47,621 bases of DNA, from the IMG/VR virus record IMGVR_UViG_3300042485_000448, positions 1 through 47,621 of that record. One strand, given 5' to 3'. The first letter of the stretch is position 1. Every line of letters starts with the position of its first letter. Below the pieces are notes generated by a model, which saw only the letters and a list, made by a program, of their open reading frames with translations, had not been told where the DNA came from and ran no database searches. This stretch comes from a virus. Below, one piece after another: positions 1 to 47,621 of this stretch. Both the position numbers and the translations under genes were made by a program.

Positions 1-422
1 TATCTGGGTCTTTCTGCAATAGATACACCAGAGTTTGCAAAATACCTATTAGTAAAATATGATGCTTTATTAATTCCAGATCTTGGTCTAAAAGGCTTTA
101 CACAATCTTCTAAAGAATATATCATTTTCATTTTTTCTTTAGTTGAAGTAAATAATTGTGGAACCCCAGAATTATCAAACCCTCCATCTACAACAACATC
201 GGCATCTGTTGCACCTGTATAATAATTTCCTACATCTAGGCTATCAAATGTTAAAGGAAGTGTTCGGTATTGAACATCTGATCCAGTAGGTCTATATCTA
301 TAGTTACCAAGTTTAAATATGTTATCTGGCATATTCATGTTCCACTCAGCCAAAACTAATGACTGTAGGTGTACTGTTGAAGATGTTTCTAGGTGTGTCT
401 TTAATGTCTCACTAACAAACAT
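1..422 (-). CDS. tail-tip protein, partial (runs off left edge)
   Basis: Open reading frame that begins with ATG at 420-422 and stays open for about 140 codons to the window edge, so the C-terminus is missing. The ATG directly abuts the TAA of the distal-tail gene, which implies coupled translation. The protein begins MFVSETLKTHLETSST and continues with a mixed, beta-rich stretch (RYRPTGSDVQYRTLPL). In siphophages the gene after tape measure and distal tail protein is normally the tail-associated hub or tail-tip protein. That role is inferred from position only; I do not recognise a domain. Confidence 0.7.
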   Translation of the reverse strand, partial: MFVSETLKTHLETSSTVHLQSLVLAEWNMNMPDNIFKLGNYRYRPTGSDVQYRTLPLTFDSLDVGNYYTGATDADVVVDGGFDNSGVPQLFTSTKEKMKMIYSLEDCVKPFRPRSGINKASYFTNRYFANSGVSIAERPR

Positions 423-1058
423 TTAGACCTCTTCCAGTGATACCGAAATATTCCAGAGATCGTGGTTTGACCCACCACGCTTTACAACGGAGTAGTTAAA
501 GTCTGTTATATAAACCTGCATTATTTGATTGTATTGTGCAAGGTGTCCATAGTCTGCATCATCCTTGCCAAAGTTTGAGTACTTATCGTATGCTAGGAAC
601 ATCCAAAAAGGTCCTGTGTGGTTTTCATACCAATCAAGAAGTTCTACTCCCCCTGCTCCACCATCTGATGTAAATTCACCTGTTGTATTTTTGTCAGGGG
701 ATAAGCCAGTAGATAAAAACCCTGCATCTTGAAAGTATGACCTTGATGGTAGATTATTCCAAGAGACAGACATTGTTAATTTATCTGCTATATGATATGA
801 ACGCATACGTCCATTAATGGTTCTTTGTCTTTGTTCAATTCTTGTTGGTGTAAAATTTAATTCCCCACGATTATGGTCTGAAAGAATGAGAAATTGATTA
901 ATTAGATCTGGATCTGTAGACTCTGCAAAGTTACCTTGTACTTCATAGCCATCTGGTAGATACACCCCATTAACCAGTGTGCCAGGGTTCTCAGACCACA
1001 ACAGGGCCTGGGGGCGCTGATACCTACGTCTACCTGTTAAATACCCTGCTGTAGCCAT
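423..1058 (-). CDS. distal tail / minor tail protein (Dit-like position)
   Basis: 211 aa, starting 1 nt after the tape-measure stop codon (ATG at 1056-1058 immediately upstream in gene order) and ending immediately before the next tail gene. It begins MATAGYLTGRRRYQRPQ. The body carries tryptophan- and tyrosine-rich strands (LLDWYENHTGPFWMFLAYD) and ends with a strand pattern (VYITDFNYSVVKRG, LWNISVSLEEV) typical of a tail-tube-like barrel in distal tail proteins. The role comes from gene order (tube, chaperones, tape measure, this gene) and the beta-rich composition. It could equally be a generic minor tail protein. Confidence 0.7.
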   Translation of the reverse strand: MATAGYLTGRRRYQRPQALLWSENPGTLVNGVYLPDGYEVQGNFAESTDPDLINQFLILSDHNRGELNFTPTRIEQRQRTINGRMRSYHIADKLTMSVSWNNLPSRSYFQDAGFLSTGLSPDKNTTGEFTSDGGAGGVELLDWYENHTGPFWMFLAYDKYSNFGKDDADYGHLAQYNQIMQVYITDFNYSVVKRGGSNHDLWNISVSLEEV

Positions 1059-4000
1059 TTAGCCCCTCTGTGTCCTAATTCTCTGTGAGTCAACTTGTCT
1101 AATTTGTGTCATAACGACTCTTGCAATATCCTCTGGATTTGCATCAGACTTAACATTGACGTTTAGATTATAATTATACACCTTCTCGCCTTCGTATGAT
1201 CCGCTATTGATAGCCTTCATTTTATCAACACCATATGAGTCAACGGCATACTTACTCATTACAAATTCTCCAGGGGTGAGCATTGCTGGAATAATGTCTG
1301 TACCCCTTGCTTTTCCACCTACCGCAAAATACTTAGGTCTGACCATTCCTCCAGAAGAAAGTGCCATCATTCCAAATCTTCCACCACCACCGCTTCCACC
1401 ACCTGAAGAAACTGTGGTAGAGGCAGATGCTGCTGTGCCTGCTGCTGCGTTTGCTGCTGCCTGCATTGCTGCTACCTTCGCAACCCACTGTGCATTTTGT
1501 TTTGCAATGGCTGCAAGTCTTTCTTCTTCTGCTTTTTGTTGAGCAATGTAGGCTTTAGATGCTGAGTCTCCTGACTTTGCTGCATCTGCGATTGCTTTCT
1601 TTGCATCTTCTATTGCTTTCTTTAGTGCTGCACTTGTTGCTGCTGCTTCAGCGTCAGCCTTTGCCTGGGCTGCTGCTTGCGCTGCTGCAGTGGCTTCTGC
1701 TGCTGCGTTTGCTGCATCTGCTGCGATTGCTGCTGCGTTTGCTGCATCAGTTGCTGCTGTTACCTGTGCAGGTGTTAGAACTGTAGTCGTATCTGTTGCT
1801 GCTGGAATAAATGCACTTGTTGGTGAATACTTTGCGTTATTAATTTGTGAAAGGGCTGCAGCAATTGAATCAACTATATCTTTCATGCTCTTAAGTGGAC
1901 CCTTATTAATTTCATCTAACTTAAGTGTATAAGCATTAAGTTGAATCTGGATAGATTCCCAACCTAGTTTTTCTTTATCAATTGCAAGAAGTTTTGCATC
2001 AAGTATTCTTTGTTGAGCCTCAAGTGTTTTCTGATCTCGATCTAGTTCTTCTTGTGCCTTATCAAGTTGGTATTTCTTAATACCATCAATTACAGTTTCA
2101 ATATCTCTAATTGCTAAGAGTTTTACTTCTCTTAATTCTGTTATATCATAAACTTGATCTTCTAATTTAAGAATTGCTTCTTGAGCAGTCTTTCTTTGTA
2201 GTTCAAGAGCATAAGACTGCTGACCAATTCTAAACTGTTCTGCCTCAATTTGTGCTCTTGTCATACCACTTGCAGATACTAAGCCTTCTGTTTCAGCCTT
2301 TCTTGCTGCTGTGATAAAGTCTCCAGATGTACGGCTTGCTGCTTCTGCTGCAGTAGAGCGCATCTCATTTGCTAGTTGTGCTGCTGCTGAGATATCACCT
2401 TGAGAAAGCGCATCTGCAAGAGAAATTCTTCTTTGCTCTTGTGCAGCAATATCTTGATTTAGTTCAAAAATTGTACGTAAGGCTTCTTCTTGCTTATCGT
2501 ACTTTTCATTGATTGCTTCTGTAGCCTTATCAATTAACGTTAGGTCATTTGATAATACCGCTGATCTATCAGACAATGCCTGTAGTGGTCTATCAAAATC
2601 AAACTCCATCTTTCTTTGGGCATCATTAATGTTTTCCTGAATATCATCAAGAAGGTTTTGACCAATCTTTGAATCATACTTAAGTTCAAAATTAATTTTA
2701 TCAATTTTATCTTGTTCTTTTTGAATATCATCATTTATATCTTTAATAGCATTTTCTGTTAAAGTAATTTTTGCTTTAAGATCAAAGTTTTTAATGTCAA
2801 AAGCATTTTGTAATGTCTTAGCCTGTAGGTCAAGTGCAGCAATATTTGCATCAATAGCATCTTGTGTTTTTTGTTCAAAAGTTTTTGTTTGATTTGCAAT
2901 TAACTCAAGAATATCAGAATATTCCTTGGTCTTATTTATTAAATCACCGAACTTATCTTTAACATTTACCGTTGCATCAGCAGAGCCAATAGCCCAAGAG
3001 TTATTTTTATCTTTTAATATTTCAAGAATAACTTCATGTTTTACACCAGCAGCAGTAAGCCTCTTAAATGCTTCAACCTGCATCTTTGTTTCTGCAATGT
3101 TGTCATTAAGTTTTATTGTGCTTAATTCATAGTTAAGATCAATAGTTTTTTGTATTTCTTTATTTAACTCTTCTTGCTCTTGCTTGGTGGCTTTCAGTCC
3201 ACCCTGTGCTGCAATCTTTGCAGCCAGTGTTGCGTTCTGTAATATCTTTTGAATTTCAAGTGAGTTATACATTAGTTTATTGTCTTCATCACGAGCATTA
3301 GATAAAATATTATAAGCATTAACTTGATTTTCAATTTCTTTGCTTGAATCTTTTACATTTTGAATAAATCCACCAATGGTTGCTACACGGAATCCTTCGT
3401 TAATAGTAGCAAAAACTTCTGTTAGCGCATAAATTTGTTTACTATCTTTACCAACCTTAAACAAGGTATCTGACCATAACTTAAACTGTTCTGCATCTAG
3501 ACCTCTAATAACATCCATGAAGTCTTTATCTATGGCTATACCAATATTTCCAGCAGCATCCTTATACTTTTTTGCTGCTTCTTCTATTCTTTTAATTGCT
3601 CCGTCTTGTTCGCCAAGTCCTGGGTTTACTGACTTCTTACCGCCCTTATCAAGAAATTCTTTTAAAGATCCTAAAGGATCAAGTGCATTAAATGCACTTT
3701 CCTTAACTAACTTAAGTCTTTGGCCAAGATCATTAAGCCAAGACATATCTTTTGTTGGTCCCTTAGTTAGATCACTTATAGGACCACCATCTTCATCATC
3801 TTCGTCTAGCCCAGTACCCTTCCAGTCAAGACCCATCTTCTTAAGAGCAGCAGTATAAGCCTTTACACCTTCGGTAGATTTTCTCCATGCTTCAAATTGT
3901 TTTTGAGCAGCAATAGAAAGCGGGTCTGTTGCTTTTAATACTGTGTTTGCACCTGTTACCGCTTGCTTTTTCATAAATCCTATTTGCAAGGTTCTTTCAA

Positions 4001-7000
4001 TATCTGCCTTAACTGAGTCTGCATCTTTTAACATTTTAAAAGCAAATATTGCTTCAAATCTTTTTTCTGCAGGTAACTCCATAAAATAATCAATATTGCT
4101 TATAACATAATCTAAGGTAGCATTAGATGGGAGTCCAGCACCAGCAAGTTCTGTTTGATACTTTTGCAACAACTTAATATCAAACTGGCCTTTAGGGAAT
4201 CTCTTTTTAATTCCGTCAATTTCTTTTCCAAATTTAGCAAGGTCATCAATATCACTTTGATCAATTTCCATTCCCATAACAACTGGAACTTCATCTGGAG
4301 CCTTAGAATATTCTTCAAGTGCTGTAAGAACGTTCTTAAGTTTTGCTGGATCACCCATTAATCTATCTGTTAGGTTTTGGAATCCCTGCTGCTTTGTAGG
4401 CGTTTCAAACCTTCCAAGAAGTGTTGAAATTCTTGCAAAAGTCTCTGGATCAGTATTTTCTAATGTAACCCTAATAACTTGATCTAAATCTTTACCATTT
4501 CTTTCAACAACATCTTTAAGAAGCAACATTTGTTCTGGAGATACTGTCTTTGATTCAACTAGAAGTGATATTCTAATTACATCTTCGATGTCCATACCTT
4601 CTAGTTGTGTTCCAAGAAGTTTTGCACCTATGCTGTTGTCCCAGGCCTCTTGCATTCCAAGAATTGCTGCATCCATAGCCTTGTTATACATCTTTTGATC
4701 TTTAGAAGTAAAGAATGGCAGCGCATTAAGAACAGTAGATGGCTCAGTAAGTGCTTCTGTAAGATTTTGACCAAACCCTTCTGTATCGTTCTTATAATTT
4801 CTTACAACTTCAATATATGAATTTATAGTGTCTAATTGAGATTGAGCAAGTTTATCTAACCCTATACTTCTTTTAGTCTCAAGTTCTGCAATTTGTTCAT
4901 TAAGTTTTTTAATTTGTTCTAGGTTTTTTGTTCTATCTTTTTCAATAGAAAGGTTTGCTATTTGAACATCATACTGATAGTTTAGGGCATCAGCAGATTG
5001 CTGAATTGCTGCAAAGTTTTGTGCTGCAACTCCCTGTAGCAGTCCTGCTGCTGCTCCAATTGCTTCTTGTTCTTTTCCTTTTTGAAATATTCTTGTTGCA
5101 ATAGTTCCTATTGCAGCACCTGCTGCTATAAGTCTTCCTACAGGAATTGCAGACAGTGTTGCTGACATTCCAGTAACTGCAGTACCTGCAAGTTGAGCCT
5201 GAGCAGCAACTGCCATCAAAGATGAACTGTATGCTTTTGCTGCGATTAAGCCACCAGCGGTAGCGCCAGCAGCAAGACCTCCTACTTCTCCCCTACTTGG
5301 TAATCCTAACTGAGCAGACCCTACATCTTGGAAATTTTGTGCTGCAGTGTTAAATCCTGTTTGATTTGCCCTTACTAATTCAAGTTGAACCTTTAGTGGA
5401 TCTCTTGCAAGGTCTTGTCCATCTGGACCAAGAATCTTCATTAACTGACCTTGCATCTGGTACTCTAAAGTTGGATCCTTTAGATCTCTTGCCATCTTTG
5501 TAATAATTGATTCTGCCTGTAGATAAGACAATACTCCTTGATTTACTGCAGATGCAAGTTGTGCAGTAGCAATTTGTCCCGCAACAGCAGTTTCATATTG
5601 TTGTGAAAGTTTTGTAAAATCATCTTTAAACTTTTTACCAGGTTCAGATGAAAGAAAACTTGTTCCAAACTCTTGGTTTACAACACCAGATACAGTTGTT
5701 CTTCCCAACCTTTTCTGCTCATACTCTTGAGTAATTGATACTTCCCCAGTTATTGATCCAAACTCTTCTAACTTTTTAGTTGTCATAGAGAATGACTCAG
5801 CAAGTTTGTTGCCTTCTATTATTGCCTTTTTAATTTGTGCAGACTGCATCTTTAATATAGCAGCGTATCCTAAAGCAACTCCTGCAAGAAGTTTTAGTGG
5901 TGTATTTAACATTGGGGCAATCATTGCTAACATGGCAACTCCACTTAGAGTGCTCATGTTTCTTGCCATCATCCCTTCGGGATTTGTAGAAGCCTGTGCC
6001 ATACCCATCATAGGAAGCATAGAGGCAGCCATTCCAATACCCATGTTCTTGCCCATGTTGTTCATCTGCTTTAACTGACGAGCATTTTTTAACTCTTCTT
6101 TGGTCATTGTTGATGCAACTTGAGTATTTTTTACTGTACTATCTGCTGCAGCGTCTACTGCTGTTGTAGTAGAAACAAAAGATGCTTTAACTTTTGATCC
6201 AGCGTTCTTTACACCTTCAAGTGCGTTGGATGCTAGTCTTGACTGTCTTGCAGCCCTTGCTGTTTCTGTTGCAAAGTTTGTGATTGACCTCATTCCTTTA
6301 TCTGTAATTAATGAAGTAGCAGCATTTCTTACTCTTCCTCCAGATGAAGTAGGCTCTTGTATTTTGCCGAAAGCATCATATCCTGGTGGATATACAGGAG
6401 TAACTGGTCCTGCATACTTTCCACCTTCTTTTAGTGATGCTGGGTAGCCATCCCAACTAACATTTGACTCTGCAAACCCAGGAACATTATCAGCAATCAT
6501 TGAACGAATAAGTGGCATATACTTTTCAGATTGCTTTGCAGGAATTACTGCCTCTCCTGGAGAAAGCATTGCAGGTTGAATATCTCCAGCACCCTTTGGA
6601 CCAGGTACTGAAACAATGCCTTCTGCTAATTCAAGAGGAGCCTTTACCTTAGAGTGAACTGCGTGTAACTTAGTCCAATCAACACCTAACCCAGCCTTAA
6701 GTCTATCAACCATTCTTTGATATACAATTTTTTCAACTCCTGTTGTTAACCCAAGAGAAGCAATAGTCTTTTCTAATCTTGGGATAGTCGCATTAATCTC
6801 AGCAATCATTGCATCTTGATATTGCTGTGGTGTCATAGATCTTGCTATATCAGCAGTATTTTCAGCAAATGCTTTTCTAGCACCACCCTTGACTCCAAGA
6901 AGATTGATCATTGCCTGCTCTTCTAGAGATGGCATGTTGAATTTAAATTCTCTTTGTCCTGAAGCCGAACCGAATACTCCAGAGGCACCTTGATCTGCTA

Positions 7001-10000
7001 CGTTTGGTCCAAACACGTTTGAAGGAGATAAGTCTTTGTCTCCTCTTACTGTTGAAGCAAGAAGTTGTGAAAAGTATTCTTCCTTAGAGAACTTAGTTCC
7101 TCCAGTTGCAAATTTTGGATTGTATGGAGATTCAAGGACAATAAATTTACGCTTACCAGTTAAGTCTGTTGGATCAACCATTGTTCTAATTGTTTGTTCT
7201 GGAGCGTCTAGTTCTGGGAACGCCCCTCTAGTAATTACTGTTCCTCTTTGTTCTGCTAACGCTGCCTTTTCATTAAGAACTGGCTTAACAACAACAACTT
7301 GTCCATTTGGTTTTCTGTAAACCCCTCCAACGCCTGGGATTGGAAAACTGTGACCTGTAAATTCTTCTAACCTTACTCCAAAGTTTGTTGGTGGAGTATC
7401 TTTAAACTTACTTGATCTTACACGAGCATCTATCTGTTGAGCCGCTGCTCTATTTTTTGCAATAACCTTAAATGGTATTGGCATTCCAAGTGAAACTACT
7501 CCACCAGCAAATCCTGGAAGTTCTTCATCTTTTGGTCTAAATCTTTTGAAAGATTTTATTTTTTCATTGCTTAAGCCAGCATCTTGCAACAATGACAGTT
7601 GATTTGTTTTTGAACCAAACTTTTCATAGTAGCCACTAGCAAGTCTTCTATCTAGTGTTGCGTGAACTGCTTTTTGAACTGATGTTCTTTGAGATGCTGG
7701 TATATCTAAAATAAATCTACGAGCAGCCTCTGCTTGTGCTCTTTTTGATATGTGCATTCCACCAAGAGATGTTCCTGAAATGTTTTGAAAAAATGTATTA
7801 AAAAATCCTTGTTCTTCAAATACATTGCTTGGGGCATTTCTTTTATATTGAGTTAATCCTGGTAACTCATCTACCTGTCTATCTGTAAATCTATGACTAA
7901 ATGCTGGAGTATATTCAAACTTTTCAGCCCTTGCTGCTTGAACTTTTTTAACAGCATCAAGGTCTGCTTGTGTTATTCCATATGGGTTATCTTTAGTGTT
8001 TGCAAGTAACTTTAACTCTTCAATTTCTTGTTTATGTGTGGAAACAAGTTCTTTATAAATTGGTGAATTTTGATATTTTGCTCTTAAAGACTTAACTTGT
8101 TGTGGGACACGACGGTTTCTTCCTGCTTGAAATTTAGGAAGGTTTCCTGCTATTAACTTGGCTACACTAGTAACATTTTGTCCACCAAGATTTTTTCTTA
8201 TAATTGCATGAAGAAGATTTTCTTCTGTGGTATCTGTTCGCCCTTTAGACCTTAGCCATTCTTCATTTTCTTTAAGTTTGCTTTGAACATAATCTTTTTT
8301 ACCTGCAGGAATGTAGAAGAATTTACCTCCAACAGAAACTTTAACTCTATTTCCTTCTGTAGCAAATGATATTCCTCTAAGTCCAGAAGAAATATCAACG
8401 ACTGGAGCAAGGGATGAACTAACAGCACCTCTTGTTGATGCAGCCCGTGTTGCAGCAGCCCGTGTTACAGCAACGCCAGTAGTTCCAGTTATAAAACCTG
8501 GAACCTTATCTTGAATAATCTGATTAATAAACCCTGCATACTTTTGTGTTTGCTTTGTTGGAATAACAGACTCTCCAGGAGAAAGCATTGCTGGAACTAC
8601 GTCTCCTGCTCCCTTTGGTCCTGGTACAGATGTTGTTCCTCCCGCAAATTTCTTAGGAAGTAGAACTCCGCCTCTAGGCATAAACATTCCTGGGTTACTT
8701 GCTGCAAAGGCTCCCATAGATGCGTTGGCCTTGGTGTATACACTTGTTAAAGATGTTAGAGCAGATGCCTCTAGAGCATATGCTGCAGAGAGTTGTTGAT
8801 GCTTAGAGTAAAGGGCATTGCTAATAGATATGTTTTCTAATTCTTCTTGTGATAAATACTGTGTCTTTAATGCTGCATCAGTTGATCCCGCTGCAAGTTG
8901 CTGATATCCTTTACGAAGAATCTGAACACCCTTAACTGAGTTTGCAACAGCATTTGCAAGTAAACCAAATGTCATTAAGAATATAGGTCCTAGGCCTCCA
9001 ACTACAACAGTAATAATTCCAATAGCCTTCTTTATTCCATCTGGAAGGTTATTAAATTTTTCTGCCATTCTTGCAATAAACTCAATTACTGGAGTAAATA
9101 CCTTAGCAAATAATTCTCCAATTGGAGCAATAGATGCTTTAAATTTTTCTACTGATGATGCTAATTTGTTCATTGGTGAATCGGCTTGAACCTTTAATTC
9201 TCGTTGACTTAAGATTGCAAGTTCTTCAACAGATGCATTGGTTAATTGAAGTACACGAGCAGCCTGTGTTCCTTCTCTTCCTATGTTATTTAAAAGTGCA
9301 GAGATTCTAGCAAACTGATACTTACCAAAAACCTTTTCAATTACTCTTGCTTTTTCTAGATCTGTTAATGGTTGTAATGCTTTTGCAAATCCAGTTACAG
9401 TATTTCTTAAGTTACCAGCATTTGCTTCAACAATTCCCTTGATATTAATTCCAACGGCTGCTGCAGCCTTTGATGCAGCGTTACTTGGATTAATTAAAGA
9501 TGCAAGGCCAGACTTAAGGGCGTTAGCACCTTGTGCTGCAGAAATTCCACCTTCTTGCATTGCAGCCATAAAATATGCAAGATCTTTTACATCTCCTCCA
9601 AGTTGCTGAATAACTGGAGCAACCTTTGGAATTGCTTCTGTTAAATCATCAAGTGCTACAACAGTTTGGTTTTCAACTGCGTTAAGGAAATCAATTGTTC
9701 CAGCCATTGCTCCAGTATCTATCTGGAATGCGTTCTTTAATGCAATTGTTGTTTCTAATGCCTTTTCTTGTGTAACTCCACCAAGTACTGCAAGTTTATT
9801 TGTTTGCTCTACAAGGTTTTCTAATCCCTTACCAGAAAAACCTGCTGCTGCAGCATCTGCAGCCATCTTAATTGTGTCAGCAACTGTAAGACCATACTTA
9901 GTATACTCATCAGCAAGATCACGAATATTCTTTAAAGCAGCGTTTGTTGCTCCTTGGTCTGTAAAGATATCTCCATAAACTTTTTTAAATCTAATTGTTT

Positions 10001-10655
10001 GTGTTTCAATTTCCTTAAATGTTTTAATTGCTTGAGCGCCAAAAAGCATAAGTGGAATTGTAAAACCAACCATAAGTTGGCGGCCTGCCCACTGAGTATT
10101 CTTACCAAAGTTTAATAGTTTTGTTGAACCATCATCAATAAGTTTATTTAATATTTGTTGTTTTTGTGTTGCCATCATTAACTGGGTAGTTAAATTTTGC
10201 ATGTTCAGGGACTTTGGAGTAAACTTCATGGCGTTCATTGCGCCTTGAGCATCACGTCCTAATTGAACATACTGTTGCTGTAAAGTCTTTACACGCTTGT
10301 CTACAAGTTTTCCAATGGTGTCAAATTCACGACCAAAAAACTTTCCAAAAGTTTTGGTAGATGCTGCACCATATCTAAAGTATTCTTTAAGTGATAATCT
10401 TTGTCTATCTAGGTTTGTAGCAAACTGCTCAGAGGCAGTGCTCATTCTTGTCATTGATGCTGTCCACTGACCAGTGGCATTTACATTGTGTAGAAGAGAT
10501 TGTGCGTATTTTGCTTGGGCTGCTGCTGCAGCCTTTGTTCCAACAATTAAGGAACGGTTAAGGGCTGTGAGTTCCTTCTCAAGTAGACGCAGTTGCGTCA
10601 TTGCTTGTGAGGTATCAATATTTATAAAAATATTGCTATTTGTATCTCCAGCCAT
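1059..10655 (-). CDS. tail tape measure protein with inserted domains
   Basis: 3198 aa, the largest gene here. Tape measures set tail length and travel through the tube during DNA entry. Residues ~1-190 are helical. A TP901-type core (PhageMin_Tail-like, around KTFKEIETQTIRFKKVYGDI) spans roughly 200-560, followed by a hydrophobic segment near 540-570 (IGIITVVVGGLGPIFLMTFG). A G-AGD-PAMLSPGE motif occurs at about 677-699 and 1351-1373 and, more divergent, at 3116-3140. Between the first two copies is a ~650-residue insertion with kinase-like signatures (see findings). Further hydrophobic segments lie near 1530-1560. Residues ~2200-2900 are long coiled coils, and an Ala-rich helix (about 2965-3045) and a Gly/Ser linker precede the C-terminus. 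The gene follows the chaperone pair by 20 nt. Confidence 0.95.
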   Translation of the reverse strand: MAGDTNSNIFINIDTSQAMTQLRLLEKELTALNRSLIVGTKAAAAAQAKYAQSLLHNVNATGQWTASMTRMSTASEQFATNLDRQRLSLKEYFRYGAASTKTFGKFFGREFDTIGKLVDKRVKTLQQQYVQLGRDAQGAMNAMKFTPKSLNMQNLTTQLMMATQKQQILNKLIDDGSTKLLNFGKNTQWAGRQLMVGFTIPLMLFGAQAIKTFKEIETQTIRFKKVYGDIFTDQGATNAALKNIRDLADEYTKYGLTVADTIKMAADAAAAGFSGKGLENLVEQTNKLAVLGGVTQEKALETTIALKNAFQIDTGAMAGTIDFLNAVENQTVVALDDLTEAIPKVAPVIQQLGGDVKDLAYFMAAMQEGGISAAQGANALKSGLASLINPSNAASKAAAAVGINIKGIVEANAGNLRNTVTGFAKALQPLTDLEKARVIEKVFGKYQFARISALLNNIGREGTQAARVLQLTNASVEELAILSQRELKVQADSPMNKLASSVEKFKASIAPIGELFAKVFTPVIEFIARMAEKFNNLPDGIKKAIGIITVVVGGLGPIFLMTFGLLANAVANSVKGVQILRKGYQQLAAGSTDAALKTQYLSQEELENISISNALYSKHQQLSAAYALEASALTSLTSVYTKANASMGAFAASNPGMFMPRGGVLLPKKFAGGTTSVPGPKGAGDVVPAMLSPGESVIPTKQTQKYAGFINQIIQDKVPGFITGTTGVAVTRAAATRAASTRGAVSSSLAPVVDISSGLRGISFATEGNRVKVSVGGKFFYIPAGKKDYVQSKLKENEEWLRSKGRTDTTEENLLHAIIRKNLGGQNVTSVAKLIAGNLPKFQAGRNRRVPQQVKSLRAKYQNSPIYKELVSTHKQEIEELKLLANTKDNPYGITQADLDAVKKVQAARAEKFEYTPAFSHRFTDRQVDELPGLTQYKRNAPSNVFEEQGFFNTFFQNISGTSLGGMHISKRAQAEAARRFILDIPASQRTSVQKAVHATLDRRLASGYYEKFGSKTNQLSLLQDAGLSNEKIKSFKRFRPKDEELPGFAGGVVSLGMPIPFKVIAKNRAAAQQIDARVRSSKFKDTPPTNFGVRLEEFTGHSFPIPGVGGVYRKPNGQVVVVKPVLNEKAALAEQRGTVITRGAFPELDAPEQTIRTMVDPTDLTGKRKFIVLESPYNPKFATGGTKFSKEEYFSQLLASTVRGDKDLSPSNVFGPNVADQGASGVFGSASGQREFKFNMPSLEEQAMINLLGVKGGARKAFAENTADIARSMTPQQYQDAMIAEINATIPRLEKTIASLGLTTGVEKIVYQRMVDRLKAGLGVDWTKLHAVHSKVKAPLELAEGIVSVPGPKGAGDIQPAMLSPGEAVIPAKQSEKYMPLIRSMIADNVPGFAESNVSWDGYPASLKEGGKYAGPVTPVYPPGYDAFGKIQEPTSSGGRVRNAATSLITDKGMRSITNFATETARAARQSRLASNALEGVKNAGSKVKASFVSTTTAVDAAADSTVKNTQVASTMTKEELKNARQLKQMNNMGKNMGIGMAASMLPMMGMAQASTNPEGMMARNMSTLSGVAMLAMIAPMLNTPLKLLAGVALGYAAILKMQSAQIKKAIIEGNKLAESFSMTTKKLEEFGSITGEVSITQEYEQKRLGRTTVSGVVNQEFGTSFLSSEPGKKFKDDFTKLSQQYETAVAGQIATAQLASAVNQGVLSYLQAESIITKMARDLKDPTLEYQMQGQLMKILGPDGQDLARDPLKVQLELVRANQTGFNTAAQNFQDVGSAQLGLPSRGEVGGLAAGATAGGLIAAKAYSSSLMAVAAQAQLAGTAVTGMSATLSAIPVGRLIAAGAAIGTIATRIFQKGKEQEAIGAAAGLLQGVAAQNFAAIQQSADALNYQYDVQIANLSIEKDRTKNLEQIKKLNEQIAELETKRSIGLDKLAQSQLDTINSYIEVVRNYKNDTEGFGQNLTEALTEPSTVLNALPFFTSKDQKMYNKAMDAAILGMQEAWDNSIGAKLLGTQLEGMDIEDVIRISLLVESKTVSPEQMLLLKDVVERNGKDLDQVIRVTLENTDPETFARISTLLGRFETPTKQQGFQNLTDRLMGDPAKLKNVLTALEEYSKAPDEVPVVMGMEIDQSDIDDLAKFGKEIDGIKKRFPKGQFDIKLLQKYQTELAGAGLPSNATLDYVISNIDYFMELPAEKRFEAIFAFKMLKDADSVKADIERTLQIGFMKKQAVTGANTVLKATDPLSIAAQKQFEAWRKSTEGVKAYTAALKKMGLDWKGTGLDEDDEDGGPISDLTKGPTKDMSWLNDLGQRLKLVKESAFNALDPLGSLKEFLDKGGKKSVNPGLGEQDGAIKRIEEAAKKYKDAAGNIGIAIDKDFMDVIRGLDAEQFKLWSDTLFKVGKDSKQIYALTEVFATINEGFRVATIGGFIQNVKDSSKEIENQVNAYNILSNARDEDNKLMYNSLEIQKILQNATLAAKIAAQGGLKATKQEQEELNKEIQKTIDLNYELSTIKLNDNIAETKMQVEAFKRLTAAGVKHEVILEILKDKNNSWAIGSADATVNVKDKFGDLINKTKEYSDILELIANQTKTFEQKTQDAIDANIAALDLQAKTLQNAFDIKNFDLKAKITLTENAIKDINDDIQKEQDKIDKINFELKYDSKIGQNLLDDIQENINDAQRKMEFDFDRPLQALSDRSAVLSNDLTLIDKATEAINEKYDKQEEALRTIFELNQDIAAQEQRRISLADALSQGDISAAAQLANEMRSTAAEAASRTSGDFITAARKAETEGLVSASGMTRAQIEAEQFRIGQQSYALELQRKTAQEAILKLEDQVYDITELREVKLLAIRDIETVIDGIKKYQLDKAQEELDRDQKTLEAQQRILDAKLLAIDKEKLGWESIQIQLNAYTLKLDEINKGPLKSMKDIVDSIAAALSQINNAKYSPTSAFIPAATDTTTVLTPAQVTAATDAANAAAIAADAANAAAEATAAAQAAAQAKADAEAAATSAALKKAIEDAKKAIADAAKSGDSASKAYIAQQKAEEERLAAIAKQNAQWVAKVAAMQAAANAAAGTAASASTTVSSGGGSGGGGRFGMMALSSGGMVRPKYFAVGGKARGTDIIPAMLTPGEFVMSKYAVDSYGVDKMKAINSGSYEGEKVYNYNLNVNVKSDANPEDIARVVMTQIRQVDSQRIRTQRG
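1620..1760. repeat. Ala-codon imperfect repeat in tape measure
   Basis: On the plus strand this is a run of gctgctgcgtttgctgcat-like units, which encodes the Ala-rich segment (A-A-N-A-A-A motifs) near the C-terminus of the tape measure. Low-complexity DNA of this kind can change length by slippage. Confidence 0.7.
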
Positions 10656-10675
10656 TAACCGTTAACCTTAAACCG

Positions 10676-11005
10676 TTATAGTTCTTCTTGTGCTAAAGCA
10701 AGTAAAGCGGTATCTGAAAGATTAATTCCAGATGCTGCCTCAATGATTGAATAAACCGTAGGAAGATCAATTACATCCTCAAGTTTCTCAATGCTTTCCC
10801 CCAACTCTGGCTTATACTGCTCCATAGCGATTGCCACGCACTCAATTAAAAGTGTCATAGACTTATCGTTATCATTTTGGACTGCCCCCAAGCCCTCAAA
10901 CTTCTTCATAAATTTACGTAAAAGTGAGATCTTGAGAGGTCTTACCTTGATCTTTGTTCCATCAATCAGGGTAATTATTTTTTCTTCATGAACTGTTGTA
11001 GTCAT
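10676..11005 (-). CDS. tail assembly chaperone, short form (G-like)
   Basis: 109 aa, ending 20 nt before the tape measure. It is clearly paralogous to the first ~115 residues of the next gene upstream: both share IITLIDG near the start, then R/YPLKI..LR.FM, an AIAMEQYKPE/ARIAMKQYKPE block, and LED..DLPT.Y.II. It lacks the C-terminal half of its neighbour. In siphophages the gene pair before the tape measure encodes chaperones G and GT, which coat the tape measure while the tube grows. The SD GAGAGGAAG lies just upstream of ATG, and an extended -10 box (11031-11039) lies in the preceding gap. Confidence 0.8.
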   Translation of the reverse strand: MTTTVHEEKIITLIDGTKIKVRPLKISLLRKFMKKFEGLGAVQNDNDKSMTLLIECVAIAMEQYKPELGESIEKLEDVIDLPTVYSIIEAASGINLSDTALLALAQEEL

Positions 11006-11030
11006 AACTTCCTCTCAGTAAGTTACCTCA

Positions 11031-11039
11031 ATTATAGCA
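11031..11039 (-). promoter_or_regulatory. extended -10 box for short chaperone gene
   Basis: TGCTATAAT on the minus strand, 25 nt before the ATG at 11005. It lies between the stop of the long chaperone gene and the SD of the short one. Confidence 0.5.
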
Positions 11040-11047
11040 TAAAAGGG

Positions 11048-11752
11048 CTATTTTGTTAGGTCTTCGTAATCAAGACCCATGCCTATTCCAAACCCTACCT
11101 TTTGTGCAGTAGCACCCTGTAAAGACAATACGTCATTGCTATCGCTGGTTTGACCTTTACTAAATACCCTAGCCTTCATGTCTTCCCACTCCTTTTGACC
11201 TTTATCTTGATTTGTTGCACCATCTAAATCTACCCCTTGAATTGCTGCAAGGAATTTCTTTTCTTGATAATCTAAATCTCTAATAGATCCAATTGTTGTA
11301 ACTAACTCTGGCATTGACATGTTTAGTTCTAATTCTTGATAATCTTTCCATATACCCAGCAAAAATATCTCAGACTCTAATTTTGCTAAATCTAACTCAT
11401 CCCATCCGCTTCCAGAGGACTCACTCTTTAGTGCTTGTTCTTTTACTGGTTCGTCTATCTCACCGTTCACACTTATACCCCCGCCAATATTAATTATCTT
11501 ATAAATTGTTGGAAGGTCAACATTATCTTCAAGATCTTCAAGTGTTTTAGAAATTTCTGGCTTATATTGTTTCATAGCAATTCTTGCACACTCTGACAAA
11601 TAGGATATTGATTCAAGATCATTTTTAGCATCTTTAATTAAATGGAATGCCTCCATAAACTCCCTAAGATATTTAATTTTTAAGGGATAAATCTCTATTT
11701 GTTCGCCATCTATTAATGTAATAATGTCTGACTTATATATTCTTGTTGCCAT
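11048..11752 (-). CDS. tail assembly chaperone, long form (GT-like)
   Basis: 234 aa. The N-terminal ~115 residues are homologous to the 109-aa downstream gene. The C-terminal ~115 residues (WDELDLAKLESEIFLLG, LDYQEKKFLAAIQGVDLDG and an acidic tail) are unique and correspond to the T extension that other phages make by -1 frameshifting. The two parts are joined by a Ser/Gly-rich linker (LKSESSGSGW). There is no good SD: TAAAAT sits 7 nt before the ATG, so the transcript may be leaderless. Tail-chaperone identity is from position and length; no enzymatic motif is seen. Confidence 0.78.
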   Translation of the reverse strand: MATRIYKSDIITLIDGEQIEIYPLKIKYLREFMEAFHLIKDAKNDLESISYLSECARIAMKQYKPEISKTLEDLEDNVDLPTIYKIINIGGGISVNGEIDEPVKEQALKSESSGSGWDELDLAKLESEIFLLGIWKDYQELELNMSMPELVTTIGSIRDLDYQEKKFLAAIQGVDLDGATNQDKGQKEWEDMKARVFSKGQTSDSNDVLSLQGATAQKVGFGIGMGLDYEDLTK

Positions 11753-11759
11753 CTTATCA

Positions 11760-11768
11760 ATTTTACCA
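11760..11768 (-). promoter_or_regulatory. leaderless-type promoter for long chaperone
   Basis: TGGTAAAAT on the minus strand. The hexamer ends 7 nt before the ATG at 11752, so transcription would begin at or next to the start codon. No SD is present. Confidence 0.5.
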
Positions 11769-11773
11769 CAAAC

Positions 11774-11805
11774 AAAAAGCCCACCCCCAATTAAGGAGAT
11801 GGGCT
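11774..11805 (-). terminator. intrinsic terminator after tail tube gene
   Basis: Minus-strand hairpin: AGCCCA pairs with TGGGCT across a 16-nt loop and is followed by TTTTTG. It lies 15 nt past the tail-tube stop codon, so it separates abundant tube mRNA from the chaperone genes. Confidence 0.8.
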
Positions 11806-11820
11806 AGTTGTTAATTTATA

Positions 11821-12459
11821 TTAGATTGAACTTGAGTCCCAAGTACGGTCAACGATCTTACCGTATGAGCCAGAAGCGTCCTCTGGTAGCAAACGGAATG
11901 ATACTTCAAACATTGAAGCCTCATCACGCTTTGCTGATACTGTTACGTTTTCAATAGACAAAGCACGGTATGCTGTGTAGACTCGCTCAATGTATGGAGA
12001 ATCTGCACAATCACCTGTTCCTGGTCCAACTGCAACGATAGCACGTTCTACTGGGCACTCACCAATATCACCTGCAGAAAGATTCAATGTTCTTCCTGCT
12101 GATGTTGACTTATTTCCAGATAGATCATCTTCGTTTGCTGCCAATGAGAGAAGCAAGTTCTCTAGTGTAGCCTCAGCAAAAGCAGTTGCAAGGTTAACCT
12201 GCATTCCCTGCTTGTAAAGTTTAGCAACGTCAAGAATCTGGTCTACCTGGACTTCACCGAAGTCTGGTTGGAACTGCATTTCAAGACCGTTCATGGTATA
12301 ACCTACGTTTGTATAAGCAGCCTCATCAGACAAAGTTTCCTTGTATGATTCGCCGTTTACAAATGGCTCCAGTGTGCCTGGAGTTAGGGTTGTGTCTGCA
12401 ACGAAAAGCGCTGCTGCTCCAACGATAATGTTGGTAGAACTTCCACGACTATATGCCAT
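11821..12459 (-). CDS. major tail tube protein
   Basis: 212 aa. It begins MAYSRGSSTNIIVGAAALFV and includes ETLSDEAAYTNVGYTMNGLE and QFQPDFGEVQVDQILDVAK, the pattern of actinophage tail tube subunits in which strands report a fixed reference property through a beta barrel. A good SD (GAAGAGGTG) precedes ATG. It sits between the connector genes and the chaperones, flanked by its own -10 box upstream and a strong terminator downstream. That arrangement suits a high-copy virion protein. Confidence 0.85.
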   Translation of the reverse strand: MAYSRGSSTNIIVGAAALFVADTTLTPGTLEPFVNGESYKETLSDEAAYTNVGYTMNGLEMQFQPDFGEVQVDQILDVAKLYKQGMQVNLATAFAEATLENLLLSLAANEDDLSGNKSTSAGRTLNLSAGDIGECPVERAIVAVGPGTGDCADSPYIERVYTAYRALSIENVTVSAKRDEASMFEVSFRLLPEDASGSYGKIVDRTWDSSSI

Positions 12460-12523
12460 TTATTCACCTCTTCCTTAAAATAGATATTAAGTTGTTTTGG
12501 CGTGATTTGTTTCCTCAGCCTCA

Positions 12524-12532
12524 ATTATAACA
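12524..12532 (-). promoter_or_regulatory. extended -10 box for tail tube gene
   Basis: TGTTATAAT on the minus strand, immediately after the stop of the upstream 213-aa gene. It leaves a leader of about 57 nt before the tail tube ATG. Confidence 0.5.
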
Positions 12533-12537
12533 TTGTT

Positions 12538-13179
12538 TTATATAACTATTTTGTTTGCATCAGAGAGTCTTGCCTCTGGAGTCCAGTCAGAATATAGCAT
12601 CTGATCTTGATTTGACAAACCTGGGGTTATCGGTCCTGGTGCCTGGTGGTACTCAAAGTCAATGATTATCTTGTTACCGCCATAGGTGCGGGCTGTTCCA
12701 AAGTCAATAATGTCTCTGGTTTCTTCTAGTTGGTATACCTTAAAACTATGGAATAGGAACATGTTGTCTACGGTAGTTCCATCGTCTAACTGTACTTTTC
12801 GGTTGGCACACCAGGCATTTAACTCTTCAGCAGACTCATCTCCACGGTCAAGAAGCCTCAAGACAGCCTCCTGTGTTTGAATCATGGTTGGGATTGAGTC
12901 TTCTCCAAGTCCATAAAAATAATATAATATCTGTTCATTTTTTATGTGTGGAAACTTGTTCTTCTGCATCTTGATAAGTCTATCCCATGTACAGGCAACA
13001 CCGTTGCTTACTGGTGTATTGACATTATTTAGTATCATCCACTTTTCTGTAAGGTCGTCAAGATTAAATGGTGAAGGTGGAAAAAACGGGGTTACATATC
13101 CTAGGCTCTCACTTAGTTTTGATTGTAAGTACTTATTAATCCATAACAATGGAGTATTTAATAAATCTGTATTAGCCAT
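12538..13179 (-). CDS. head-tail joining protein (tail terminator candidate)
   Basis: 213 aa, overlapping the previous gene by 8 nt. It starts MANTDLLNTPLLWINKYLQ and has aromatic strands in the second half (MFLFHSFKVYQLEETRDIID, NKIIIDFEYHQAPGPI). It is the last gene before the tail tube, the usual place of the tail terminator that caps the tube. I recognise no sequence signature; the role rests on synteny. Confidence 0.6.
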   Translation of the reverse strand: MANTDLLNTPLLWINKYLQSKLSESLGYVTPFFPPSPFNLDDLTEKWMILNNVNTPVSNGVACTWDRLIKMQKNKFPHIKNEQILYYFYGLGEDSIPTMIQTQEAVLRLLDRGDESAEELNAWCANRKVQLDDGTTVDNMFLFHSFKVYQLEETRDIIDFGTARTYGGNKIIIDFEYHQAPGPITPGLSNQDQMLYSDWTPEARLSDANKIVI

Positions 13180-13849
13180 TTAGTAACCCCGCATTTGCTA
13201 TCCATCTATATCCTACATCTCTTCCCTTTGATCTTCCAGATTTCTTTCCTGATGTAAGGTTCTTTTTATATAATATAGGGTTTTCTAAGTATTGTGATAT
13301 ACCGCTTGATCTTAAAAATGCTTGTGTAAAATACTTTGTAAAGAAGGAATCAATTACTTTTTCAAATGCTCCTGTTGTTGCGTCTCCGCCAGGATTATCT
13401 ACATTCACACTATTTCTAGTAAATACTGTTTCTCCGCCTTCTTCAAATACAAGCACATCAGAATTTCTTGGTGTAATCGTTACTGGTATTCCCTCTTCCA
13501 TTATTCTTGCCTTTTCATAGAAAGGTACATTTGATCCATCTTTGAGTGATGATGATTGTTTAAAGTTTGTTATAAATGTTAGTCCATTATTGCTTACTGT
13601 GTGTTTTATGTCATATAGTCTTGCGTTTGGACTTCCCACTTGATACCATTCATATATATGGTTTAGTGCTTGTGGATTTACCCTTGCATTTGAGTCAATA
13701 TATTTTTGCAACATTTCTGAAATGTTTAAACCAAGATTATGAAAGAACTCAACTTTTCCAATTTGAACTCCATCTAGGTAGCCAAAAGAGTATTCAATGA
13801 TATTGTCCATATCTTTTCTAAACTGCTTGCTATTAATTGCTAGTCTCAT
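13172..13849 (-). CDS. head-tail connector protein (gp10-like position)
   Basis: 225 aa, begins MRLAINSKQFRKDMDNIIEY. The length, basic C-terminus (KKNLTSGKKSGRSKGRDVGY) and place among short connector genes fit an HK97 gp10-like tail-completion or neck protein. Its start codon shares one base with the upstream stop (TAATG), so translation is coupled. No diagnostic motif is visible. Confidence 0.55.
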   Translation of the reverse strand: MRLAINSKQFRKDMDNIIEYSFGYLDGVQIGKVEFFHNLGLNISEMLQKYIDSNARVNPQALNHIYEWYQVGSPNARLYDIKHTVSNNGLTFITNFKQSSSLKDGSNVPFYEKARIMEEGIPVTITPRNSDVLVFEEGGETVFTRNSVNVDNPGGDATTGAFEKVIDSFFTKYFTQAFLRSSGISQYLENPILYKKNLTSGKKSGRSKGRDVGYRWIANAGLLNG

Positions 13850-14295
13850 TAGATATCTGATGCCTGATTCTCTGAACGGCGTACCACTAATGCAAAATAC
13901 TCTGGATCTCCAAATGGTCCTATGATTGGTGACTGAGACTCAATCTCATATATTGTTGACTTTCCAGCCCTTGTTCCAGAGGTTTCTACGTATAAGGGGA
14001 CATCATTTTTTGTTCTAATGTTTGTAACAATAACATTTGTTATTGCATCTCCTACATTTTCTTCAGAAAAACGAATGTCCTTCTTTGTTCTTCCTACTAA
14101 GACTTTCTTTAATGTTATGTTTACATTTGTTTTTACTTCTTCATCTACCGTGCCATCTTTTGAAAAATTACAAACTACTGTCTTATTGAAGATCCAAGTC
14201 TTTTTAACATTTCCATAAGCACCCTGTTCAACTATTGGATAGTAAACATCTGCCTTCATTGGATACATGAAGTCTGTCTCTTCACATAGATCCAT
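13849..14295 (-). CDS. head-tail stopper / closure candidate
   Basis: 148 aa when started at ATG 14293-14295, which overlaps the upstream TAA by one base (TAATG). The open frame extends upstream to a TTG at 14307, but that would add only 4 residues and lacks an SD. The protein begins MDLCEETDFMYPMKADVYYP and has a beta-barrel-like alternation (KTWIFNKTVVCNFSKDG). Size and order fit the stopper family between adaptor and terminator. The function is inferred from position. Confidence 0.55.
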   Translation of the reverse strand: MDLCEETDFMYPMKADVYYPIVEQGAYGNVKKTWIFNKTVVCNFSKDGTVDEEVKTNVNITLKKVLVGRTKKDIRFSEENVGDAITNVIVTNIRTKNDVPLYVETSGTRAGKSTIYEIESQSPIIGPFGDPEYFALVVRRSENQASDI

Positions 14296-15272
14296 TACAA
14301 CACCCAAGGCTTAGGGAGATTGTCTACGTATTTATCTAAAATCTTATCTACTAAGATATTTCCAGTTCCGTCAATAAGTCTCTTATCATATTCAATTTTA
14401 AACTGTTCAGTGCTATACATCTTGACGTATCTCTTGTAATAATCTAGTTTTCCACACTTAATATCATTAATTAACATTTTTGCTGCGTCCTGAATATCAT
14501 AAGGAACAACCTTGTATCCAGTTTCTAGCAAGAAGATATAATCAGTTCCTTCTGCAAATCCAACACCAGAACTAACAGTTTGAACGTTTCCACTATCCTC
14601 TGTATCAAACATAGAGATTGAGTCAGAGTATGCTAAAGGAATTCTTGCTGGTTTTCTTTCTGCACGGTTTAATGCATCTGTTAGTTCAACAGGATCTTTT
14701 GTTATTGCGCTCTTATCTTTAGTTATTAAATAGTTAAATACTCCAAGGATGTTTGGAGTTTCCGATGAGTCATAAACTAATTCTGCATTTTCGTGTACAG
14801 TTAAAATCTTATGTGTTTTATCCCAAAGCGGTACATAGTCAGTTCCCTGACCAACAACCTCTAAGTAAGTTCTATTATAATAAAATCCACCAGTAAATGC
14901 ATCAATAATTGCTCTTGCAAGTTTTTCATGCTCTGTATATTCCGCTATCTCAGTAGGGGTTGTCCCTAAACTTGCTGGATCCACATACGGTCTTGTTATA
15001 TCTAGATTATCTTCTACTACTATGTCTCCACGAGTATTTTCAACTCCCGATACCGTGACACTTTCATAAACAGTAACTGGATATGACTTGTCATACCGAA
15101 CATAGTTTCCAGTAAGTTCATAGGTAATTCTAGAGTTTTCATCTGACTCAAGAACTATCTCTGATTCTACCTGCTCTAAAAGGTCATCAATTACAAGGAT
15201 ATATTCTGTATCTGGTTCTGGTACTGTATAAGATACAGACAATGGGTATGGTGGCTTACGTAGTATTTCCAT
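14295..15272 (-). CDS. head-tail connector / adaptor-region protein
   Basis: 325 aa. The N-terminal half is beta-rich (VTVYESVTVSGVENTRGDIV). The C-terminal ~70 residues are helical (YDIQDAAKMLINDIKCGKLD), as in the helical-bundle adaptors that bind the portal clip. It lies directly after the SAP-like protein and shares one base with its stop (TAATG). It is longer than classic gp6-type adaptors, so an extra domain is likely. The assignment is by synteny plus the helical C-terminus. Confidence 0.5.
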   Translation of the reverse strand: MEILRKPPYPLSVSYTVPEPDTEYILVIDDLLEQVESEIVLESDENSRITYELTGNYVRYDKSYPVTVYESVTVSGVENTRGDIVVEDNLDITRPYVDPASLGTTPTEIAEYTEHEKLARAIIDAFTGGFYYNRTYLEVVGQGTDYVPLWDKTHKILTVHENAELVYDSSETPNILGVFNYLITKDKSAITKDPVELTDALNRAERKPARIPLAYSDSISMFDTEDSGNVQTVSSGVGFAEGTDYIFLLETGYKVVPYDIQDAAKMLINDIKCGKLDYYKRYVKMYSTEQFKIEYDKRLIDGTGNILVDKILDKYVDNLPKPWVL

Positions 15273-15604
15273 TATTTACCGTAATAACTCGCTAATTCTT
15301 CAGGTGTCGCAAGGCGTACCTGCTTACGTGTTAGCCATTTTTCTGATGCTTCTTTAGTTACAATATTATAGCCTGGTTTTAGTTGGCCAACTTTTAACCA
15401 ATGTAAATTTTTACTTGAGTATATTGCAACTTTTTCACTTGTTTTGCTTGGTTCAATAATTTCTTTATTTGGGTCTGGAATAAAACTTCCTATTGTTTCT
15501 AAGATCTGTAATTTTGTTGTGGCTCCGTCTAAATTAATATTATTCTTTTTGGCATAGGACTTTAACTCAAAAACTGTCTTTCCAACTAATTCTTCAATTG
15601 TCAT
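15272..15604 (-). CDS. SAP/Rho-N-like small virion-region protein
   Basis: 110 aa. Residues 1-40 (MTIEELVGKTVFELKSYAKK, then NINLDGATTKLQILETI) match the helix-extended loop-helix pattern of SAP/Rho N-terminal domains, which often bind nucleic acid. The C-terminal half contains a small strand-rich unit (VAIYSSKNLHWLKVGQLKPG). Genes of this type are common right after the major capsid gene in actinophages. SD AGGAGG is preceded by an extended -10 box. Confidence 0.6.
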   Translation of the reverse strand: MTIEELVGKTVFELKSYAKKNNINLDGATTKLQILETIGSFIPDPNKEIIEPSKTSEKVAIYSSKNLHWLKVGQLKPGYNIVTKEASEKWLTRKQVRLATPEELASYYGK

Positions 15605-15623
15605 AATTATATCCTCCTATGTT

Positions 15624-15632
15624 ATTATACCA
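15624..15632 (-). promoter_or_regulatory. extended -10 box after capsid terminator
   Basis: TGGTATAAT on the minus strand, 19 nt before the ATG at 15604 and just downstream of the capsid terminator. It could restart transcription for the connector genes. Confidence 0.5.
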
Positions 15633-15643
15633 GAATGTGAAGA

Positions 15644-15671
15644 AGGAGGGCAGTTGTTACACCGCCCTCCT
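15644..15671 (-). terminator. hairpin terminator after major capsid gene
   Basis: Eight-bp GC-rich stem (AGGAGGGC with GCCCTCCT) around a 12-nt loop, about 20 nt past the capsid stop. The tract after it (TCTTCACATTC) is only moderately T-rich, so termination may be partial. Confidence 0.65.
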
Positions 15672-15691
15672 CATTCAATTATTTATGAGTA

Positions 15692-16855
15692 TTACTCAGA
15701 AACGTTATCTGCATCGCCGTAGGCAACTGCATCTAGTTCTTCCCATTGAACACCAAAGCGGACGAATACTGTGTATTCAATTGTATCCTTCTTTGGCTTG
15801 TATTCACGGTTTACAGTAATATCACGCTGGAATCCCCATACACGGTTTGATGGGAATGTCAAGTCGACGAAACCATCTGGGTAGTAAGGAACTTCCATTA
15901 CATCAATTCCTAGAACACGAGTTGTACGTGCTCCACCAATTGTCTGTGCATTTCCCTCTAGGTATGTCTCACGACGTGCATCTGTACCATTGAGACCTGC
16001 TGATGTTGAGAATGCTGATGCAATTGCATCTGCAAGTGTACCGTTGTTTGAAACAATACCCTGGAAAGCATCTGTACCAGCGTAGAACTTTAGGTTCGAC
16101 TTAACTGCACGATACTTACGTGGCATTGCCAATACGATCTCCTGCATAACTGCTGGAGTCCAAGCATCATTAGTGACAGCAACAACTGCCTCATGTGCAT
16201 CGGTATTTCCAACAACTGCGCTATTGCGAGTCTGGTTTACGAAACCATTCATGATTGAAAGGAAATCACCTGTTGCGCCATCACCATTGATAGCAAGATC
16301 TTCAATATCGTTTGCGAATGCATTTGTCATCAAGCGAACTAGATGATCTTCAAGTGCTCCACCTTCAATATTGTCTTCTAGTGATTCTGTAGAAACTTCC
16401 CAATCAAGACGAATCTTCTTTGTAGTAAGTTCTACCTTTGTAAATGTTGCTCCAGCATTAGTGTAGTTTGGGCTACCCTGTGCTGCTGCACGAATGACAC
16501 GCTCTCCAACGTTAACCTTTTCGATTTCCATTGTGTTTGCTCTCATTGTAACTTTACGACCATCCTTGGCGAGTACTGTTGCATCCCACACGTAGTCGAT
16601 GAAGCGACGAGCCTGTTCTGGTGCAAGAATACCACCTGCAGTTCCAGTTGGGTTAACAGCGTTTGCTCCAGATGTTACACCGAAGTTTGCTGTTGCTGTG
16701 TTACCAAGTTGTGATCCAACAGACGCTGCTGCTGAGTCTAGACCTGTAGCACCACCAACACCACCTGATACGAGTGATCCCTGGGAGTTAATTTCTGCTC
16801 CTGAGCCACCTGAACCTGGATAGTTCTTGGCTATATCTTTATCTTGTTCTGACAT
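15692..16855 (-). CDS. major capsid protein (HK97 fold)
   Basis: 387 aa. The first ~75 residues are Gly/Ser/Ala-rich and disordered (GGSGAEINSQGSLVSGG). The HK97-like core follows: N-arm and E-loop region, then TTKKIRLDWEVSTESLEDN, LEDHLVRLMTNAFANDIEDL-AINGDG, and a P-domain and A-domain ending in RNREYKPKKD-like and QWEELDAVAYGD strands. The order protease, capsid, connector is canonical. SD AGGAGGTG is strong. The short N-terminal extension may serve as a delta segment, but no clear cleavage site can be assigned. Confidence 0.93.
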   Translation of the reverse strand: MSEQDKDIAKNYPGSGGSGAEINSQGSLVSGGVGGATGLDSAAASVGSQLGNTATANFGVTSGANAVNPTGTAGGILAPEQARRFIDYVWDATVLAKDGRKVTMRANTMEIEKVNVGERVIRAAAQGSPNYTNAGATFTKVELTTKKIRLDWEVSTESLEDNIEGGALEDHLVRLMTNAFANDIEDLAINGDGATGDFLSIMNGFVNQTRNSAVVGNTDAHEAVVAVTNDAWTPAVMQEIVLAMPRKYRAVKSNLKFYAGTDAFQGIVSNNGTLADAIASAFSTSAGLNGTDARRETYLEGNAQTIGGARTTRVLGIDVMEVPYYPDGFVDLTFPSNRVWGFQRDITVNREYKPKKDTIEYTVFVRFGVQWEELDAVAYGDADNVSE

Positions 16856-16881
16856 TATTTCACCTCCTAGTGAATATATTG

Positions 16882-17421
16882 TTAATTAAATAGGTCGGAA
16901 TTTTTGAGGAAACGTCCGCCCCATAGGGATTTCTGAACCTTTACAGGCTCAAACTGCACGATCTCGCCTAGATCGCCAGACTTGCGGAAAGCGGTATCTT
17001 GCTCTACGGCATCTACTCTCTTTCCAAACTCATTGAACTGACCCTTGACTTGTGTTACTTCTGTAGACACAGTGTCAACGGACTTGCTAAGTGCTTCAAC
17101 CTGCTCATTAAGAGACTTAATGGTTGCAGCGAGATCGCCAAAGGCATTAGTAAGAGAGTTCTTGATTTCAGCAACTGCATCTACAATTGATTCATCTGAC
17201 TTTGCTACAGCAAGTTCGGCTTCAACTGCTGGAGCAACGCTCTCTTCTTCTACTACTGGAGCAGAAGGAACTGCACCACCATCATCTGACTTTTCAACAA
17301 CAGTATCTGCTGGTGTTTCGTCAGCGATTGCAGGAGTTTCTACTTCTGCTGGCTGTGCCTCTGGAGTAATCTCAACATTCTCAACTACAGCATCTACTGC
17401 TGTTTCTGTTGTTTCTGTCAT
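16882..17421 (-). CDS. nested scaffold protein (in-frame internal start)
   Basis: In-frame ATG at 17419-17421 preceded by a full SD (AAGGAGG at 17430-17436) with 8-nt spacing, stronger than that of the parent gene. The product would be 179 aa: MTETTETAVDAVVENVE, an acidic Pro/Ala-rich region, then a coiled coil, without the protease domain. This is the arrangement of lambda C/Nu3, where the scaffold is made from an internal start of the protease gene. The SD and ATG are seen directly; production of the protein is inferred. Confidence 0.65.
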   Translation of the reverse strand: MTETTETAVDAVVENVEITPEAQPAEVETPAIADETPADTVVEKSDDGGAVPSAPVVEEESVAPAVEAELAVAKSDESIVDAVAEIKNSLTNAFGDLAATIKSLNEQVEALSKSVDTVSTEVTQVKGQFNEFGKRVDAVEQDTAFRKSGDLGEIVQFEPVKVQKSLWGGRFLKNSDLFN

Positions 17422-18192
17422 TTGACTTACCTCCTTTGTAATCTTAATTGTACTAATGCCTTTAGCACTATCAACTAAGAACTTTATCATGTTTGCTTTT
17501 TCGTTATCACTTTTTTCTACGAAACCAATGTTTTCCATGTTCTTACCACTTACTGGGCTTTCTGCTGTTTCTGAGTCAGATACTAATACGATACCGTTTT
17601 CAGAATCGTAAAAAACATTTTCAATTACTGCATCTACTGATGCTCCAGAAATAACATTCTGGCCATTGACCTTTTCAACAGAAATAATGCTTGCAAACTG
17701 GTTTGCTGGGCTATCTACAAGAGATAGTTCATAAAGGTCGTAGTCCTTAATAATACGGATTGCCTTGTCCATTTCTGCATTGTATGCATCATCCCAAGAC
17801 TTAATGTTTCCACCAATAGAAAAACCACTATATGTGCCATCTAGGACTTTTTCCCAGGCATCTTGTGCACCCTTTGATACGTATGCAGATACGTAGACTC
17901 CGCTATAAAACTTCTTTGAATTAGGGTCAAAATACTTATCTTCTTTAAATGAGACAATCTTTCCTACCGCTGATGGTTGGTGCATTTCTCTTAGATTCCC
18001 ACGGAAATTTTTAAATGCCAAAAGACTTGCCTCAGTTGTAACAATATCATCTTGCTTATCAATATTGTCAAGAGTTGCAAATCCAGAAACCATTCTGCGT
18101 TCTATATCCACCTTGCCAATAGGCATTGACAGACGGACGCTATCCTTGTCTGTTGTCCAGTGTGCTTTATTGATTAACATATCGTTATCCAT
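16882..18192 (-). CDS. prohead protease fused to scaffold domain
   Basis: 436 aa. Residues ~15-165 form an HK97/XkdF-type prohead protease: a strand block (RRMVSGFATLDNIDKQDDIV), the likely catalytic His in REMHQPSAVGK, the likely nucleophile Ser in YSGFSIGG, and the conserved LYELSLVDSPANQ. From ~258 the protein is acidic and Pro/Ala/Glu-rich, then a coiled coil (LNEQVEALSKSVDTVSTEV), as in scaffolds. A TGGTATAAT box overlaps the first ATG, so the real start may be Met5 (18178-18180), with a near-leaderless transcript. An internal SD and ATG give a nested scaffold product (separate entry). Confidence 0.88.
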   Translation of the reverse strand: MDNDMLINKAHWTTDKDSVRLSMPIGKVDIERRMVSGFATLDNIDKQDDIVTTEASLLAFKNFRGNLREMHQPSAVGKIVSFKEDKYFDPNSKKFYSGVYVSAYVSKGAQDAWEKVLDGTYSGFSIGGNIKSWDDAYNAEMDKAIRIIKDYDLYELSLVDSPANQFASIISVEKVNGQNVISGASVDAVIENVFYDSENGIVLVSDSETAESPVSGKNMENIGFVEKSDNEKANMIKFLVDSAKGISTIKITKEVSQMTETTETAVDAVVENVEITPEAQPAEVETPAIADETPADTVVEKSDDGGAVPSAPVVEEESVAPAVEAELAVAKSDESIVDAVAEIKNSLTNAFGDLAATIKSLNEQVEALSKSVDTVSTEVTQVKGQFNEFGKRVDAVEQDTAFRKSGDLGEIVQFEPVKVQKSLWGGRFLKNSDLFN

Positions 18193-18199
18193 TATACCA
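18191..18199 (-). promoter_or_regulatory. extended -10 box overlapping protease start
   Basis: TGGTATAAT on the minus strand, whose last bases overlap the first ATG of the protease gene. Transcripts from it could not use that ATG but could begin a few nt before Met5. Confidence 0.45.
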
Positions 18200-18221
18200 A
18201 ATGTTTTAAGAGATTTCTCAA

Positions 18222-19829
18222 TTATTGAGACGCTCTACCCTCTCCTTGTGGATTACGTCCATCAAGGGTTGCTGCCCCATCTGATTGACTATTTGTTCTT
18301 TGTGAATCTCGTTCACGGTTGCCAGCAAGGTTTGCTCTAGCATCTGTTGCTTGTCTTGGAGTCATTGTAAATGGAACATCTCCATCTTTTCTCTGTGGCA
18401 AATCAAGTGCTGTACGAGCCTCATTTGGAGTCATAACCTGAGTCTTAACGTATCTTTCAATAATCTGAGACTGTGCGATCTCATCAGTAAGGGTTAGTTC
18501 ATTAAACTTAAGTTCAAGAACATCTGTCTTTTCCTTAATGATCTTATTAACAACCTTTTCAAGATGATGCTGTGCAGGACGTGCAACCTGCTCTTTAAAT
18601 GTTCTATCCTGAGAAAGTGCTGCTGCAAGACCAGACTCTGATCCACCTAGTTTTGAGATAGGTACTTGATGAGCAATTAGAATGTCATCACGATTTTGTT
18701 TACGATACTCTTTAAATGATCCATCTTGAATACCGTTTTCAATAGGCTGCATGTTAAACTCAACTTTATTCCCATCTGTATCTCCAGGAAGTGGGATATA
18801 AAGAGTTCTGTGGGACTGAGACTTTAGTCCAGTCTGAAGGAATCTAAACATTTTATCTTCAGCATCGCCAGATAGTTTTGCACCCTTTAGAGTAATAATG
18901 TATCGTGGTACTGCCTTGTTTTCAAAGTAGTCAATGTTATATCTTGAGGCTAGTTGATCTCCGATTAGAGATGGCATTGCAGAAACAATATCTGGAATAC
19001 CATAGTAGGTGTTTAGTGGAGAATAAGACTTAATATGAATAATTTCATTTGCACGACTATCCGCTGTTACTGGGTTTGGATTGTTAGCCCCAAAGTTTCT
19101 AAAGTAAACAACTGCCTGACCAATAATCTGAAGGAAACCATCATTAAGTCTACGAACACGAACAGTGGTTGCTGGAATATGGCCAATGTAACCAATCTCA
19201 CCTTTTATTGTTCTACCAACTTCAATGAACCCATTGCCAGTTGCCTCAACATCTGTATAAACCTTTTCCATAATTTTTGTAAAACTATCATCATCGTTAA
19301 GGTTTTCTAGCCAGTCACGCAATTCAATTTTTGCTCTTTCAATTCTGTTTCTTGCCCTGTCGGTTGCTAACGCATCTTCTGACATTTCTAGTCTAAGTGC
19401 AGTTCTATCTGCAATATCAAAACGATATCCAAGGCCTACAATATTTTCTACCTTTGCATCAATTGCTGCATGGTTAGCAAAAGAGGTATCGTAGAAGTTT
19501 GCAAGTTCATACATGTTATATGGTGGTGTGATTACGTCAAATAGACCGTATCCATTTCTATATACCGTTCCAGGATTAAGAGCCTTTGATCCAGCATCTA
19601 CTCCAGATGGAACTGCATTTGCAGAATCTAAATATGCCTCATTTGGTGTTATTGCTTTGCTTACTTGTCTTGCTACACGACGACGGAAGTTTTGATCTAG
19701 GCCAGAGTATTTTTGTAACTCTTCCCAGTTTTTATTAAATGGGTCACTTAAATTAAACTTATTTTCTTCTTGCTCTTGAGTATTTAAACTTGCTCTAACA
19801 TACTGGAAGTTATCATCATCATCACTCAT
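18222..19829 (-). CDS. portal protein
   Basis: 535 aa from ATG 19827-19829, chosen because GGAAGGG lies 12 nt upstream; an ATG at 19850 would add 7 residues but has no SD. HK97/SPP1-type portal features: an N-terminal acidic region, a wing with YTDVEATGNGFIEVGR, the conserved IIHIKSYSPLNTYYGIPDI, then HQVPISKLGG and a helical stem and clip (EQVARPAQHHLEKVVNKIIK), ending in a disordered Gln/Ser/Gly tail. It forms the dodecameric DNA channel. It overlaps the upstream small gene by 8 nt and precedes the protease by about 30 nt. Confidence 0.9.
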   Translation of the reverse strand: MSDDDDNFQYVRASLNTQEQEENKFNLSDPFNKNWEELQKYSGLDQNFRRRVARQVSKAITPNEAYLDSANAVPSGVDAGSKALNPGTVYRNGYGLFDVITPPYNMYELANFYDTSFANHAAIDAKVENIVGLGYRFDIADRTALRLEMSEDALATDRARNRIERAKIELRDWLENLNDDDSFTKIMEKVYTDVEATGNGFIEVGRTIKGEIGYIGHIPATTVRVRRLNDGFLQIIGQAVVYFRNFGANNPNPVTADSRANEIIHIKSYSPLNTYYGIPDIVSAMPSLIGDQLASRYNIDYFENKAVPRYIITLKGAKLSGDAEDKMFRFLQTGLKSQSHRTLYIPLPGDTDGNKVEFNMQPIENGIQDGSFKEYRKQNRDDILIAHQVPISKLGGSESGLAAALSQDRTFKEQVARPAQHHLEKVVNKIIKEKTDVLELKFNELTLTDEIAQSQIIERYVKTQVMTPNEARTALDLPQRKDGDVPFTMTPRQATDARANLAGNRERDSQRTNSQSDGAATLDGRNPQGEGRASQ

Positions 19830-20220
19830 TTTCGTATGCATCCCTTCCATGTGTTTTTAATGTTTTCTGTGCATCAGCAATAGCGCCTAAGTCATTAACA
19901 TTTGGAATTAAACCTTGTCTCATTCTATCTTTTTGTTCTGAATACTCTTCTTCAGATACTCTTGTTAGTCCCGCAACAAAGTGGGCTGTTCCTTCTCCAT
20001 CGTCACCATTAAATATTGCAGCCCTCTTAAGTTCTGCAATCTTTGATATGTCACCTTTTTGAGAGGGAATGTTTAATACAGAACCAGTTCCGTCAGTAAA
20101 CCATTTTCCGTTTGATTTCTTATATACATATAGACCCCAGTCATAATGCTTATCAATGACCTTACGTCGTACATTTTCAACAATTGGTTTGCCAGTTTTT
20201 GGGCTAAATAAAGAATCCAT
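19822..20220 (-). CDS. small conserved protein upstream of portal
   Basis: 132 aa from ATG 20218-20220; the frame extends to another ATG at 20226. TATACT ends 7 nt before 20220, so that start fits a leaderless mRNA. The protein is strand-rich at first (DWGLYVYKKSNGKWFTDG) and then charged and helical (VSEEEYSEQKDRMRQGLIPN). Proteins of this size occur just upstream of portals in actinophages. The function is unknown. Confidence 0.6.
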   Translation of the reverse strand: MDSLFSPKTGKPIVENVRRKVIDKHYDWGLYVYKKSNGKWFTDGTGSVLNIPSQKGDISKIAELKRAAIFNGDDGEGTAHFVAGLTRVSEEEYSEQKDRMRQGLIPNVNDLGAIADAQKTLKTHGRDAYENE

Positions 20221-20227
20221 AACCATA

Positions 20228-20236
20228 AGTATACCA
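20228..20236 (-). promoter_or_regulatory. leaderless-type promoter upstream of portal unit
   Basis: TGGTATACT on the minus strand. Its hexamer ends 7 nt before the ATG at 20220. Confidence 0.5.
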
Positions 20237-20238
20237 GA

Positions 20239-23200
20239 TTACACTGGTGAGGCTACAGATATTGACCATGTAGTGTCATTGTATATTTTCATCTTATCTG
20301 CATCAAAAATCATACCTTCTTGATCATCAATGATAATCTTATTAGTTCCAATATAGGTCTTATACACATCTTGAGCGTTTACTCCATATAATGCTGAAGC
20401 AGAGATAACAAGAACGCCATCCCAAGTAAAGTTATTTAGCCAATATGACCAATCTCTTTCTGTTAGCCCATCCTGCTTAACCTTAAGCCATGGCCTATTA
20501 ATCTTAGACTGTAACTGCTGAAGGTTATTTGCTTGGTAATACGCAACATTATTAAACAATGCTGGACTATTTAAGTTAATTGATCCTATAAATAAGTCAA
20601 AGTTTACCGCTTCTCCAAAGTTAACTCCTACTGCTGACCACTCTTTGATGGTTAGGACTGGATCTCTTACAAGAATTCCATTAATATAATATGATATTCC
20701 TTGGAAATCAGAGTTGTCTGACTTATTCTTAGCATAAATCTTACCACGTTGACCAGTTTCGTCATTTGCCACAATAAAGAAAGTAATTGTATCTGCTTTA
20801 TGTCTTATCTCAAACAAAGGAATTGGTGTTCCTGGAAATGATTCTTGATCATATCTTATCCAAGACTGCATAGCACTTACTCTATAATTTTCTGCAAGAG
20901 ACTGATTAATTGGCATTGAAATTCCACGATCAAAGTTTGAGTCAAAGTCTCCACGAACTTGTATTCCAGAAGTTCTATTCATGTATAAGTATGGAGTGCT
21001 TCCCTTATAAATACTAAAAGGATTTTTTGACTTATAGTCGTAGTATAGTCCAGAGCGCTTGTAAGGAAATAGATCTGTTCCAAATCGTGTTCCTACTGGA
21101 TTAAAGGAGTTGTCGTTAAATGCTTGTGATGCAATTTCAAGTTTTCTTAGAAGTATAGGCTTTGTTAATATTCCACGAACATTAAACTCAAGATGATAGA
21201 CGATTGCAATTTCATTAAAGTCAATATCTTTTCTTGGATATATTATAGTATTATCAACAACCTCAAACTTTGTAGTTGCCCAAGAAGAGTATTCAGATAC
21301 ATCTACTATGGAATTTTCTTTTGCAGATAGGGTTGTTGTAAAATTGTCTTGTGAAAGATTTGCGCCGTCTGCAACATACTGAAAAGTAACATAACTTCTA
21401 ATTGCTGCATTTTCTGTATTATATTCGTAATACTTTAAAGCCTTTTCTTTAAGATCTTGGTAGTTATTCCAACCAGTAAGCAAGGAGTTGTCTAACTGCT
21501 GATAGGTTCTTTGTGTTGGCAATGAATAAGAATTAGACAATTCTTCATATGTCCAAGATCCAGTAGTTTCTGATTGAAGCAAACTTGAGGGTGATGGATA
21601 TCCTAGATTAAACTGTAAGAAGTCTAAATCATAGAATGAGTTTCCAACATCATTTTGAACATATTGTGCAAAATAAGATAGTGGCATATAGTCTTCCCAG
21701 TATCCAGAAACACCGATGTCTAGGAATAGACTTCCATAAGAGTATGTTGGTAAAAGCGTATAACTTGCTGTATGTGCTAGTAGGGCTATTGCGTTTTCTG
21801 ATGACTCAATTCCGCTACCCGTATATGTGTCAATAATCGCAATTCCATTTTCATCAAAATGACTAGAGATAGAGTTTGCATTTAGGCTTGTTGAAAATCC
21901 TATAGAAAATATATATCCCTTAAATGTTTTAGATCCAGAGTTGTCTCCACCTACATAAAGGCTTAGAGAGTTTTGATTGCCAAAGAATGTTGCAACGTTG
22001 CCACCAAAGGTATTTACAAGTGTCTGGATATTAATTCCTGCTGCAAAAAGTTCTTCAACTTCAAACTCATCTGTACGATATATTTCTTGAGATACTCCTG
22101 AGTAATATAATGAGTACACAATTTCTAACCCATCTACATTAATAGAAAAGTAGTTTCCTGTACTTTGATTGTATATCTTAAATAATACCTCTTCTGCTTC
22201 GTCTGTCCCACTACCCTGGTTATTTACTTGAAATACTCCATACAAAGATGCAACCTGTGAATTTAAAATATTAAAGTTAGCAAAGTTAATATATGCACCA
22301 TCGTTGTTCCAAGTTGAGTCTGGATTCAAGGATATAAAGTGAGCATCTGTTCCTAATTCTCCACTAGCAAGATTTTGATATAAGGTATCTGAGTCATCAT
22401 AAAGTTCTTGAAGTGTTTTTGTTCCAGTAAATATTGTTGGCAGTGAGTACTGAGGTGTTGTTAATGCTGTTGAAGTTGTTGACAGATTATCAAATGTTCC
22501 CTGTTGCCATTGTGCAAAATCTGGGTAATTATAATTTGCTGTATAGTCTGCAAAAGAATAATCTAAAAAGGCAGAAGTTCCACTATATGCAGAGTCAATG
22601 CTTTCTGATGAACCAACACCCTGTCCATAAACATATCTTCTTTTTGCTACAACGTTTGCAACCTGGTAAGAGTATATTGCTACACAATCAATTTCTACTG
22701 GATTTACATCAGCATAAGCATAAAACCCAAGCCAGTCTTCTCCAGTTATTGATGGCAAAGGTATGCTTGATGTAACAAAATCTAATGAAATAACCTGTTC
22801 TCCATTGATTAGCACTGTGGCATTATCGGTAATTAACCTAATGTGAATTAGCATTGGTCTAAACCACTCACCAACAAAGTGAGAACTAAACTTGCCACCG
22901 ATCAAAAGAGTTAAGAATCCACCCTCTACATACAGACCATCTTCACTTCCTATTGGTCCAAAGATTCTTTTAGCCTCATACGAATCAGAATTTATTCTTG
23001 CCCAAAATTCTAATGTGTAATCACTATGTCTTCCATTTTCATGTAAGAAACCTTTACCAGGAAATATAAAGGAAGGATCTCCACCAATGTTTGGAGACAG
23101 TTTTGTAACATTTGATGCACCAAAAACCAATGGAACTCCAGTATTTTTTGCAGATAAAGAATTGTTATTTACAAGATAATATCCAGTATCAGAAGATATT

Positions 23201-23883
23201 CCGTATGCTGGTGCTGGAATTACTTTGCTAGTTGTAGTTAGTTCAATATCTACTGGAAATACTTCTGGAGATACGCCTAAAGAAACTACGTTAAACTCTT
23301 CAGACCATTGCCCTACAGATATTCCATTAAAGTAAAATTCATAGTCGTTTATGTTATCTCCACCAGTGGCTGTGACTACCTTTAGAACTACCCTAAAGTT
23401 TGTACTTTCATTTGGAATCTCAAATGTTTCTGATATAAACAACCATTGATTTGATATTGATGTATTAAATGTTTTTAATTTTTGTATTACCTGAGAGGTT
23501 GTAGTATCTGTATATTCGTACCCAATAGATACTGACTCCAGATAAACGCTTGCAGAATAAAAATGTGTTCCAACACAAAATGTTCCAAGAGATAAGTCTA
23601 GATCTTGAAAGTTAGTTAACTCTGGACTCTTTAAGATTGCCTCATTTGTAGCCCCAACTGGGATGCTAGAACTAACCTTTGTAGTGTAACTATCTGGAAA
23701 TGGTTCTCCAGTTATTCCAGTCCCAGCAGAAAAACTACAGCGTGTGGCTTCCCATAAAGTCAATATATTTCTTTGTGCTTCTGAAATAAGGCTAACGTAA
23801 TCAAGTTTATCGTCTAGTGCCCAAAGAGCCATTGGGTGTTCACTAAACACCTTTTCTGCATATAGATTTGATGGGCTAGACAT
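20239..23883 (-). CDS. large LamG-like (concanavalin-type) virion protein
   Basis: 1214 aa, begins MSSPSNLYAEKVFSEHPMAL and WALDDKLDYVSLISEAQRN. It contains at least two jelly-roll-like units of LamG type (SDYTLEFWARINSD near 290 followed by GLYVEGGFLTLLIGG and VLINGEQVISLDF; a similar unit around 990-1100, MQSWIRYDQESFPGTPIPLF and YYINGILVRDPVL). Aromatic residues are abundant throughout. Proteins with this start and these domains are common virion-associated genes near the portal in actinophages and may bind surface carbohydrate. SD AGGAGAA; the SD lies in an inverted repeat with the end of the upstream gap (see findings). Confidence 0.75.
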   Translation of the reverse strand: MSSPSNLYAEKVFSEHPMALWALDDKLDYVSLISEAQRNILTLWEATRCSFSAGTGITGEPFPDSYTTKVSSSIPVGATNEAILKSPELTNFQDLDLSLGTFCVGTHFYSASVYLESVSIGYEYTDTTTSQVIQKLKTFNTSISNQWLFISETFEIPNESTNFRVVLKVVTATGGDNINDYEFYFNGISVGQWSEEFNVVSLGVSPEVFPVDIELTTTSKVIPAPAYGISSDTGYYLVNNNSLSAKNTGVPLVFGASNVTKLSPNIGGDPSFIFPGKGFLHENGRHSDYTLEFWARINSDSYEAKRIFGPIGSEDGLYVEGGFLTLLIGGKFSSHFVGEWFRPMLIHIRLITDNATVLINGEQVISLDFVTSSIPLPSITGEDWLGFYAYADVNPVEIDCVAIYSYQVANVVAKRRYVYGQGVGSSESIDSAYSGTSAFLDYSFADYTANYNYPDFAQWQQGTFDNLSTTSTALTTPQYSLPTIFTGTKTLQELYDDSDTLYQNLASGELGTDAHFISLNPDSTWNNDGAYINFANFNILNSQVASLYGVFQVNNQGSGTDEAEEVLFKIYNQSTGNYFSINVDGLEIVYSLYYSGVSQEIYRTDEFEVEELFAAGINIQTLVNTFGGNVATFFGNQNSLSLYVGGDNSGSKTFKGYIFSIGFSTSLNANSISSHFDENGIAIIDTYTGSGIESSENAIALLAHTASYTLLPTYSYGSLFLDIGVSGYWEDYMPLSYFAQYVQNDVGNSFYDLDFLQFNLGYPSPSSLLQSETTGSWTYEELSNSYSLPTQRTYQQLDNSLLTGWNNYQDLKEKALKYYEYNTENAAIRSYVTFQYVADGANLSQDNFTTTLSAKENSIVDVSEYSSWATTKFEVVDNTIIYPRKDIDFNEIAIVYHLEFNVRGILTKPILLRKLEIASQAFNDNSFNPVGTRFGTDLFPYKRSGLYYDYKSKNPFSIYKGSTPYLYMNRTSGIQVRGDFDSNFDRGISMPINQSLAENYRVSAMQSWIRYDQESFPGTPIPLFEIRHKADTITFFIVANDETGQRGKIYAKNKSDNSDFQGISYYINGILVRDPVLTIKEWSAVGVNFGEAVNFDLFIGSINLNSPALFNNVAYYQANNLQQLQSKINRPWLKVKQDGLTERDWSYWLNNFTWDGVLVISASALYGVNAQDVYKTYIGTNKIIIDDQEGMIFDADKMKIYNDTTWSISVASPV

Positions 23884-23887
23884 TATT

Positions 23888-23918
23888 CTCCTATACCCTT
23901 ATTATAGCAGGATAGGAG
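23888..23918 (-). promoter_or_regulatory. inverted repeat able to hide the SD of the LamG gene
   Basis: CTCCTAT (minus strand 23918-23912) pairs with ATAGGAG (23894-23888), which contains the SD. The promoter TGCTATAAT lies in the loop, so only read-through mRNA from the reductase gene carries both arms. Confidence 0.45.
23901..23909 (-). promoter_or_regulatory. extended -10 box for LamG gene
   Basis: TGCTATAAT on the minus strand, 17 nt before the ATG at 23883 and 10 nt past the reductase stop codon. It gives a leader of about 10 nt that contains the SD. Confidence 0.55.
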
Positions 23919-25949
23919 TTAATATAATTTAATCTCGCAAGCATCAGTTGAACAGTATTTCTCAGACTCAGCATCTAAGTTATCTTTACCGTCATAAATT
24001 GCAGACCAATCAATTTTTCCAATTGTTCCAACATAGGCATTATATTCTTCTCTTGAAATCTCGCTATATGGTTGCTGTGGATAAGTTTTATTGCCCATTG
24101 GCAAGAATGAAACAGCCTTTAATTGACCCTCATACATATTTAATGCTGGAGCCACAAACTGCCTTTCTGTTTCCTTGTCAAATGATAGAGTTACAGAAAC
24201 ACCATTATCTGACCAGTATTTTTGAGCAGTTGCTGCCAAACCAATCTTCTCAAATAAACTTACCTGCTTTTCAGCACGTTTATGTCCAGATGCTACTGGG
24301 AAATATACTACTGAGGTATTTGCTGATACAAGGTCGTCTTCAATCTTATACCCCGCTGCTTTAAATAAATGAAGCATTGGATCTGTATTTCCAAAACGAA
24401 TAGCACGAAGATAAAACTCTCCACCAGGACCCCAGTGAACTCCAGGGGTTGCTCCAGAAAGAAGTGATACAGATCCTGAAGGCTTAACTGTAGTTACACG
24501 AACTGATTCACGAACACATAGCCACTCAGAATATTTATGGTCATAATGACGAATCTTTTGATATCCTTCATCCATCCACTCACGCAATGCTGGAAGTCCA
24601 CTGTTGTCAGCAAAAGAAGCAATACCTGTAAGTGATGTTCCAATGCGACGATTACGTTGCATAATTCCATTTGTCTGTTGCCAATGTGTTGGCATTAATG
24701 TTACAGTCTTTCCATAAAGGTATGCAAACTTCAATGTCTTGAGGAAGTCCTCCTTAGATTCATGACGGTTTAAGTGCACTTCTACAAGTGTACAAAGTTC
24801 GTATGATTCTAATGGCTGCTCCGCACAAGGATTGAAGCCCATAATGCGAGTGTCCTTATAATCAGGAGCATCCGCAAGACGGCCATAATTACGAGCAACA
24901 TCAAGCCAAATAAAACCTGGCTCTCCATTATCTGCAATTAAATCTACATAGTCTTCATATTTTGTTCCAACAGTTGCTGAAATAGAGTTGTTTGACATCC
25001 AAGCCCATCCTGGTTTTTCTGGATCATATGAGTTACGATCTGGAAATACTTCTGGATTTTTAAGATTAATAAAGCCTTCATCTTCTGGTGTTCCAAGTGC
25101 AAGAGTTGCAGAACGACGAACATTTCCTGATACTACGCAGGTGCCAATAAGATTAACAATATCAACAATAGCACGGCTATCTAGTATTTCTCCAGCCCTA
25201 GAGCCAATTACATTTTTGATACGAGTATGCAGATCAATAAGTGGTGCTGGACCGCTTGCTACCCCTCCAAAGCCCTTAATGGGTGCCCCTAGAGGACGGA
25301 TAAGGTCATAGTTAAACTCTTGAATAGACTGGTTTTGACGAAGAAAAGAGTTGATCAAAAGACGAACTGATTCAACCCAGCCTTCACGGGTATCTGGGAT
25401 TTCATAAATAGATGCTGGTTCAGTAGGAGCATAAATAGACATTTGCTTGTCTTGTCCAAGGGTGTCAAATCCAACTCCAATACCCAGCATTAATGCATCC
25501 ATTACCCAAGCAAATAAAGCACCAGGATCATTACGATCAATGTCTCTTGTTGAAACCATTGCACAATTTTGAAGAGATGCTGAGTTACGCTTTTCCATAG
25601 TCATAGGAGTTCCAAATGCCCATAGCCCACGACCTGGTGGTGTCCACTTTAATTCAAACATTCTTTGGAATGCTTCTTGTGCAGACTTTTGTGCTTTGTT
25701 ATCATTCCATGGTAAACGATTATCCTTAGCATGGTTTTTTTGAACTGAATACATGCCCTCAATTACACGACGACAAACTTCATGCCAACGTTCTTTTGTA
25801 CCGTCTTCCTTAACACGAGAATATGTACGAATAAATGTAATCTCTCCTAATGAGTTAGATCCAGCATCTGAAAATCCAAATGGCGCTGGAACATTATTAT
25901 ATTTATTTACAAATTCTTCTGATAGACGAAATGAAAAAACTTCTGACAT
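23919..25949 (-). CDS. nrdJ: class II (B12-dependent) ribonucleoside triphosphate reductase
   Basis: 676 aa. It reduces ribonucleotides to deoxyribonucleotides using adenosylcobalamin, needs no separate radical subunit, and would supply dNTPs for phage replication. Residues expected for the monomeric Lactobacillus-type enzyme are present: N373-P-C375-A-E377 (radical Cys and general acid/base), the reducing pair C129 (SLQNCAMVS) and C386 (YELCTLVEV, 11 residues after C375 as in the family), the TTVKPSGSVSLLSG loop, and C-terminal shuttle cysteines C666 and C671. It is transcribed from its own promoter behind a terminator, between fibre and head genes. Confidence 0.93.
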   Translation of the reverse strand: MSEVFSFRLSEEFVNKYNNVPAPFGFSDAGSNSLGEITFIRTYSRVKEDGTKERWHEVCRRVIEGMYSVQKNHAKDNRLPWNDNKAQKSAQEAFQRMFELKWTPPGRGLWAFGTPMTMEKRNSASLQNCAMVSTRDIDRNDPGALFAWVMDALMLGIGVGFDTLGQDKQMSIYAPTEPASIYEIPDTREGWVESVRLLINSFLRQNQSIQEFNYDLIRPLGAPIKGFGGVASGPAPLIDLHTRIKNVIGSRAGEILDSRAIVDIVNLIGTCVVSGNVRRSATLALGTPEDEGFINLKNPEVFPDRNSYDPEKPGWAWMSNNSISATVGTKYEDYVDLIADNGEPGFIWLDVARNYGRLADAPDYKDTRIMGFNPCAEQPLESYELCTLVEVHLNRHESKEDFLKTLKFAYLYGKTVTLMPTHWQQTNGIMQRNRRIGTSLTGIASFADNSGLPALREWMDEGYQKIRHYDHKYSEWLCVRESVRVTTVKPSGSVSLLSGATPGVHWGPGGEFYLRAIRFGNTDPMLHLFKAAGYKIEDDLVSANTSVVYFPVASGHKRAEKQVSLFEKIGLAATAQKYWSDNGVSVTLSFDKETERQFVAPALNMYEGQLKAVSFLPMGNKTYPQQPYSEISREEYNAYVGTIGKIDWSAIYDGKDNLDAESEKYCSTDACEIKLY

Positions 25950-26007
25950 TTATTTACCTTTCTAAGCAAATTTAGATGAGTGCTTTGAGTTTTCCAAAGT
26001 GGTCTTA

Positions 26008-26016
26008 AGTATATCA
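26008..26016 (-). promoter_or_regulatory. extended -10 box for nrdJ
   Basis: TGATATACT on the minus strand, about 58 nt before the ATG and just downstream of a strong terminator. The SD GAAAGG is close to the start codon. This makes the reductase an independent transcription unit. Confidence 0.5.
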
Positions 26017-26040
26017 CAAATATTTAACTATTTTAAGCGT

Positions 26041-26076
26041 AAAACAAAAAGGCTATACCTAATGTTAAGGTATAGC
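26041..26076 (-). terminator. strong intrinsic terminator upstream of nrdJ
   Basis: Minus-strand stem of 9 bp (GCTATACCT with AGGTATAGC), 7-nt loop, then CTTTTTGTTTT. It ends the transcript of the 97-aa gene about 30 nt past its stop. Confidence 0.9.
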
Positions 26077-26104
26077 ACTTTAAGTTTAATAAAGTTATGT
26101 ATTT

Positions 26105-26398
26105 TTATTCAGGAATAACATCTATTGGTGGAAGCCAAGACTTATACTCTTCATTCCAAACATAGGATGGATCTGGAGATTGTGGTAAAAATGTTTGAGT
26201 ATCTTCGTAATAAACATACCCAGGCATTGGCTGTGATTCTTCATATGTTTCTGTCACGTCCAGAACTAAAGGTTGGCTTAAAAAAATAACAGCCAATCTT
26301 TCATCTGTATGTAAAACGTCTACTACCATATTATCAACAACAAATGCTATTTTTTTTGGTACTAAGTTTAACATCTCTTCTTGTATATCTTCACTCAT
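26105..26398 (-). CDS. small fibre-cassette partner protein (paralogue 1)
   Basis: 97 aa. It is one of four related proteins in this window. The shared core is KIAFVVDNMVVDVLHTDERLA and IFLSQP..LDVT, followed by a short unit with Y..DTQTFLP.SPDPS.VW. In each case the gene sits beside a Cys-rich ~300-aa gene. The SD AAGGAGG is good and the start overlaps the zinc-ribbon gene by 8 nt. The function is unknown; conserved pairing suggests a chaperone, linker or virion partner of the adhesin. Confidence 0.6.
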   Translation of the reverse strand: MSEDIQEEMLNLVPKKIAFVVDNMVVDVLHTDERLAVIFLSQPLVLDVTETYEESQPMPGYVYYEDTQTFLPQSPDPSYVWNEEYKSWLPPIDVIPE

Positions 26399-26633
26399 TA
26401 GTTTCCTCCTTGTATCCTACTTCCACAACCCCCCACTTATGTAAAGGACAAAATGCATGTGGAAGTTTTGTTTTTAAAGACATAAAACATCCACACTTCT
26501 TGCAATTTCCTGTAGGAAGTAGTTCTGGACAGGACTTGCAAATTTTCATTCTTTCTTCTGATACAACATCTTCTACTTTTTTTATATTTTTATTAAAAAT
26601 ATCCCAAGGTCTTGCTTTTTTTGTTTCTGACAC
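26391..26633 (-). CDS. six-cysteine zinc-ribbon-like small protein
   Basis: 80 aa, GTG start with SD GGGGGAAAG. Cysteines at 32, 35, 44, 47, 49 and 62 (ICKSC, CKKCGCFM, FCPLHKW) form a likely two-site metal-binding module. A paralogue of 65 aa is encoded at 44553-44750 with the same PWD.F, ICK.C, CKKCGCFM, CP..KW order. Proteins of this layout are frequent in phages beside fibre or modification genes. The molecular role is not known. Confidence 0.7.
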   Translation of the reverse strand: MSETKKARPWDIFNKNIKKVEDVVSEERMKICKSCPELLPTGNCKKCGCFMSLKTKLPHAFCPLHKWGVVEVGYKEETNE

Positions 26634-26644
26634 TCTTTCCCCCT

Positions 26645-27568
26645 TTAAGGCGTAACTGTAACACTAAAGTTTGATAATGTTGAACCTTGATCAACAATTG
26701 ATGTACCGTGGAATAGTCCAACCCCTTGGCCCTTTACTGGGCTAGATGGAGTATTTGAACCACTGCCTATAGTAGATCCACCCTTATTTGCAGCACTGTA
26801 AAGAGTATAAGAAATTGTACTTCCTGAAGTGCTGATTGCAATAGATTGGGCTTTTGAAAATCCAGAATTGTTTGTATTGTATGTATTGGTAACTAAATCG
26901 GTAGCAGATCCACTTTCAACTTTTCTTAAATTGGCTATAGAATTATAAGTGGTAGTTGTTATAGTTTGATTTATATTTCCTGTAACATAATATAGAGTCT
27001 CAGAGGCACCTGAAGAATACCCTCTAGGTGCACAGTTGTTAGGGCTGCAGCACACCTGATAGCCGACAACTGGATCATTAGGTGAGTTTCGATTTTCAAT
27101 ACACTCATAATAAGTAATAGTAAATGGGCTACTACATCCACCACAAAACCCTAAGCCTGCACAACCAACACCCTGTCTTGTTTGTTGTAATGAACATGTT
27201 GTGTTTGTTGCTGAAGAGGATGTGTATGATGGATAGAAAGCATAGTAGTTATTAGCATCTGTTACCCAAAAGGATAGCCCAGAACCACCATTTGAGCCAG
27301 TATCTACCTGAAGATTGGTGATGTTTGTTCCATCTAAATCAACAACAGCAACGTTATTTCCTGATGCTAGAGCGTTAGAAACACTAGAACTTCCATTTGC
27401 TTGCCAAGTTCCTACAACGTTTTTCCAAAGACCCTTACCATCACTTGATGTTCCAAGATTTCCAGATGTTGTTCTGTTAAATGAGTCAATTAATGCTAAA
27501 AGCAAGTTCTTGCCGAAACGACCAAACCCTCTTACAGATCCGCCTCCACGAGCACCTAGCAATGGCAT
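26645..27568 (-). CDS. Cys-rich variable adhesin-like tail protein (paralogue 1)
   Basis: 307 aa. The conserved N-terminus (MPLLGARGGGSVRGFGRFGK, then D-S-F-N-R-T-T-S-G-x-L-G-T-S-S-D-G-K) and conserved C-terminus (SIAISTSGSTISYTLYSA and a closing strand SNFSVTVTP) resemble a LamG/concanavalin jelly roll. Between them, residues ~120-200 are a variable Cys-rich insert (GVGCAGLGFCGGCSSP, YQVCCSPNNCAPRG). Two paralogues lie at 34704 and 36089. The protein is likely a virion-surface receptor-binding or carbohydrate-binding component. The gene has its own promoter and a leader nearly identical to those of the other copies. Confidence 0.72.
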   Translation of the reverse strand: MPLLGARGGGSVRGFGRFGKNLLLALIDSFNRTTSGNLGTSSDGKGLWKNVVGTWQANGSSSVSNALASGNNVAVVDLDGTNITNLQVDTGSNGGSGLSFWVTDANNYYAFYPSYTSSSATNTTCSLQQTRQGVGCAGLGFCGGCSSPFTITYYECIENRNSPNDPVVGYQVCCSPNNCAPRGYSSGASETLYYVTGNINQTITTTTYNSIANLRKVESGSATDLVTNTYNTNNSGFSKAQSIAISTSGSTISYTLYSAANKGGSTIGSGSNTPSSPVKGQGVGLFHGTSIVDQGSTLSNFSVTVTP

Positions 27569-27593
27569 TTATAAATCTCCTTATGTTGTTTTC

Positions 27594-27602
27594 ATTATAG
27601 CA
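27594..27602 (-). promoter_or_regulatory. extended -10 box, adhesin cassette 1
   Basis: TGCTATAAT on the minus strand followed by the leader GAAAACAACATAAGGAG shared by all three adhesin paralogues. It lies 25 nt before the ATG. Confidence 0.6.
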
Positions 27603-27623
27603 TGAAATGATATAAGTATTTAC

Positions 27624-27839
27624 TTATAATGCTGGTTCTGAAAACTGTCCAGTTTCTGGGTTATAGATCCAGCCAAACTGAATGCTTTCGGTATTTGAGG
27701 TTATATCTACTACAACGCCATTACTTAAAAATATATCAGCCAGGCGACGATCTGTATGCAAGATATCAACAATTGTATTGTCTATAACAAATGCTACCTT
27801 GATTGGTGGCATCTCTATAGTCTCTGGTTCTGTGGTCAT
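27624..27839 (-). CDS. small fibre-cassette partner protein (paralogue 2, short)
   Basis: 71 aa. Contains the family core IKVAFVIDNTIVDILHTDRR and LADIFLSNGVVVDIT, then WIYNPETGQFSEP, but lacks the C-terminal Trp unit of the longer paralogues. It lies upstream of the Cys-rich adhesin at 26645 rather than downstream. SD GAGGAGAAG. Confidence 0.6.
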   Translation of the reverse strand: MTTEPETIEMPPIKVAFVIDNTIVDILHTDRRLADIFLSNGVVVDITSNTESIQFGWIYNPETGQFSEPAL

Positions 27840-27878
27840 GCTTCTCCTCTATTCTATATAATGTTTTACTACTACTTC

Positions 27879-27884
27879 ATTATA
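27879..27884 (-). promoter_or_regulatory. -10 box for 71-aa gene
   Basis: TATAAT on the minus strand, 39 nt before the ATG at 27839 and just past the stop of the fibre gene. Confidence 0.4.
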
Positions 27885-27890
27885 TACTAT

Positions 27891-29342
27891 TTATGCAAAC
27901 TTTGTTTGAGCAGCAAATGCAGTAAATGCTGCATCTCCTGTTTTAATTACAGTTATTGTATAAATATCAATTGATGAAGCATTTCCTGCAGAAGGGGCTG
28001 TTCCACCTTGCCACTTTGGAGTAACTGATGATCCGTCAATCTGGAATCCACTCTGATAGTAGGCTGTAGAGTTTGTAACTAAAAATGCTATAGTTAGAGA
28101 CTGTCCAGTTGCCATGATTGAGTTAAGCGTTGTAGAACCATCTCCACGTAGGTTTAATGTCCAGTTACCGCTTGAATTTGATGTGTAGTATGTTACTGCT
28201 CCGTTTGTTAGTACGTTATAGTTAATTGTACCTGTTGCTGCAGTTGCTGATACCGTTGTAGTTTCAAGAATTTGTGCAATCTTTGTAGTACCTGTAACAG
28301 TTGGTGAGGCAATGCTTGGAGATGTTCCAAATACAAGTGCTCCTGAACCTGTTTCATCTGTAACTGCTGAGGCAAGGTTTGAAGATGATGGAGTTGCAAG
28401 GAATGTTGCTACTCCTGTACCAAGACCTGATATACCTGTGTCTACTGGCAACCCAGTTGCATTTGTAAGAGTTCCAGATGCTGGAGTACCAAGTGCTGGT
28501 GTTGTCAAAGTTGGGCTAGTAAGAGTTTTGTTGGTAAGAGTCTCTGAAACATCCTTTAGAAGTGTTCCGTTTACATAATAAGACTTACCTGAAGCAAGGT
28601 TGATATGCTCAGAAGACGTAAATGCATCTGTAGCGTCTACCCAGTTAAAAGTCTTATCTGTTGCACCCTTGATTGTGATACCGCCACCATCTGCTGTTGT
28701 GTCAGTAGGTGATGCTGTATCTCCAAGAACGATATTCTTATCTTCTACTACAAGGTTGGTTGAGTTAATATTTGTTGTCGTTCCATTAACTGTTAGGTTG
28801 CCAGAAATTGTCAAGTTAACTGCTGTTGCATCTCCAGTAAGTGCTGGGCCTGCTAGTGGAGCCTTTGCATCCATCTGTGTCTGGATTGCAGAAGTAACAC
28901 CATTTAGGTATCCAATTTCTGTATCATCAACATCTGTAACTCTAAGTTGAACAGTTCCTGTTGCGTCAGGGAAAGTGATTGTTCTGTCAGCAGTTGGGTC
29001 TACTACAGTTAAAGTTGTTTCGTTTGCATTATCTGTTGCGCCCTCTATGTGGATAGATGTTCCAGGAACCACTAGATTCTTGCTTGCATCAAGTCCTGCT
29101 ACACCAGAGATTGCTCCAACGTCTGAATCCTGGAGGTATGATCCAAGAGATGCTGCAATAACATCTTCTGCGTCTACGAAATACTTAAGGTCAACCCAAT
29201 AAGTTACTCCATCGCCAATCTTAAATTTATTTGTGTCTGATTCCCAGCCGATTTCTCCAGCATTTAGGATTGGACCATCGCCATCGTTAGAAGATGTCCA
29301 CTGTGATGCGGTACCTCTACGCTGTTGCATTCTTGTTGCCAT
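27891..29342 (-). CDS. tail fibre protein with tropism-determinant-like N-terminus
   Basis: 483 aa. The N-terminus ([20 protein letters not shown], then [27 protein letters not shown]) matches the Mtd_N/fibre-attachment motif seen in many phage fibres. Residues ~100-330 hold repeated beta elements ([33 protein letters not shown]), some shared with the 707-aa fibre. The C-terminal ~90 residues form a jelly-roll-like tip ([29 protein letters not shown]) shared with the 342-aa fibre. It is probably trimeric and receptor binding. SD GGAGGAG. Confidence 0.82.
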
Positions 29343-29371
29343 TATTTACTCCTCCATTGGTGTATGATCAT

Positions 29372-29380
29372 ATTATATCA
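29372..29380 (-). promoter_or_regulatory. extended -10 box for 483-aa fibre gene
   Basis: TGATATAAT on the minus strand, 29 nt before the ATG at 29342, in the short gap after the 152-aa gene. Confidence 0.5.
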
Positions 29381-29384
29381 GTTT

Positions 29385-29843
29385 TTAATTATATACTTCT
29401 GTTGCAATTCCACCATCATATGTGGCAGACCAACTGTTAGTATTATAAAAACCAGCATCTTCTTCTGCGCCAGCCTCGTTATAGAATCCTGCATCTTTAA
29501 ATGTTGAAACAATCAAACCAGTTCCACCAATTGATGTATCGTGGATGTGTTGCGCTATTTCAATTGTGTCATTTAATAGTGCAAGAGTGTTCCACTGACC
29601 ATTGTAATAAAACAAAAGTCTATTTTCAGCAGTATCAATAAAAAGTTCACCATTTGATGAATTTTGATCGCTTGGTGGTGTAGAGCCTTGCGCTACAAGA
29701 AGTTCTCTACCGTCTACATATGCCTTAGTAGCGGCATGTGTATTTTCGGTTGGGGTGCCAACTACGACTGCTTGACCAAAAGTACCACCTTCGGCTACAT
29801 TAAGCCCATGTTTTACCTTAAAGTCTTTATTTACTGTTGCCAT
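29385..29843 (-). CDS. short tail fibre-related protein
   Basis: 152 aa. The N-terminus MATVNKDFKVKHGLNVAEGG parallels MATITKDFRVKAGLVVEGAT of the next fibre upstream, so both likely use the same attachment motif. THAATKAYVDGRELL is a standard phage-fibre beta motif. The C-terminal half contains two copies of DAGFYN. SD GGGACGGGAG. Likely a small fibre or adaptor. Confidence 0.7.
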   Translation of the reverse strand: MATVNKDFKVKHGLNVAEGGTFGQAVVVGTPTENTHAATKAYVDGRELLVAQGSTPPSDQNSSNGELFIDTAENRLLFYYNGQWNTLALLNDTIEIAQHIHDTSIGGTGLIVSTFKDAGFYNEAGAEEDAGFYNTNSWSATYDGGIATEVYN

Positions 29844-29863
29844 AGTTGACTCCCGTCCCTAAA

Positions 29864-31987
29864 TTATGCTTCGATATAAGTCTTGTGAACCTTAACAACA
29901 GTATCTGCTGCTGCTCCAGTTACCTGTAGAAGAACATTACCACCTGAGTAGACAGCATTTGTTGTTCCAAGTTCTGTATTACTTTGTACATTTGCGTACT
30001 CTGTTAAGTAAACATCATTGCTTCCGTTGACTGCAACAAGAACTTCAATTACTTCAATGTCATTGCCCTTTTTCATTTGAACAATGTACTTAGCAGCAGA
30101 GTATGTTGTTGCTGACCATGTATCAATTGTAGTTGCTGATGTTCCAGCAGTTGCTAGAGCAGAACCAACAAGAGCATCTGCAAAAGCAATGCTTGTCGCT
30201 GCTGCTGCACCAAGTGTTGGTGTAGTAAAGGTTGGACTATCAGTAAATGCTACTGTTCCAGTTCCTGCTTCATCGGTTAATGCTGCTGCAAGATTTGCAG
30301 AAGATGGAGTTTCAAGGAATGTTGCAATACCTGTTCCAAGTGATGTTATTCCAGTACCTCCGTTAGCAACAGGAAGTGTTCCTGTAACTCCAGTAGTTAA
30401 AGAAACATTTGTAATAGTATTACTTGAACCATTGATAGTTTTGTTAGTAAGGGTTTGAACTCCATCGTTTGTTGTTACAGTTGAATCAATATCAAGAGTG
30501 TTTCCAGTCTTGTCTAATCCTGTACCAGCAATAATTTGTCCAAGGCCAGTAAACTGTGTGAAAGCAAGTGCTGTAGTTCCAATTGTAACTGAACCGTTAT
30601 TTGTTAATGTAAATCCTGAGTCAGCGTTTACTGTTCCTTGCTCTACGAATACCGCAAAGTTTGCAGTTACTTCTGCACCCTCATCTGCATCTGTAGAACG
30701 ATCTGGAGCACCAGATTCCTTAACTACATAGATACCATTTTGTGAACCAGTTGACTGATCCTTAACAAGAACACGATCTCCAGTAGCAAGAGTTACACCG
30801 TCAAGTGTGTCTCCATTTTCAAGATCAGATGCTAGTGTTAGGTTTGCAGTTGTTGCTGCCTTTACAGACGCTTTCCAGTCAATTCCTTGAACTGTTGTGT
30901 CTACATAAGACTTTGTTGCTGCATCTGTTCCATCAGTTGGTGTTCCAAGACCTGTGATCTTGTTTGTACCCATTGCAATTGCGCCAGTCATTGTTCCACC
31001 AGCAAGTGCTAGTTTATTAGAAAGGTCTGTTGTCAATCCTGAAATCTTTGATTGATCAATTGCTGCTGCTGCATTAATGTCCCCATTAACAATGGTTCCA
31101 TCTAGAATCTTTGCTGAAGTTACTGCTCCGTCTGCAATCTTTGCTTCTGTTACTGCTCCATTTAGAATCTTTACTGTTTCTACAGAGTCTGAAGCAAGTT
31201 TAGCAGCAGTTACGTTTGCATCTTTAATCTTTAATGTTTCAACTGCATCTGTACCAAGTTTTGCTGCTGTAACTGCATTGTCTGCAATTTCGGCTGTATT
31301 TACTGCTGAATCTGCAATTTTAGCGTTTGTAACTGAGTTTGAAGCAAGTTTTGCATCTGTAACATTTGCATCAAGAATTTTTGAAGTTGTAACTGAGTCT
31401 GCAGCCAACTTTGCTGCTGTAACATTTGAGTCAACAATCTTTGCTGTTTCTACAGAATCTGCAGCAAGTTTAGCAGCAGTTACGTTAGCATCTTTAATCT
31501 TTGCTGTTTCTACAGAGTCTGTAGCAAGTTTTGCTGCAGTCACGTTTGCATCTGCAATCTTTACTGTAGTTACTGAATCTGAAGCAAGCATTGTTGCTGT
31601 AACTGTACCAGTATCACCAGATGTAACTACAGTACCTGATACGTTAGGAAGTGTAATTGTGCGGTCTGCTGTTGGATCTACTACTGTAAGAGTTGTCTCA
31701 TAATCATCTGCTGTTGCACCTTCAAAAGTAATTGATGTATCAAATACTCCAACTGCTGCAGGGGCTGCCCACTTGACTCCGCTTGCTTCAGCAGAATCTG
31801 CTGTAAGGACGTGTCCGTTTGTTCCAACGCTTAATTTAGATATTGCATTATCTGCAGTACCAACTAGCAAATCACCTTTTGCATCTGCAATCTTCTTTGT
31901 AAGAATATCGTGGCCTTCAACGGTTGCGGTTGCTCCCTCAACTACTAATCCAGCCTTTACTCTAAAGTCTTTTGTTATTGTTGCCAT
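29864..31987 (-). CDS. long tail fibre protein with 16-residue repeats
   Basis: 707 aa. Attachment-type N-terminus, then ADAKGDLLVGTADNAISKL, then about ten 16-residue repeats of D-x-N-V-T-A-A-K-L-A-x-D-S-V-E-T-x-K-I type (residues ~130-310), which should form a fibrous beta shaft. Next come NKITGLGTPTDGTDAATKSY and VKAATTANLTLASDLENGDT-type modules. The C-terminal ~75 residues (YIVQMKKGNDIEVIEVLVAV..VYLTEYANV) are homologous to the C-terminus of the 146-aa gene. SD AAGGAGATAAT. The product is a likely distal receptor-binding fibre. Confidence 0.85.
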   Translation of the reverse strand: MATITKDFRVKAGLVVEGATATVEGHDILTKKIADAKGDLLVGTADNAISKLSVGTNGHVLTADSAEASGVKWAAPAAVGVFDTSITFEGATADDYETTLTVVDPTADRTITLPNVSGTVVTSGDTGTVTATMLASDSVTTVKIADANVTAAKLATDSVETAKIKDANVTAAKLAADSVETAKIVDSNVTAAKLAADSVTTSKILDANVTDAKLASNSVTNAKIADSAVNTAEIADNAVTAAKLGTDAVETLKIKDANVTAAKLASDSVETVKILNGAVTEAKIADGAVTSAKILDGTIVNGDINAAAAIDQSKISGLTTDLSNKLALAGGTMTGAIAMGTNKITGLGTPTDGTDAATKSYVDTTVQGIDWKASVKAATTANLTLASDLENGDTLDGVTLATGDRVLVKDQSTGSQNGIYVVKESGAPDRSTDADEGAEVTANFAVFVEQGTVNADSGFTLTNNGSVTIGTTALAFTQFTGLGQIIAGTGLDKTGNTLDIDSTVTTNDGVQTLTNKTINGSSNTITNVSLTTGVTGTLPVANGGTGITSLGTGIATFLETPSSANLAAALTDEAGTGTVAFTDSPTFTTPTLGAAAATSIAFADALVGSALATAGTSATTIDTWSATTYSAAKYIVQMKKGNDIEVIEVLVAVNGSNDVYLTEYANVQSNTELGTTNAVYSGGNVLLQVTGAAADTVVKVHKTYIEA
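31060..31600. repeat. 48-bp tandem repeats in fibre gene
   Basis: About ten imperfect 48-bp units encoding the 16-residue repeats of the 707-aa fibre. Recurring plus-strand words include gcagcagttacg and tctgcaatcttt. These can expand or contract by recombination. Confidence 0.8.
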
Positions 31988-32002
31988 TTATTATCTCCTT
32001 GG

Positions 32003-32443
32003 TTAAGCCTTCAAACCAGTACGCATGTAGCGTAAGGTAATCGGGGTCTGACCCACCACGGGAACTACAGTTAGGTTAACTGTGCCTCCTGCCCTAGAGA
32101 CGCTAATGGTGCCAATATTCCCATCATTGTCTACTGTTCCATATTCACTGACGTTATCATTTGTACCATCAGGGACTATGGTTAACTCTGTTGTGAAGAA
32201 CTTGTCTCCAGTGCTCTTCTTTAATGTGACCACGTACTTAACGGATCTCCATTCTGAGGCAGTAAAATTATCAAAGATTGTGCTGTTCTCAATACCAGTG
32301 ATTGTTACTTCGTTGTTACCAGCAGTACCCAGATCTGTTGCCTGGGCTGCAGAGGTGTCAATTAAGTCAACATAGTTTGCTTCGGTTGGTCTATCACCTG
32401 TCTGAAACAGGGCCTTTACGTTTGCTAATGATATTTTCGCCAT
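32003..32443 (-). CDS. fibre-associated protein with shared C-terminal domain
   Basis: 146 aa. N-terminal MAKISLANVKALFQTGDRPT EANYVDLID is a phage fibre/baseplate start motif. The C-terminal half (VKYVVTLKKSTGDKFFTTEL, then VSEYGTVDNDGNIG) is homologous to the tip of the 707-aa fibre immediately downstream. No SD is visible; TATAAT ends 6 nt before the ATG, so this is a clear leaderless candidate. Confidence 0.7.
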   Translation of the reverse strand: MAKISLANVKALFQTGDRPTEANYVDLIDTSAAQATDLGTAGNNEVTITGIENSTIFDNFTASEWRSVKYVVTLKKSTGDKFFTTELTIVPDGTNDNVSEYGTVDNDGNIGTISVSRAGGTVNLTVVPVVGQTPITLRYMRTGLKA

Positions 32444-32449
32444 GTCTGA

Positions 32450-32458
32450 ATTATATCA
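32450..32458 (-). promoter_or_regulatory. leaderless promoter for 146-aa gene
   Basis: TGATATAAT on the minus strand with exactly 6 nt between hexamer and ATG, so the start codon coincides with the expected transcription start. Confidence 0.65.
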
Positions 32459-32464
32459 TATATT

Positions 32465-32686
32465 TTAAAGTATATAGTTAGAGAAACCAATGACCTGCAA
32501 AGGAATTGCTGGTACATTTCCAATACTGTTGGGTATCTGTATTGCCGTGAATCTTATTCTAAATGGCAATACTGAGTTTATACTTATACCACGATTTAAA
32601 TCAACAATCTCTGCTTTTGGAAAAGAAACTCTTTCAATAATTTTTGTAGCAACGGGATTGTTACTATTTATAGTAACCGTTGCCAT
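32465..32686 (-). CDS. small tail/baseplate-region protein
   Basis: 73 aa, begins MATVTINSNNPVATKIIERV and is strand-rich (LPFRIRFTAIQIPNSIGNVP). Its ATG shares one base with the upstream TAA (TAATG), so it is translated together with the BppU-like gene. I do not recognise a family. A structural role is inferred from location. Confidence 0.55.
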   Translation of the reverse strand: MATVTINSNNPVATKIIERVSFPKAEIVDLNRGISINSVLPFRIRFTAIQIPNSIGNVPAIPLQVIGFSNYIL

Positions 32687-33099
32687 TAGTTTGTAACATC
32701 CTCAATCAGGGTAATCTTGCCTTGAGCAACTGTCCATACAAGGGTATTTTGTGGAAGACGTAGTTCAATGTCAAATATGTCATCTGTTCTTAACTGTGCA
32801 GTTTGTGCTGCAGTTAGATTAACCTTAAACTCTCCGTCTTCATCATCTTGGTCTTGTGCTGGATTAATTGTAAAAATTAATGTTGCAGTGTCCGTAATTA
32901 TTTGAGGATCAACTATTGTGGTTGGTCTCTTAAACTCTGCCTCTATTGTCCAATCAGAAATAGTTAAAGGCTGCTTTGTATCATCTGTTAGGTAGATCTT
33001 AAATGATGCTGTATCGCCTTTTACGATAGTCCAGTTAACAAATGGTGGCTTTTCACCAATGTCGTATGTAGATGCGCCTTGACCTCTTAAAGTTGCCAT
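32686..33099 (-). CDS. BppU-N-like baseplate domain protein
   Basis: 137 aa from ATG 33097-33099, which overlaps the upstream stop as TAATG; an ATG at 33129 would add 10 residues inside the previous gene. The pattern VNWTIVKGDTASFKIYLTDD, then LTISDWTIEAEFKR and VWTVAQGKITLIED, is the immunoglobulin-like fold of baseplate upper protein N-domains. Two related proteins are encoded at 39872 and 41074. It may attach fibres to the baseplate. Confidence 0.65.
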   Translation of the reverse strand: MATLRGQGASTYDIGEKPPFVNWTIVKGDTASFKIYLTDDTKQPLTISDWTIEAEFKRPTTIVDPQIITDTATLIFTINPAQDQDDEDGEFKVNLTAAQTAQLRTDDIFDIELRLPQNTLVWTVAQGKITLIEDVTN

Positions 33100-33626
33100 T
33101 ATGCCAAACCTGCTTTCATTGATCCCCACGTTCCATTGCCTTTTGGTTGTCCAACAATAATTATTCCAGTTGATGCATTTGATTTAGCAACTACTGCTAC
33201 CGCACCTGATCCACCTGCTGGGATCGTATCTGTAAGTCCTCCACCATTTGCAACATATAATATTTCTCCAGCGGTATAAGAAGAAGTGTCAATGTCCTCA
33301 AACACTCCAGAGATAATAATTACTCCATTTGCGTTATTTGCAATTGATGCTTGTGTTATTCCTACCACTGGAAATGTTGCTAGATCATCTGAGTCAGATT
33401 TTGCAATTAATGGTTTTGTTGAATACCCTGAAATATATACAGGAGTTCCTTTTGCAATTGTTGCACCTGTTGTATTTCTAACTTCAAGTGAAATAAAAGG
33501 AAGACCAACGTTTGAAATAACATCTTCTATTTTTTCTGCTAATGACTGAATATCCTCATGGACATTTACAGGGTCAGTTAAAAGGGGGTAAGGAAGATCA
33601 TAAGTTGTAGTTGCACCAGTAGCCAT
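33099..33626 (-). CDS. tail/baseplate protein with YISGYS-type barrel
   Basis: 175 aa from ATG 33624-33626. The frame is open to an ATG at 33656, but a TGGTATAAT box lies between the two, 10 nt before 33626, so the shorter form is preferred. The N-terminus (TTTYDLPYPLLTDPVNVHED IQSLAEKIE) resembles attachment segments of phage fibres. The rest is a beta unit (ATIAKGTPVYISGYS, FPVVGITQASIANNANGVII, GEILYVANGGGL) like fibre-associated capping domains. The function is inferred. Confidence 0.6.
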   Translation of the reverse strand: MATGATTTYDLPYPLLTDPVNVHEDIQSLAEKIEDVISNVGLPFISLEVRNTTGATIAKGTPVYISGYSTKPLIAKSDSDDLATFPVVGITQASIANNANGVIIISGVFEDIDTSSYTAGEILYVANGGGLTDTIPAGGSGAVAVVAKSNASTGIIIVGQPKGNGTWGSMKAGLA

Positions 33627-33636
33627 AGTACTTATT

Positions 33637-33645
33637 ATTATACCA
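33637..33645 (-). promoter_or_regulatory. near-leaderless promoter, 175-aa gene
   Basis: TGGTATAAT on the minus strand, 10 nt before the ATG at 33626. It is the first promoter of the minus-strand run left of the lysin gene. Confidence 0.5.
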
Positions 33646-33691
33646 CTTCCCCGCATAAAAATTAAAAAGTTATTAAAATGTTATCCAAAGT

Positions 33692-33721
33692 TTGACTTTA
33701 AAGCCAAATTCATGTTATAAT
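33692..33721 (+). promoter_or_regulatory. sigma70-type promoter of lysin gene
   Basis: TTGACT (33692-33697), 18-nt spacer, TATAAT (33716-33721) with TG upstream of the -10. It is the only promoter in the middle of the window with both a good -35 and -10. Expected start is near 33728. Confidence 0.7.
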
Positions 33722-33727
33722 TAATAC

Positions 33728-33751
33728 ATGCTACTAACAAGTAGCATTTTT
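33728..33751 (+). promoter_or_regulatory. 5'-terminal hairpin in lysin leader
   Basis: ATGCTAC pairs with GTAGCAT around a 6-nt loop, beginning at the expected first transcribed base and followed by TTTTTAG. It may stabilise the mRNA or act as an early attenuator. The SD TAGGAGG follows at about 33758. Confidence 0.5.
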
Positions 33752-33772
33752 AGTCTCTAGGAGGTTTTTATT

Positions 33773-34318
33773 ATGAGAAGAGATTTAAAGGCTTGGATTG
33801 GAATCCTAGCATTGGTAGGGGTTGTTGCACCATTTAGCAACTTTGCCAATGCGTCAAGTACGGAAAATAACTTACTAATTAAACAGGCTGAAAACCCTGC
33901 TGCCACCCACAAGGTGGCTTTTGTTGTTTCTAAAGCAAAAATGTTAGAACGTTATGAAAACAAAACACATCTTACAGATGTTGAATTAAAAGACCTTCTT
34001 CACCTTGTTGGGTTTAGAGGTAATGATTTAGTAGTGGCTTGGGCTATTGCCAAGAAAGAATCTAATGGTCGTCCTTTAGCATTTAACGGAAACCATAAGA
34101 CTGGGGACTCATCCTACGGGGTGTTTCAAATTAATATGATTGATAACTTGGGTCCAGACAGACGAGATAAGTTTGATCTTGACTCTAACGCTGAATTATT
34201 TAATCCAGTAAAAAATGCTGAGATTGCATACTATATGTCTAGGGGTGGAGAAGATTGGTCTTCTTGGAAAGGCATAACACCTAAAACTAGAATGTGGATG
34301 AATAAATTTCCTAAATAG
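33773..34318 (+). CDS. secreted lytic transglycosylase / lysin
   Basis: 181 aa. Residues 1-27 form a Sec-type signal peptide (RR..K, hydrophobic WIGILALVGVVAPF, cleavage after FANA). The C-terminal ~100 residues are an SLT/lysozyme-like domain: catalytic Glu96 in AIAKKESNGRPLA, SYGVFQINM at 114-122, and AYYMSRGGEDWSSWKG. It cleaves peptidoglycan glycan strands. It is the only plus-strand gene between 1 and 43.7 kb, with its own promoter and terminator. A signal peptide suggests export without a holin. A virion or superinfection role is less likely. Confidence 0.85.
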   Translation: MRRDLKAWIGILALVGVVAPFSNFANASSTENNLLIKQAENPAATHKVAFVVSKAKMLERYENKTHLTDVELKDLLHLVGFRGNDLVVAWAIAKKESNGRPLAFNGNHKTGDSSYGVFQINMIDNLGPDRRDKFDLDSNAELFNPVKNAEIAYYMSRGGEDWSSWKGITPKTRMWMNKFPK

Positions 34319-34335
34319 TTTTATACAAATAAAAT

Positions 34336-34366
34336 ACCCCCTTGGAGAAATCCTTGGGGGTTTTTA
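34336..34366 (+). terminator. terminator between convergent lysin and minus genes
   Basis: ACCCCC pairs with GGGGGT, with a GG/CC extension inside, and is followed by TTTTATT. On the other strand the tract ATTTTATTT follows the same stem, so it may serve both directions. Confidence 0.85.
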
Positions 34367-34403
34367 TTATTTATATTTTGTTTTATTTTTTATTGAAATT
34401 TAC

Positions 34404-34691
34404 TTAAGGCTCAAGAGTATCAAAAATTTCTCGGATAACCCAACCTTTAATGTCTTCATTCCAAACATGTGATGGCCCTGGAGATGGTGGCATAAATTTT
34501 TGAGTAGATTCATCATAAACATTTCCAATTCTTGAATTTACTTCTTCATATTCTTCTGTTAACTCTAGGACTGTGGGCTGACTTAACAATATTGCAGCCA
34601 ATCTTTCATCTGTATGTAAAACATCCATTACAACGTTATCTGTAATAACTGCTAACTTGTTTGGTGTAAGATTATTATTATTTTCTGACAC
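34404..34691 (-). CDS. small fibre-cassette partner protein (paralogue 3)
   Basis: 95 aa with a GTG start; SD AGGAGAT. Core shared with the other three partners: KLAVITDNVVMDVLHTDERL and AAILLSQPTVLELT, then FMPPSPGPSHVWNEDIKGW. It follows the Cys-rich adhesin at 34704 by 12 nt and is the last gene before the convergent terminator. Confidence 0.62.
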   Translation of the reverse strand: MSENNNNLTPNKLAVITDNVVMDVLHTDERLAAILLSQPTVLELTEEYEEVNSRIGNVYDESTQKFMPPSPGPSHVWNEDIKGWVIREIFDTLEP

Positions 34692-34703
34692 TTGTTTTAT
34701 CTC

Positions 34704-35642
34704 CTATAGTACTGTCGTTACACTAAAATTACTTACAGAAGAGCCTTGGTTTGATCCACCATCACTATGAAAGATTCCAACTCCAGGACCCTTAGTTGGG
34801 GTTGTTGCTGTATATGCTCCAGTATGTAATAAACTGCCACCTTTATTTGCTGCAGAATATACTGAGTATGTAATTACGTTTCCTACAGTTGAAATTGCTA
34901 TTGATCCTGCAGAAGCAAATGCAGATGTGTTTGTATTGTACTCTGTATTTACTACCGTTCCTGAATTATTTAGTAACTTAAAGTTAGAAAGGTAGTTAGT
35001 TCCTGAAAATGACTGGGTAGTTGACGAACATCCATATGCAGTAACTGAGTCTCTGTAATTAGGCTGCCCACCATAGTATTGGCAAGCACCCTGTCCAATT
35101 TCAGCAACCTGAAATGTATTTGATGTTGTAGTCCATGTCTGATAGCCACGACCATAATTGCAATAAACATACCAAACGTAGTAACTTGATGATTGGTTAC
35201 AACCACCACATGCTCCAAAACAACTTCCTGGACAACCACCTGCCTGTAGGCCAGATCCTCCTCCAGTGCAAGTTGAATAGTTATAAGAACTAGTTGAGTT
35301 TGATGTTGTTGATGCCCACCAGTTGTTAGCATCTGTTACCCAAAATGCTAGTCCAACTCCTGAAGTGTTTCCTGTATCAACCTGAAGATTTGAAATAACT
35401 GTTGCATCTAAGTCTACAACAGCAATATTGTTTCCTGATGCTGCGGCGTTTGAAGAACCAGCACTTCCATTTCCTTGCCAGGTTCCTCTAACATTTTTCC
35501 ACACAGCCTTACCATCGCTTGATGTTCCAAGGGAGCCAGAGGTTGTTCTATTTAAAGAATCAAGAAAAGCAAGTAATATGTTCTTGCCAAAACGGCCAAA
35601 ACCTCTTATGGAACCCCCACCACGAGAACCCATCATTGGCAT
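34704..35642 (-). CDS. Cys-rich variable adhesin-like tail protein (paralogue 2)
   Basis: 312 aa. N-terminus MPMMGSRGGGSIRGFGRFGK and C-terminal SIAISTVGNVITYSVYSA are conserved with the two other copies. The central insert differs and is rich in Cys, Gly, Tyr (TCTGGGSGLQAGGCPGSCFG, then ACGGCNQSSSYYVWYVYC). The pattern of constant flanks and a divergent Cys-rich centre implies a displayed, diversifying loop on a jelly-roll scaffold. It has the same promoter and leader as the other copies. Confidence 0.72.
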   Translation of the reverse strand: MPMMGSRGGGSIRGFGRFGKNILLAFLDSLNRTTSGSLGTSSDGKAVWKNVRGTWQGNGSAGSSNAAASGNNIAVVDLDATVISNLQVDTGNTSGVGLAFWVTDANNWWASTTSNSTSSYNYSTCTGGGSGLQAGGCPGSCFGACGGCNQSSSYYVWYVYCNYGRGYQTWTTTSNTFQVAEIGQGACQYYGGQPNYRDSVTAYGCSSTTQSFSGTNYLSNFKLLNNSGTVVNTEYNTNTSAFASAGSIAISTVGNVITYSVYSAANKGGSLLHTGAYTATTPTKGPGVGIFHSDGGSNQGSSVSNFSVTTVL

Positions 35643-35667
35643 TTATAAATCTCCTTATGTTGTTTTT

Positions 35668-35676
35668 ATTATATCA
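35668..35676 (-). promoter_or_regulatory. extended -10 box, adhesin cassette 2
   Basis: TGATATAAT on the minus strand, 25 nt before the ATG, followed by AAAAACAACATAAGGAG, almost the same leader as cassettes 1 and 3. Confidence 0.6.
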
Positions 35677-35695
35677 TAATTTATTTTAAAATAAA

Positions 35696-36040
35696 CTAGG
35701 ACTGTAAATTCCAAGAAATTGTTTCCTCATCCCAAGTATAACTTCTTCCATCTATTGGAAACTCTACTGGTGCTCTCCAGCGACTTCTTTCTTGATCAAA
35801 AATCCAAGACTCATATGGTTTTGGTTCTCTAAATTCTCCAGTTATTTGATCATAACTGTAACCTATGTCCGTTGTTGAACTTCCATCTGGTCCAGTAACA
35901 TCAACCATAGTTGGTTGGCTTAAAAATATTGCAGCAAGCCTTTCATCTGTACCTACAATGTCAACAACCTCACCATCAATTATAAATGCTACCTTTTTTG
36001 GTGTTAGTTGATTTATTTCTTCTTCTGTCATCTCACTCAT
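35696..36040 (-). CDS. small fibre-cassette partner protein (paralogue 4)
   Basis: 114 aa, the longest member. Core KKVAFIIDGEVVDIVGTDER and LAAIFLSQPTMVDVT, then two copies of a Trp unit (REPKPYESWIFDQERSRW and SYTWDEETISW), where the other members have one or none. SD GGGAGAA. It follows the adhesin at 36089. Confidence 0.62.
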   Translation of the reverse strand: MSEMTEEEINQLTPKKVAFIIDGEVVDIVGTDERLAAIFLSQPTMVDVTGPDGSSTTDIGYSYDQITGEFREPKPYESWIFDQERSRWRAPVEFPIDGRSYTWDEETISWNLQS

Positions 36041-36088
36041 ATGTATTCTCCCTATATTTCCTAGTAGTTAAGTTCTATCATTAAAGTT

Positions 36089-36997
36089 TTATGCGGTTAC
36101 GGTTACTTCAATATTATTTAATGTGCTGCCTTGTTCTGTTATAGATGTTCCTTTAAATAGACCTATCTTATTTCCTTTTATTGGACTAGATGGAGTATTT
36201 GATCCAGATGCGAGTAGGGATCCACTTTTTCCTGTACCGCTGTAAAAACTATAAGATATTGTGTCACCTGATGTACTAATTGCAATTGAGTTAGTCTTAG
36301 AATAGGCTGAACTGCTAGAGTTATAGTTTGAACTTATTAATTCAGTTTCTGATCCAGATTCAACTTTTTTTAAATTTACTCTTGATGTATAGTTTGATGT
36401 AACAATTGTTTGATTTCTAGTACCATTTGTGTAAAAGGAGGTGCTCCATTGTACTCCTGGATTCCAGCCTGATCCAAAATTATAACAACAGTTATTGCCC
36501 GAGCAATATGCATATTGACCAAAGCCTGGTCCGTAGCATTCCCACTCTGGAACACTGTAAGAATTTCCATTTGCACAAAATCCAGAATAATTATTCTGTC
36601 CAGAATTTGTTGATGCTAAAGAGCATGTTGTAGATGAAGAAGTTGTTAAATTATAAGATGGAAAAATAGCATAGTAGTTATTAGCATCTGTTACCCAGAA
36701 AGATAACCCTACTCCTCCGCTTGCATTAACATCAACTTGTGCATTTGTAATTGTTGATCCATCAAGAGTTATTGTTGTAATACTATTATTAGATGCTGCA
36801 TCTGCGTTAATTGCAGAAGAGCCATTTCCAATCCAGGCTCCTCTTATATTTGACCATATTCCCTTGCCATCACTTGATGTTCCCAAAGTTCCAGAGGTTG
36901 ATCTATTAAGGTTGTCTATAAAGGATAAAAGCAAGGCTTTGCCAAAACGACCAAACCCTCTTACAGATCCACCTCCACGAGCACCCAGCAATGGCAT
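36089..36997 (-). CDS. Cys-rich variable adhesin-like tail protein (paralogue 3)
   Basis: 302 aa. N-terminus MPLLGARGGGSVRGFGRFGK is identical over 18 or more residues to paralogue 1, and FWVTDANNYYAIFPSYN and the C-terminal SIAISTSGDTISYSFYS are also close. The central segment (SGFCANGNSYSVPEWECYG, YAYCSGNNCCYNFGSG) is unrelated in sequence except for its cysteines. Paralogues 1 and 3 are closer to each other than either is to paralogue 2. Confidence 0.72.
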   Translation of the reverse strand: MPLLGARGGGSVRGFGRFGKALLLSFIDNLNRSTSGTLGTSSDGKGIWSNIRGAWIGNGSSAINADAASNNSITTITLDGSTITNAQVDVNASGGVGLSFWVTDANNYYAIFPSYNLTTSSSTTCSLASTNSGQNNYSGFCANGNSYSVPEWECYGPGFGQYAYCSGNNCCYNFGSGWNPGVQWSTSFYTNGTRNQTIVTSNYTSRVNLKKVESGSETELISSNYNSSSSAYSKTNSIAISTSGDTISYSFYSGTGKSGSLLASGSNTPSSPIKGNKIGLFKGTSITEQGSTLNNIEVTVTA

Positions 36998-37023
36998 TTT
37001 ATAAAACTCCTTATGTTGTTTTC

Positions 37024-37032
37024 ATTATAACA
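37024..37032 (-). promoter_or_regulatory. extended -10 box, adhesin cassette 3
   Basis: TGTTATAAT on the minus strand, 26 nt before the ATG, with the shared leader GAAAACAACATAAGGAG. Confidence 0.6.
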
Positions 37033-37041
37033 TTATTTTGT

Positions 37042-37341
37042 TTAAGGATTTAATAACTGATCTAACTTTTCTTCAATTCTTAAAAGTCTCTCTGAATCTG
37101 CCTGTGCTTGTGCAACTAAGGCTTCTTGTCTAGCAACTTCTTCTAGTTGTGCTTGTTCTGATGCCTGAATTTCTAGCACATGTGAATCTGCCCATGAATT
37201 AGCATCTGCAGAACTTTCAAAGAATTCACCTTCTTGTGACCCAGGTCTAGAAAGTTGTTTGATAACTGGACTTCCATCAATGTCAATCCAGGCTACATGC
37301 TTTCCTTCTTCTTGAGTTACTCTTACTGTATATTCTCTCAT
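37042..37341 (-). CDS. small protein with C-terminal coiled coil
   Basis: 99 aa. The N-terminal ~55 residues are a small alpha/beta unit (EYTVRVTQEEGKHVAWIDID). The rest is a charged helix (VARQEALVAQAQADSERLLR, IEEKLDQLLNP) likely to form a coiled coil. SD AAGGAGA with the same AACATAAGGAG word as the adhesin leaders. It sits between the Kelch protein and an adhesin. The function is unknown. Confidence 0.6.
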   Translation of the reverse strand: MREYTVRVTQEEGKHVAWIDIDGSPVIKQLSRPGSQEGEFFESSADANSWADSHVLEIQASEQAQLEEVARQEALVAQAQADSERLLRIEEKLDQLLNP

Positions 37342-37350
37342 TTTTTCTCC

Positions 37351-38262
37351 TTATGTTTGGTTGTTTCTATAAATTGTTCTTTGGTAACTTACTCCTGTAT
37401 CTGGACCAGTACCTTGTCCTGCAAAATTAAAAATTTGATTAAGATATGTTACTGCAGATCCAAAATATCTTCCGTATGGAAGAGGTGTTTCTACTTGCCA
37501 AGTTGCTCCATTTGCATCTGTTGAATGAACTAAAGCGTGTGGAAAAAAATCTGAAACACCTTGTCCGCCCATAATATAAAACCTACCATTAAGAACAGTA
37601 TTTGCTGAATATCTAGCAGTTACTGGAGGACTTGTTAATGCAGTAAAATTGACTCCATCAAATTTATAAAATGCAAGAAAACTCAATAAATAAATATTGC
37701 TTCCAATTGTTTTTGCCGCATTTGATGTATTTGCAATGAATGCTGGAGTATTTCCTCCATTTATCCATGAAGATCCGTTATATGATTCCCAGTTAGTACC
37801 CCCTTCATTGGAGCCATTACCAAGGCCACCAAAAGCATATAAAGTTGATCCAATTTTTGCTAATCCACCTTGCCTTCTTCCTTTATTTGTGCTTGCAATT
37901 GCTGTCCAACTACTTGCAGTTCCATTTGTTATATATGAAGTTGCTGAAGCAGTTCCCCCTCCAATAAAATAAAAATATGGAGTTAAAAATTCAGCGACTT
38001 GAACATCTGCTGCTAATGGATAGGTTGTACCAGCGGTCCAAGCATAGCCAGTCGATGGTGATAAATAAAACATATTGGTTCCACTTAATGTTGAACCATT
38101 ATAGTCTAATCCAGAAAGTAGATTTGTTCCATCTGTAACAGAAACTACTCCATATGCGTTTGTCCAATACTGGCTTGATCCACCTACAAATCCAGTAGAC
38201 CATGTTGCACTCAGTGGTAGTGATTTTTGTTTTCTAGTTAATAGAATAATGTGTGGAAGCAT
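37351..38262 (-). CDS. Kelch-like beta-propeller tail protein
   Basis: 303 aa. At least four Kelch-type blades: PYFYFIGGGTASATSYI, STLYAFGGLGNGSNEGG, GRFYIMGGQGVSDFF and NQIFNFAGQGTG, each a hydrophobic strand ending in GG or AG, followed by a Trp strand (SSWTAIAST, NWESYNGSSW, ATWQVETPLP). Propellers in phage tails usually bind receptors. The start shares one base with the stop of the 342-aa fibre (TAATG), so the two are co-translated and may form one fibre. Confidence 0.75.
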   Translation of the reverse strand: MLPHIILLTRKQKSLPLSATWSTGFVGGSSQYWTNAYGVVSVTDGTNLLSGLDYNGSTLSGTNMFYLSPSTGYAWTAGTTYPLAADVQVAEFLTPYFYFIGGGTASATSYITNGTASSWTAIASTNKGRRQGGLAKIGSTLYAFGGLGNGSNEGGTNWESYNGSSWINGGNTPAFIANTSNAAKTIGSNIYLLSFLAFYKFDGVNFTALTSPPVTARYSANTVLNGRFYIMGGQGVSDFFPHALVHSTDANGATWQVETPLPYGRYFGSAVTYLNQIFNFAGQGTGPDTGVSYQRTIYRNNQT

Positions 38263-39290
38263 TAGATTGCTCCAAATGCTGTTCCACCATAAATAGTTGT
38301 TCCACCGTCACGAGTTAAAAATGTAAAGACTGTTTTTTTGCTTGCCGTTGTTGATGGTGCAGTTCCACCATCCCAAACCACTGCTGCTGGCCATGTTAAT
38401 GCCAAAGTTCCAGATCCACGGTCTACTTCTACTTGCCAAGCATGTGCTGTTCCGCTTGTTGCAAAACCCGTAAAGGTAATTGTCATTGCTGAGACAGTGT
38501 TTGCAGAGTTATTTAAAACATAATATGAATCTGTATTTACTGCAATTGATGGAGTTGCAGATGCTGTGGCAACAGTTGTAGATGGATGAAGATTCTTGTA
38601 AGTATATCCACCACCATCTATCTGTGCTCCTAAACTTATTGTTGCTGTATTGATTATTGGGCTAGTTAAAGTCTTGTTTGTTAAAGTTTCTGCTCCTGCA
38701 ATTGTTGCAAAATCTGCATCTGACATTGCAGTATTAAATTGTGCCTTAGTTCCTGTTAATGTGTTATTTGTAAGAGAAATTGACTTGTTTGTGAGGGTCT
38801 CAGTACCTGCTAGTGTTGCAAAGTCAGCATCAGATACTGCTGTGTTAAATTGTGCAATTGTACCTGTCAATGTGTTAGTTGCAAGAGAAACTGACTTATT
38901 TGTAAAAGTAACCGTATTGGTAGCAGTAATTTCTGGCGCAGCCCACTTAATTCCAAGTGTTTGTGAAGAGTCTGCAGTTAATATAAAGTTATTACTTCCT
39001 ACTGTAAGATTATCTACTGTATCATTTGCAGAGCCTACTAACAAATCACCCTTGGCATCAATTATAGATTTTGATATTCCACCTGCTGGATCAAGTGCTG
39101 TAATTTGTGATTGAATGTCATTTAAGGTATATGCAATAGATGGGTTTACTAGGTTTGCGGTATTAGCATTAGCACTATTGTATTCTGCTGATCCGTAATG
39201 ATATAATTTAAAGGCAGCCTGAATATCAGCATTGTCTGCATACCCTGGAATTTTTGTGGAGTATATTGCTCCTATTGATTCTGCTGCCAT
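38262..39290 (-). CDS. tail fibre protein with two long internal repeats
   Basis: 342 aa. IDAKGDLLVGSANDTVDNL and ILTADSSQTLGIKWAAP match a module in the 707-aa fibre. Two ~40-residue repeats follow (NTLTGT-AQFNTA-SDADFAT, TLTNKS/T). The C-terminus (VVWDGGTAPSTTASKKTVFT and GGTTIYGG) is the same tip type as in the 483-aa fibre. It has its own -10 box and SD GAGGTG. Likely the stalk of the propeller protein downstream. Confidence 0.78.
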   Translation of the reverse strand: MAAESIGAIYSTKIPGYADNADIQAAFKLYHYGSAEYNSANANTANLVNPSIAYTLNDIQSQITALDPAGGISKSIIDAKGDLLVGSANDTVDNLTVGSNNFILTADSSQTLGIKWAAPEITATNTVTFTNKSVSLATNTLTGTIAQFNTAVSDADFATLAGTETLTNKSISLTNNTLTGTKAQFNTAMSDADFATIAGAETLTNKTLTSPIINTATISLGAQIDGGGYTYKNLHPSTTVATASATPSIAVNTDSYYVLNNSANTVSAMTITFTGFATSGTAHAWQVEVDRGSGTLALTWPAAVVWDGGTAPSTTASKKTVFTFLTRDGGTTIYGGTAFGAI

Positions 39291-39307
39291 GTCATTTCAC
39301 CTCATTC

Positions 39308-39316
39308 ATTATATCA
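39308..39316 (-). promoter_or_regulatory. extended -10 box for 342-aa fibre
   Basis: TGATATAAT on the minus strand, 17 nt before the ATG at 39290. It overlaps the last codons of the upstream gene. Confidence 0.55.
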
Positions 39317-39872
39317 TGACCGATACAAAAATATTAACAGAAACCTCTGCATCAAGTGGACCCCAAGTTCCATCATATTCAGAAGCCTCAAGATTTATAA
39401 TTAAATCTGTTCCAGATATCTGAATAGATGAAATAGAAGATGCTAATGGGTTTGCATTTTGAATTGAATATTGCACATTAAAGTTTTCAGCCGTAAGTCC
39501 TGCAGCAGTTGATATATCTGTTATTGGAATAAGTATAGATCCATTTCCAGCATATGCACTTGTTCCTGAAGCAAAAGTTACTGTATGAAGTTTAGAATAA
39601 ATTGTTGGATTAATCTTTAAAACCTCAACCCAAGAGTTTCCTCCAGGCTCAGATACATATTGATATAGGTATCCATAGTCTTCTCCAGGTGCTGTATTAA
39701 TATACATGTCATTTAGTATTTGGCCTAGTCCAGAAATTAAATTTGGATTTCCAATACCCACAAAAAACTTACTGCCACGAGTTCCTGTTGGACCAATGTC
39801 CACAAGCAATTCTACTGTTGATGGTCCAGATAAAACAGTTAAATCATCATTTGATAAAACAACATCTGCCAC
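39309..39872 (-). CDS. baseplate/fibre protein
   Basis: 187 aa. A short collagen-like turn (GPTGTRGSKFFVGIGNP) is followed by beta structure (YLYQYVSEPGGNSWVEVLK) and a C-terminal unit with INLEASEYDGTWGPLDAEV. Its ATG is adjacent to and overlaps the stop of the BppU-like gene upstream. Pairing of a BppU-like domain with this gene suggests a baseplate peripheral component. Confidence 0.6.
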   Translation of the reverse strand: MADVVLSNDDLTVLSGPSTVELLVDIGPTGTRGSKFFVGIGNPNLISGLGQILNDMYINTAPGEDYGYLYQYVSEPGGNSWVEVLKINPTIYSKLHTVTFASGTSAYAGNGSILIPITDISTAAGLTAENFNVQYSIQNANPLASSISSIQISGTDLIINLEASEYDGTWGPLDAEVSVNIFVSVMI

Positions 39873-40225
39873 TATACGGCTCCAGTGATATCGTTTGTTA
39901 CTGAAATAGAACCAGTTAGAAGTGTATAAATAATACCTGCACCGTTATCAATTTGAACGTCATAAACATATGTAGTTCCGCCAACTAGTTGTCTTCCTTG
40001 ACTGCCCGTAATAGTGCATGTAATAATGTCATTTGCTGTATCTACCGTTGCAGTTGCAGCAATCTGAGTTCCAGTGCTTCCACGGACATTTGCTATAGTA
40101 AAGTCTGCATTGCCTGCATAAGCATCAAGTGCAAAGGTTGTTCCATTTGCATTTTTTGGACGGATTACAAATTGATACGTGTCCCCACGATAGTAACTAA
40201 AATTATATGTACCTGGAAATGCCAT
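39872..40225 (-). CDS. BppU-N-like baseplate domain protein (second copy)
   Basis: 117 aa: YNFSYYRGDTYQFVIRPKNA, then NADFTIANVRGSTGTQIAAT and TTYVYDVQIDNGAGIIYTLL. The R/KGDT-F pattern and closing strand are shared with the proteins at 32686 and 41074. SD AGGAGG. Confidence 0.65.
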   Translation of the reverse strand: MAFPGTYNFSYYRGDTYQFVIRPKNANGTTFALDAYAGNADFTIANVRGSTGTQIAATATVDTANDIITCTITGSQGRQLVGGTTYVYDVQIDNGAGIIYTLLTGSISVTNDITGAV

Positions 40226-40240
40226 TATTCCTCCTGCTTT

Positions 40241-40249
40241 ATTATACCA
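40241..40249 (-). promoter_or_regulatory. extended -10 box for 117-aa gene
   Basis: TGGTATAAT on the minus strand, 15 nt before the ATG at 40225 and immediately after the stop of the collagen-like gene. Confidence 0.55.
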
Positions 40250-40987
40250 TTAACAGACTGATATATAGATGCCATTTAATAATAAGGCACTTTCTGAATC
40301 AGTTCTTGCTTGTGCTTTTGCCCCATACCCCTTAATTCTTTGATCGTCAATATACAGGGTTTGAAAAAATGACATATCGTAAGAATACTGGTATTTAAGG
40401 TTTGCTACATAAGAGGTAGGAGAATTTAAATATTTTTCATTAAAGGTTCTAATCCATAACTCTGTGTAGTTTGATTCAGTAGTTATTGTAAAGTCATACC
40501 TTATGTCAACTTTAGCACCTAGTTTTAATGATTTAAAATTAAACATGTTGTTATCTGATAACCAAAGTTCTGGATTATTTTTTACATTGTAGTCTTTATT
40601 TGATAATTCAAGGTTTGGATAAAAATTAAGAGATACCCATCCGTCATCTCCTCTTTGTGGTCCTAAAAGGCTGGCAGTGTCTAGTTTATTTTTATAATAT
40701 ACCCAACCTGGATATTGTCCTGAAAGTGAATCATATCCTTCTCCTCCTCTACCAGGCTCGCCACGCTCTCCCTGCGGTCCAGGCCTACCACGTTCTCCTT
40801 GTGGTCCTTGAGGGCCTGTATCACCCTTATCACCCTTATCTCCTTTGGGACCTGTTAATCCAGTTTCTCCTTGTAGTCCAGGAACTGCAATATATTGTTT
40901 ATCTAGTTCTTGTGGGTTTGAAGATTTAACTGCGTCTAAATAGTTTTTTTTCTTTAAAGGTTGAGGTGGTTCCATGCTAGTTGCCAT
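40250..40987 (-). CDS. collagen-like tail fibre protein
   Basis: 245 aa. Residues 37-81 are 15 Gly-X-Y triplets (GETGLTGPKGDKGDKGDTG and GERGRPGPQGERGEPG), enough for a short collagen triple helix. A globular ~150-residue C-terminal domain rich in Tyr, Asn and Trp follows. Such proteins form trimeric phage fibres. No SD; TAAAAT lies 6 nt before the ATG, so the mRNA is probably leaderless. Confidence 0.8.
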   Translation of the reverse strand: MATSMEPPQPLKKKNYLDAVKSSNPQELDKQYIAVPGLQGETGLTGPKGDKGDKGDTGPQGPQGERGRPGPQGERGEPGRGGEGYDSLSGQYPGWVYYKNKLDTASLLGPQRGDDGWVSLNFYPNLELSNKDYNVKNNPELWLSDNNMFNFKSLKLGAKVDIRYDFTITTESNYTELWIRTFNEKYLNSPTSYVANLKYQYSYDMSFFQTLYIDDQRIKGYGAKAQARTDSESALLLNGIYISVC

Positions 40988-40993
40988 GGATCT

Positions 40994-40999
40994 ATTTTA
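40994..40999 (-). promoter_or_regulatory. leaderless -10 box for collagen-like gene
   Basis: TAAAAT on the minus strand with 6 nt to the ATG. It overlaps the stop codon of the 26-aa ORF. Confidence 0.5.
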
Positions 41000-41077
41000 C
41001 TTTACTTTATAGATCTTTGTTCCAACTTTAATTGCAGGTGGAAGGTTTACTTTATTTGAAGTTACTTTAACAATCAT
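40997..41077 (-). CDS. 26-aa basic mini-protein
   Basis: ATG at 41075-41077 overlaps the stop of the 138-aa gene as ATGA. The 26-residue product MIVKVTSNKVNLPPAIKVGT-KIYKVK is lysine-rich and beta-prone. The 4-nt overlap is the coupling signature used elsewhere in the window. I know of no function; it could be an unannotated virion or regulatory peptide. Confidence 0.4.
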   Translation of the reverse strand: MIVKVTSNKVNLPPAIKVGTKIYKVK

Positions 41078-41490
41078 AATGTGCCACTAACATCTCCAAG
41101 AACACAGATTGTTCCAACAACTGGAGTCCAAACTGTTTCAAGATCTCCTCCACCGCCAGATACTCCATCTCCAGGAATTGTGGCGGTAAGGTCAAATCTC
41201 AACTCTGCAACAATAGGCTTATACTTAGCAATACCCCAGTTAGCAGTTATATCTTGACTAGCAATAATAAAAACTGTTCCATCGTCATATGATTCAACGA
41301 CTAGTTCATCTACAAAATCTCCTGCTGGATCATAGGCTGAAGCAGAAAATGTCCATCCACTTGTATCGTAGGCTGTTACTTCATCATCTTCAAGAAAATC
41401 TACTCTAAGGTTTGCAGTGTCTCCACGGACCACTGTCCATTGGATATTGGCTGGTGAGGCACCGAGTTTTTCAATTAAAGGAGAGCACAT
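41074..41490 (-). CDS. BppU-N-like baseplate domain protein (third copy)
   Basis: 138 aa: IQWTVVRGDTANLRVDFLED, then WTFSASAYDPAGDFVDEL and ETVWTPVVGTICVLGDVSG. It is clearly related to the proteins at 32686 (VNWTIVKGDTASFKIYL) and 39872. TATAAT lies 8 nt before the ATG and no SD is visible, so it is near-leaderless. Confidence 0.65.
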   Translation of the reverse strand: MCSPLIEKLGASPANIQWTVVRGDTANLRVDFLEDDEVTAYDTSGWTFSASAYDPAGDFVDELVVESYDDGTVFIIASQDITANWGIAKYKPIVAELRFDLTATIPGDGVSGGGGDLETVWTPVVGTICVLGDVSGTL

Positions 41491-41498
41491 AATACTAG

Positions 41499-41507
41499 AT
41501 TATACCA
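41499..41507 (-). promoter_or_regulatory. near-leaderless promoter, 138-aa gene
   Basis: TGGTATAAT on the minus strand, 8 nt before the ATG at 41490. Confidence 0.55.
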
Positions 41508-41515
41508 CAAAGTCT

Positions 41516-42289
41516 TTAATCAGATATAACATTTTTCTTTATTTCCTTTAAAACTACATTTTTTAAAGATGTTCTTTTAAATAAATCATATAGGTCCTTC
41601 ATTGGAACAAACTTTTTAAAATATTTATAGTTTATACAGGCAGACACCTGATCTACAATATCGTCAGTTACCATAAATTGATGAAATCTGATAGGTTTTT
41701 CTGTATCAAAAGAAATATATCCTATGGCATCTCCTTGATTTAACTCAAACGTTTTTGATTCTTCCCACATCTGAAAAATAAAAGTAACTGGCCTTAACCA
41801 TGAAGATATGCTAAATTTTGCAGGGGCAAGAAAGGCATCATTTCTGTATGAAGTTTTATGTATATATGCTGGCGTTAGTGTAATATTGACATTTTCTTCA
41901 TCTGTAAAAAATAAATATCCAAAATTAAAATCAAATGAAAAAGAATCTTTTAGTGAAGATGCTCTTTCATTAAAGAAGATAGAGTCTTTAGTGTTTTTTA
42001 TTATTTCTCCATTTTCATTAAATTGTATTTTTGCAGAAATTGGAGACTTTATAACAAACATATTTTTTGAAAGTGTATGTAGAGCAGAACATTGTTGATA
42101 TCCGTTTGCCTGAAATGTTTCAACTTTTGGTATTTTTGGAGAGATAGCCTTGTTTTTTATTAGATCGGCTGTCATTTTTTCTGGAGCAACATCCATCAAC
42201 ATTCTGTGAAAGTTTTGATTTTTTTCCCCATATGAAGACCAATAAATGTCAACATAGTCTTTAGATTCTTTTTTATTTTTTATTTTCAC
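41516..42289 (-). CDS. conserved phage protein, family of three (member 1)
   Basis: 257 aa, GTG start. Homologous to the 246-aa gene at 43787 and more distantly to the 250-aa gene at 44752. Shared order: D-I-Y-W-S near the start, a CSAL/CPAI segment followed by FVIKSP strands, LFFTDEENVNITLTPAYIHK, WLRPVTFIFQMWEESKTFEL, and a basic C-terminus (LKEIKKNVISD). The fold looks all-beta. I cannot name the family. TACAAT lies 6 nt before GTG, so a leaderless GTG-start mRNA is likely. Confidence 0.65.
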   Translation of the reverse strand: MKIKNKKESKDYVDIYWSSYGEKNQNFHRMLMDVAPEKMTADLIKNKAISPKIPKVETFQANGYQQCSALHTLSKNMFVIKSPISAKIQFNENGEIIKNTKDSIFFNERASSLKDSFSFDFNFGYLFFTDEENVNITLTPAYIHKTSYRNDAFLAPAKFSISSWLRPVTFIFQMWEESKTFELNQGDAIGYISFDTEKPIRFHQFMVTDDIVDQVSACINYKYFKKFVPMKDLYDLFKRTSLKNVVLKEIKKNVISD

Positions 42290-42295
42290 CTAATG

Positions 42296-42304
42296 ATTGT
42301 ATCA
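42296..42304 (-). promoter_or_regulatory. leaderless promoter with GTG start
   Basis: TGATACAAT on the minus strand with 6 nt to the GTG at 42289. It directly follows the T-tract of a terminator. Confidence 0.55.
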
Positions 42305-42361
42305 TAAAAAGGCTGGACACCCTAAGCGCAGTGGGGTGGGGGTAGAACTTAGGGTGTCAGC
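42305..42361 (-). terminator. long-loop terminator downstream of holin-candidate gene
   Basis: A 14-bp stem (GACACCCTAAG with CTTAGGGTGTC plus GCT/AGC) encloses a 21-nt loop that is C-rich on the minus strand. It is followed by CTTTTTATG. It ends the transcript from the 84-aa gene about 230 nt past its stop. Confidence 0.75.
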
Positions 42362-42586
42362 ACTCACATTATAACATTAATTTATACCAGCATACATAGA
42401 AGTATAACAAAACGTTACATATATGGTAACAAAAAGTTATATATTAAATTGTTATCAAAGAGTTACAATCAGCCAGGGTATTAAAGGTTAAAACAAAGAA
42501 CTTTTGGTGTATACTTAAATATATATAAGAAAAGAATATACTATAGTTAAGTTTTTAAAAGATATCTTATATATTATATATAGTAG
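42362..42586. other. AT-rich gene-free stretch
   Basis: No ORF with a credible start. It contains GTTAC-ATATATG-GTAAC (42414-42430), several GTTA words on AAA-rich background, and a very AT-rich segment at 42520-42590 (tatatattatatatag). It would form the 3' part of the 84-aa gene transcript. I see no defined RNA structure other than the terminator. Confidence 0.5.
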
Positions 42587-42841
42587 TTATTTAGTATTTT
42601 TAGAAATATACTGTAATAGAATATCATACATATGATCTAGTTTGCGATCCATATCTTTTCTTTTTACATCTGCTTCGTTAAGGCGACTTTCTAATCTTGA
42701 AACTTGGTCTTTTAGCGACGAGCCAGAATTTGGTTTAAGTTCAATGAGATAATGCTTTACGAGCCACTTGATTCCAAATGCTATTGAAGACACAATTGTG
42801 AGAATTGCTACGATTAGTGAAGCCCAGTCTTGAATTGTCAT
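42587..42841 (-). CDS. small membrane protein with coiled coil (holin candidate)
   Basis: 84 aa. One transmembrane helix at residues ~7-30 (WASLIVAILTIVSSIAFGIK) is followed by a charged coiled coil (LKDQVSRLESRLNEADVKRK DMDRKLDHMYDILL). Single-span proteins with cytoplasmic coiled coils occur as actinophage holins or holin partners. TATAAT lies 9 nt before the ATG. It is 8 kb from the lysin gene and on the other strand, so the pairing is only inferred. Confidence 0.55.
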   Translation of the reverse strand: MTIQDWASLIVAILTIVSSIAFGIKWLVKHYLIELKPNSGSSLKDQVSRLESRLNEADVKRKDMDRKLDHMYDILLQYISKNTK

Positions 42842-42850
42842 AATGAGATT

Positions 42851-42859
42851 ATTATATCA
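42851..42859 (-). promoter_or_regulatory. near-leaderless promoter, 84-aa gene
   Basis: TGATATAAT on the minus strand, 9 nt before the ATG at 42841. No SD is present. Confidence 0.5.
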
Positions 42860-42869
42860 TTATTTAAGA

Positions 42870-43328
42870 TTAAATTGGCTGTGCTATGTATGTTCCTGAA
42901 GTATGAAAATTATCTTGTACCGCTAAAGCAAATGGAGTGTTATGTGTAAATGCTGAATCTCTTCCATTTGTGTCTATAAAATTTAATGCAAGTTGTGATT
43001 GTCCAGCAAAAACATGTCCACCAATAGAGTATTGTCTTGATGTGGAAATGTCGTGAACACAGCCTTCTCTTATTTGATAGCCATATCTTGCTGGGAATGG
43101 GAGGTTTATATAATATTGACCGTCTCCAAAATTTGTAATATTATCAAAGTCTACCTGAATTTGAAAGTGTACTAAATCACCAATTCTAGAGTATGATCCT
43201 GTAAATAGTGGTGCACCGTTAAATGTTGGCTGTGTTCCGCTTACTACTCCACCTTGAACAGTAAAGTCAACAACTGATCCAACAGTGTTTCCGTATATAT
43301 CTGTTCCTGGGTGTGTAAACCGTGCCAT
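42870..43328 (-). CDS. virion-surface beta protein (tail or decoration)
   Basis: 152 aa: FTHPGTDIYGNTVGSVVDFT, then FTGSYSRIGDLVHFQIQVDF and GDGQYYINLPFPARYG. The G-x-Y-x-R-x-G-D-x-V-x-F-x-I motif is typical of head-fibre and tail-fibre tip jelly rolls in phages. It is translated with the 94-aa gene (start and stop overlap by one base). Confidence 0.65.
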   Translation of the reverse strand: MARFTHPGTDIYGNTVGSVVDFTVQGGVVSGTQPTFNGAPLFTGSYSRIGDLVHFQIQVDFDNITNFGDGQYYINLPFPARYGYQIREGCVHDISTSRQYSIGGHVFAGQSQLALNFIDTNGRDSAFTHNTPFALAVQDNFHTSGTYIAQPI

Positions 43329-43612
43329 TATGATCCAGATTCTAAATTAATTTTAATAACGGCAGCATTCATGTCTGAGGCAGATGCAATTGCGTAAAGT
43401 ATATCTCCGCCAGCAAGTTCAAAAGAAATAGCGTGGTTTGGCATAATTCTAAAGCCGTAATTTGAACTGGTAACAGTGTCGTCAACGCCAAGATATATAT
43501 ACCCAGATGCGTTTACATTTTGAATAGTAACATCCATACCAGAATGGATTCCACCAGGTGTTAAACGAGTCGCAGCGGAGTTGCTAACTGCTATTAATGA
43601 ATGTTCAGCCAT
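43328..43612 (-). CDS. small beta-rich virion protein
   Basis: 94 aa: LIAVSNSAATRLTPGGIHSG, VTIQNVNASGYIYLGVDDTV and DILYAIASASDMNAAVIKIN, a compact all-beta pattern seen in small phage decoration or baseplate proteins. No SD; TATAAT is exactly 6 nt before the ATG. It is the first gene of the long minus-strand run. Confidence 0.6.
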   Translation of the reverse strand: MAEHSLIAVSNSAATRLTPGGIHSGMDVTIQNVNASGYIYLGVDDTVTSSNYGFRIMPNHAISFELAGGDILYAIASASDMNAAVIKINLESGS

Positions 43613-43618
43613 ATAGTC

Positions 43619-43627
43619 ATTATAGCA
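43619..43627 (-). promoter_or_regulatory. leaderless promoter starting the minus-strand run
   Basis: TGCTATAAT on the minus strand with 6 nt to the ATG at 43612. Confidence 0.65.
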
Positions 43628-43630
43628 TTA

Positions 43631-43658
43631 TTTCGGCGGGATACGAGTTAAGCCGAAA
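43631..43658. repeat. inverted repeat TTTCGGC / GCCGAAA
   Basis: Seven-bp arms with a 14-nt loop between the divergent genes. No T-tract follows on either strand, so it is not a typical terminator. A regulatory site is possible. Confidence 0.5.
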
Positions 43659-43678
43659 ATAGAGTATACAAACCTCTC

Positions 43679-43717
43679 TTTGACAACATAAGGCATACAA
43701 TGCCTAACAGTGTCAAA
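43679..43717. promoter_or_regulatory. nested palindromes in divergent control region
   Basis: TTTGACA (43679-43685) and TGTCAAA (43711-43717) enclose AGGCAT-ACA-ATGCCT (43691-43705). The two concentric inverted repeats lie between the start of the minus-strand run and the plus-strand gene, an expected operator position. Confidence 0.55.
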
Positions 43718-43719
43718 CA

Positions 43720-43749
43720 TTGGACTTATATCTGGATATGGGCTATAAT
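43720..43749 (+). promoter_or_regulatory. promoter of the 43.8-kb plus-strand gene
   Basis: TTGGAC (43720-43725), 18-nt spacer, TATAAT (43744-43749), then a ~30-nt leader with SD AAGAAAGGG. Confidence 0.55.
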
Positions 43750-43786
43750 GGATTGTAGTATGCTTTAAAAATAAAGAAAGGGTAAA

Positions 43787-44527
43787 ATGTCAAAAAAAGA
43801 TGAAATAGTCATATACTGGTCCGATAGTTCAACAAGTAAAGGAATAAATGACAATCCTTTGTTCTATCCAAAACCAAAATCATTATTTGATGACATGCGT
43901 GAAAATAAGGTACAAAGAGAAAATACAGGCTCTTATTTTACATGCCCTGCAATATCTAACAAAGCAAAAAATACATTTGTATTTAAAGGAACAATGGATT
44001 GCGAATATAGGTATGATTTCTCAGATGGAAAAAGACTTATTTCTAGCGTTAATGGCAACTATTATAATTTTAAAAATGATAGGAGCCCGATGTTATCTTA
44101 TGGCCCTACATTTTTGTTTGATCTGCAATATCATTTTTTTTCAGAAGAGTCTGTTGATGCATTTTTTACTCCGCCATATTTTCATAAACCAACATATACA
44201 AACTATGGATCTGTAATTCCAGGAGAGTTCAATATTGGAAAGTGGTTTAGACCCTATCTTTTTGAAATTCAAACATGGAAAAATAAGGGAGAGATAAAGT
44301 TTGAAGATAATGAGCCTTTATTCTATGTTGAGTTTAAAACAAACAAAAAGGTTGTATTAAAAAGGTTTAAAATTAATGAGCAACTGTATGAGTATTCAAG
44401 AAAGTGCGTTGATTCAACCCATCTTTTTGGCAGAGGGCAGTCTTTGTTTTCTAGGTACAACCGATTTAAAGATGTTGATTTAGATAAAAAAGTCTTGTTT
44501 GAAATAAAAAATAACCTTCTAGATTAG
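43787..44527 (+). CDS. conserved phage protein, family of three (member 2)
   Basis: 246 aa. Closest to member 1 (41516): VIYWSDSSTSKG, FTCPAISNKAKNTFVFKG, HFFSEESVDAFFTPPYFHKP, WFRPYLFEIQTWKNKGEIKF and a C-terminal LFEIKNNLLD that mirrors LKEIKKNVISD. The fold is probably all beta. Very AT-rich codon use (Lys AAA, Phe TTT). It lies 25 nt upstream of a zinc-ribbon gene and the third family member, suggesting a small functional unit. No known function. Confidence 0.65.
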   Translation: MSKKDEIVIYWSDSSTSKGINDNPLFYPKPKSLFDDMRENKVQRENTGSYFTCPAISNKAKNTFVFKGTMDCEYRYDFSDGKRLISSVNGNYYNFKNDRSPMLSYGPTFLFDLQYHFFSEESVDAFFTPPYFHKPTYTNYGSVIPGEFNIGKWFRPYLFEIQTWKNKGEIKFEDNEPLFYVEFKTNKKVVLKRFKINEQLYEYSRKCVDSTHLFGRGQSLFSRYNRFKDVDLDKKVLFEIKNNLLD

Positions 44528-44540
44528 TTGCAAGATAGGA

Positions 44541-44546
44541 TATACT
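44541..44546 (+). promoter_or_regulatory. leaderless -10 box for zinc-ribbon gene
   Basis: TATACT with exactly 6 nt to the ATG at 44553. No SD. It shows that the leaderless pattern also holds on the plus strand. Confidence 0.6.
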
Positions 44547-44552
44547 AGATAT

Positions 44553-44750
44553 ATGAGTGATGATGTAAAGCCTTGGGATCTATTCAATGGATCTCCTAGA
44601 AGTCCTGAAGAGGTAGCAGCACATAGATTAGAGATTTGCAAAGGTTGTGATTTCTTTAGACCAAAAACCCAAACATGCAAGAAGTGTGGTTGTTTTATGG
44701 CTGCTAAATCAATGTTGGCTAATGCTAGGTGTCCTATAGGAAAGTGGTAA
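44553..44750 (+). CDS. six-cysteine zinc-ribbon-like small protein (second copy)
   Basis: 65 aa. Cysteines 29, 32, 42, 45, 47 and 60 in ICKGC, CKKCGCFMAAK and CPIGKW, the same spacing as the 80-aa protein at 26391 apart from one residue. N-terminal KPWDLFNGSP matches RPWDIFNKN there. It likely binds one or two Zn ions. It is placed between two members of the three-member family and ends 1 nt before the next start. Confidence 0.7.
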   Translation: MSDDVKPWDLFNGSPRSPEEVAAHRLEICKGCDFFRPKTQTCKKCGCFMAAKSMLANARCPIGKW

Positions 44751-44751
44751 G

Positions 44752-45504
44752 ATGAGTAAAATAAGATTTGTTAGCAGGGTTCCAGGTTTATCAGAACTTG
44801 AATGGGCAAGGCCAAAACCTGCAAAGGCGTTTATACCTGAATGGTTTAAATCTATGCCTGCAAGTGTAAATACAGAGGACGGTCCAGTTAGTACTGCTAG
44901 GGTATGTCCTGCATTGCCAGATTATTTTTCACAAGGATATATTCTGCCCATGTGGATGGACTCAGATCTTGCTTATGATAAAGAGACTCGTTCTTTTTCT
45001 GCAAAATCATCTCCTGGTTTTGATAAATGGTCAATTCATCCAAACTCACAATTCTTAGATTATACAGATGCTTCAAACCTTGGAGTTAAATCTGAGTTTA
45101 TATTTAAGTCTGTATGTCCTTGGTATGCAATTACTGAACCTGGTTGGTCTGTATTGCAGTTGCCTATATTTTATAACTTTAATAAAAATTGGACAGTGCT
45201 ACCTGGAATTGTTGATACAGATATACACCACGAATTAAATCAGCAACTACTATTCCATAGCGACAAAGAAAGGGTTGTTATAAAGGCTGGAGAGGCTTTT
45301 GTTTTATACATCCCGTTTAAAAGAGAAAAGCATAAACTAGAAGTAGGAGATGCTAATGAAAAAGAATTAAAAAAGTTTAACTTACAGATGCTCGATACAT
45401 TTGCAAGATTTACACCAACTGGAATTTACAGAAAAAACCAAAGAGATCGTGATAAACCTAAAAAAGGATTTTTAGAAAACCTTAGAGATAGGTTAGAAGA
45501 GTAA
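44752..45504 (+). CDS. conserved phage protein, family of three (member 3, divergent)
   Basis: 250 aa. IRFVSRVPGLSELEWARPKP, FIPEWFKSMP, then CPALPDYFSQGYILPMWMDS, YAITEPGWSVLQLPIFYNFN and VVIKAGEAFVLYIPFKRE. It aligns with the CPAI, beta-sandwich and KAGE/FEDNE steps of members 1 and 2. TDIHHELNQQLLFH contains two adjacent His and a Glu that could bind metal, but members 1 and 2 lack them. The F-I-P-x-W-F-K-x-M-P motif is common in uncharacterised phage proteins. Function unknown. Confidence 0.65.
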   Translation: MSKIRFVSRVPGLSELEWARPKPAKAFIPEWFKSMPASVNTEDGPVSTARVCPALPDYFSQGYILPMWMDSDLAYDKETRSFSAKSSPGFDKWSIHPNSQFLDYTDASNLGVKSEFIFKSVCPWYAITEPGWSVLQLPIFYNFNKNWTVLPGIVDTDIHHELNQQLLFHSDKERVVIKAGEAFVLYIPFKREKHKLEVGDANEKELKKFNLQMLDTFARFTPTGIYRKNQRDRDKPKKGFLENLRDRLEE

Positions 45505-45523
45505 CAAAACGTTATTCTTTTAT
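45499..45523 (+). terminator. terminator after 44.7-kb gene
   Basis: GAGTAAC pairs with GTTATTC (one G-U) around a 5-nt loop, followed by TTTTAT. It overlaps the end of the convergent minus-strand 46-aa gene. Confidence 0.6.
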
Positions 45524-45652
45524 ATGATCAGACTCTGATTTGCAAGAACATCCATTGCAACAGGTTTCTGAAAATATTTTTACAGCCAGAGATGTGGATT
45601 CTGTCTCAAATAAAGGATATGTATTGTTGTCTACGTTATCTAGTATGGCCAT
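45512..45652 (-). CDS. 46-aa Cys-rich protein next to IscA
   Basis: ATG at 45650-45652 has SD GAGGGG 6 nt upstream. A longer frame to 45760 overlaps iscA out of phase and lacks an SD, so the short form is preferred. The product (MAILDNVDNNTYPLFETEST...) ends with ETCCNGCSCKSESDHIKE, a cluster of four cysteines suited to metal or Fe-S binding. It follows iscA by 16 nt, so a role in cluster transfer is conceivable but unproven. Confidence 0.6.
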   Translation of the reverse strand: MAILDNVDNNTYPLFETESTSLAVKIFSETCCNGCSCKSESDHIKE

Positions 45653-45668
45653 TTGATTCCCCTCGAAA

Positions 45669-45998
45669 TTAGTTAAAACTGTCTCCGCATGCACAAGATC
45701 CTTGAGCATTGGGATTGTCAAGTACAAAACCTTGTTTTTCAATTGTGTCAACGAAATCAAGCGTAGCCCCTTGTAAATAAGGAACAGACATTCTATCTAA
45801 CTTTAATGTAAAGTCTTCAAAGTTATAATCCGTATCTCCGTCTAACTTTTCATAGTCAAAGAAGGTTTGATATCTAAGTCCAGAACATCCACCAGGCTGA
45901 ACAGAGATTCTTAGGAAGATCTCTCTATCTGGGATAGATATGCGAGAGTCTCCTATGAGTTCCGAAACTTTTTGTTTTGCTTTTTCTGTAAGAATCAT
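45669..45998 (-). CDS. iscA: A-type Fe-S cluster carrier (IscA/ErpA/HesB family)
   Basis: 109 aa, the normal family length. The three conserved cluster ligands are present: Cys38 in QPGGCSGLRY and Cys102/Cys104 in GSCACGDSFN. It carries and delivers [2Fe-2S]/[4Fe-4S] clusters to apo-proteins. Known in some phages of oligotrophic waters as an auxiliary metabolic gene. It starts 6 nt after TGCTATAAT with no SD (leaderless). Confidence 0.92.
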   Translation of the reverse strand: MILTEKAKQKVSELIGDSRISIPDREIFLRISVQPGGCSGLRYQTFFDYEKLDGDTDYNFEDFTLKLDRMSVPYLQGATLDFVDTIEKQGFVLDNPNAQGSCACGDSFN

Positions 45999-46004
45999 AT
46001 TTTA

Positions 46005-46013
46005 ATTATAGCA
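46005..46013 (-). promoter_or_regulatory. leaderless promoter of iscA
   Basis: TGCTATAAT on the minus strand, 6 nt before the ATG at 45998. Confidence 0.65.
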
Positions 46014-46035
46014 TAATCTGAAAAATTTTATAAAA

Positions 46036-46047
46036 GGGGTTTCCCCC
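46036..46047 (-). terminator. short GNRA-loop hairpin, weak terminator
   Basis: On the minus strand GGGG-GAAA-CCCC is followed by TTTTAT. It lies between the small-gene operon and iscA. The stem is only 4 bp, but the tetraloop is of a stable type. Confidence 0.45.
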
Positions 46048-46070
46048 AAAATCTGAATATTTTTTATAAG

Positions 46071-46085
46071 TGTATGATACATACA
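46071..46085. promoter_or_regulatory. palindrome TGTATG-ATA-CATACA
   Basis: Perfect 15-bp palindrome with a 3-nt centre in the gap upstream of iscA. Operator-like; no further support. Confidence 0.4.
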
Positions 46086-46116
46086 TTTGTGTAGAATAAA
46101 TAATTTAATTAGTGAG

Positions 46117-46179
46117 CACACTAGTGTGGTGGGTGCAAAGATCTTAGCACTAGTGCCGTCAATAATTCTAACACTAGTG
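46117..46179. promoter_or_regulatory. three CACTAGTG palindromic boxes
   Basis: CACTAGTG occurs at 46119-46126 (extended to a 12-bp perfect palindrome), 46148-46155 (10-bp palindrome GCACTAGTGC) and 46172-46179, 29 and 24 bp apart. I see no other copy in the window. This clustering suggests cooperative binding by a phage or host regulator. Confidence 0.55.
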
Positions 46180-46192
46180 CCACCGATTTATC

Positions 46193-46291
46193 CTAACATT
46201 TGCAAGGGTCTATGCGTGTCTCTTTTTCAGAGAAAATGATGATACCCGTATCACCGCAGAATTCGCAAGTGTGTGCATACATAGCGTTCAT
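46193..46291 (-). CDS. 32-aa CxxC / CxC mini-protein
   Basis: MNAMYAHTCEFCGDTGIIIF then SEKETRIDPCKC. Cysteines 9, 12, 30 and 32 could form one zinc knuckle. SD AAAGGAAA; the ATG shares one base with the TAA of the 53-aa gene. Last gene of a three-gene operon. Confidence 0.6.
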   Translation of the reverse strand: MNAMYAHTCEFCGDTGIIIFSEKETRIDPCKC

Positions 46292-46452
46292 TAATTAGTT
46301 TCCTTTTCTTTTAGTATTCCTAAAATCAAATCTAATTGACTTACTGAAAGCAACGCTTGAGCGCAACCCCATACATAGGCAAGGTCTTGCTCACCATAGT
46401 GTTTCTTAGCAAGAGTGTTAATCTCTTGTGTAATCTCAAAATTGGTTTTCAT
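46291..46452 (-). CDS. 53-aa helical small protein
   Basis: MKTNFEITQEINTLAKKHYG, EQDLAYVWGCAQALLSVSQL, DLILGILKEKETN. It appears all helical. SD AAAAGGAGG is excellent. TAATG overlaps on both sides tie it to its neighbours. Unknown early-gene-type protein. Confidence 0.65.
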   Translation of the reverse strand: MKTNFEITQEINTLAKKHYGEQDLAYVWGCAQALLSVSQLDLILGILKEKETN

Positions 46453-46598
46453 TAGTTTTCCTCCTTTTCTAATAGGTGGGCATTGTTTAGGGGGCGAGAG
46501 TTATTGGCAAACATAGCCTCAATCTTAGCCTTATTCTTTTCACGCTCAATAGCGTAACGAGCCTGTTGTTCTGCTCTTAGTCTTTCTAGTGTATTCAT
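46452..46598 (-). CDS. 48-aa charged helical small protein
   Basis: MNTLERLRAEQQARYAIERE then KNKAKIEAMFANNSRP and a short tail. A single amphipathic charged helix. First gene of the minus-strand operon, ~23 nt downstream of the conserved GTATAAAGA block; SD AAAGGTG. Confidence 0.65.
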   Translation of the reverse strand: MNTLERLRAEQQARYAIEREKNKAKIEAMFANNSRPLNNAHLLEKEEN

Positions 46599-46620
46599 TG
46601 GGAACACCTTTCTTTGTTAA

Positions 46621-46660
46621 TCTTTATACATAGTATTCTAGCACCTACCACTGACAAATT
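46621..46660 (-). promoter_or_regulatory. minus-strand early promoter (mirror copy of right promoter)
   Basis: On the minus strand: AATTTGTCAG (46660-46651), 7 nt, TGCTAGAAT (46643-46635), 5 nt, GTATAAAGA (46629-46621). The same blocks with the same spacing occur on the plus strand at 46872-46910. Confidence 0.65.
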
Positions 46661-46694
46661 AGCCTGTTTTTCGGGCGTGTCGGGAAAGTATTTT

Positions 46695-46710
46695 TGTGAT
46701 ACCCGTCACA
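46695..46710. promoter_or_regulatory. CRP/GlxR-like operator A
   Basis: TGTGATACCCGTCACA: perfect TGTGA-N6-TCACA, the consensus of CRP-family regulators (GlxR/Crp in actinobacteria). Confidence 0.55.
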
Positions 46711-46714
46711 TAGT

Positions 46715-46737
46715 TTATACACAGGGGTTGTGGATAA
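46715..46737. promoter_or_regulatory. two inverted DnaA boxes
   Basis: TTATACACA (46715-46723, plus) and TTATCCACA on the minus strand (46729-46737), 5 bp apart. Both fit the TTATNCACA consensus exactly. They lie in the gene-free region between divergent operons, so this is a candidate origin or DnaA-controlled region. Confidence 0.6.
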
Positions 46738-46779
46738 CTTTTTTTCGACCCGATTTTGTCAAGGCGACACGCCGTAGAA

Positions 46780-46805
46780 AATGGTCATTTTTATCTTTGA
46801 CCATT
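46780..46805. repeat. inverted repeat AATGGTCA / TGACCATT
   Basis: Perfect 8-bp arms with a 10-bp T-rich centre, between the DnaA boxes and CRP-like site B. No T-tract typical of a terminator follows. Confidence 0.5.
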
Positions 46806-46809
46806 CAAA

Positions 46810-46841
46810 TGTGACCTATGTCTCATGTGATACGCCTCACA
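46810..46841. promoter_or_regulatory. tandem CRP/GlxR-like operators (degenerate plus B)
   Basis: TGTGACCTATGTCTCA (46810-46825, one half imperfect) directly abuts TGTGATACGCCTCACA (46826-46841, perfect TGTGA-N6-TCACA). The pair ends 30 bp upstream of the conserved block of the right promoter. Confidence 0.55.
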
Positions 46842-46871
46842 ATGTCCGTTTTGATACCATTTTGGGTTTGC

Positions 46872-46910
46872 AATTTGTCAGACCCCCATGCTACACTTAC
46901 AGTATAAAGA
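46872..46910 (+). promoter_or_regulatory. plus-strand early promoter
   Basis: AATTTGTCAG (46872-46881), 7 nt, TGCTACACT (46889-46897), 4 nt, GTATAAAGA (46902-46910). The following leader has a small AAGGG/CCCTT hairpin and SD GAAAGG. Confidence 0.65.
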
Positions 46911-46952
46911 AAAACAAGGGTAAAGAAATCCCTTAACGAAAGGTAGGTCAAA

Positions 46953-47126
46953 ATGACTACACTAACAAAATGCACTGAGCATAATCCTCAGTATTCCGCT
47001 ATCTCCGAGGTAGGGGATAACCAATTCACTTTCTGCGTAGATTGTGAACAAAACATTGAGCGTTACTACTATGATAGTGACCCTGAGCAATTCCCTATGT
47101 GGACAGATTGGTATGTGACTAAATGA
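46953..47126 (+). CDS. 57-aa zinc-finger-like small protein
   Basis: MTTLTKCTEHNPQYSAISEV, then FTFCVDCEQNIERYYY and an acidic, Trp-rich C-terminus. Cys7, His10, Cys28 and Cys31 could bind one Zn. First gene of a four-gene plus-strand operon; its TGA overlaps the next ATG by 4 nt. Confidence 0.65.
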   Translation: MTTLTKCTEHNPQYSAISEVGDNQFTFCVDCEQNIERYYYDSDPEQFPMWTDWYVTK

Positions 47127-47323
47127 ACCAGACTAATCAATTCTTAGACACTATGCAATTTATAGATGAGCAAGGCTTATGCGCTATGGATAACATTTGC
47201 GCTTTTTGCATAACACTATTTGACGGGTGGAATAGATTTTGCCCTAGATGTAAAGACTACAAGGGCGTAATGGCTCTCCCTGATTTTATTAACACTTATG
47301 GAAAGGAAGGACTTACAAGATGA
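47123..47323 (+). CDS. 66-aa zinc-ribbon small protein
   Basis: Contains ICAFC (Cys26, Cys29) and FCPRC (Cys40, Cys43), a compact zinc ribbon, plus Cys20. Starts MNQTNQFLDTMQFIDEQG. ATGA overlaps at both ends link it to its neighbours. Unknown function; typical of phage early small proteins. Confidence 0.7.
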   Translation: MNQTNQFLDTMQFIDEQGLCAMDNICAFCITLFDGWNRFCPRCKDYKGVMALPDFINTYGKEGLTR

Positions 47324-47484
47324 GTACCTTTGTTAATCTCCCCTCAGTATGTGGGGCGACATCTGCCAGCGTAGATGTCTATGACCTAGACCTTAACCCT
47401 CATGGGGTTATCTGTTGTGACAATTGCAAATCAATTGTGTTATGCCGTAAGGCTTGGGACTTTTTATACAAGGAGGTAAAGTAA
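47320..47484 (+). CDS. 54-aa Cys-containing small protein
   Basis: MSTFVNLPSVCGATSASVDV, then GVICCDNCKSIVLCRKAWDF. Cysteines 32, 33, 36 and 42 form a possible knuckle. SD GAAAGGAAGG is in the previous gene. Ends in the overlap TAATG with the last gene. Confidence 0.65.
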   Translation: MSTFVNLPSVCGATSASVDVYDLDLNPHGVICCDNCKSIVLCRKAWDFLYKEVK

Positions 47485-47621
47485 TGACACTATTTAACTT
47501 TGACCTAATGGTTACTATTGAGGCTGAGGACTTTGAGTCTGCACTATCATGGCTAAAGGCTATGCCACTAGAAAGACATGACTTTCAGGTTATTGACTAT
47601 AACGAATTGGAGATTGCATAA
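47484..47621 (+). CDS. 45-aa small protein
   Basis: MTLFNFDLMVTIEAEDFESA, LSWLKAMPLERHDFQVIDYN, ELEIA. An alpha/beta pattern with no cysteine, unlike its operon mates. SD AGGAGG lies 7 nt before ATG. The stop codon is the last three bases of the window, so the operon may continue. Confidence 0.65.
   Translation: MTLFNFDLMVTIEAEDFESALSWLKAMPLERHDFQVIDYNELEIA

Follow-up and report, generated by a model that had tools for sequence, protein, structure and literature searches.

Some genes of an uncultured phage are very probably expressed as leaderless mRNAs, transcribed by the host RNA polymerase from TGnTATAAT promoters. The window, that is, the whole 47,621-nt stretch of DNA analysed, would be part of a tailed actinobacterial phage of about 105 kb with a putative actinobacterial host. 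Promoters of the extended -10 type (TGnTATAAT, lacking a clear -35) would drive a subset of its genes, and they are positioned so that transcription would begin on the start codon's own first base; the resulting mRNA, with neither leader nor Shine-Dalgarno (SD) sequence, would be translated by the actinobacterial leaderless route. A host sigma factor would be used, and many other phage genes carry an SD leader. The leaderless reading of the original prediction is supported by the spacing that orthologs hold while their spacers drift, by the scarcity of SD sequences, by the same 6-nt spacing in candidate hosts and in Streptomyces relatives, and by actinobacterial marker genes.

All eleven hexamer-to-start spacings quoted in the original prediction are present in the sequence, each coordinate having been checked. 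The window test used 47 longest-ORF starts, three doubtful ORFs (45512-45760, 46614-46814 and 47123-47323) having been dropped from 50 beforehand; TANNNT hexamers with at least 5/6 matches to TATAAT were counted, and expectations came from 837 internal ATGs. At 6 nt, the hexamer preceded 6 of the 47 starts, compared with 0.34 expected (binomial P = 1.1e-6), and 2000 dinucleotide shuffles of the window gave a mean of 0.46 and a maximum of 4. Seven starts had it at 6 or 7 nt (0.67 expected, P = 4.7e-6; shuffle maximum 6), three at 8-10 nt (0.67 expected, P = 0.03) and none at 3-5 nt (0.84 expected). The exact string TATAAT-N6-ATG occurs four times in the window and was absent from the reversed control. 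Lack of an excess over shuffled controls had been set beforehand as the refuting outcome; an excess is present in the window, in the relatives and in gene families.

Among 560 called starts of eight related contigs, exact TATAAT was found 13 times at 6 nt, against 0.2 (internal ATGs) and 0.69 (shuffle mean per position), with a single occurrence at 7 nt and one in total at 3-5 nt. TANAAT was found 22 times at 6 nt (controls 0.7-2.5) and once at 7 nt. The 6-nt position is one sharp peak among several, because exact TATAAT also exceeds the control at 8, 9, 11, 15-17 and 22-25 nt, as do less strict hexamers at 0-1 nt. The 11-nt peak is mixed, comprising the head protease by its called start, SD genes and others. 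There is no general peak at 7 nt in the phages. When 717 genes of ten contigs were grouped into 194 families (200 control draws), 14 families had TANAAT at 6 nt (controls: mean 0.94, maximum 6) and eight had exact TATAAT there (mean 0.34, maximum 2); by family, an excess was also observed at 0-1 and 25 nt. In the Streptomyces relatives, TANNAT was found at 6 nt in 8/103 called genes, compared with 0.2 expected. A -10 hexamer about 6-7 nt from the start is found above chance, as in leaderless genes. TANNNT at 6 nt in nine contigs preceded ATG or GTG in 51 of 52 cases (ATG in 50), the start codons of leaderless genes, and the first base of these codons would be +1.

Conservation was complete for the gene at 32003-32443 (minus strand), which weakly matches a family of tail-fibre connectors (E = 0.0005). 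Its TATAAT hexamer (32450-32455, TGATATAAT) and 6-nt spacer occupy 32444..32455 upstream of ATG 32443, and the hexamer lies at 6 nt in 43/43 distinct ortholog upstreams with 24 different spacers. ATG 45998 (minus strand), which opens the ErpA/IscA-type gene 45669-45998, follows TATAAT at 46005-46010 (TGCTATAAT; with spacer, 45999..46010), and 14/18 distinct ortholog upstreams, with 11 spacers, keep the 6 nt. For ATG 43612 (minus strand; TATAAT 43619-43624, TGCTATAAT, 43613..43624), 15/28 distinct upstreams do so, with 13 spacers; some of the remaining ones appear SD-like by eye. On the plus strand, TATACT at 44541-44546 (44541..44552) precedes ATG 44553 of a DUF6171 gene, with 19/56 ortholog upstreams at 6 nt and 6/56 at 7 nt, together only 25/56. 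The two last 6-nt genes, both on the minus strand, are ATG 40987, a collagen-like tail-fibre-type gene (TAAAAT 40994-40999; 40988..40999), and GTG 42289 (TACAAT 42296-42301, TGATACAAT; 42290..42301), whose promoter directly follows, by eye, an inverted repeat and T run resembling a terminator. The spacing was found in only 1/7 and 1/3 members of their families, respectively, and relatives thus lend weak support to leaderless spacing in these two genes. The original prediction of many structural genes of this type holds in part: not all are structural, since the 45998 product has an iron-sulphur biosynthesis domain (Pfam) and the 44553 product is a DUF6171 protein.

We considered whether the 45998 promoter was brought along from a host with its gene. 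This was unsupported: GGAG-type sequence was seen by eye at many of the best 80 cellular loci, among which TANNNT stood 7 nt before the printed start only in L182 and L193. In L133, L136, L155 and L194, TANNNT precedes a far-upstream alternative start.

Two minus-strand genes have the hexamer at 7 nt. ATG 11752, which starts a long-form tail-assembly-chaperone-like gene, follows TAAAAT at 11760-11765 (TGGTAAAAT; 11753..11765), and in 26/28 distinct ortholog upstreams the best hexamer lies 7, 8 or 9 nt from the start. A terminator-like sequence was noticed by eye just 5' of this promoter. The gene before portal is preceded by TATACT at 20228-20233 (20221..20233) if its start is ATG 20220, the second ATG of ORF 19822-20226, which moves the start two codons from 20226; its relatives in Muntaha and NootNoot have hexamers 6 nt from their called starts. 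Similarly, the head maturation protease (minus strand) probably starts at ATG 18180 and not at the longest-ORF start 18192, four codons away, which overlaps the -10 hexamer (18191-18196, TGGTATAAT; 18181..18196 with the 10-nt spacer). All 30 tabulated protease upstreams have the hexamer at 9 or 10 nt. At 18180 and 20220, these results support the proposal that promoter geometry picks start codons.

The three 8-10 nt spacings first noticed are real, all on the minus strand: 8 nt for ATG 41490 (hexamer 41499-41504, TGGTATAAT; 41491..41504), 9 nt for ATG 42841 (42851-42856, TGATATAAT; 42842..42856) and 10 nt for ATG 33626 (33637-33642, TGGTATAAT; 33627..33642), whereas the longest ORF would start at 33656. 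Genes similar to 33626 show 9 nt in contigs G003 and G009. The three 8-10 nt genes do not belong with the 6-nt genes; they probably form a separate near-leaderless class, with leaders of a few nucleotides.

TGn precedes 13/24 hexamers at 6-7 nt compared with 14/82 at 34-50 nt. TTGACA-like -35 sequences were not clearly enriched in the 6-7 nt group (11/24, shuffle mean 7.4) nor enriched in the 14-32 nt group (46/138, shuffle mean 46.4). SD sequences were found in 2/43 genes with the hexamer at 6-7 nt compared with 342/674 others; this scarcity, which agrees with leaderless genes, is to some extent automatic, as the hexamer takes up some of the SD region. In a leadered control gene the hexamer stood at 15-16 nt in 45/54 cases; constant spacing alone is no proof of leaderlessness, because this control also keeps a narrow spacing. 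For the second intended leadered control (26645-27568), the search for relatives matched only its own phage.

The phage would be a distant relative of the Streptomyces Stanwilliamsviridae phages. With NootNoot and Muntaha it shares homologous genes for portal, protease, capsid, tail protein, chaperone and tape measure, arranged in matching order, as well as the -10/start peak at 6 nt. The proteins are about 26-47% identical, and the likeness lies in homologous head and tail genes and their arrangement; GC content is about 37% here versus 49-53% in the compared pieces of NootNoot and Muntaha. The phage belongs to an uncultured freshwater group with many database relatives. It encodes WhiB (Pfam 46 bits, cut-off 23.6), and 79 of the best 80 matches of the 45998 protein carry actinobacterial titles. 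WhiB, the actinobacterial-type iron-sulphur protein and the phage relatives all point to an actinobacterial host.

Host genomes were scanned for phage contigs with the head-protease alignment, which gave 68 pattern hits and no relative; host candidates were then sought with the 45998 protein instead. In the candidate hosts, TANNNT was found at 6 nt in 70/366 called genes (2.3 expected) and at 7 nt in 12 (2.7 expected), the latter excess being absent from the phages; counts at 8, 9 and 10 nt were 3, 5 and 1 (3.3, 2.4 and 2.3 expected). The host hexamer at the 6-nt position is TA(G/A)G(C/A)T without TGn, and exact TATAAT-N6-ATG was not enriched in 27 genomes of the candidate host genus (24, compared with 58 in the reversed control). 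The spacing is common to phage and host; the hexamer is not. An order-wide scan found at least one TATAAT-N6-ATG in 161/251 genomes, a raw count without summed control.

In this 37% GC genome, the regions upstream of genes are rich in A+T and loose TANNNT matches occur often over a wide range of distances, as would be expected if the hexamers were chance matches near starts. Shuffles and internal ATGs show no 6-nt excess, however, close matches at 3-5 and 7 nt are about as frequent as in the controls or rarer, and orthologs keep the hexamer at 6 nt; chance is thus refuted for the group and scarcely credible as a general account, and it may still explain single genes such as 40987. Real promoters might instead lie next to start codons that are not used, translation beginning at a downstream codon or gene. 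Two window ORFs do need correction (20226 to 20220 and 18192 to 18180), and the TATAAT-N6-ATG at 33716-33730 (plus strand), present in five conserved copies, precedes an SD-led gene and probably sits inside its 5' leader, not at a gene start. A leaderless short ORF at 33728 (plus strand) was rejected, its frame being lost in 2/5 copies. Unused starts are nevertheless very unlikely to be the rule, since matches begin at residue 1 in 80/80 relatives kept for 32443 and 25/26 for 45998, the distance from hexamer to that codon varies little or not at all, and the corrected starts, at 7 and 10 nt, leave little or no leader.

A sigma factor encoded by the phage, or an alternative one, might also read the hexamers, the spacing serving that factor and not leaderless translation. 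The hexamers are unlike the candidate host's own hexamer, and two Nanopelagicales phages are reported to encode a sigma-70 factor (PMC10202952). Against this, the sigma-70 region 2 profile had no match in the three phage contigs scanned (G001-G003). TGnTATAAT is moreover the textbook extended -10, and promoters of this type also lie 15-18 nt before an SD-led gene in 47/54 cases; a dedicated factor is improbable. In the PF00940 search for a phage-type RNA polymerase, the control genomes themselves gave no match. Transcripts might, finally, be near-leaderless throughout, beginning 1-5 nt before the start codon, with the 6-nt and 8-10 nt genes forming one class. This would account for the 7-10 nt spacings conserved without SD in 11752 orthologs and the head protease; the sharp 6-nt peak with few genes at 7 nt is what is expected if the start codon provides the first base, the host's main peak is likewise at 6 nt, and we regard a single near-leaderless class as unlikely. 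More speculatively, and with a small chance of being correct, leaderless and near-leaderless expression would be a deliberate mode, in which strong TGnTATAAT promoters next to structural and accessory genes feed 70S-type initiation, dodging competition for free 30S subunits, and the exact distance between transcription start and start codon tunes each gene. Near-leaderless mRNAs (e.g. 5'-GNU-AUG of the head protease) would then form a class of initiation that, in the candidate host, does not clearly exceed chance.

Both leaderless genes and predictions of leaderless promoters in phages have been published before, and the pattern is of a known kind. In Actinobacteria, TA signals lying some 12 bp before the start have been read as leaderless and assigned to more than 20% of genes (PMC3160421), and in mycobacteria ATG or GTG at +1 is reported as necessary and sufficient (PMC4633059). 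The phage genes resemble these TA-led genes in the position of the first T of the -10, about 12 bp 5' of the start, in the lack of SD, in their ATG or GTG starts and in being interspersed with SD-led genes. They differ in belonging to a phage, in a near-TATAAT hexamer with TGn where the candidate host has a looser TANNNT, and in starts that are nearly all ATG (the 50/52 above). Lactococcal genes with leaders shorter than 5 nucleotides, described as a class distinct from long leaders (PMC10986495), are a further likeness; these belong to a firmicute host and were mapped by sequencing, whereas the present phage is known from sequence alone. Leaderless promoters had already been predicted in Cluster O mycobacteriophages, Corndog among them (PMC4351075), which makes the finding less novel than first claimed. 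That report describes a few promoters from five closely related phages; in the present work the pattern was tested against controls and is conserved in an environmental group and also in Streptomyces relatives. Our search by title and abstract, with subscription journals mostly outside it, found no published test of -10/start spacing across a phage group.

In conclusion, leaderless expression is probably conserved in this uncultured actinophage group and its Streptomyces relatives, head genes included. For annotation, a -10 located 6-10 nt before a start codon can be given precedence over ORF length, a rule that moves two starts in the window. The 6-nt peak in cultured Streptomyces phages makes a direct experiment possible, and the leaderless pattern is consistent with this phage, which has no isolate, infecting an actinobacterium.

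The original prediction held that many genes are leaderless, and all the -10 hexamer spacings on which it drew were found: 6 nt before the starts at 32443, 40987, 42289, 43612, 44553 (+) and 45998, 7 nt at 11752 and 20220, and 8-10 nt at 41490, 42841 and 33626. Independently of this choice of genes, three of 50 ORFs in the window were set aside as doubtful, and at the starts of the other 47, TANNNT hexamers differing from TATAAT at no more than one position were tallied per distance, with 837 internal ATGs and 2000 shuffles as controls. Six starts had such a hexamer at 6 nt, compared with 0.34 expected from internal ATGs (P 1.1e-6) and with a mean of 0.46 and a maximum of 4 in shuffles, so that the predicted excess over shuffled sequence at 6-7 nt is present. 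Seven starts were counted at 6 or 7 nt (0.67 expected), three at 8-10 nt (0.67 expected, P 0.03), and no near-consensus hexamer was found at 3-5 nt among the 47 starts.

The same pattern was observed in related contigs, in which genes were called by a coding-potential script blind to upstream signals. In eight of them (560 starts; G001, the contig containing the window, was counted apart and G008, another compared sequence, excluded), exact TATAAT stood at 6 nt in 13 cases, compared with 0.2 for internal ATGs and 0.69 for shuffles, and TANAAT in 22 (0.7 and 2.5, respectively); each was found once at 7 nt. Further excesses, smaller or equal, at 8, 9, 11, 15-17 and 22-25 nt are leadered promoters, near-leaderless genes and miscalled starts; looser hexamers were also in excess at 0-1 nt. 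To avoid counting relatives repeatedly, 717 genes from ten contigs were reduced to 194 families: 14 of these had TANAAT at 6 nt (200 control draws averaged 0.94 and reached at most 6) and 8 had exact TATAAT there (0.34 in the control), the second-highest distance being 25 nt, with 11 families. The exact string TATAAT-N6-ATG was enriched in the ten phage contigs (63 versus 19 in the control).

Orthologous loci were compared as distinct upstreams with the start codon in place. For 32443 (80 loci, 43 upstreams) the hexamer was at 6 nt in 43/43, with 24 different spacers; for 45998 (26 loci, 18 upstreams) in 14, with 11 spacers, two of the four others having by eye an SD-like sequence; and for 43612 (42 loci, 28 upstreams) in 15, with 13 spacers, an AGGAG-like sequence being seen by eye in some of the others. 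These mixed upstreams suggest that a gene which appears leaderless in one phage can have an apparently SD-led ortholog elsewhere. Orthologs of 44553 (80 loci, 56 upstreams) had 19 hexamers at 6 nt and six at 7 nt, and for 11752 (80 loci, 28 upstreams) the best hexamer was 7, 8 or 9 nt away in 26. The leadered control gene 40225 is also narrow in spacing: an SD is present in 53/54 of its upstreams, and 47/54 have a near-consensus hexamer 15-18 nt from the start; the argument is therefore the 6-nt value together with spacer drift and lack of SD, not constancy alone.

Four exact TATAAT-N6-ATG strings occur in the window. For the one at 33716-33730 (+), conserved in five copies, a leaderless short ORF was considered and rejected: its frame is lost in two of the five, and the SD-led gene 33773 lies downstream. 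A promoter and structured leader (33714-33772, +) are the more likely reading of this site: TGTTATAAT is followed by a small hairpin and AGGAGG before gene 33773-34318. The hairpin GCTACT..AGTAGC is conserved; two of the five copies have GCTACC..GGTAGC instead, a paired change, and this 5' leader is possibly regulatory. The genes 26645-27568, 34704-35642 and 36089-36997 (-) have promoters and leaders that are almost the same, reading TATAAT, aaaacaacataaggag and finally ATGCC.

Promoter geometry had also been proposed to pick some start codons, and the hexamer spacing of relatives bears this out at two genes. In the head protease ORF 16882-18192 (-), the ATG of the longest ORF, 18192, overlaps the -10 (TATAATG). 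TATAAT lies 9 nt (9 cases) or 10 nt (21 cases) before a conserved methionine in 30/30 distinct upstreams in which this methionine was found by motif (loci lacking MLINK were left out; those shown have TATAAT nearby by eye), and in alignment the proteins of the cultured Streptomyces phages NootNoot and Muntaha begin at the fifth residue of the window ORF; 18180 is therefore the most likely start. For the gene preceding the portal gene, start 20220 is favoured over 20226: counted from the called starts, its relatives in Muntaha and NootNoot have their hexamers at 6 nt. In NootNoot the deposited start (23305) is 6 nt upstream of the called one. Several genes lack an SD and have a conserved spacing in the range of 7-10 nt; if transcription begins about 6-8 nt past the hexamer, the leaders of these near-leaderless genes would be at most about 4 nt long.

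Inverted repeats followed by T runs, resembling terminators, were seen by eye at 42290-42360 and 11753-11800. They abut the -10 that serves the following gene, so that one transcript would stop at the point where another starts; a similar arrangement was seen by eye in relatives. The genes 41516-42289 (-) and 43787-44527 (+), on opposite strands, both match phrog_17480, a PHROG without known function (E 2.4e-21 each).

Both ends of G001 (IMGVR_UViG_3300044970_000539, 105,135 bases) are 100% identical to the window, and 127 window bases match both ends; the genome is therefore probably circular or circularly permuted, of about 105 kb, and the window probably spans the arbitrary ends of a circular assembly. 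Head protease relatives were found in at least 593 places in IMG/VR, and 127 of 139 matching named-phage records are Streptomyces phages; portal identity is 44-47% among the named-phage matches listed. NootNoot and Muntaha (Stanwilliamsviridae) share the window's gene order, portal-protease-capsid-tail protein-chaperone-tape measure. Tail assembly chaperone ORF pairs are usually read by programmed frameshift. Here the region (10676-11752, -), which is two ORFs in Muntaha, holds a single unbroken 234-aa gene (11048-11752) and, after it, a distinct 109-aa gene (10676-11005) paralogous to its N-terminal part (47% identity over 97 aa). In relatives the complete first ORF is unbroken (230-240 aa) in 79/79, with an 85-180 aa ORF within 250 nt after it in 71/79; the frameshift may have given way to a duplicated gene.

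The 45669-45998 (-) protein has a Pfam iron-sulphur biosynthesis domain, and we take it to be ErpA/IscA-type. Among the matches listed, 79/80 are in records titled actinobacteria and one in Acidobacteria, with 57-63% identity over nearly full length, or 68-73% where the match covers residues 26-109 only; by these matches it is a phage-encoded protein of actinobacterial type. G001 also encodes a WhiB protein scoring over the Pfam cut-off and, beside these two, an Hsp20. The Streptomyces phage relatives, WhiB and the iron-sulphur protein matches together make an actinobacterium the most likely host, and we infer that it belongs to a freshwater small-genome group. Three copies of the palindrome CACTAGTG lie at 46119-46179, upstream of 45998; the window has no further copies, three were reached in 2/100 shuffles, and they are a possible operator.

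Candidate hosts were sampled as pieces of three genomes (GC 44-49%, 366 called genes) from the genus of L143 (G013), an Actinomycetota bacterium with an isolate name that points to a reservoir as its source. Of the called genes, 70 had TANNNT at 6 nt (2.3 expected) and 12 had it at 7 nt (2.7 expected), without clear excess at 8, 9 or 10 nt (3, 5 and 1 versus 3.3, 2.4 and 2.3). The 6-nt spacing is that described for leaderless genes of Actinobacteria in passages of PMC3160421. The host hexamer is TA(G/A)G(C/A)T then T, without TGn, whereas the phage has TGnTATAAT, and 27 candidate host genomes showed no enrichment of exact TATAAT-N6-ATG (24 versus 58 in the reversed control). Among 103 genes called in the first 100 kb of NootNoot and the first 50 kb of Muntaha, 8 had TANNAT at 6 nt (0.2 expected), the head protease being among them in both phages.

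In conclusion, the 6-nt excess, the ortholog spacing, the Streptomyces relatives and the candidate hosts make leaderless expression the best, and a very probable, explanation of the 6-nt spacing, as judged from comparative sequence evidence. Leaderless expression is already known in the likely host phylum, and it was predicted earlier for a few mycobacteriophage promoters (PMC4351075). What the present comparison adds is evidence that the apparent leaderless pattern recurs widely across this phage group, is conserved there, and also occurs in its Streptomyces relatives.
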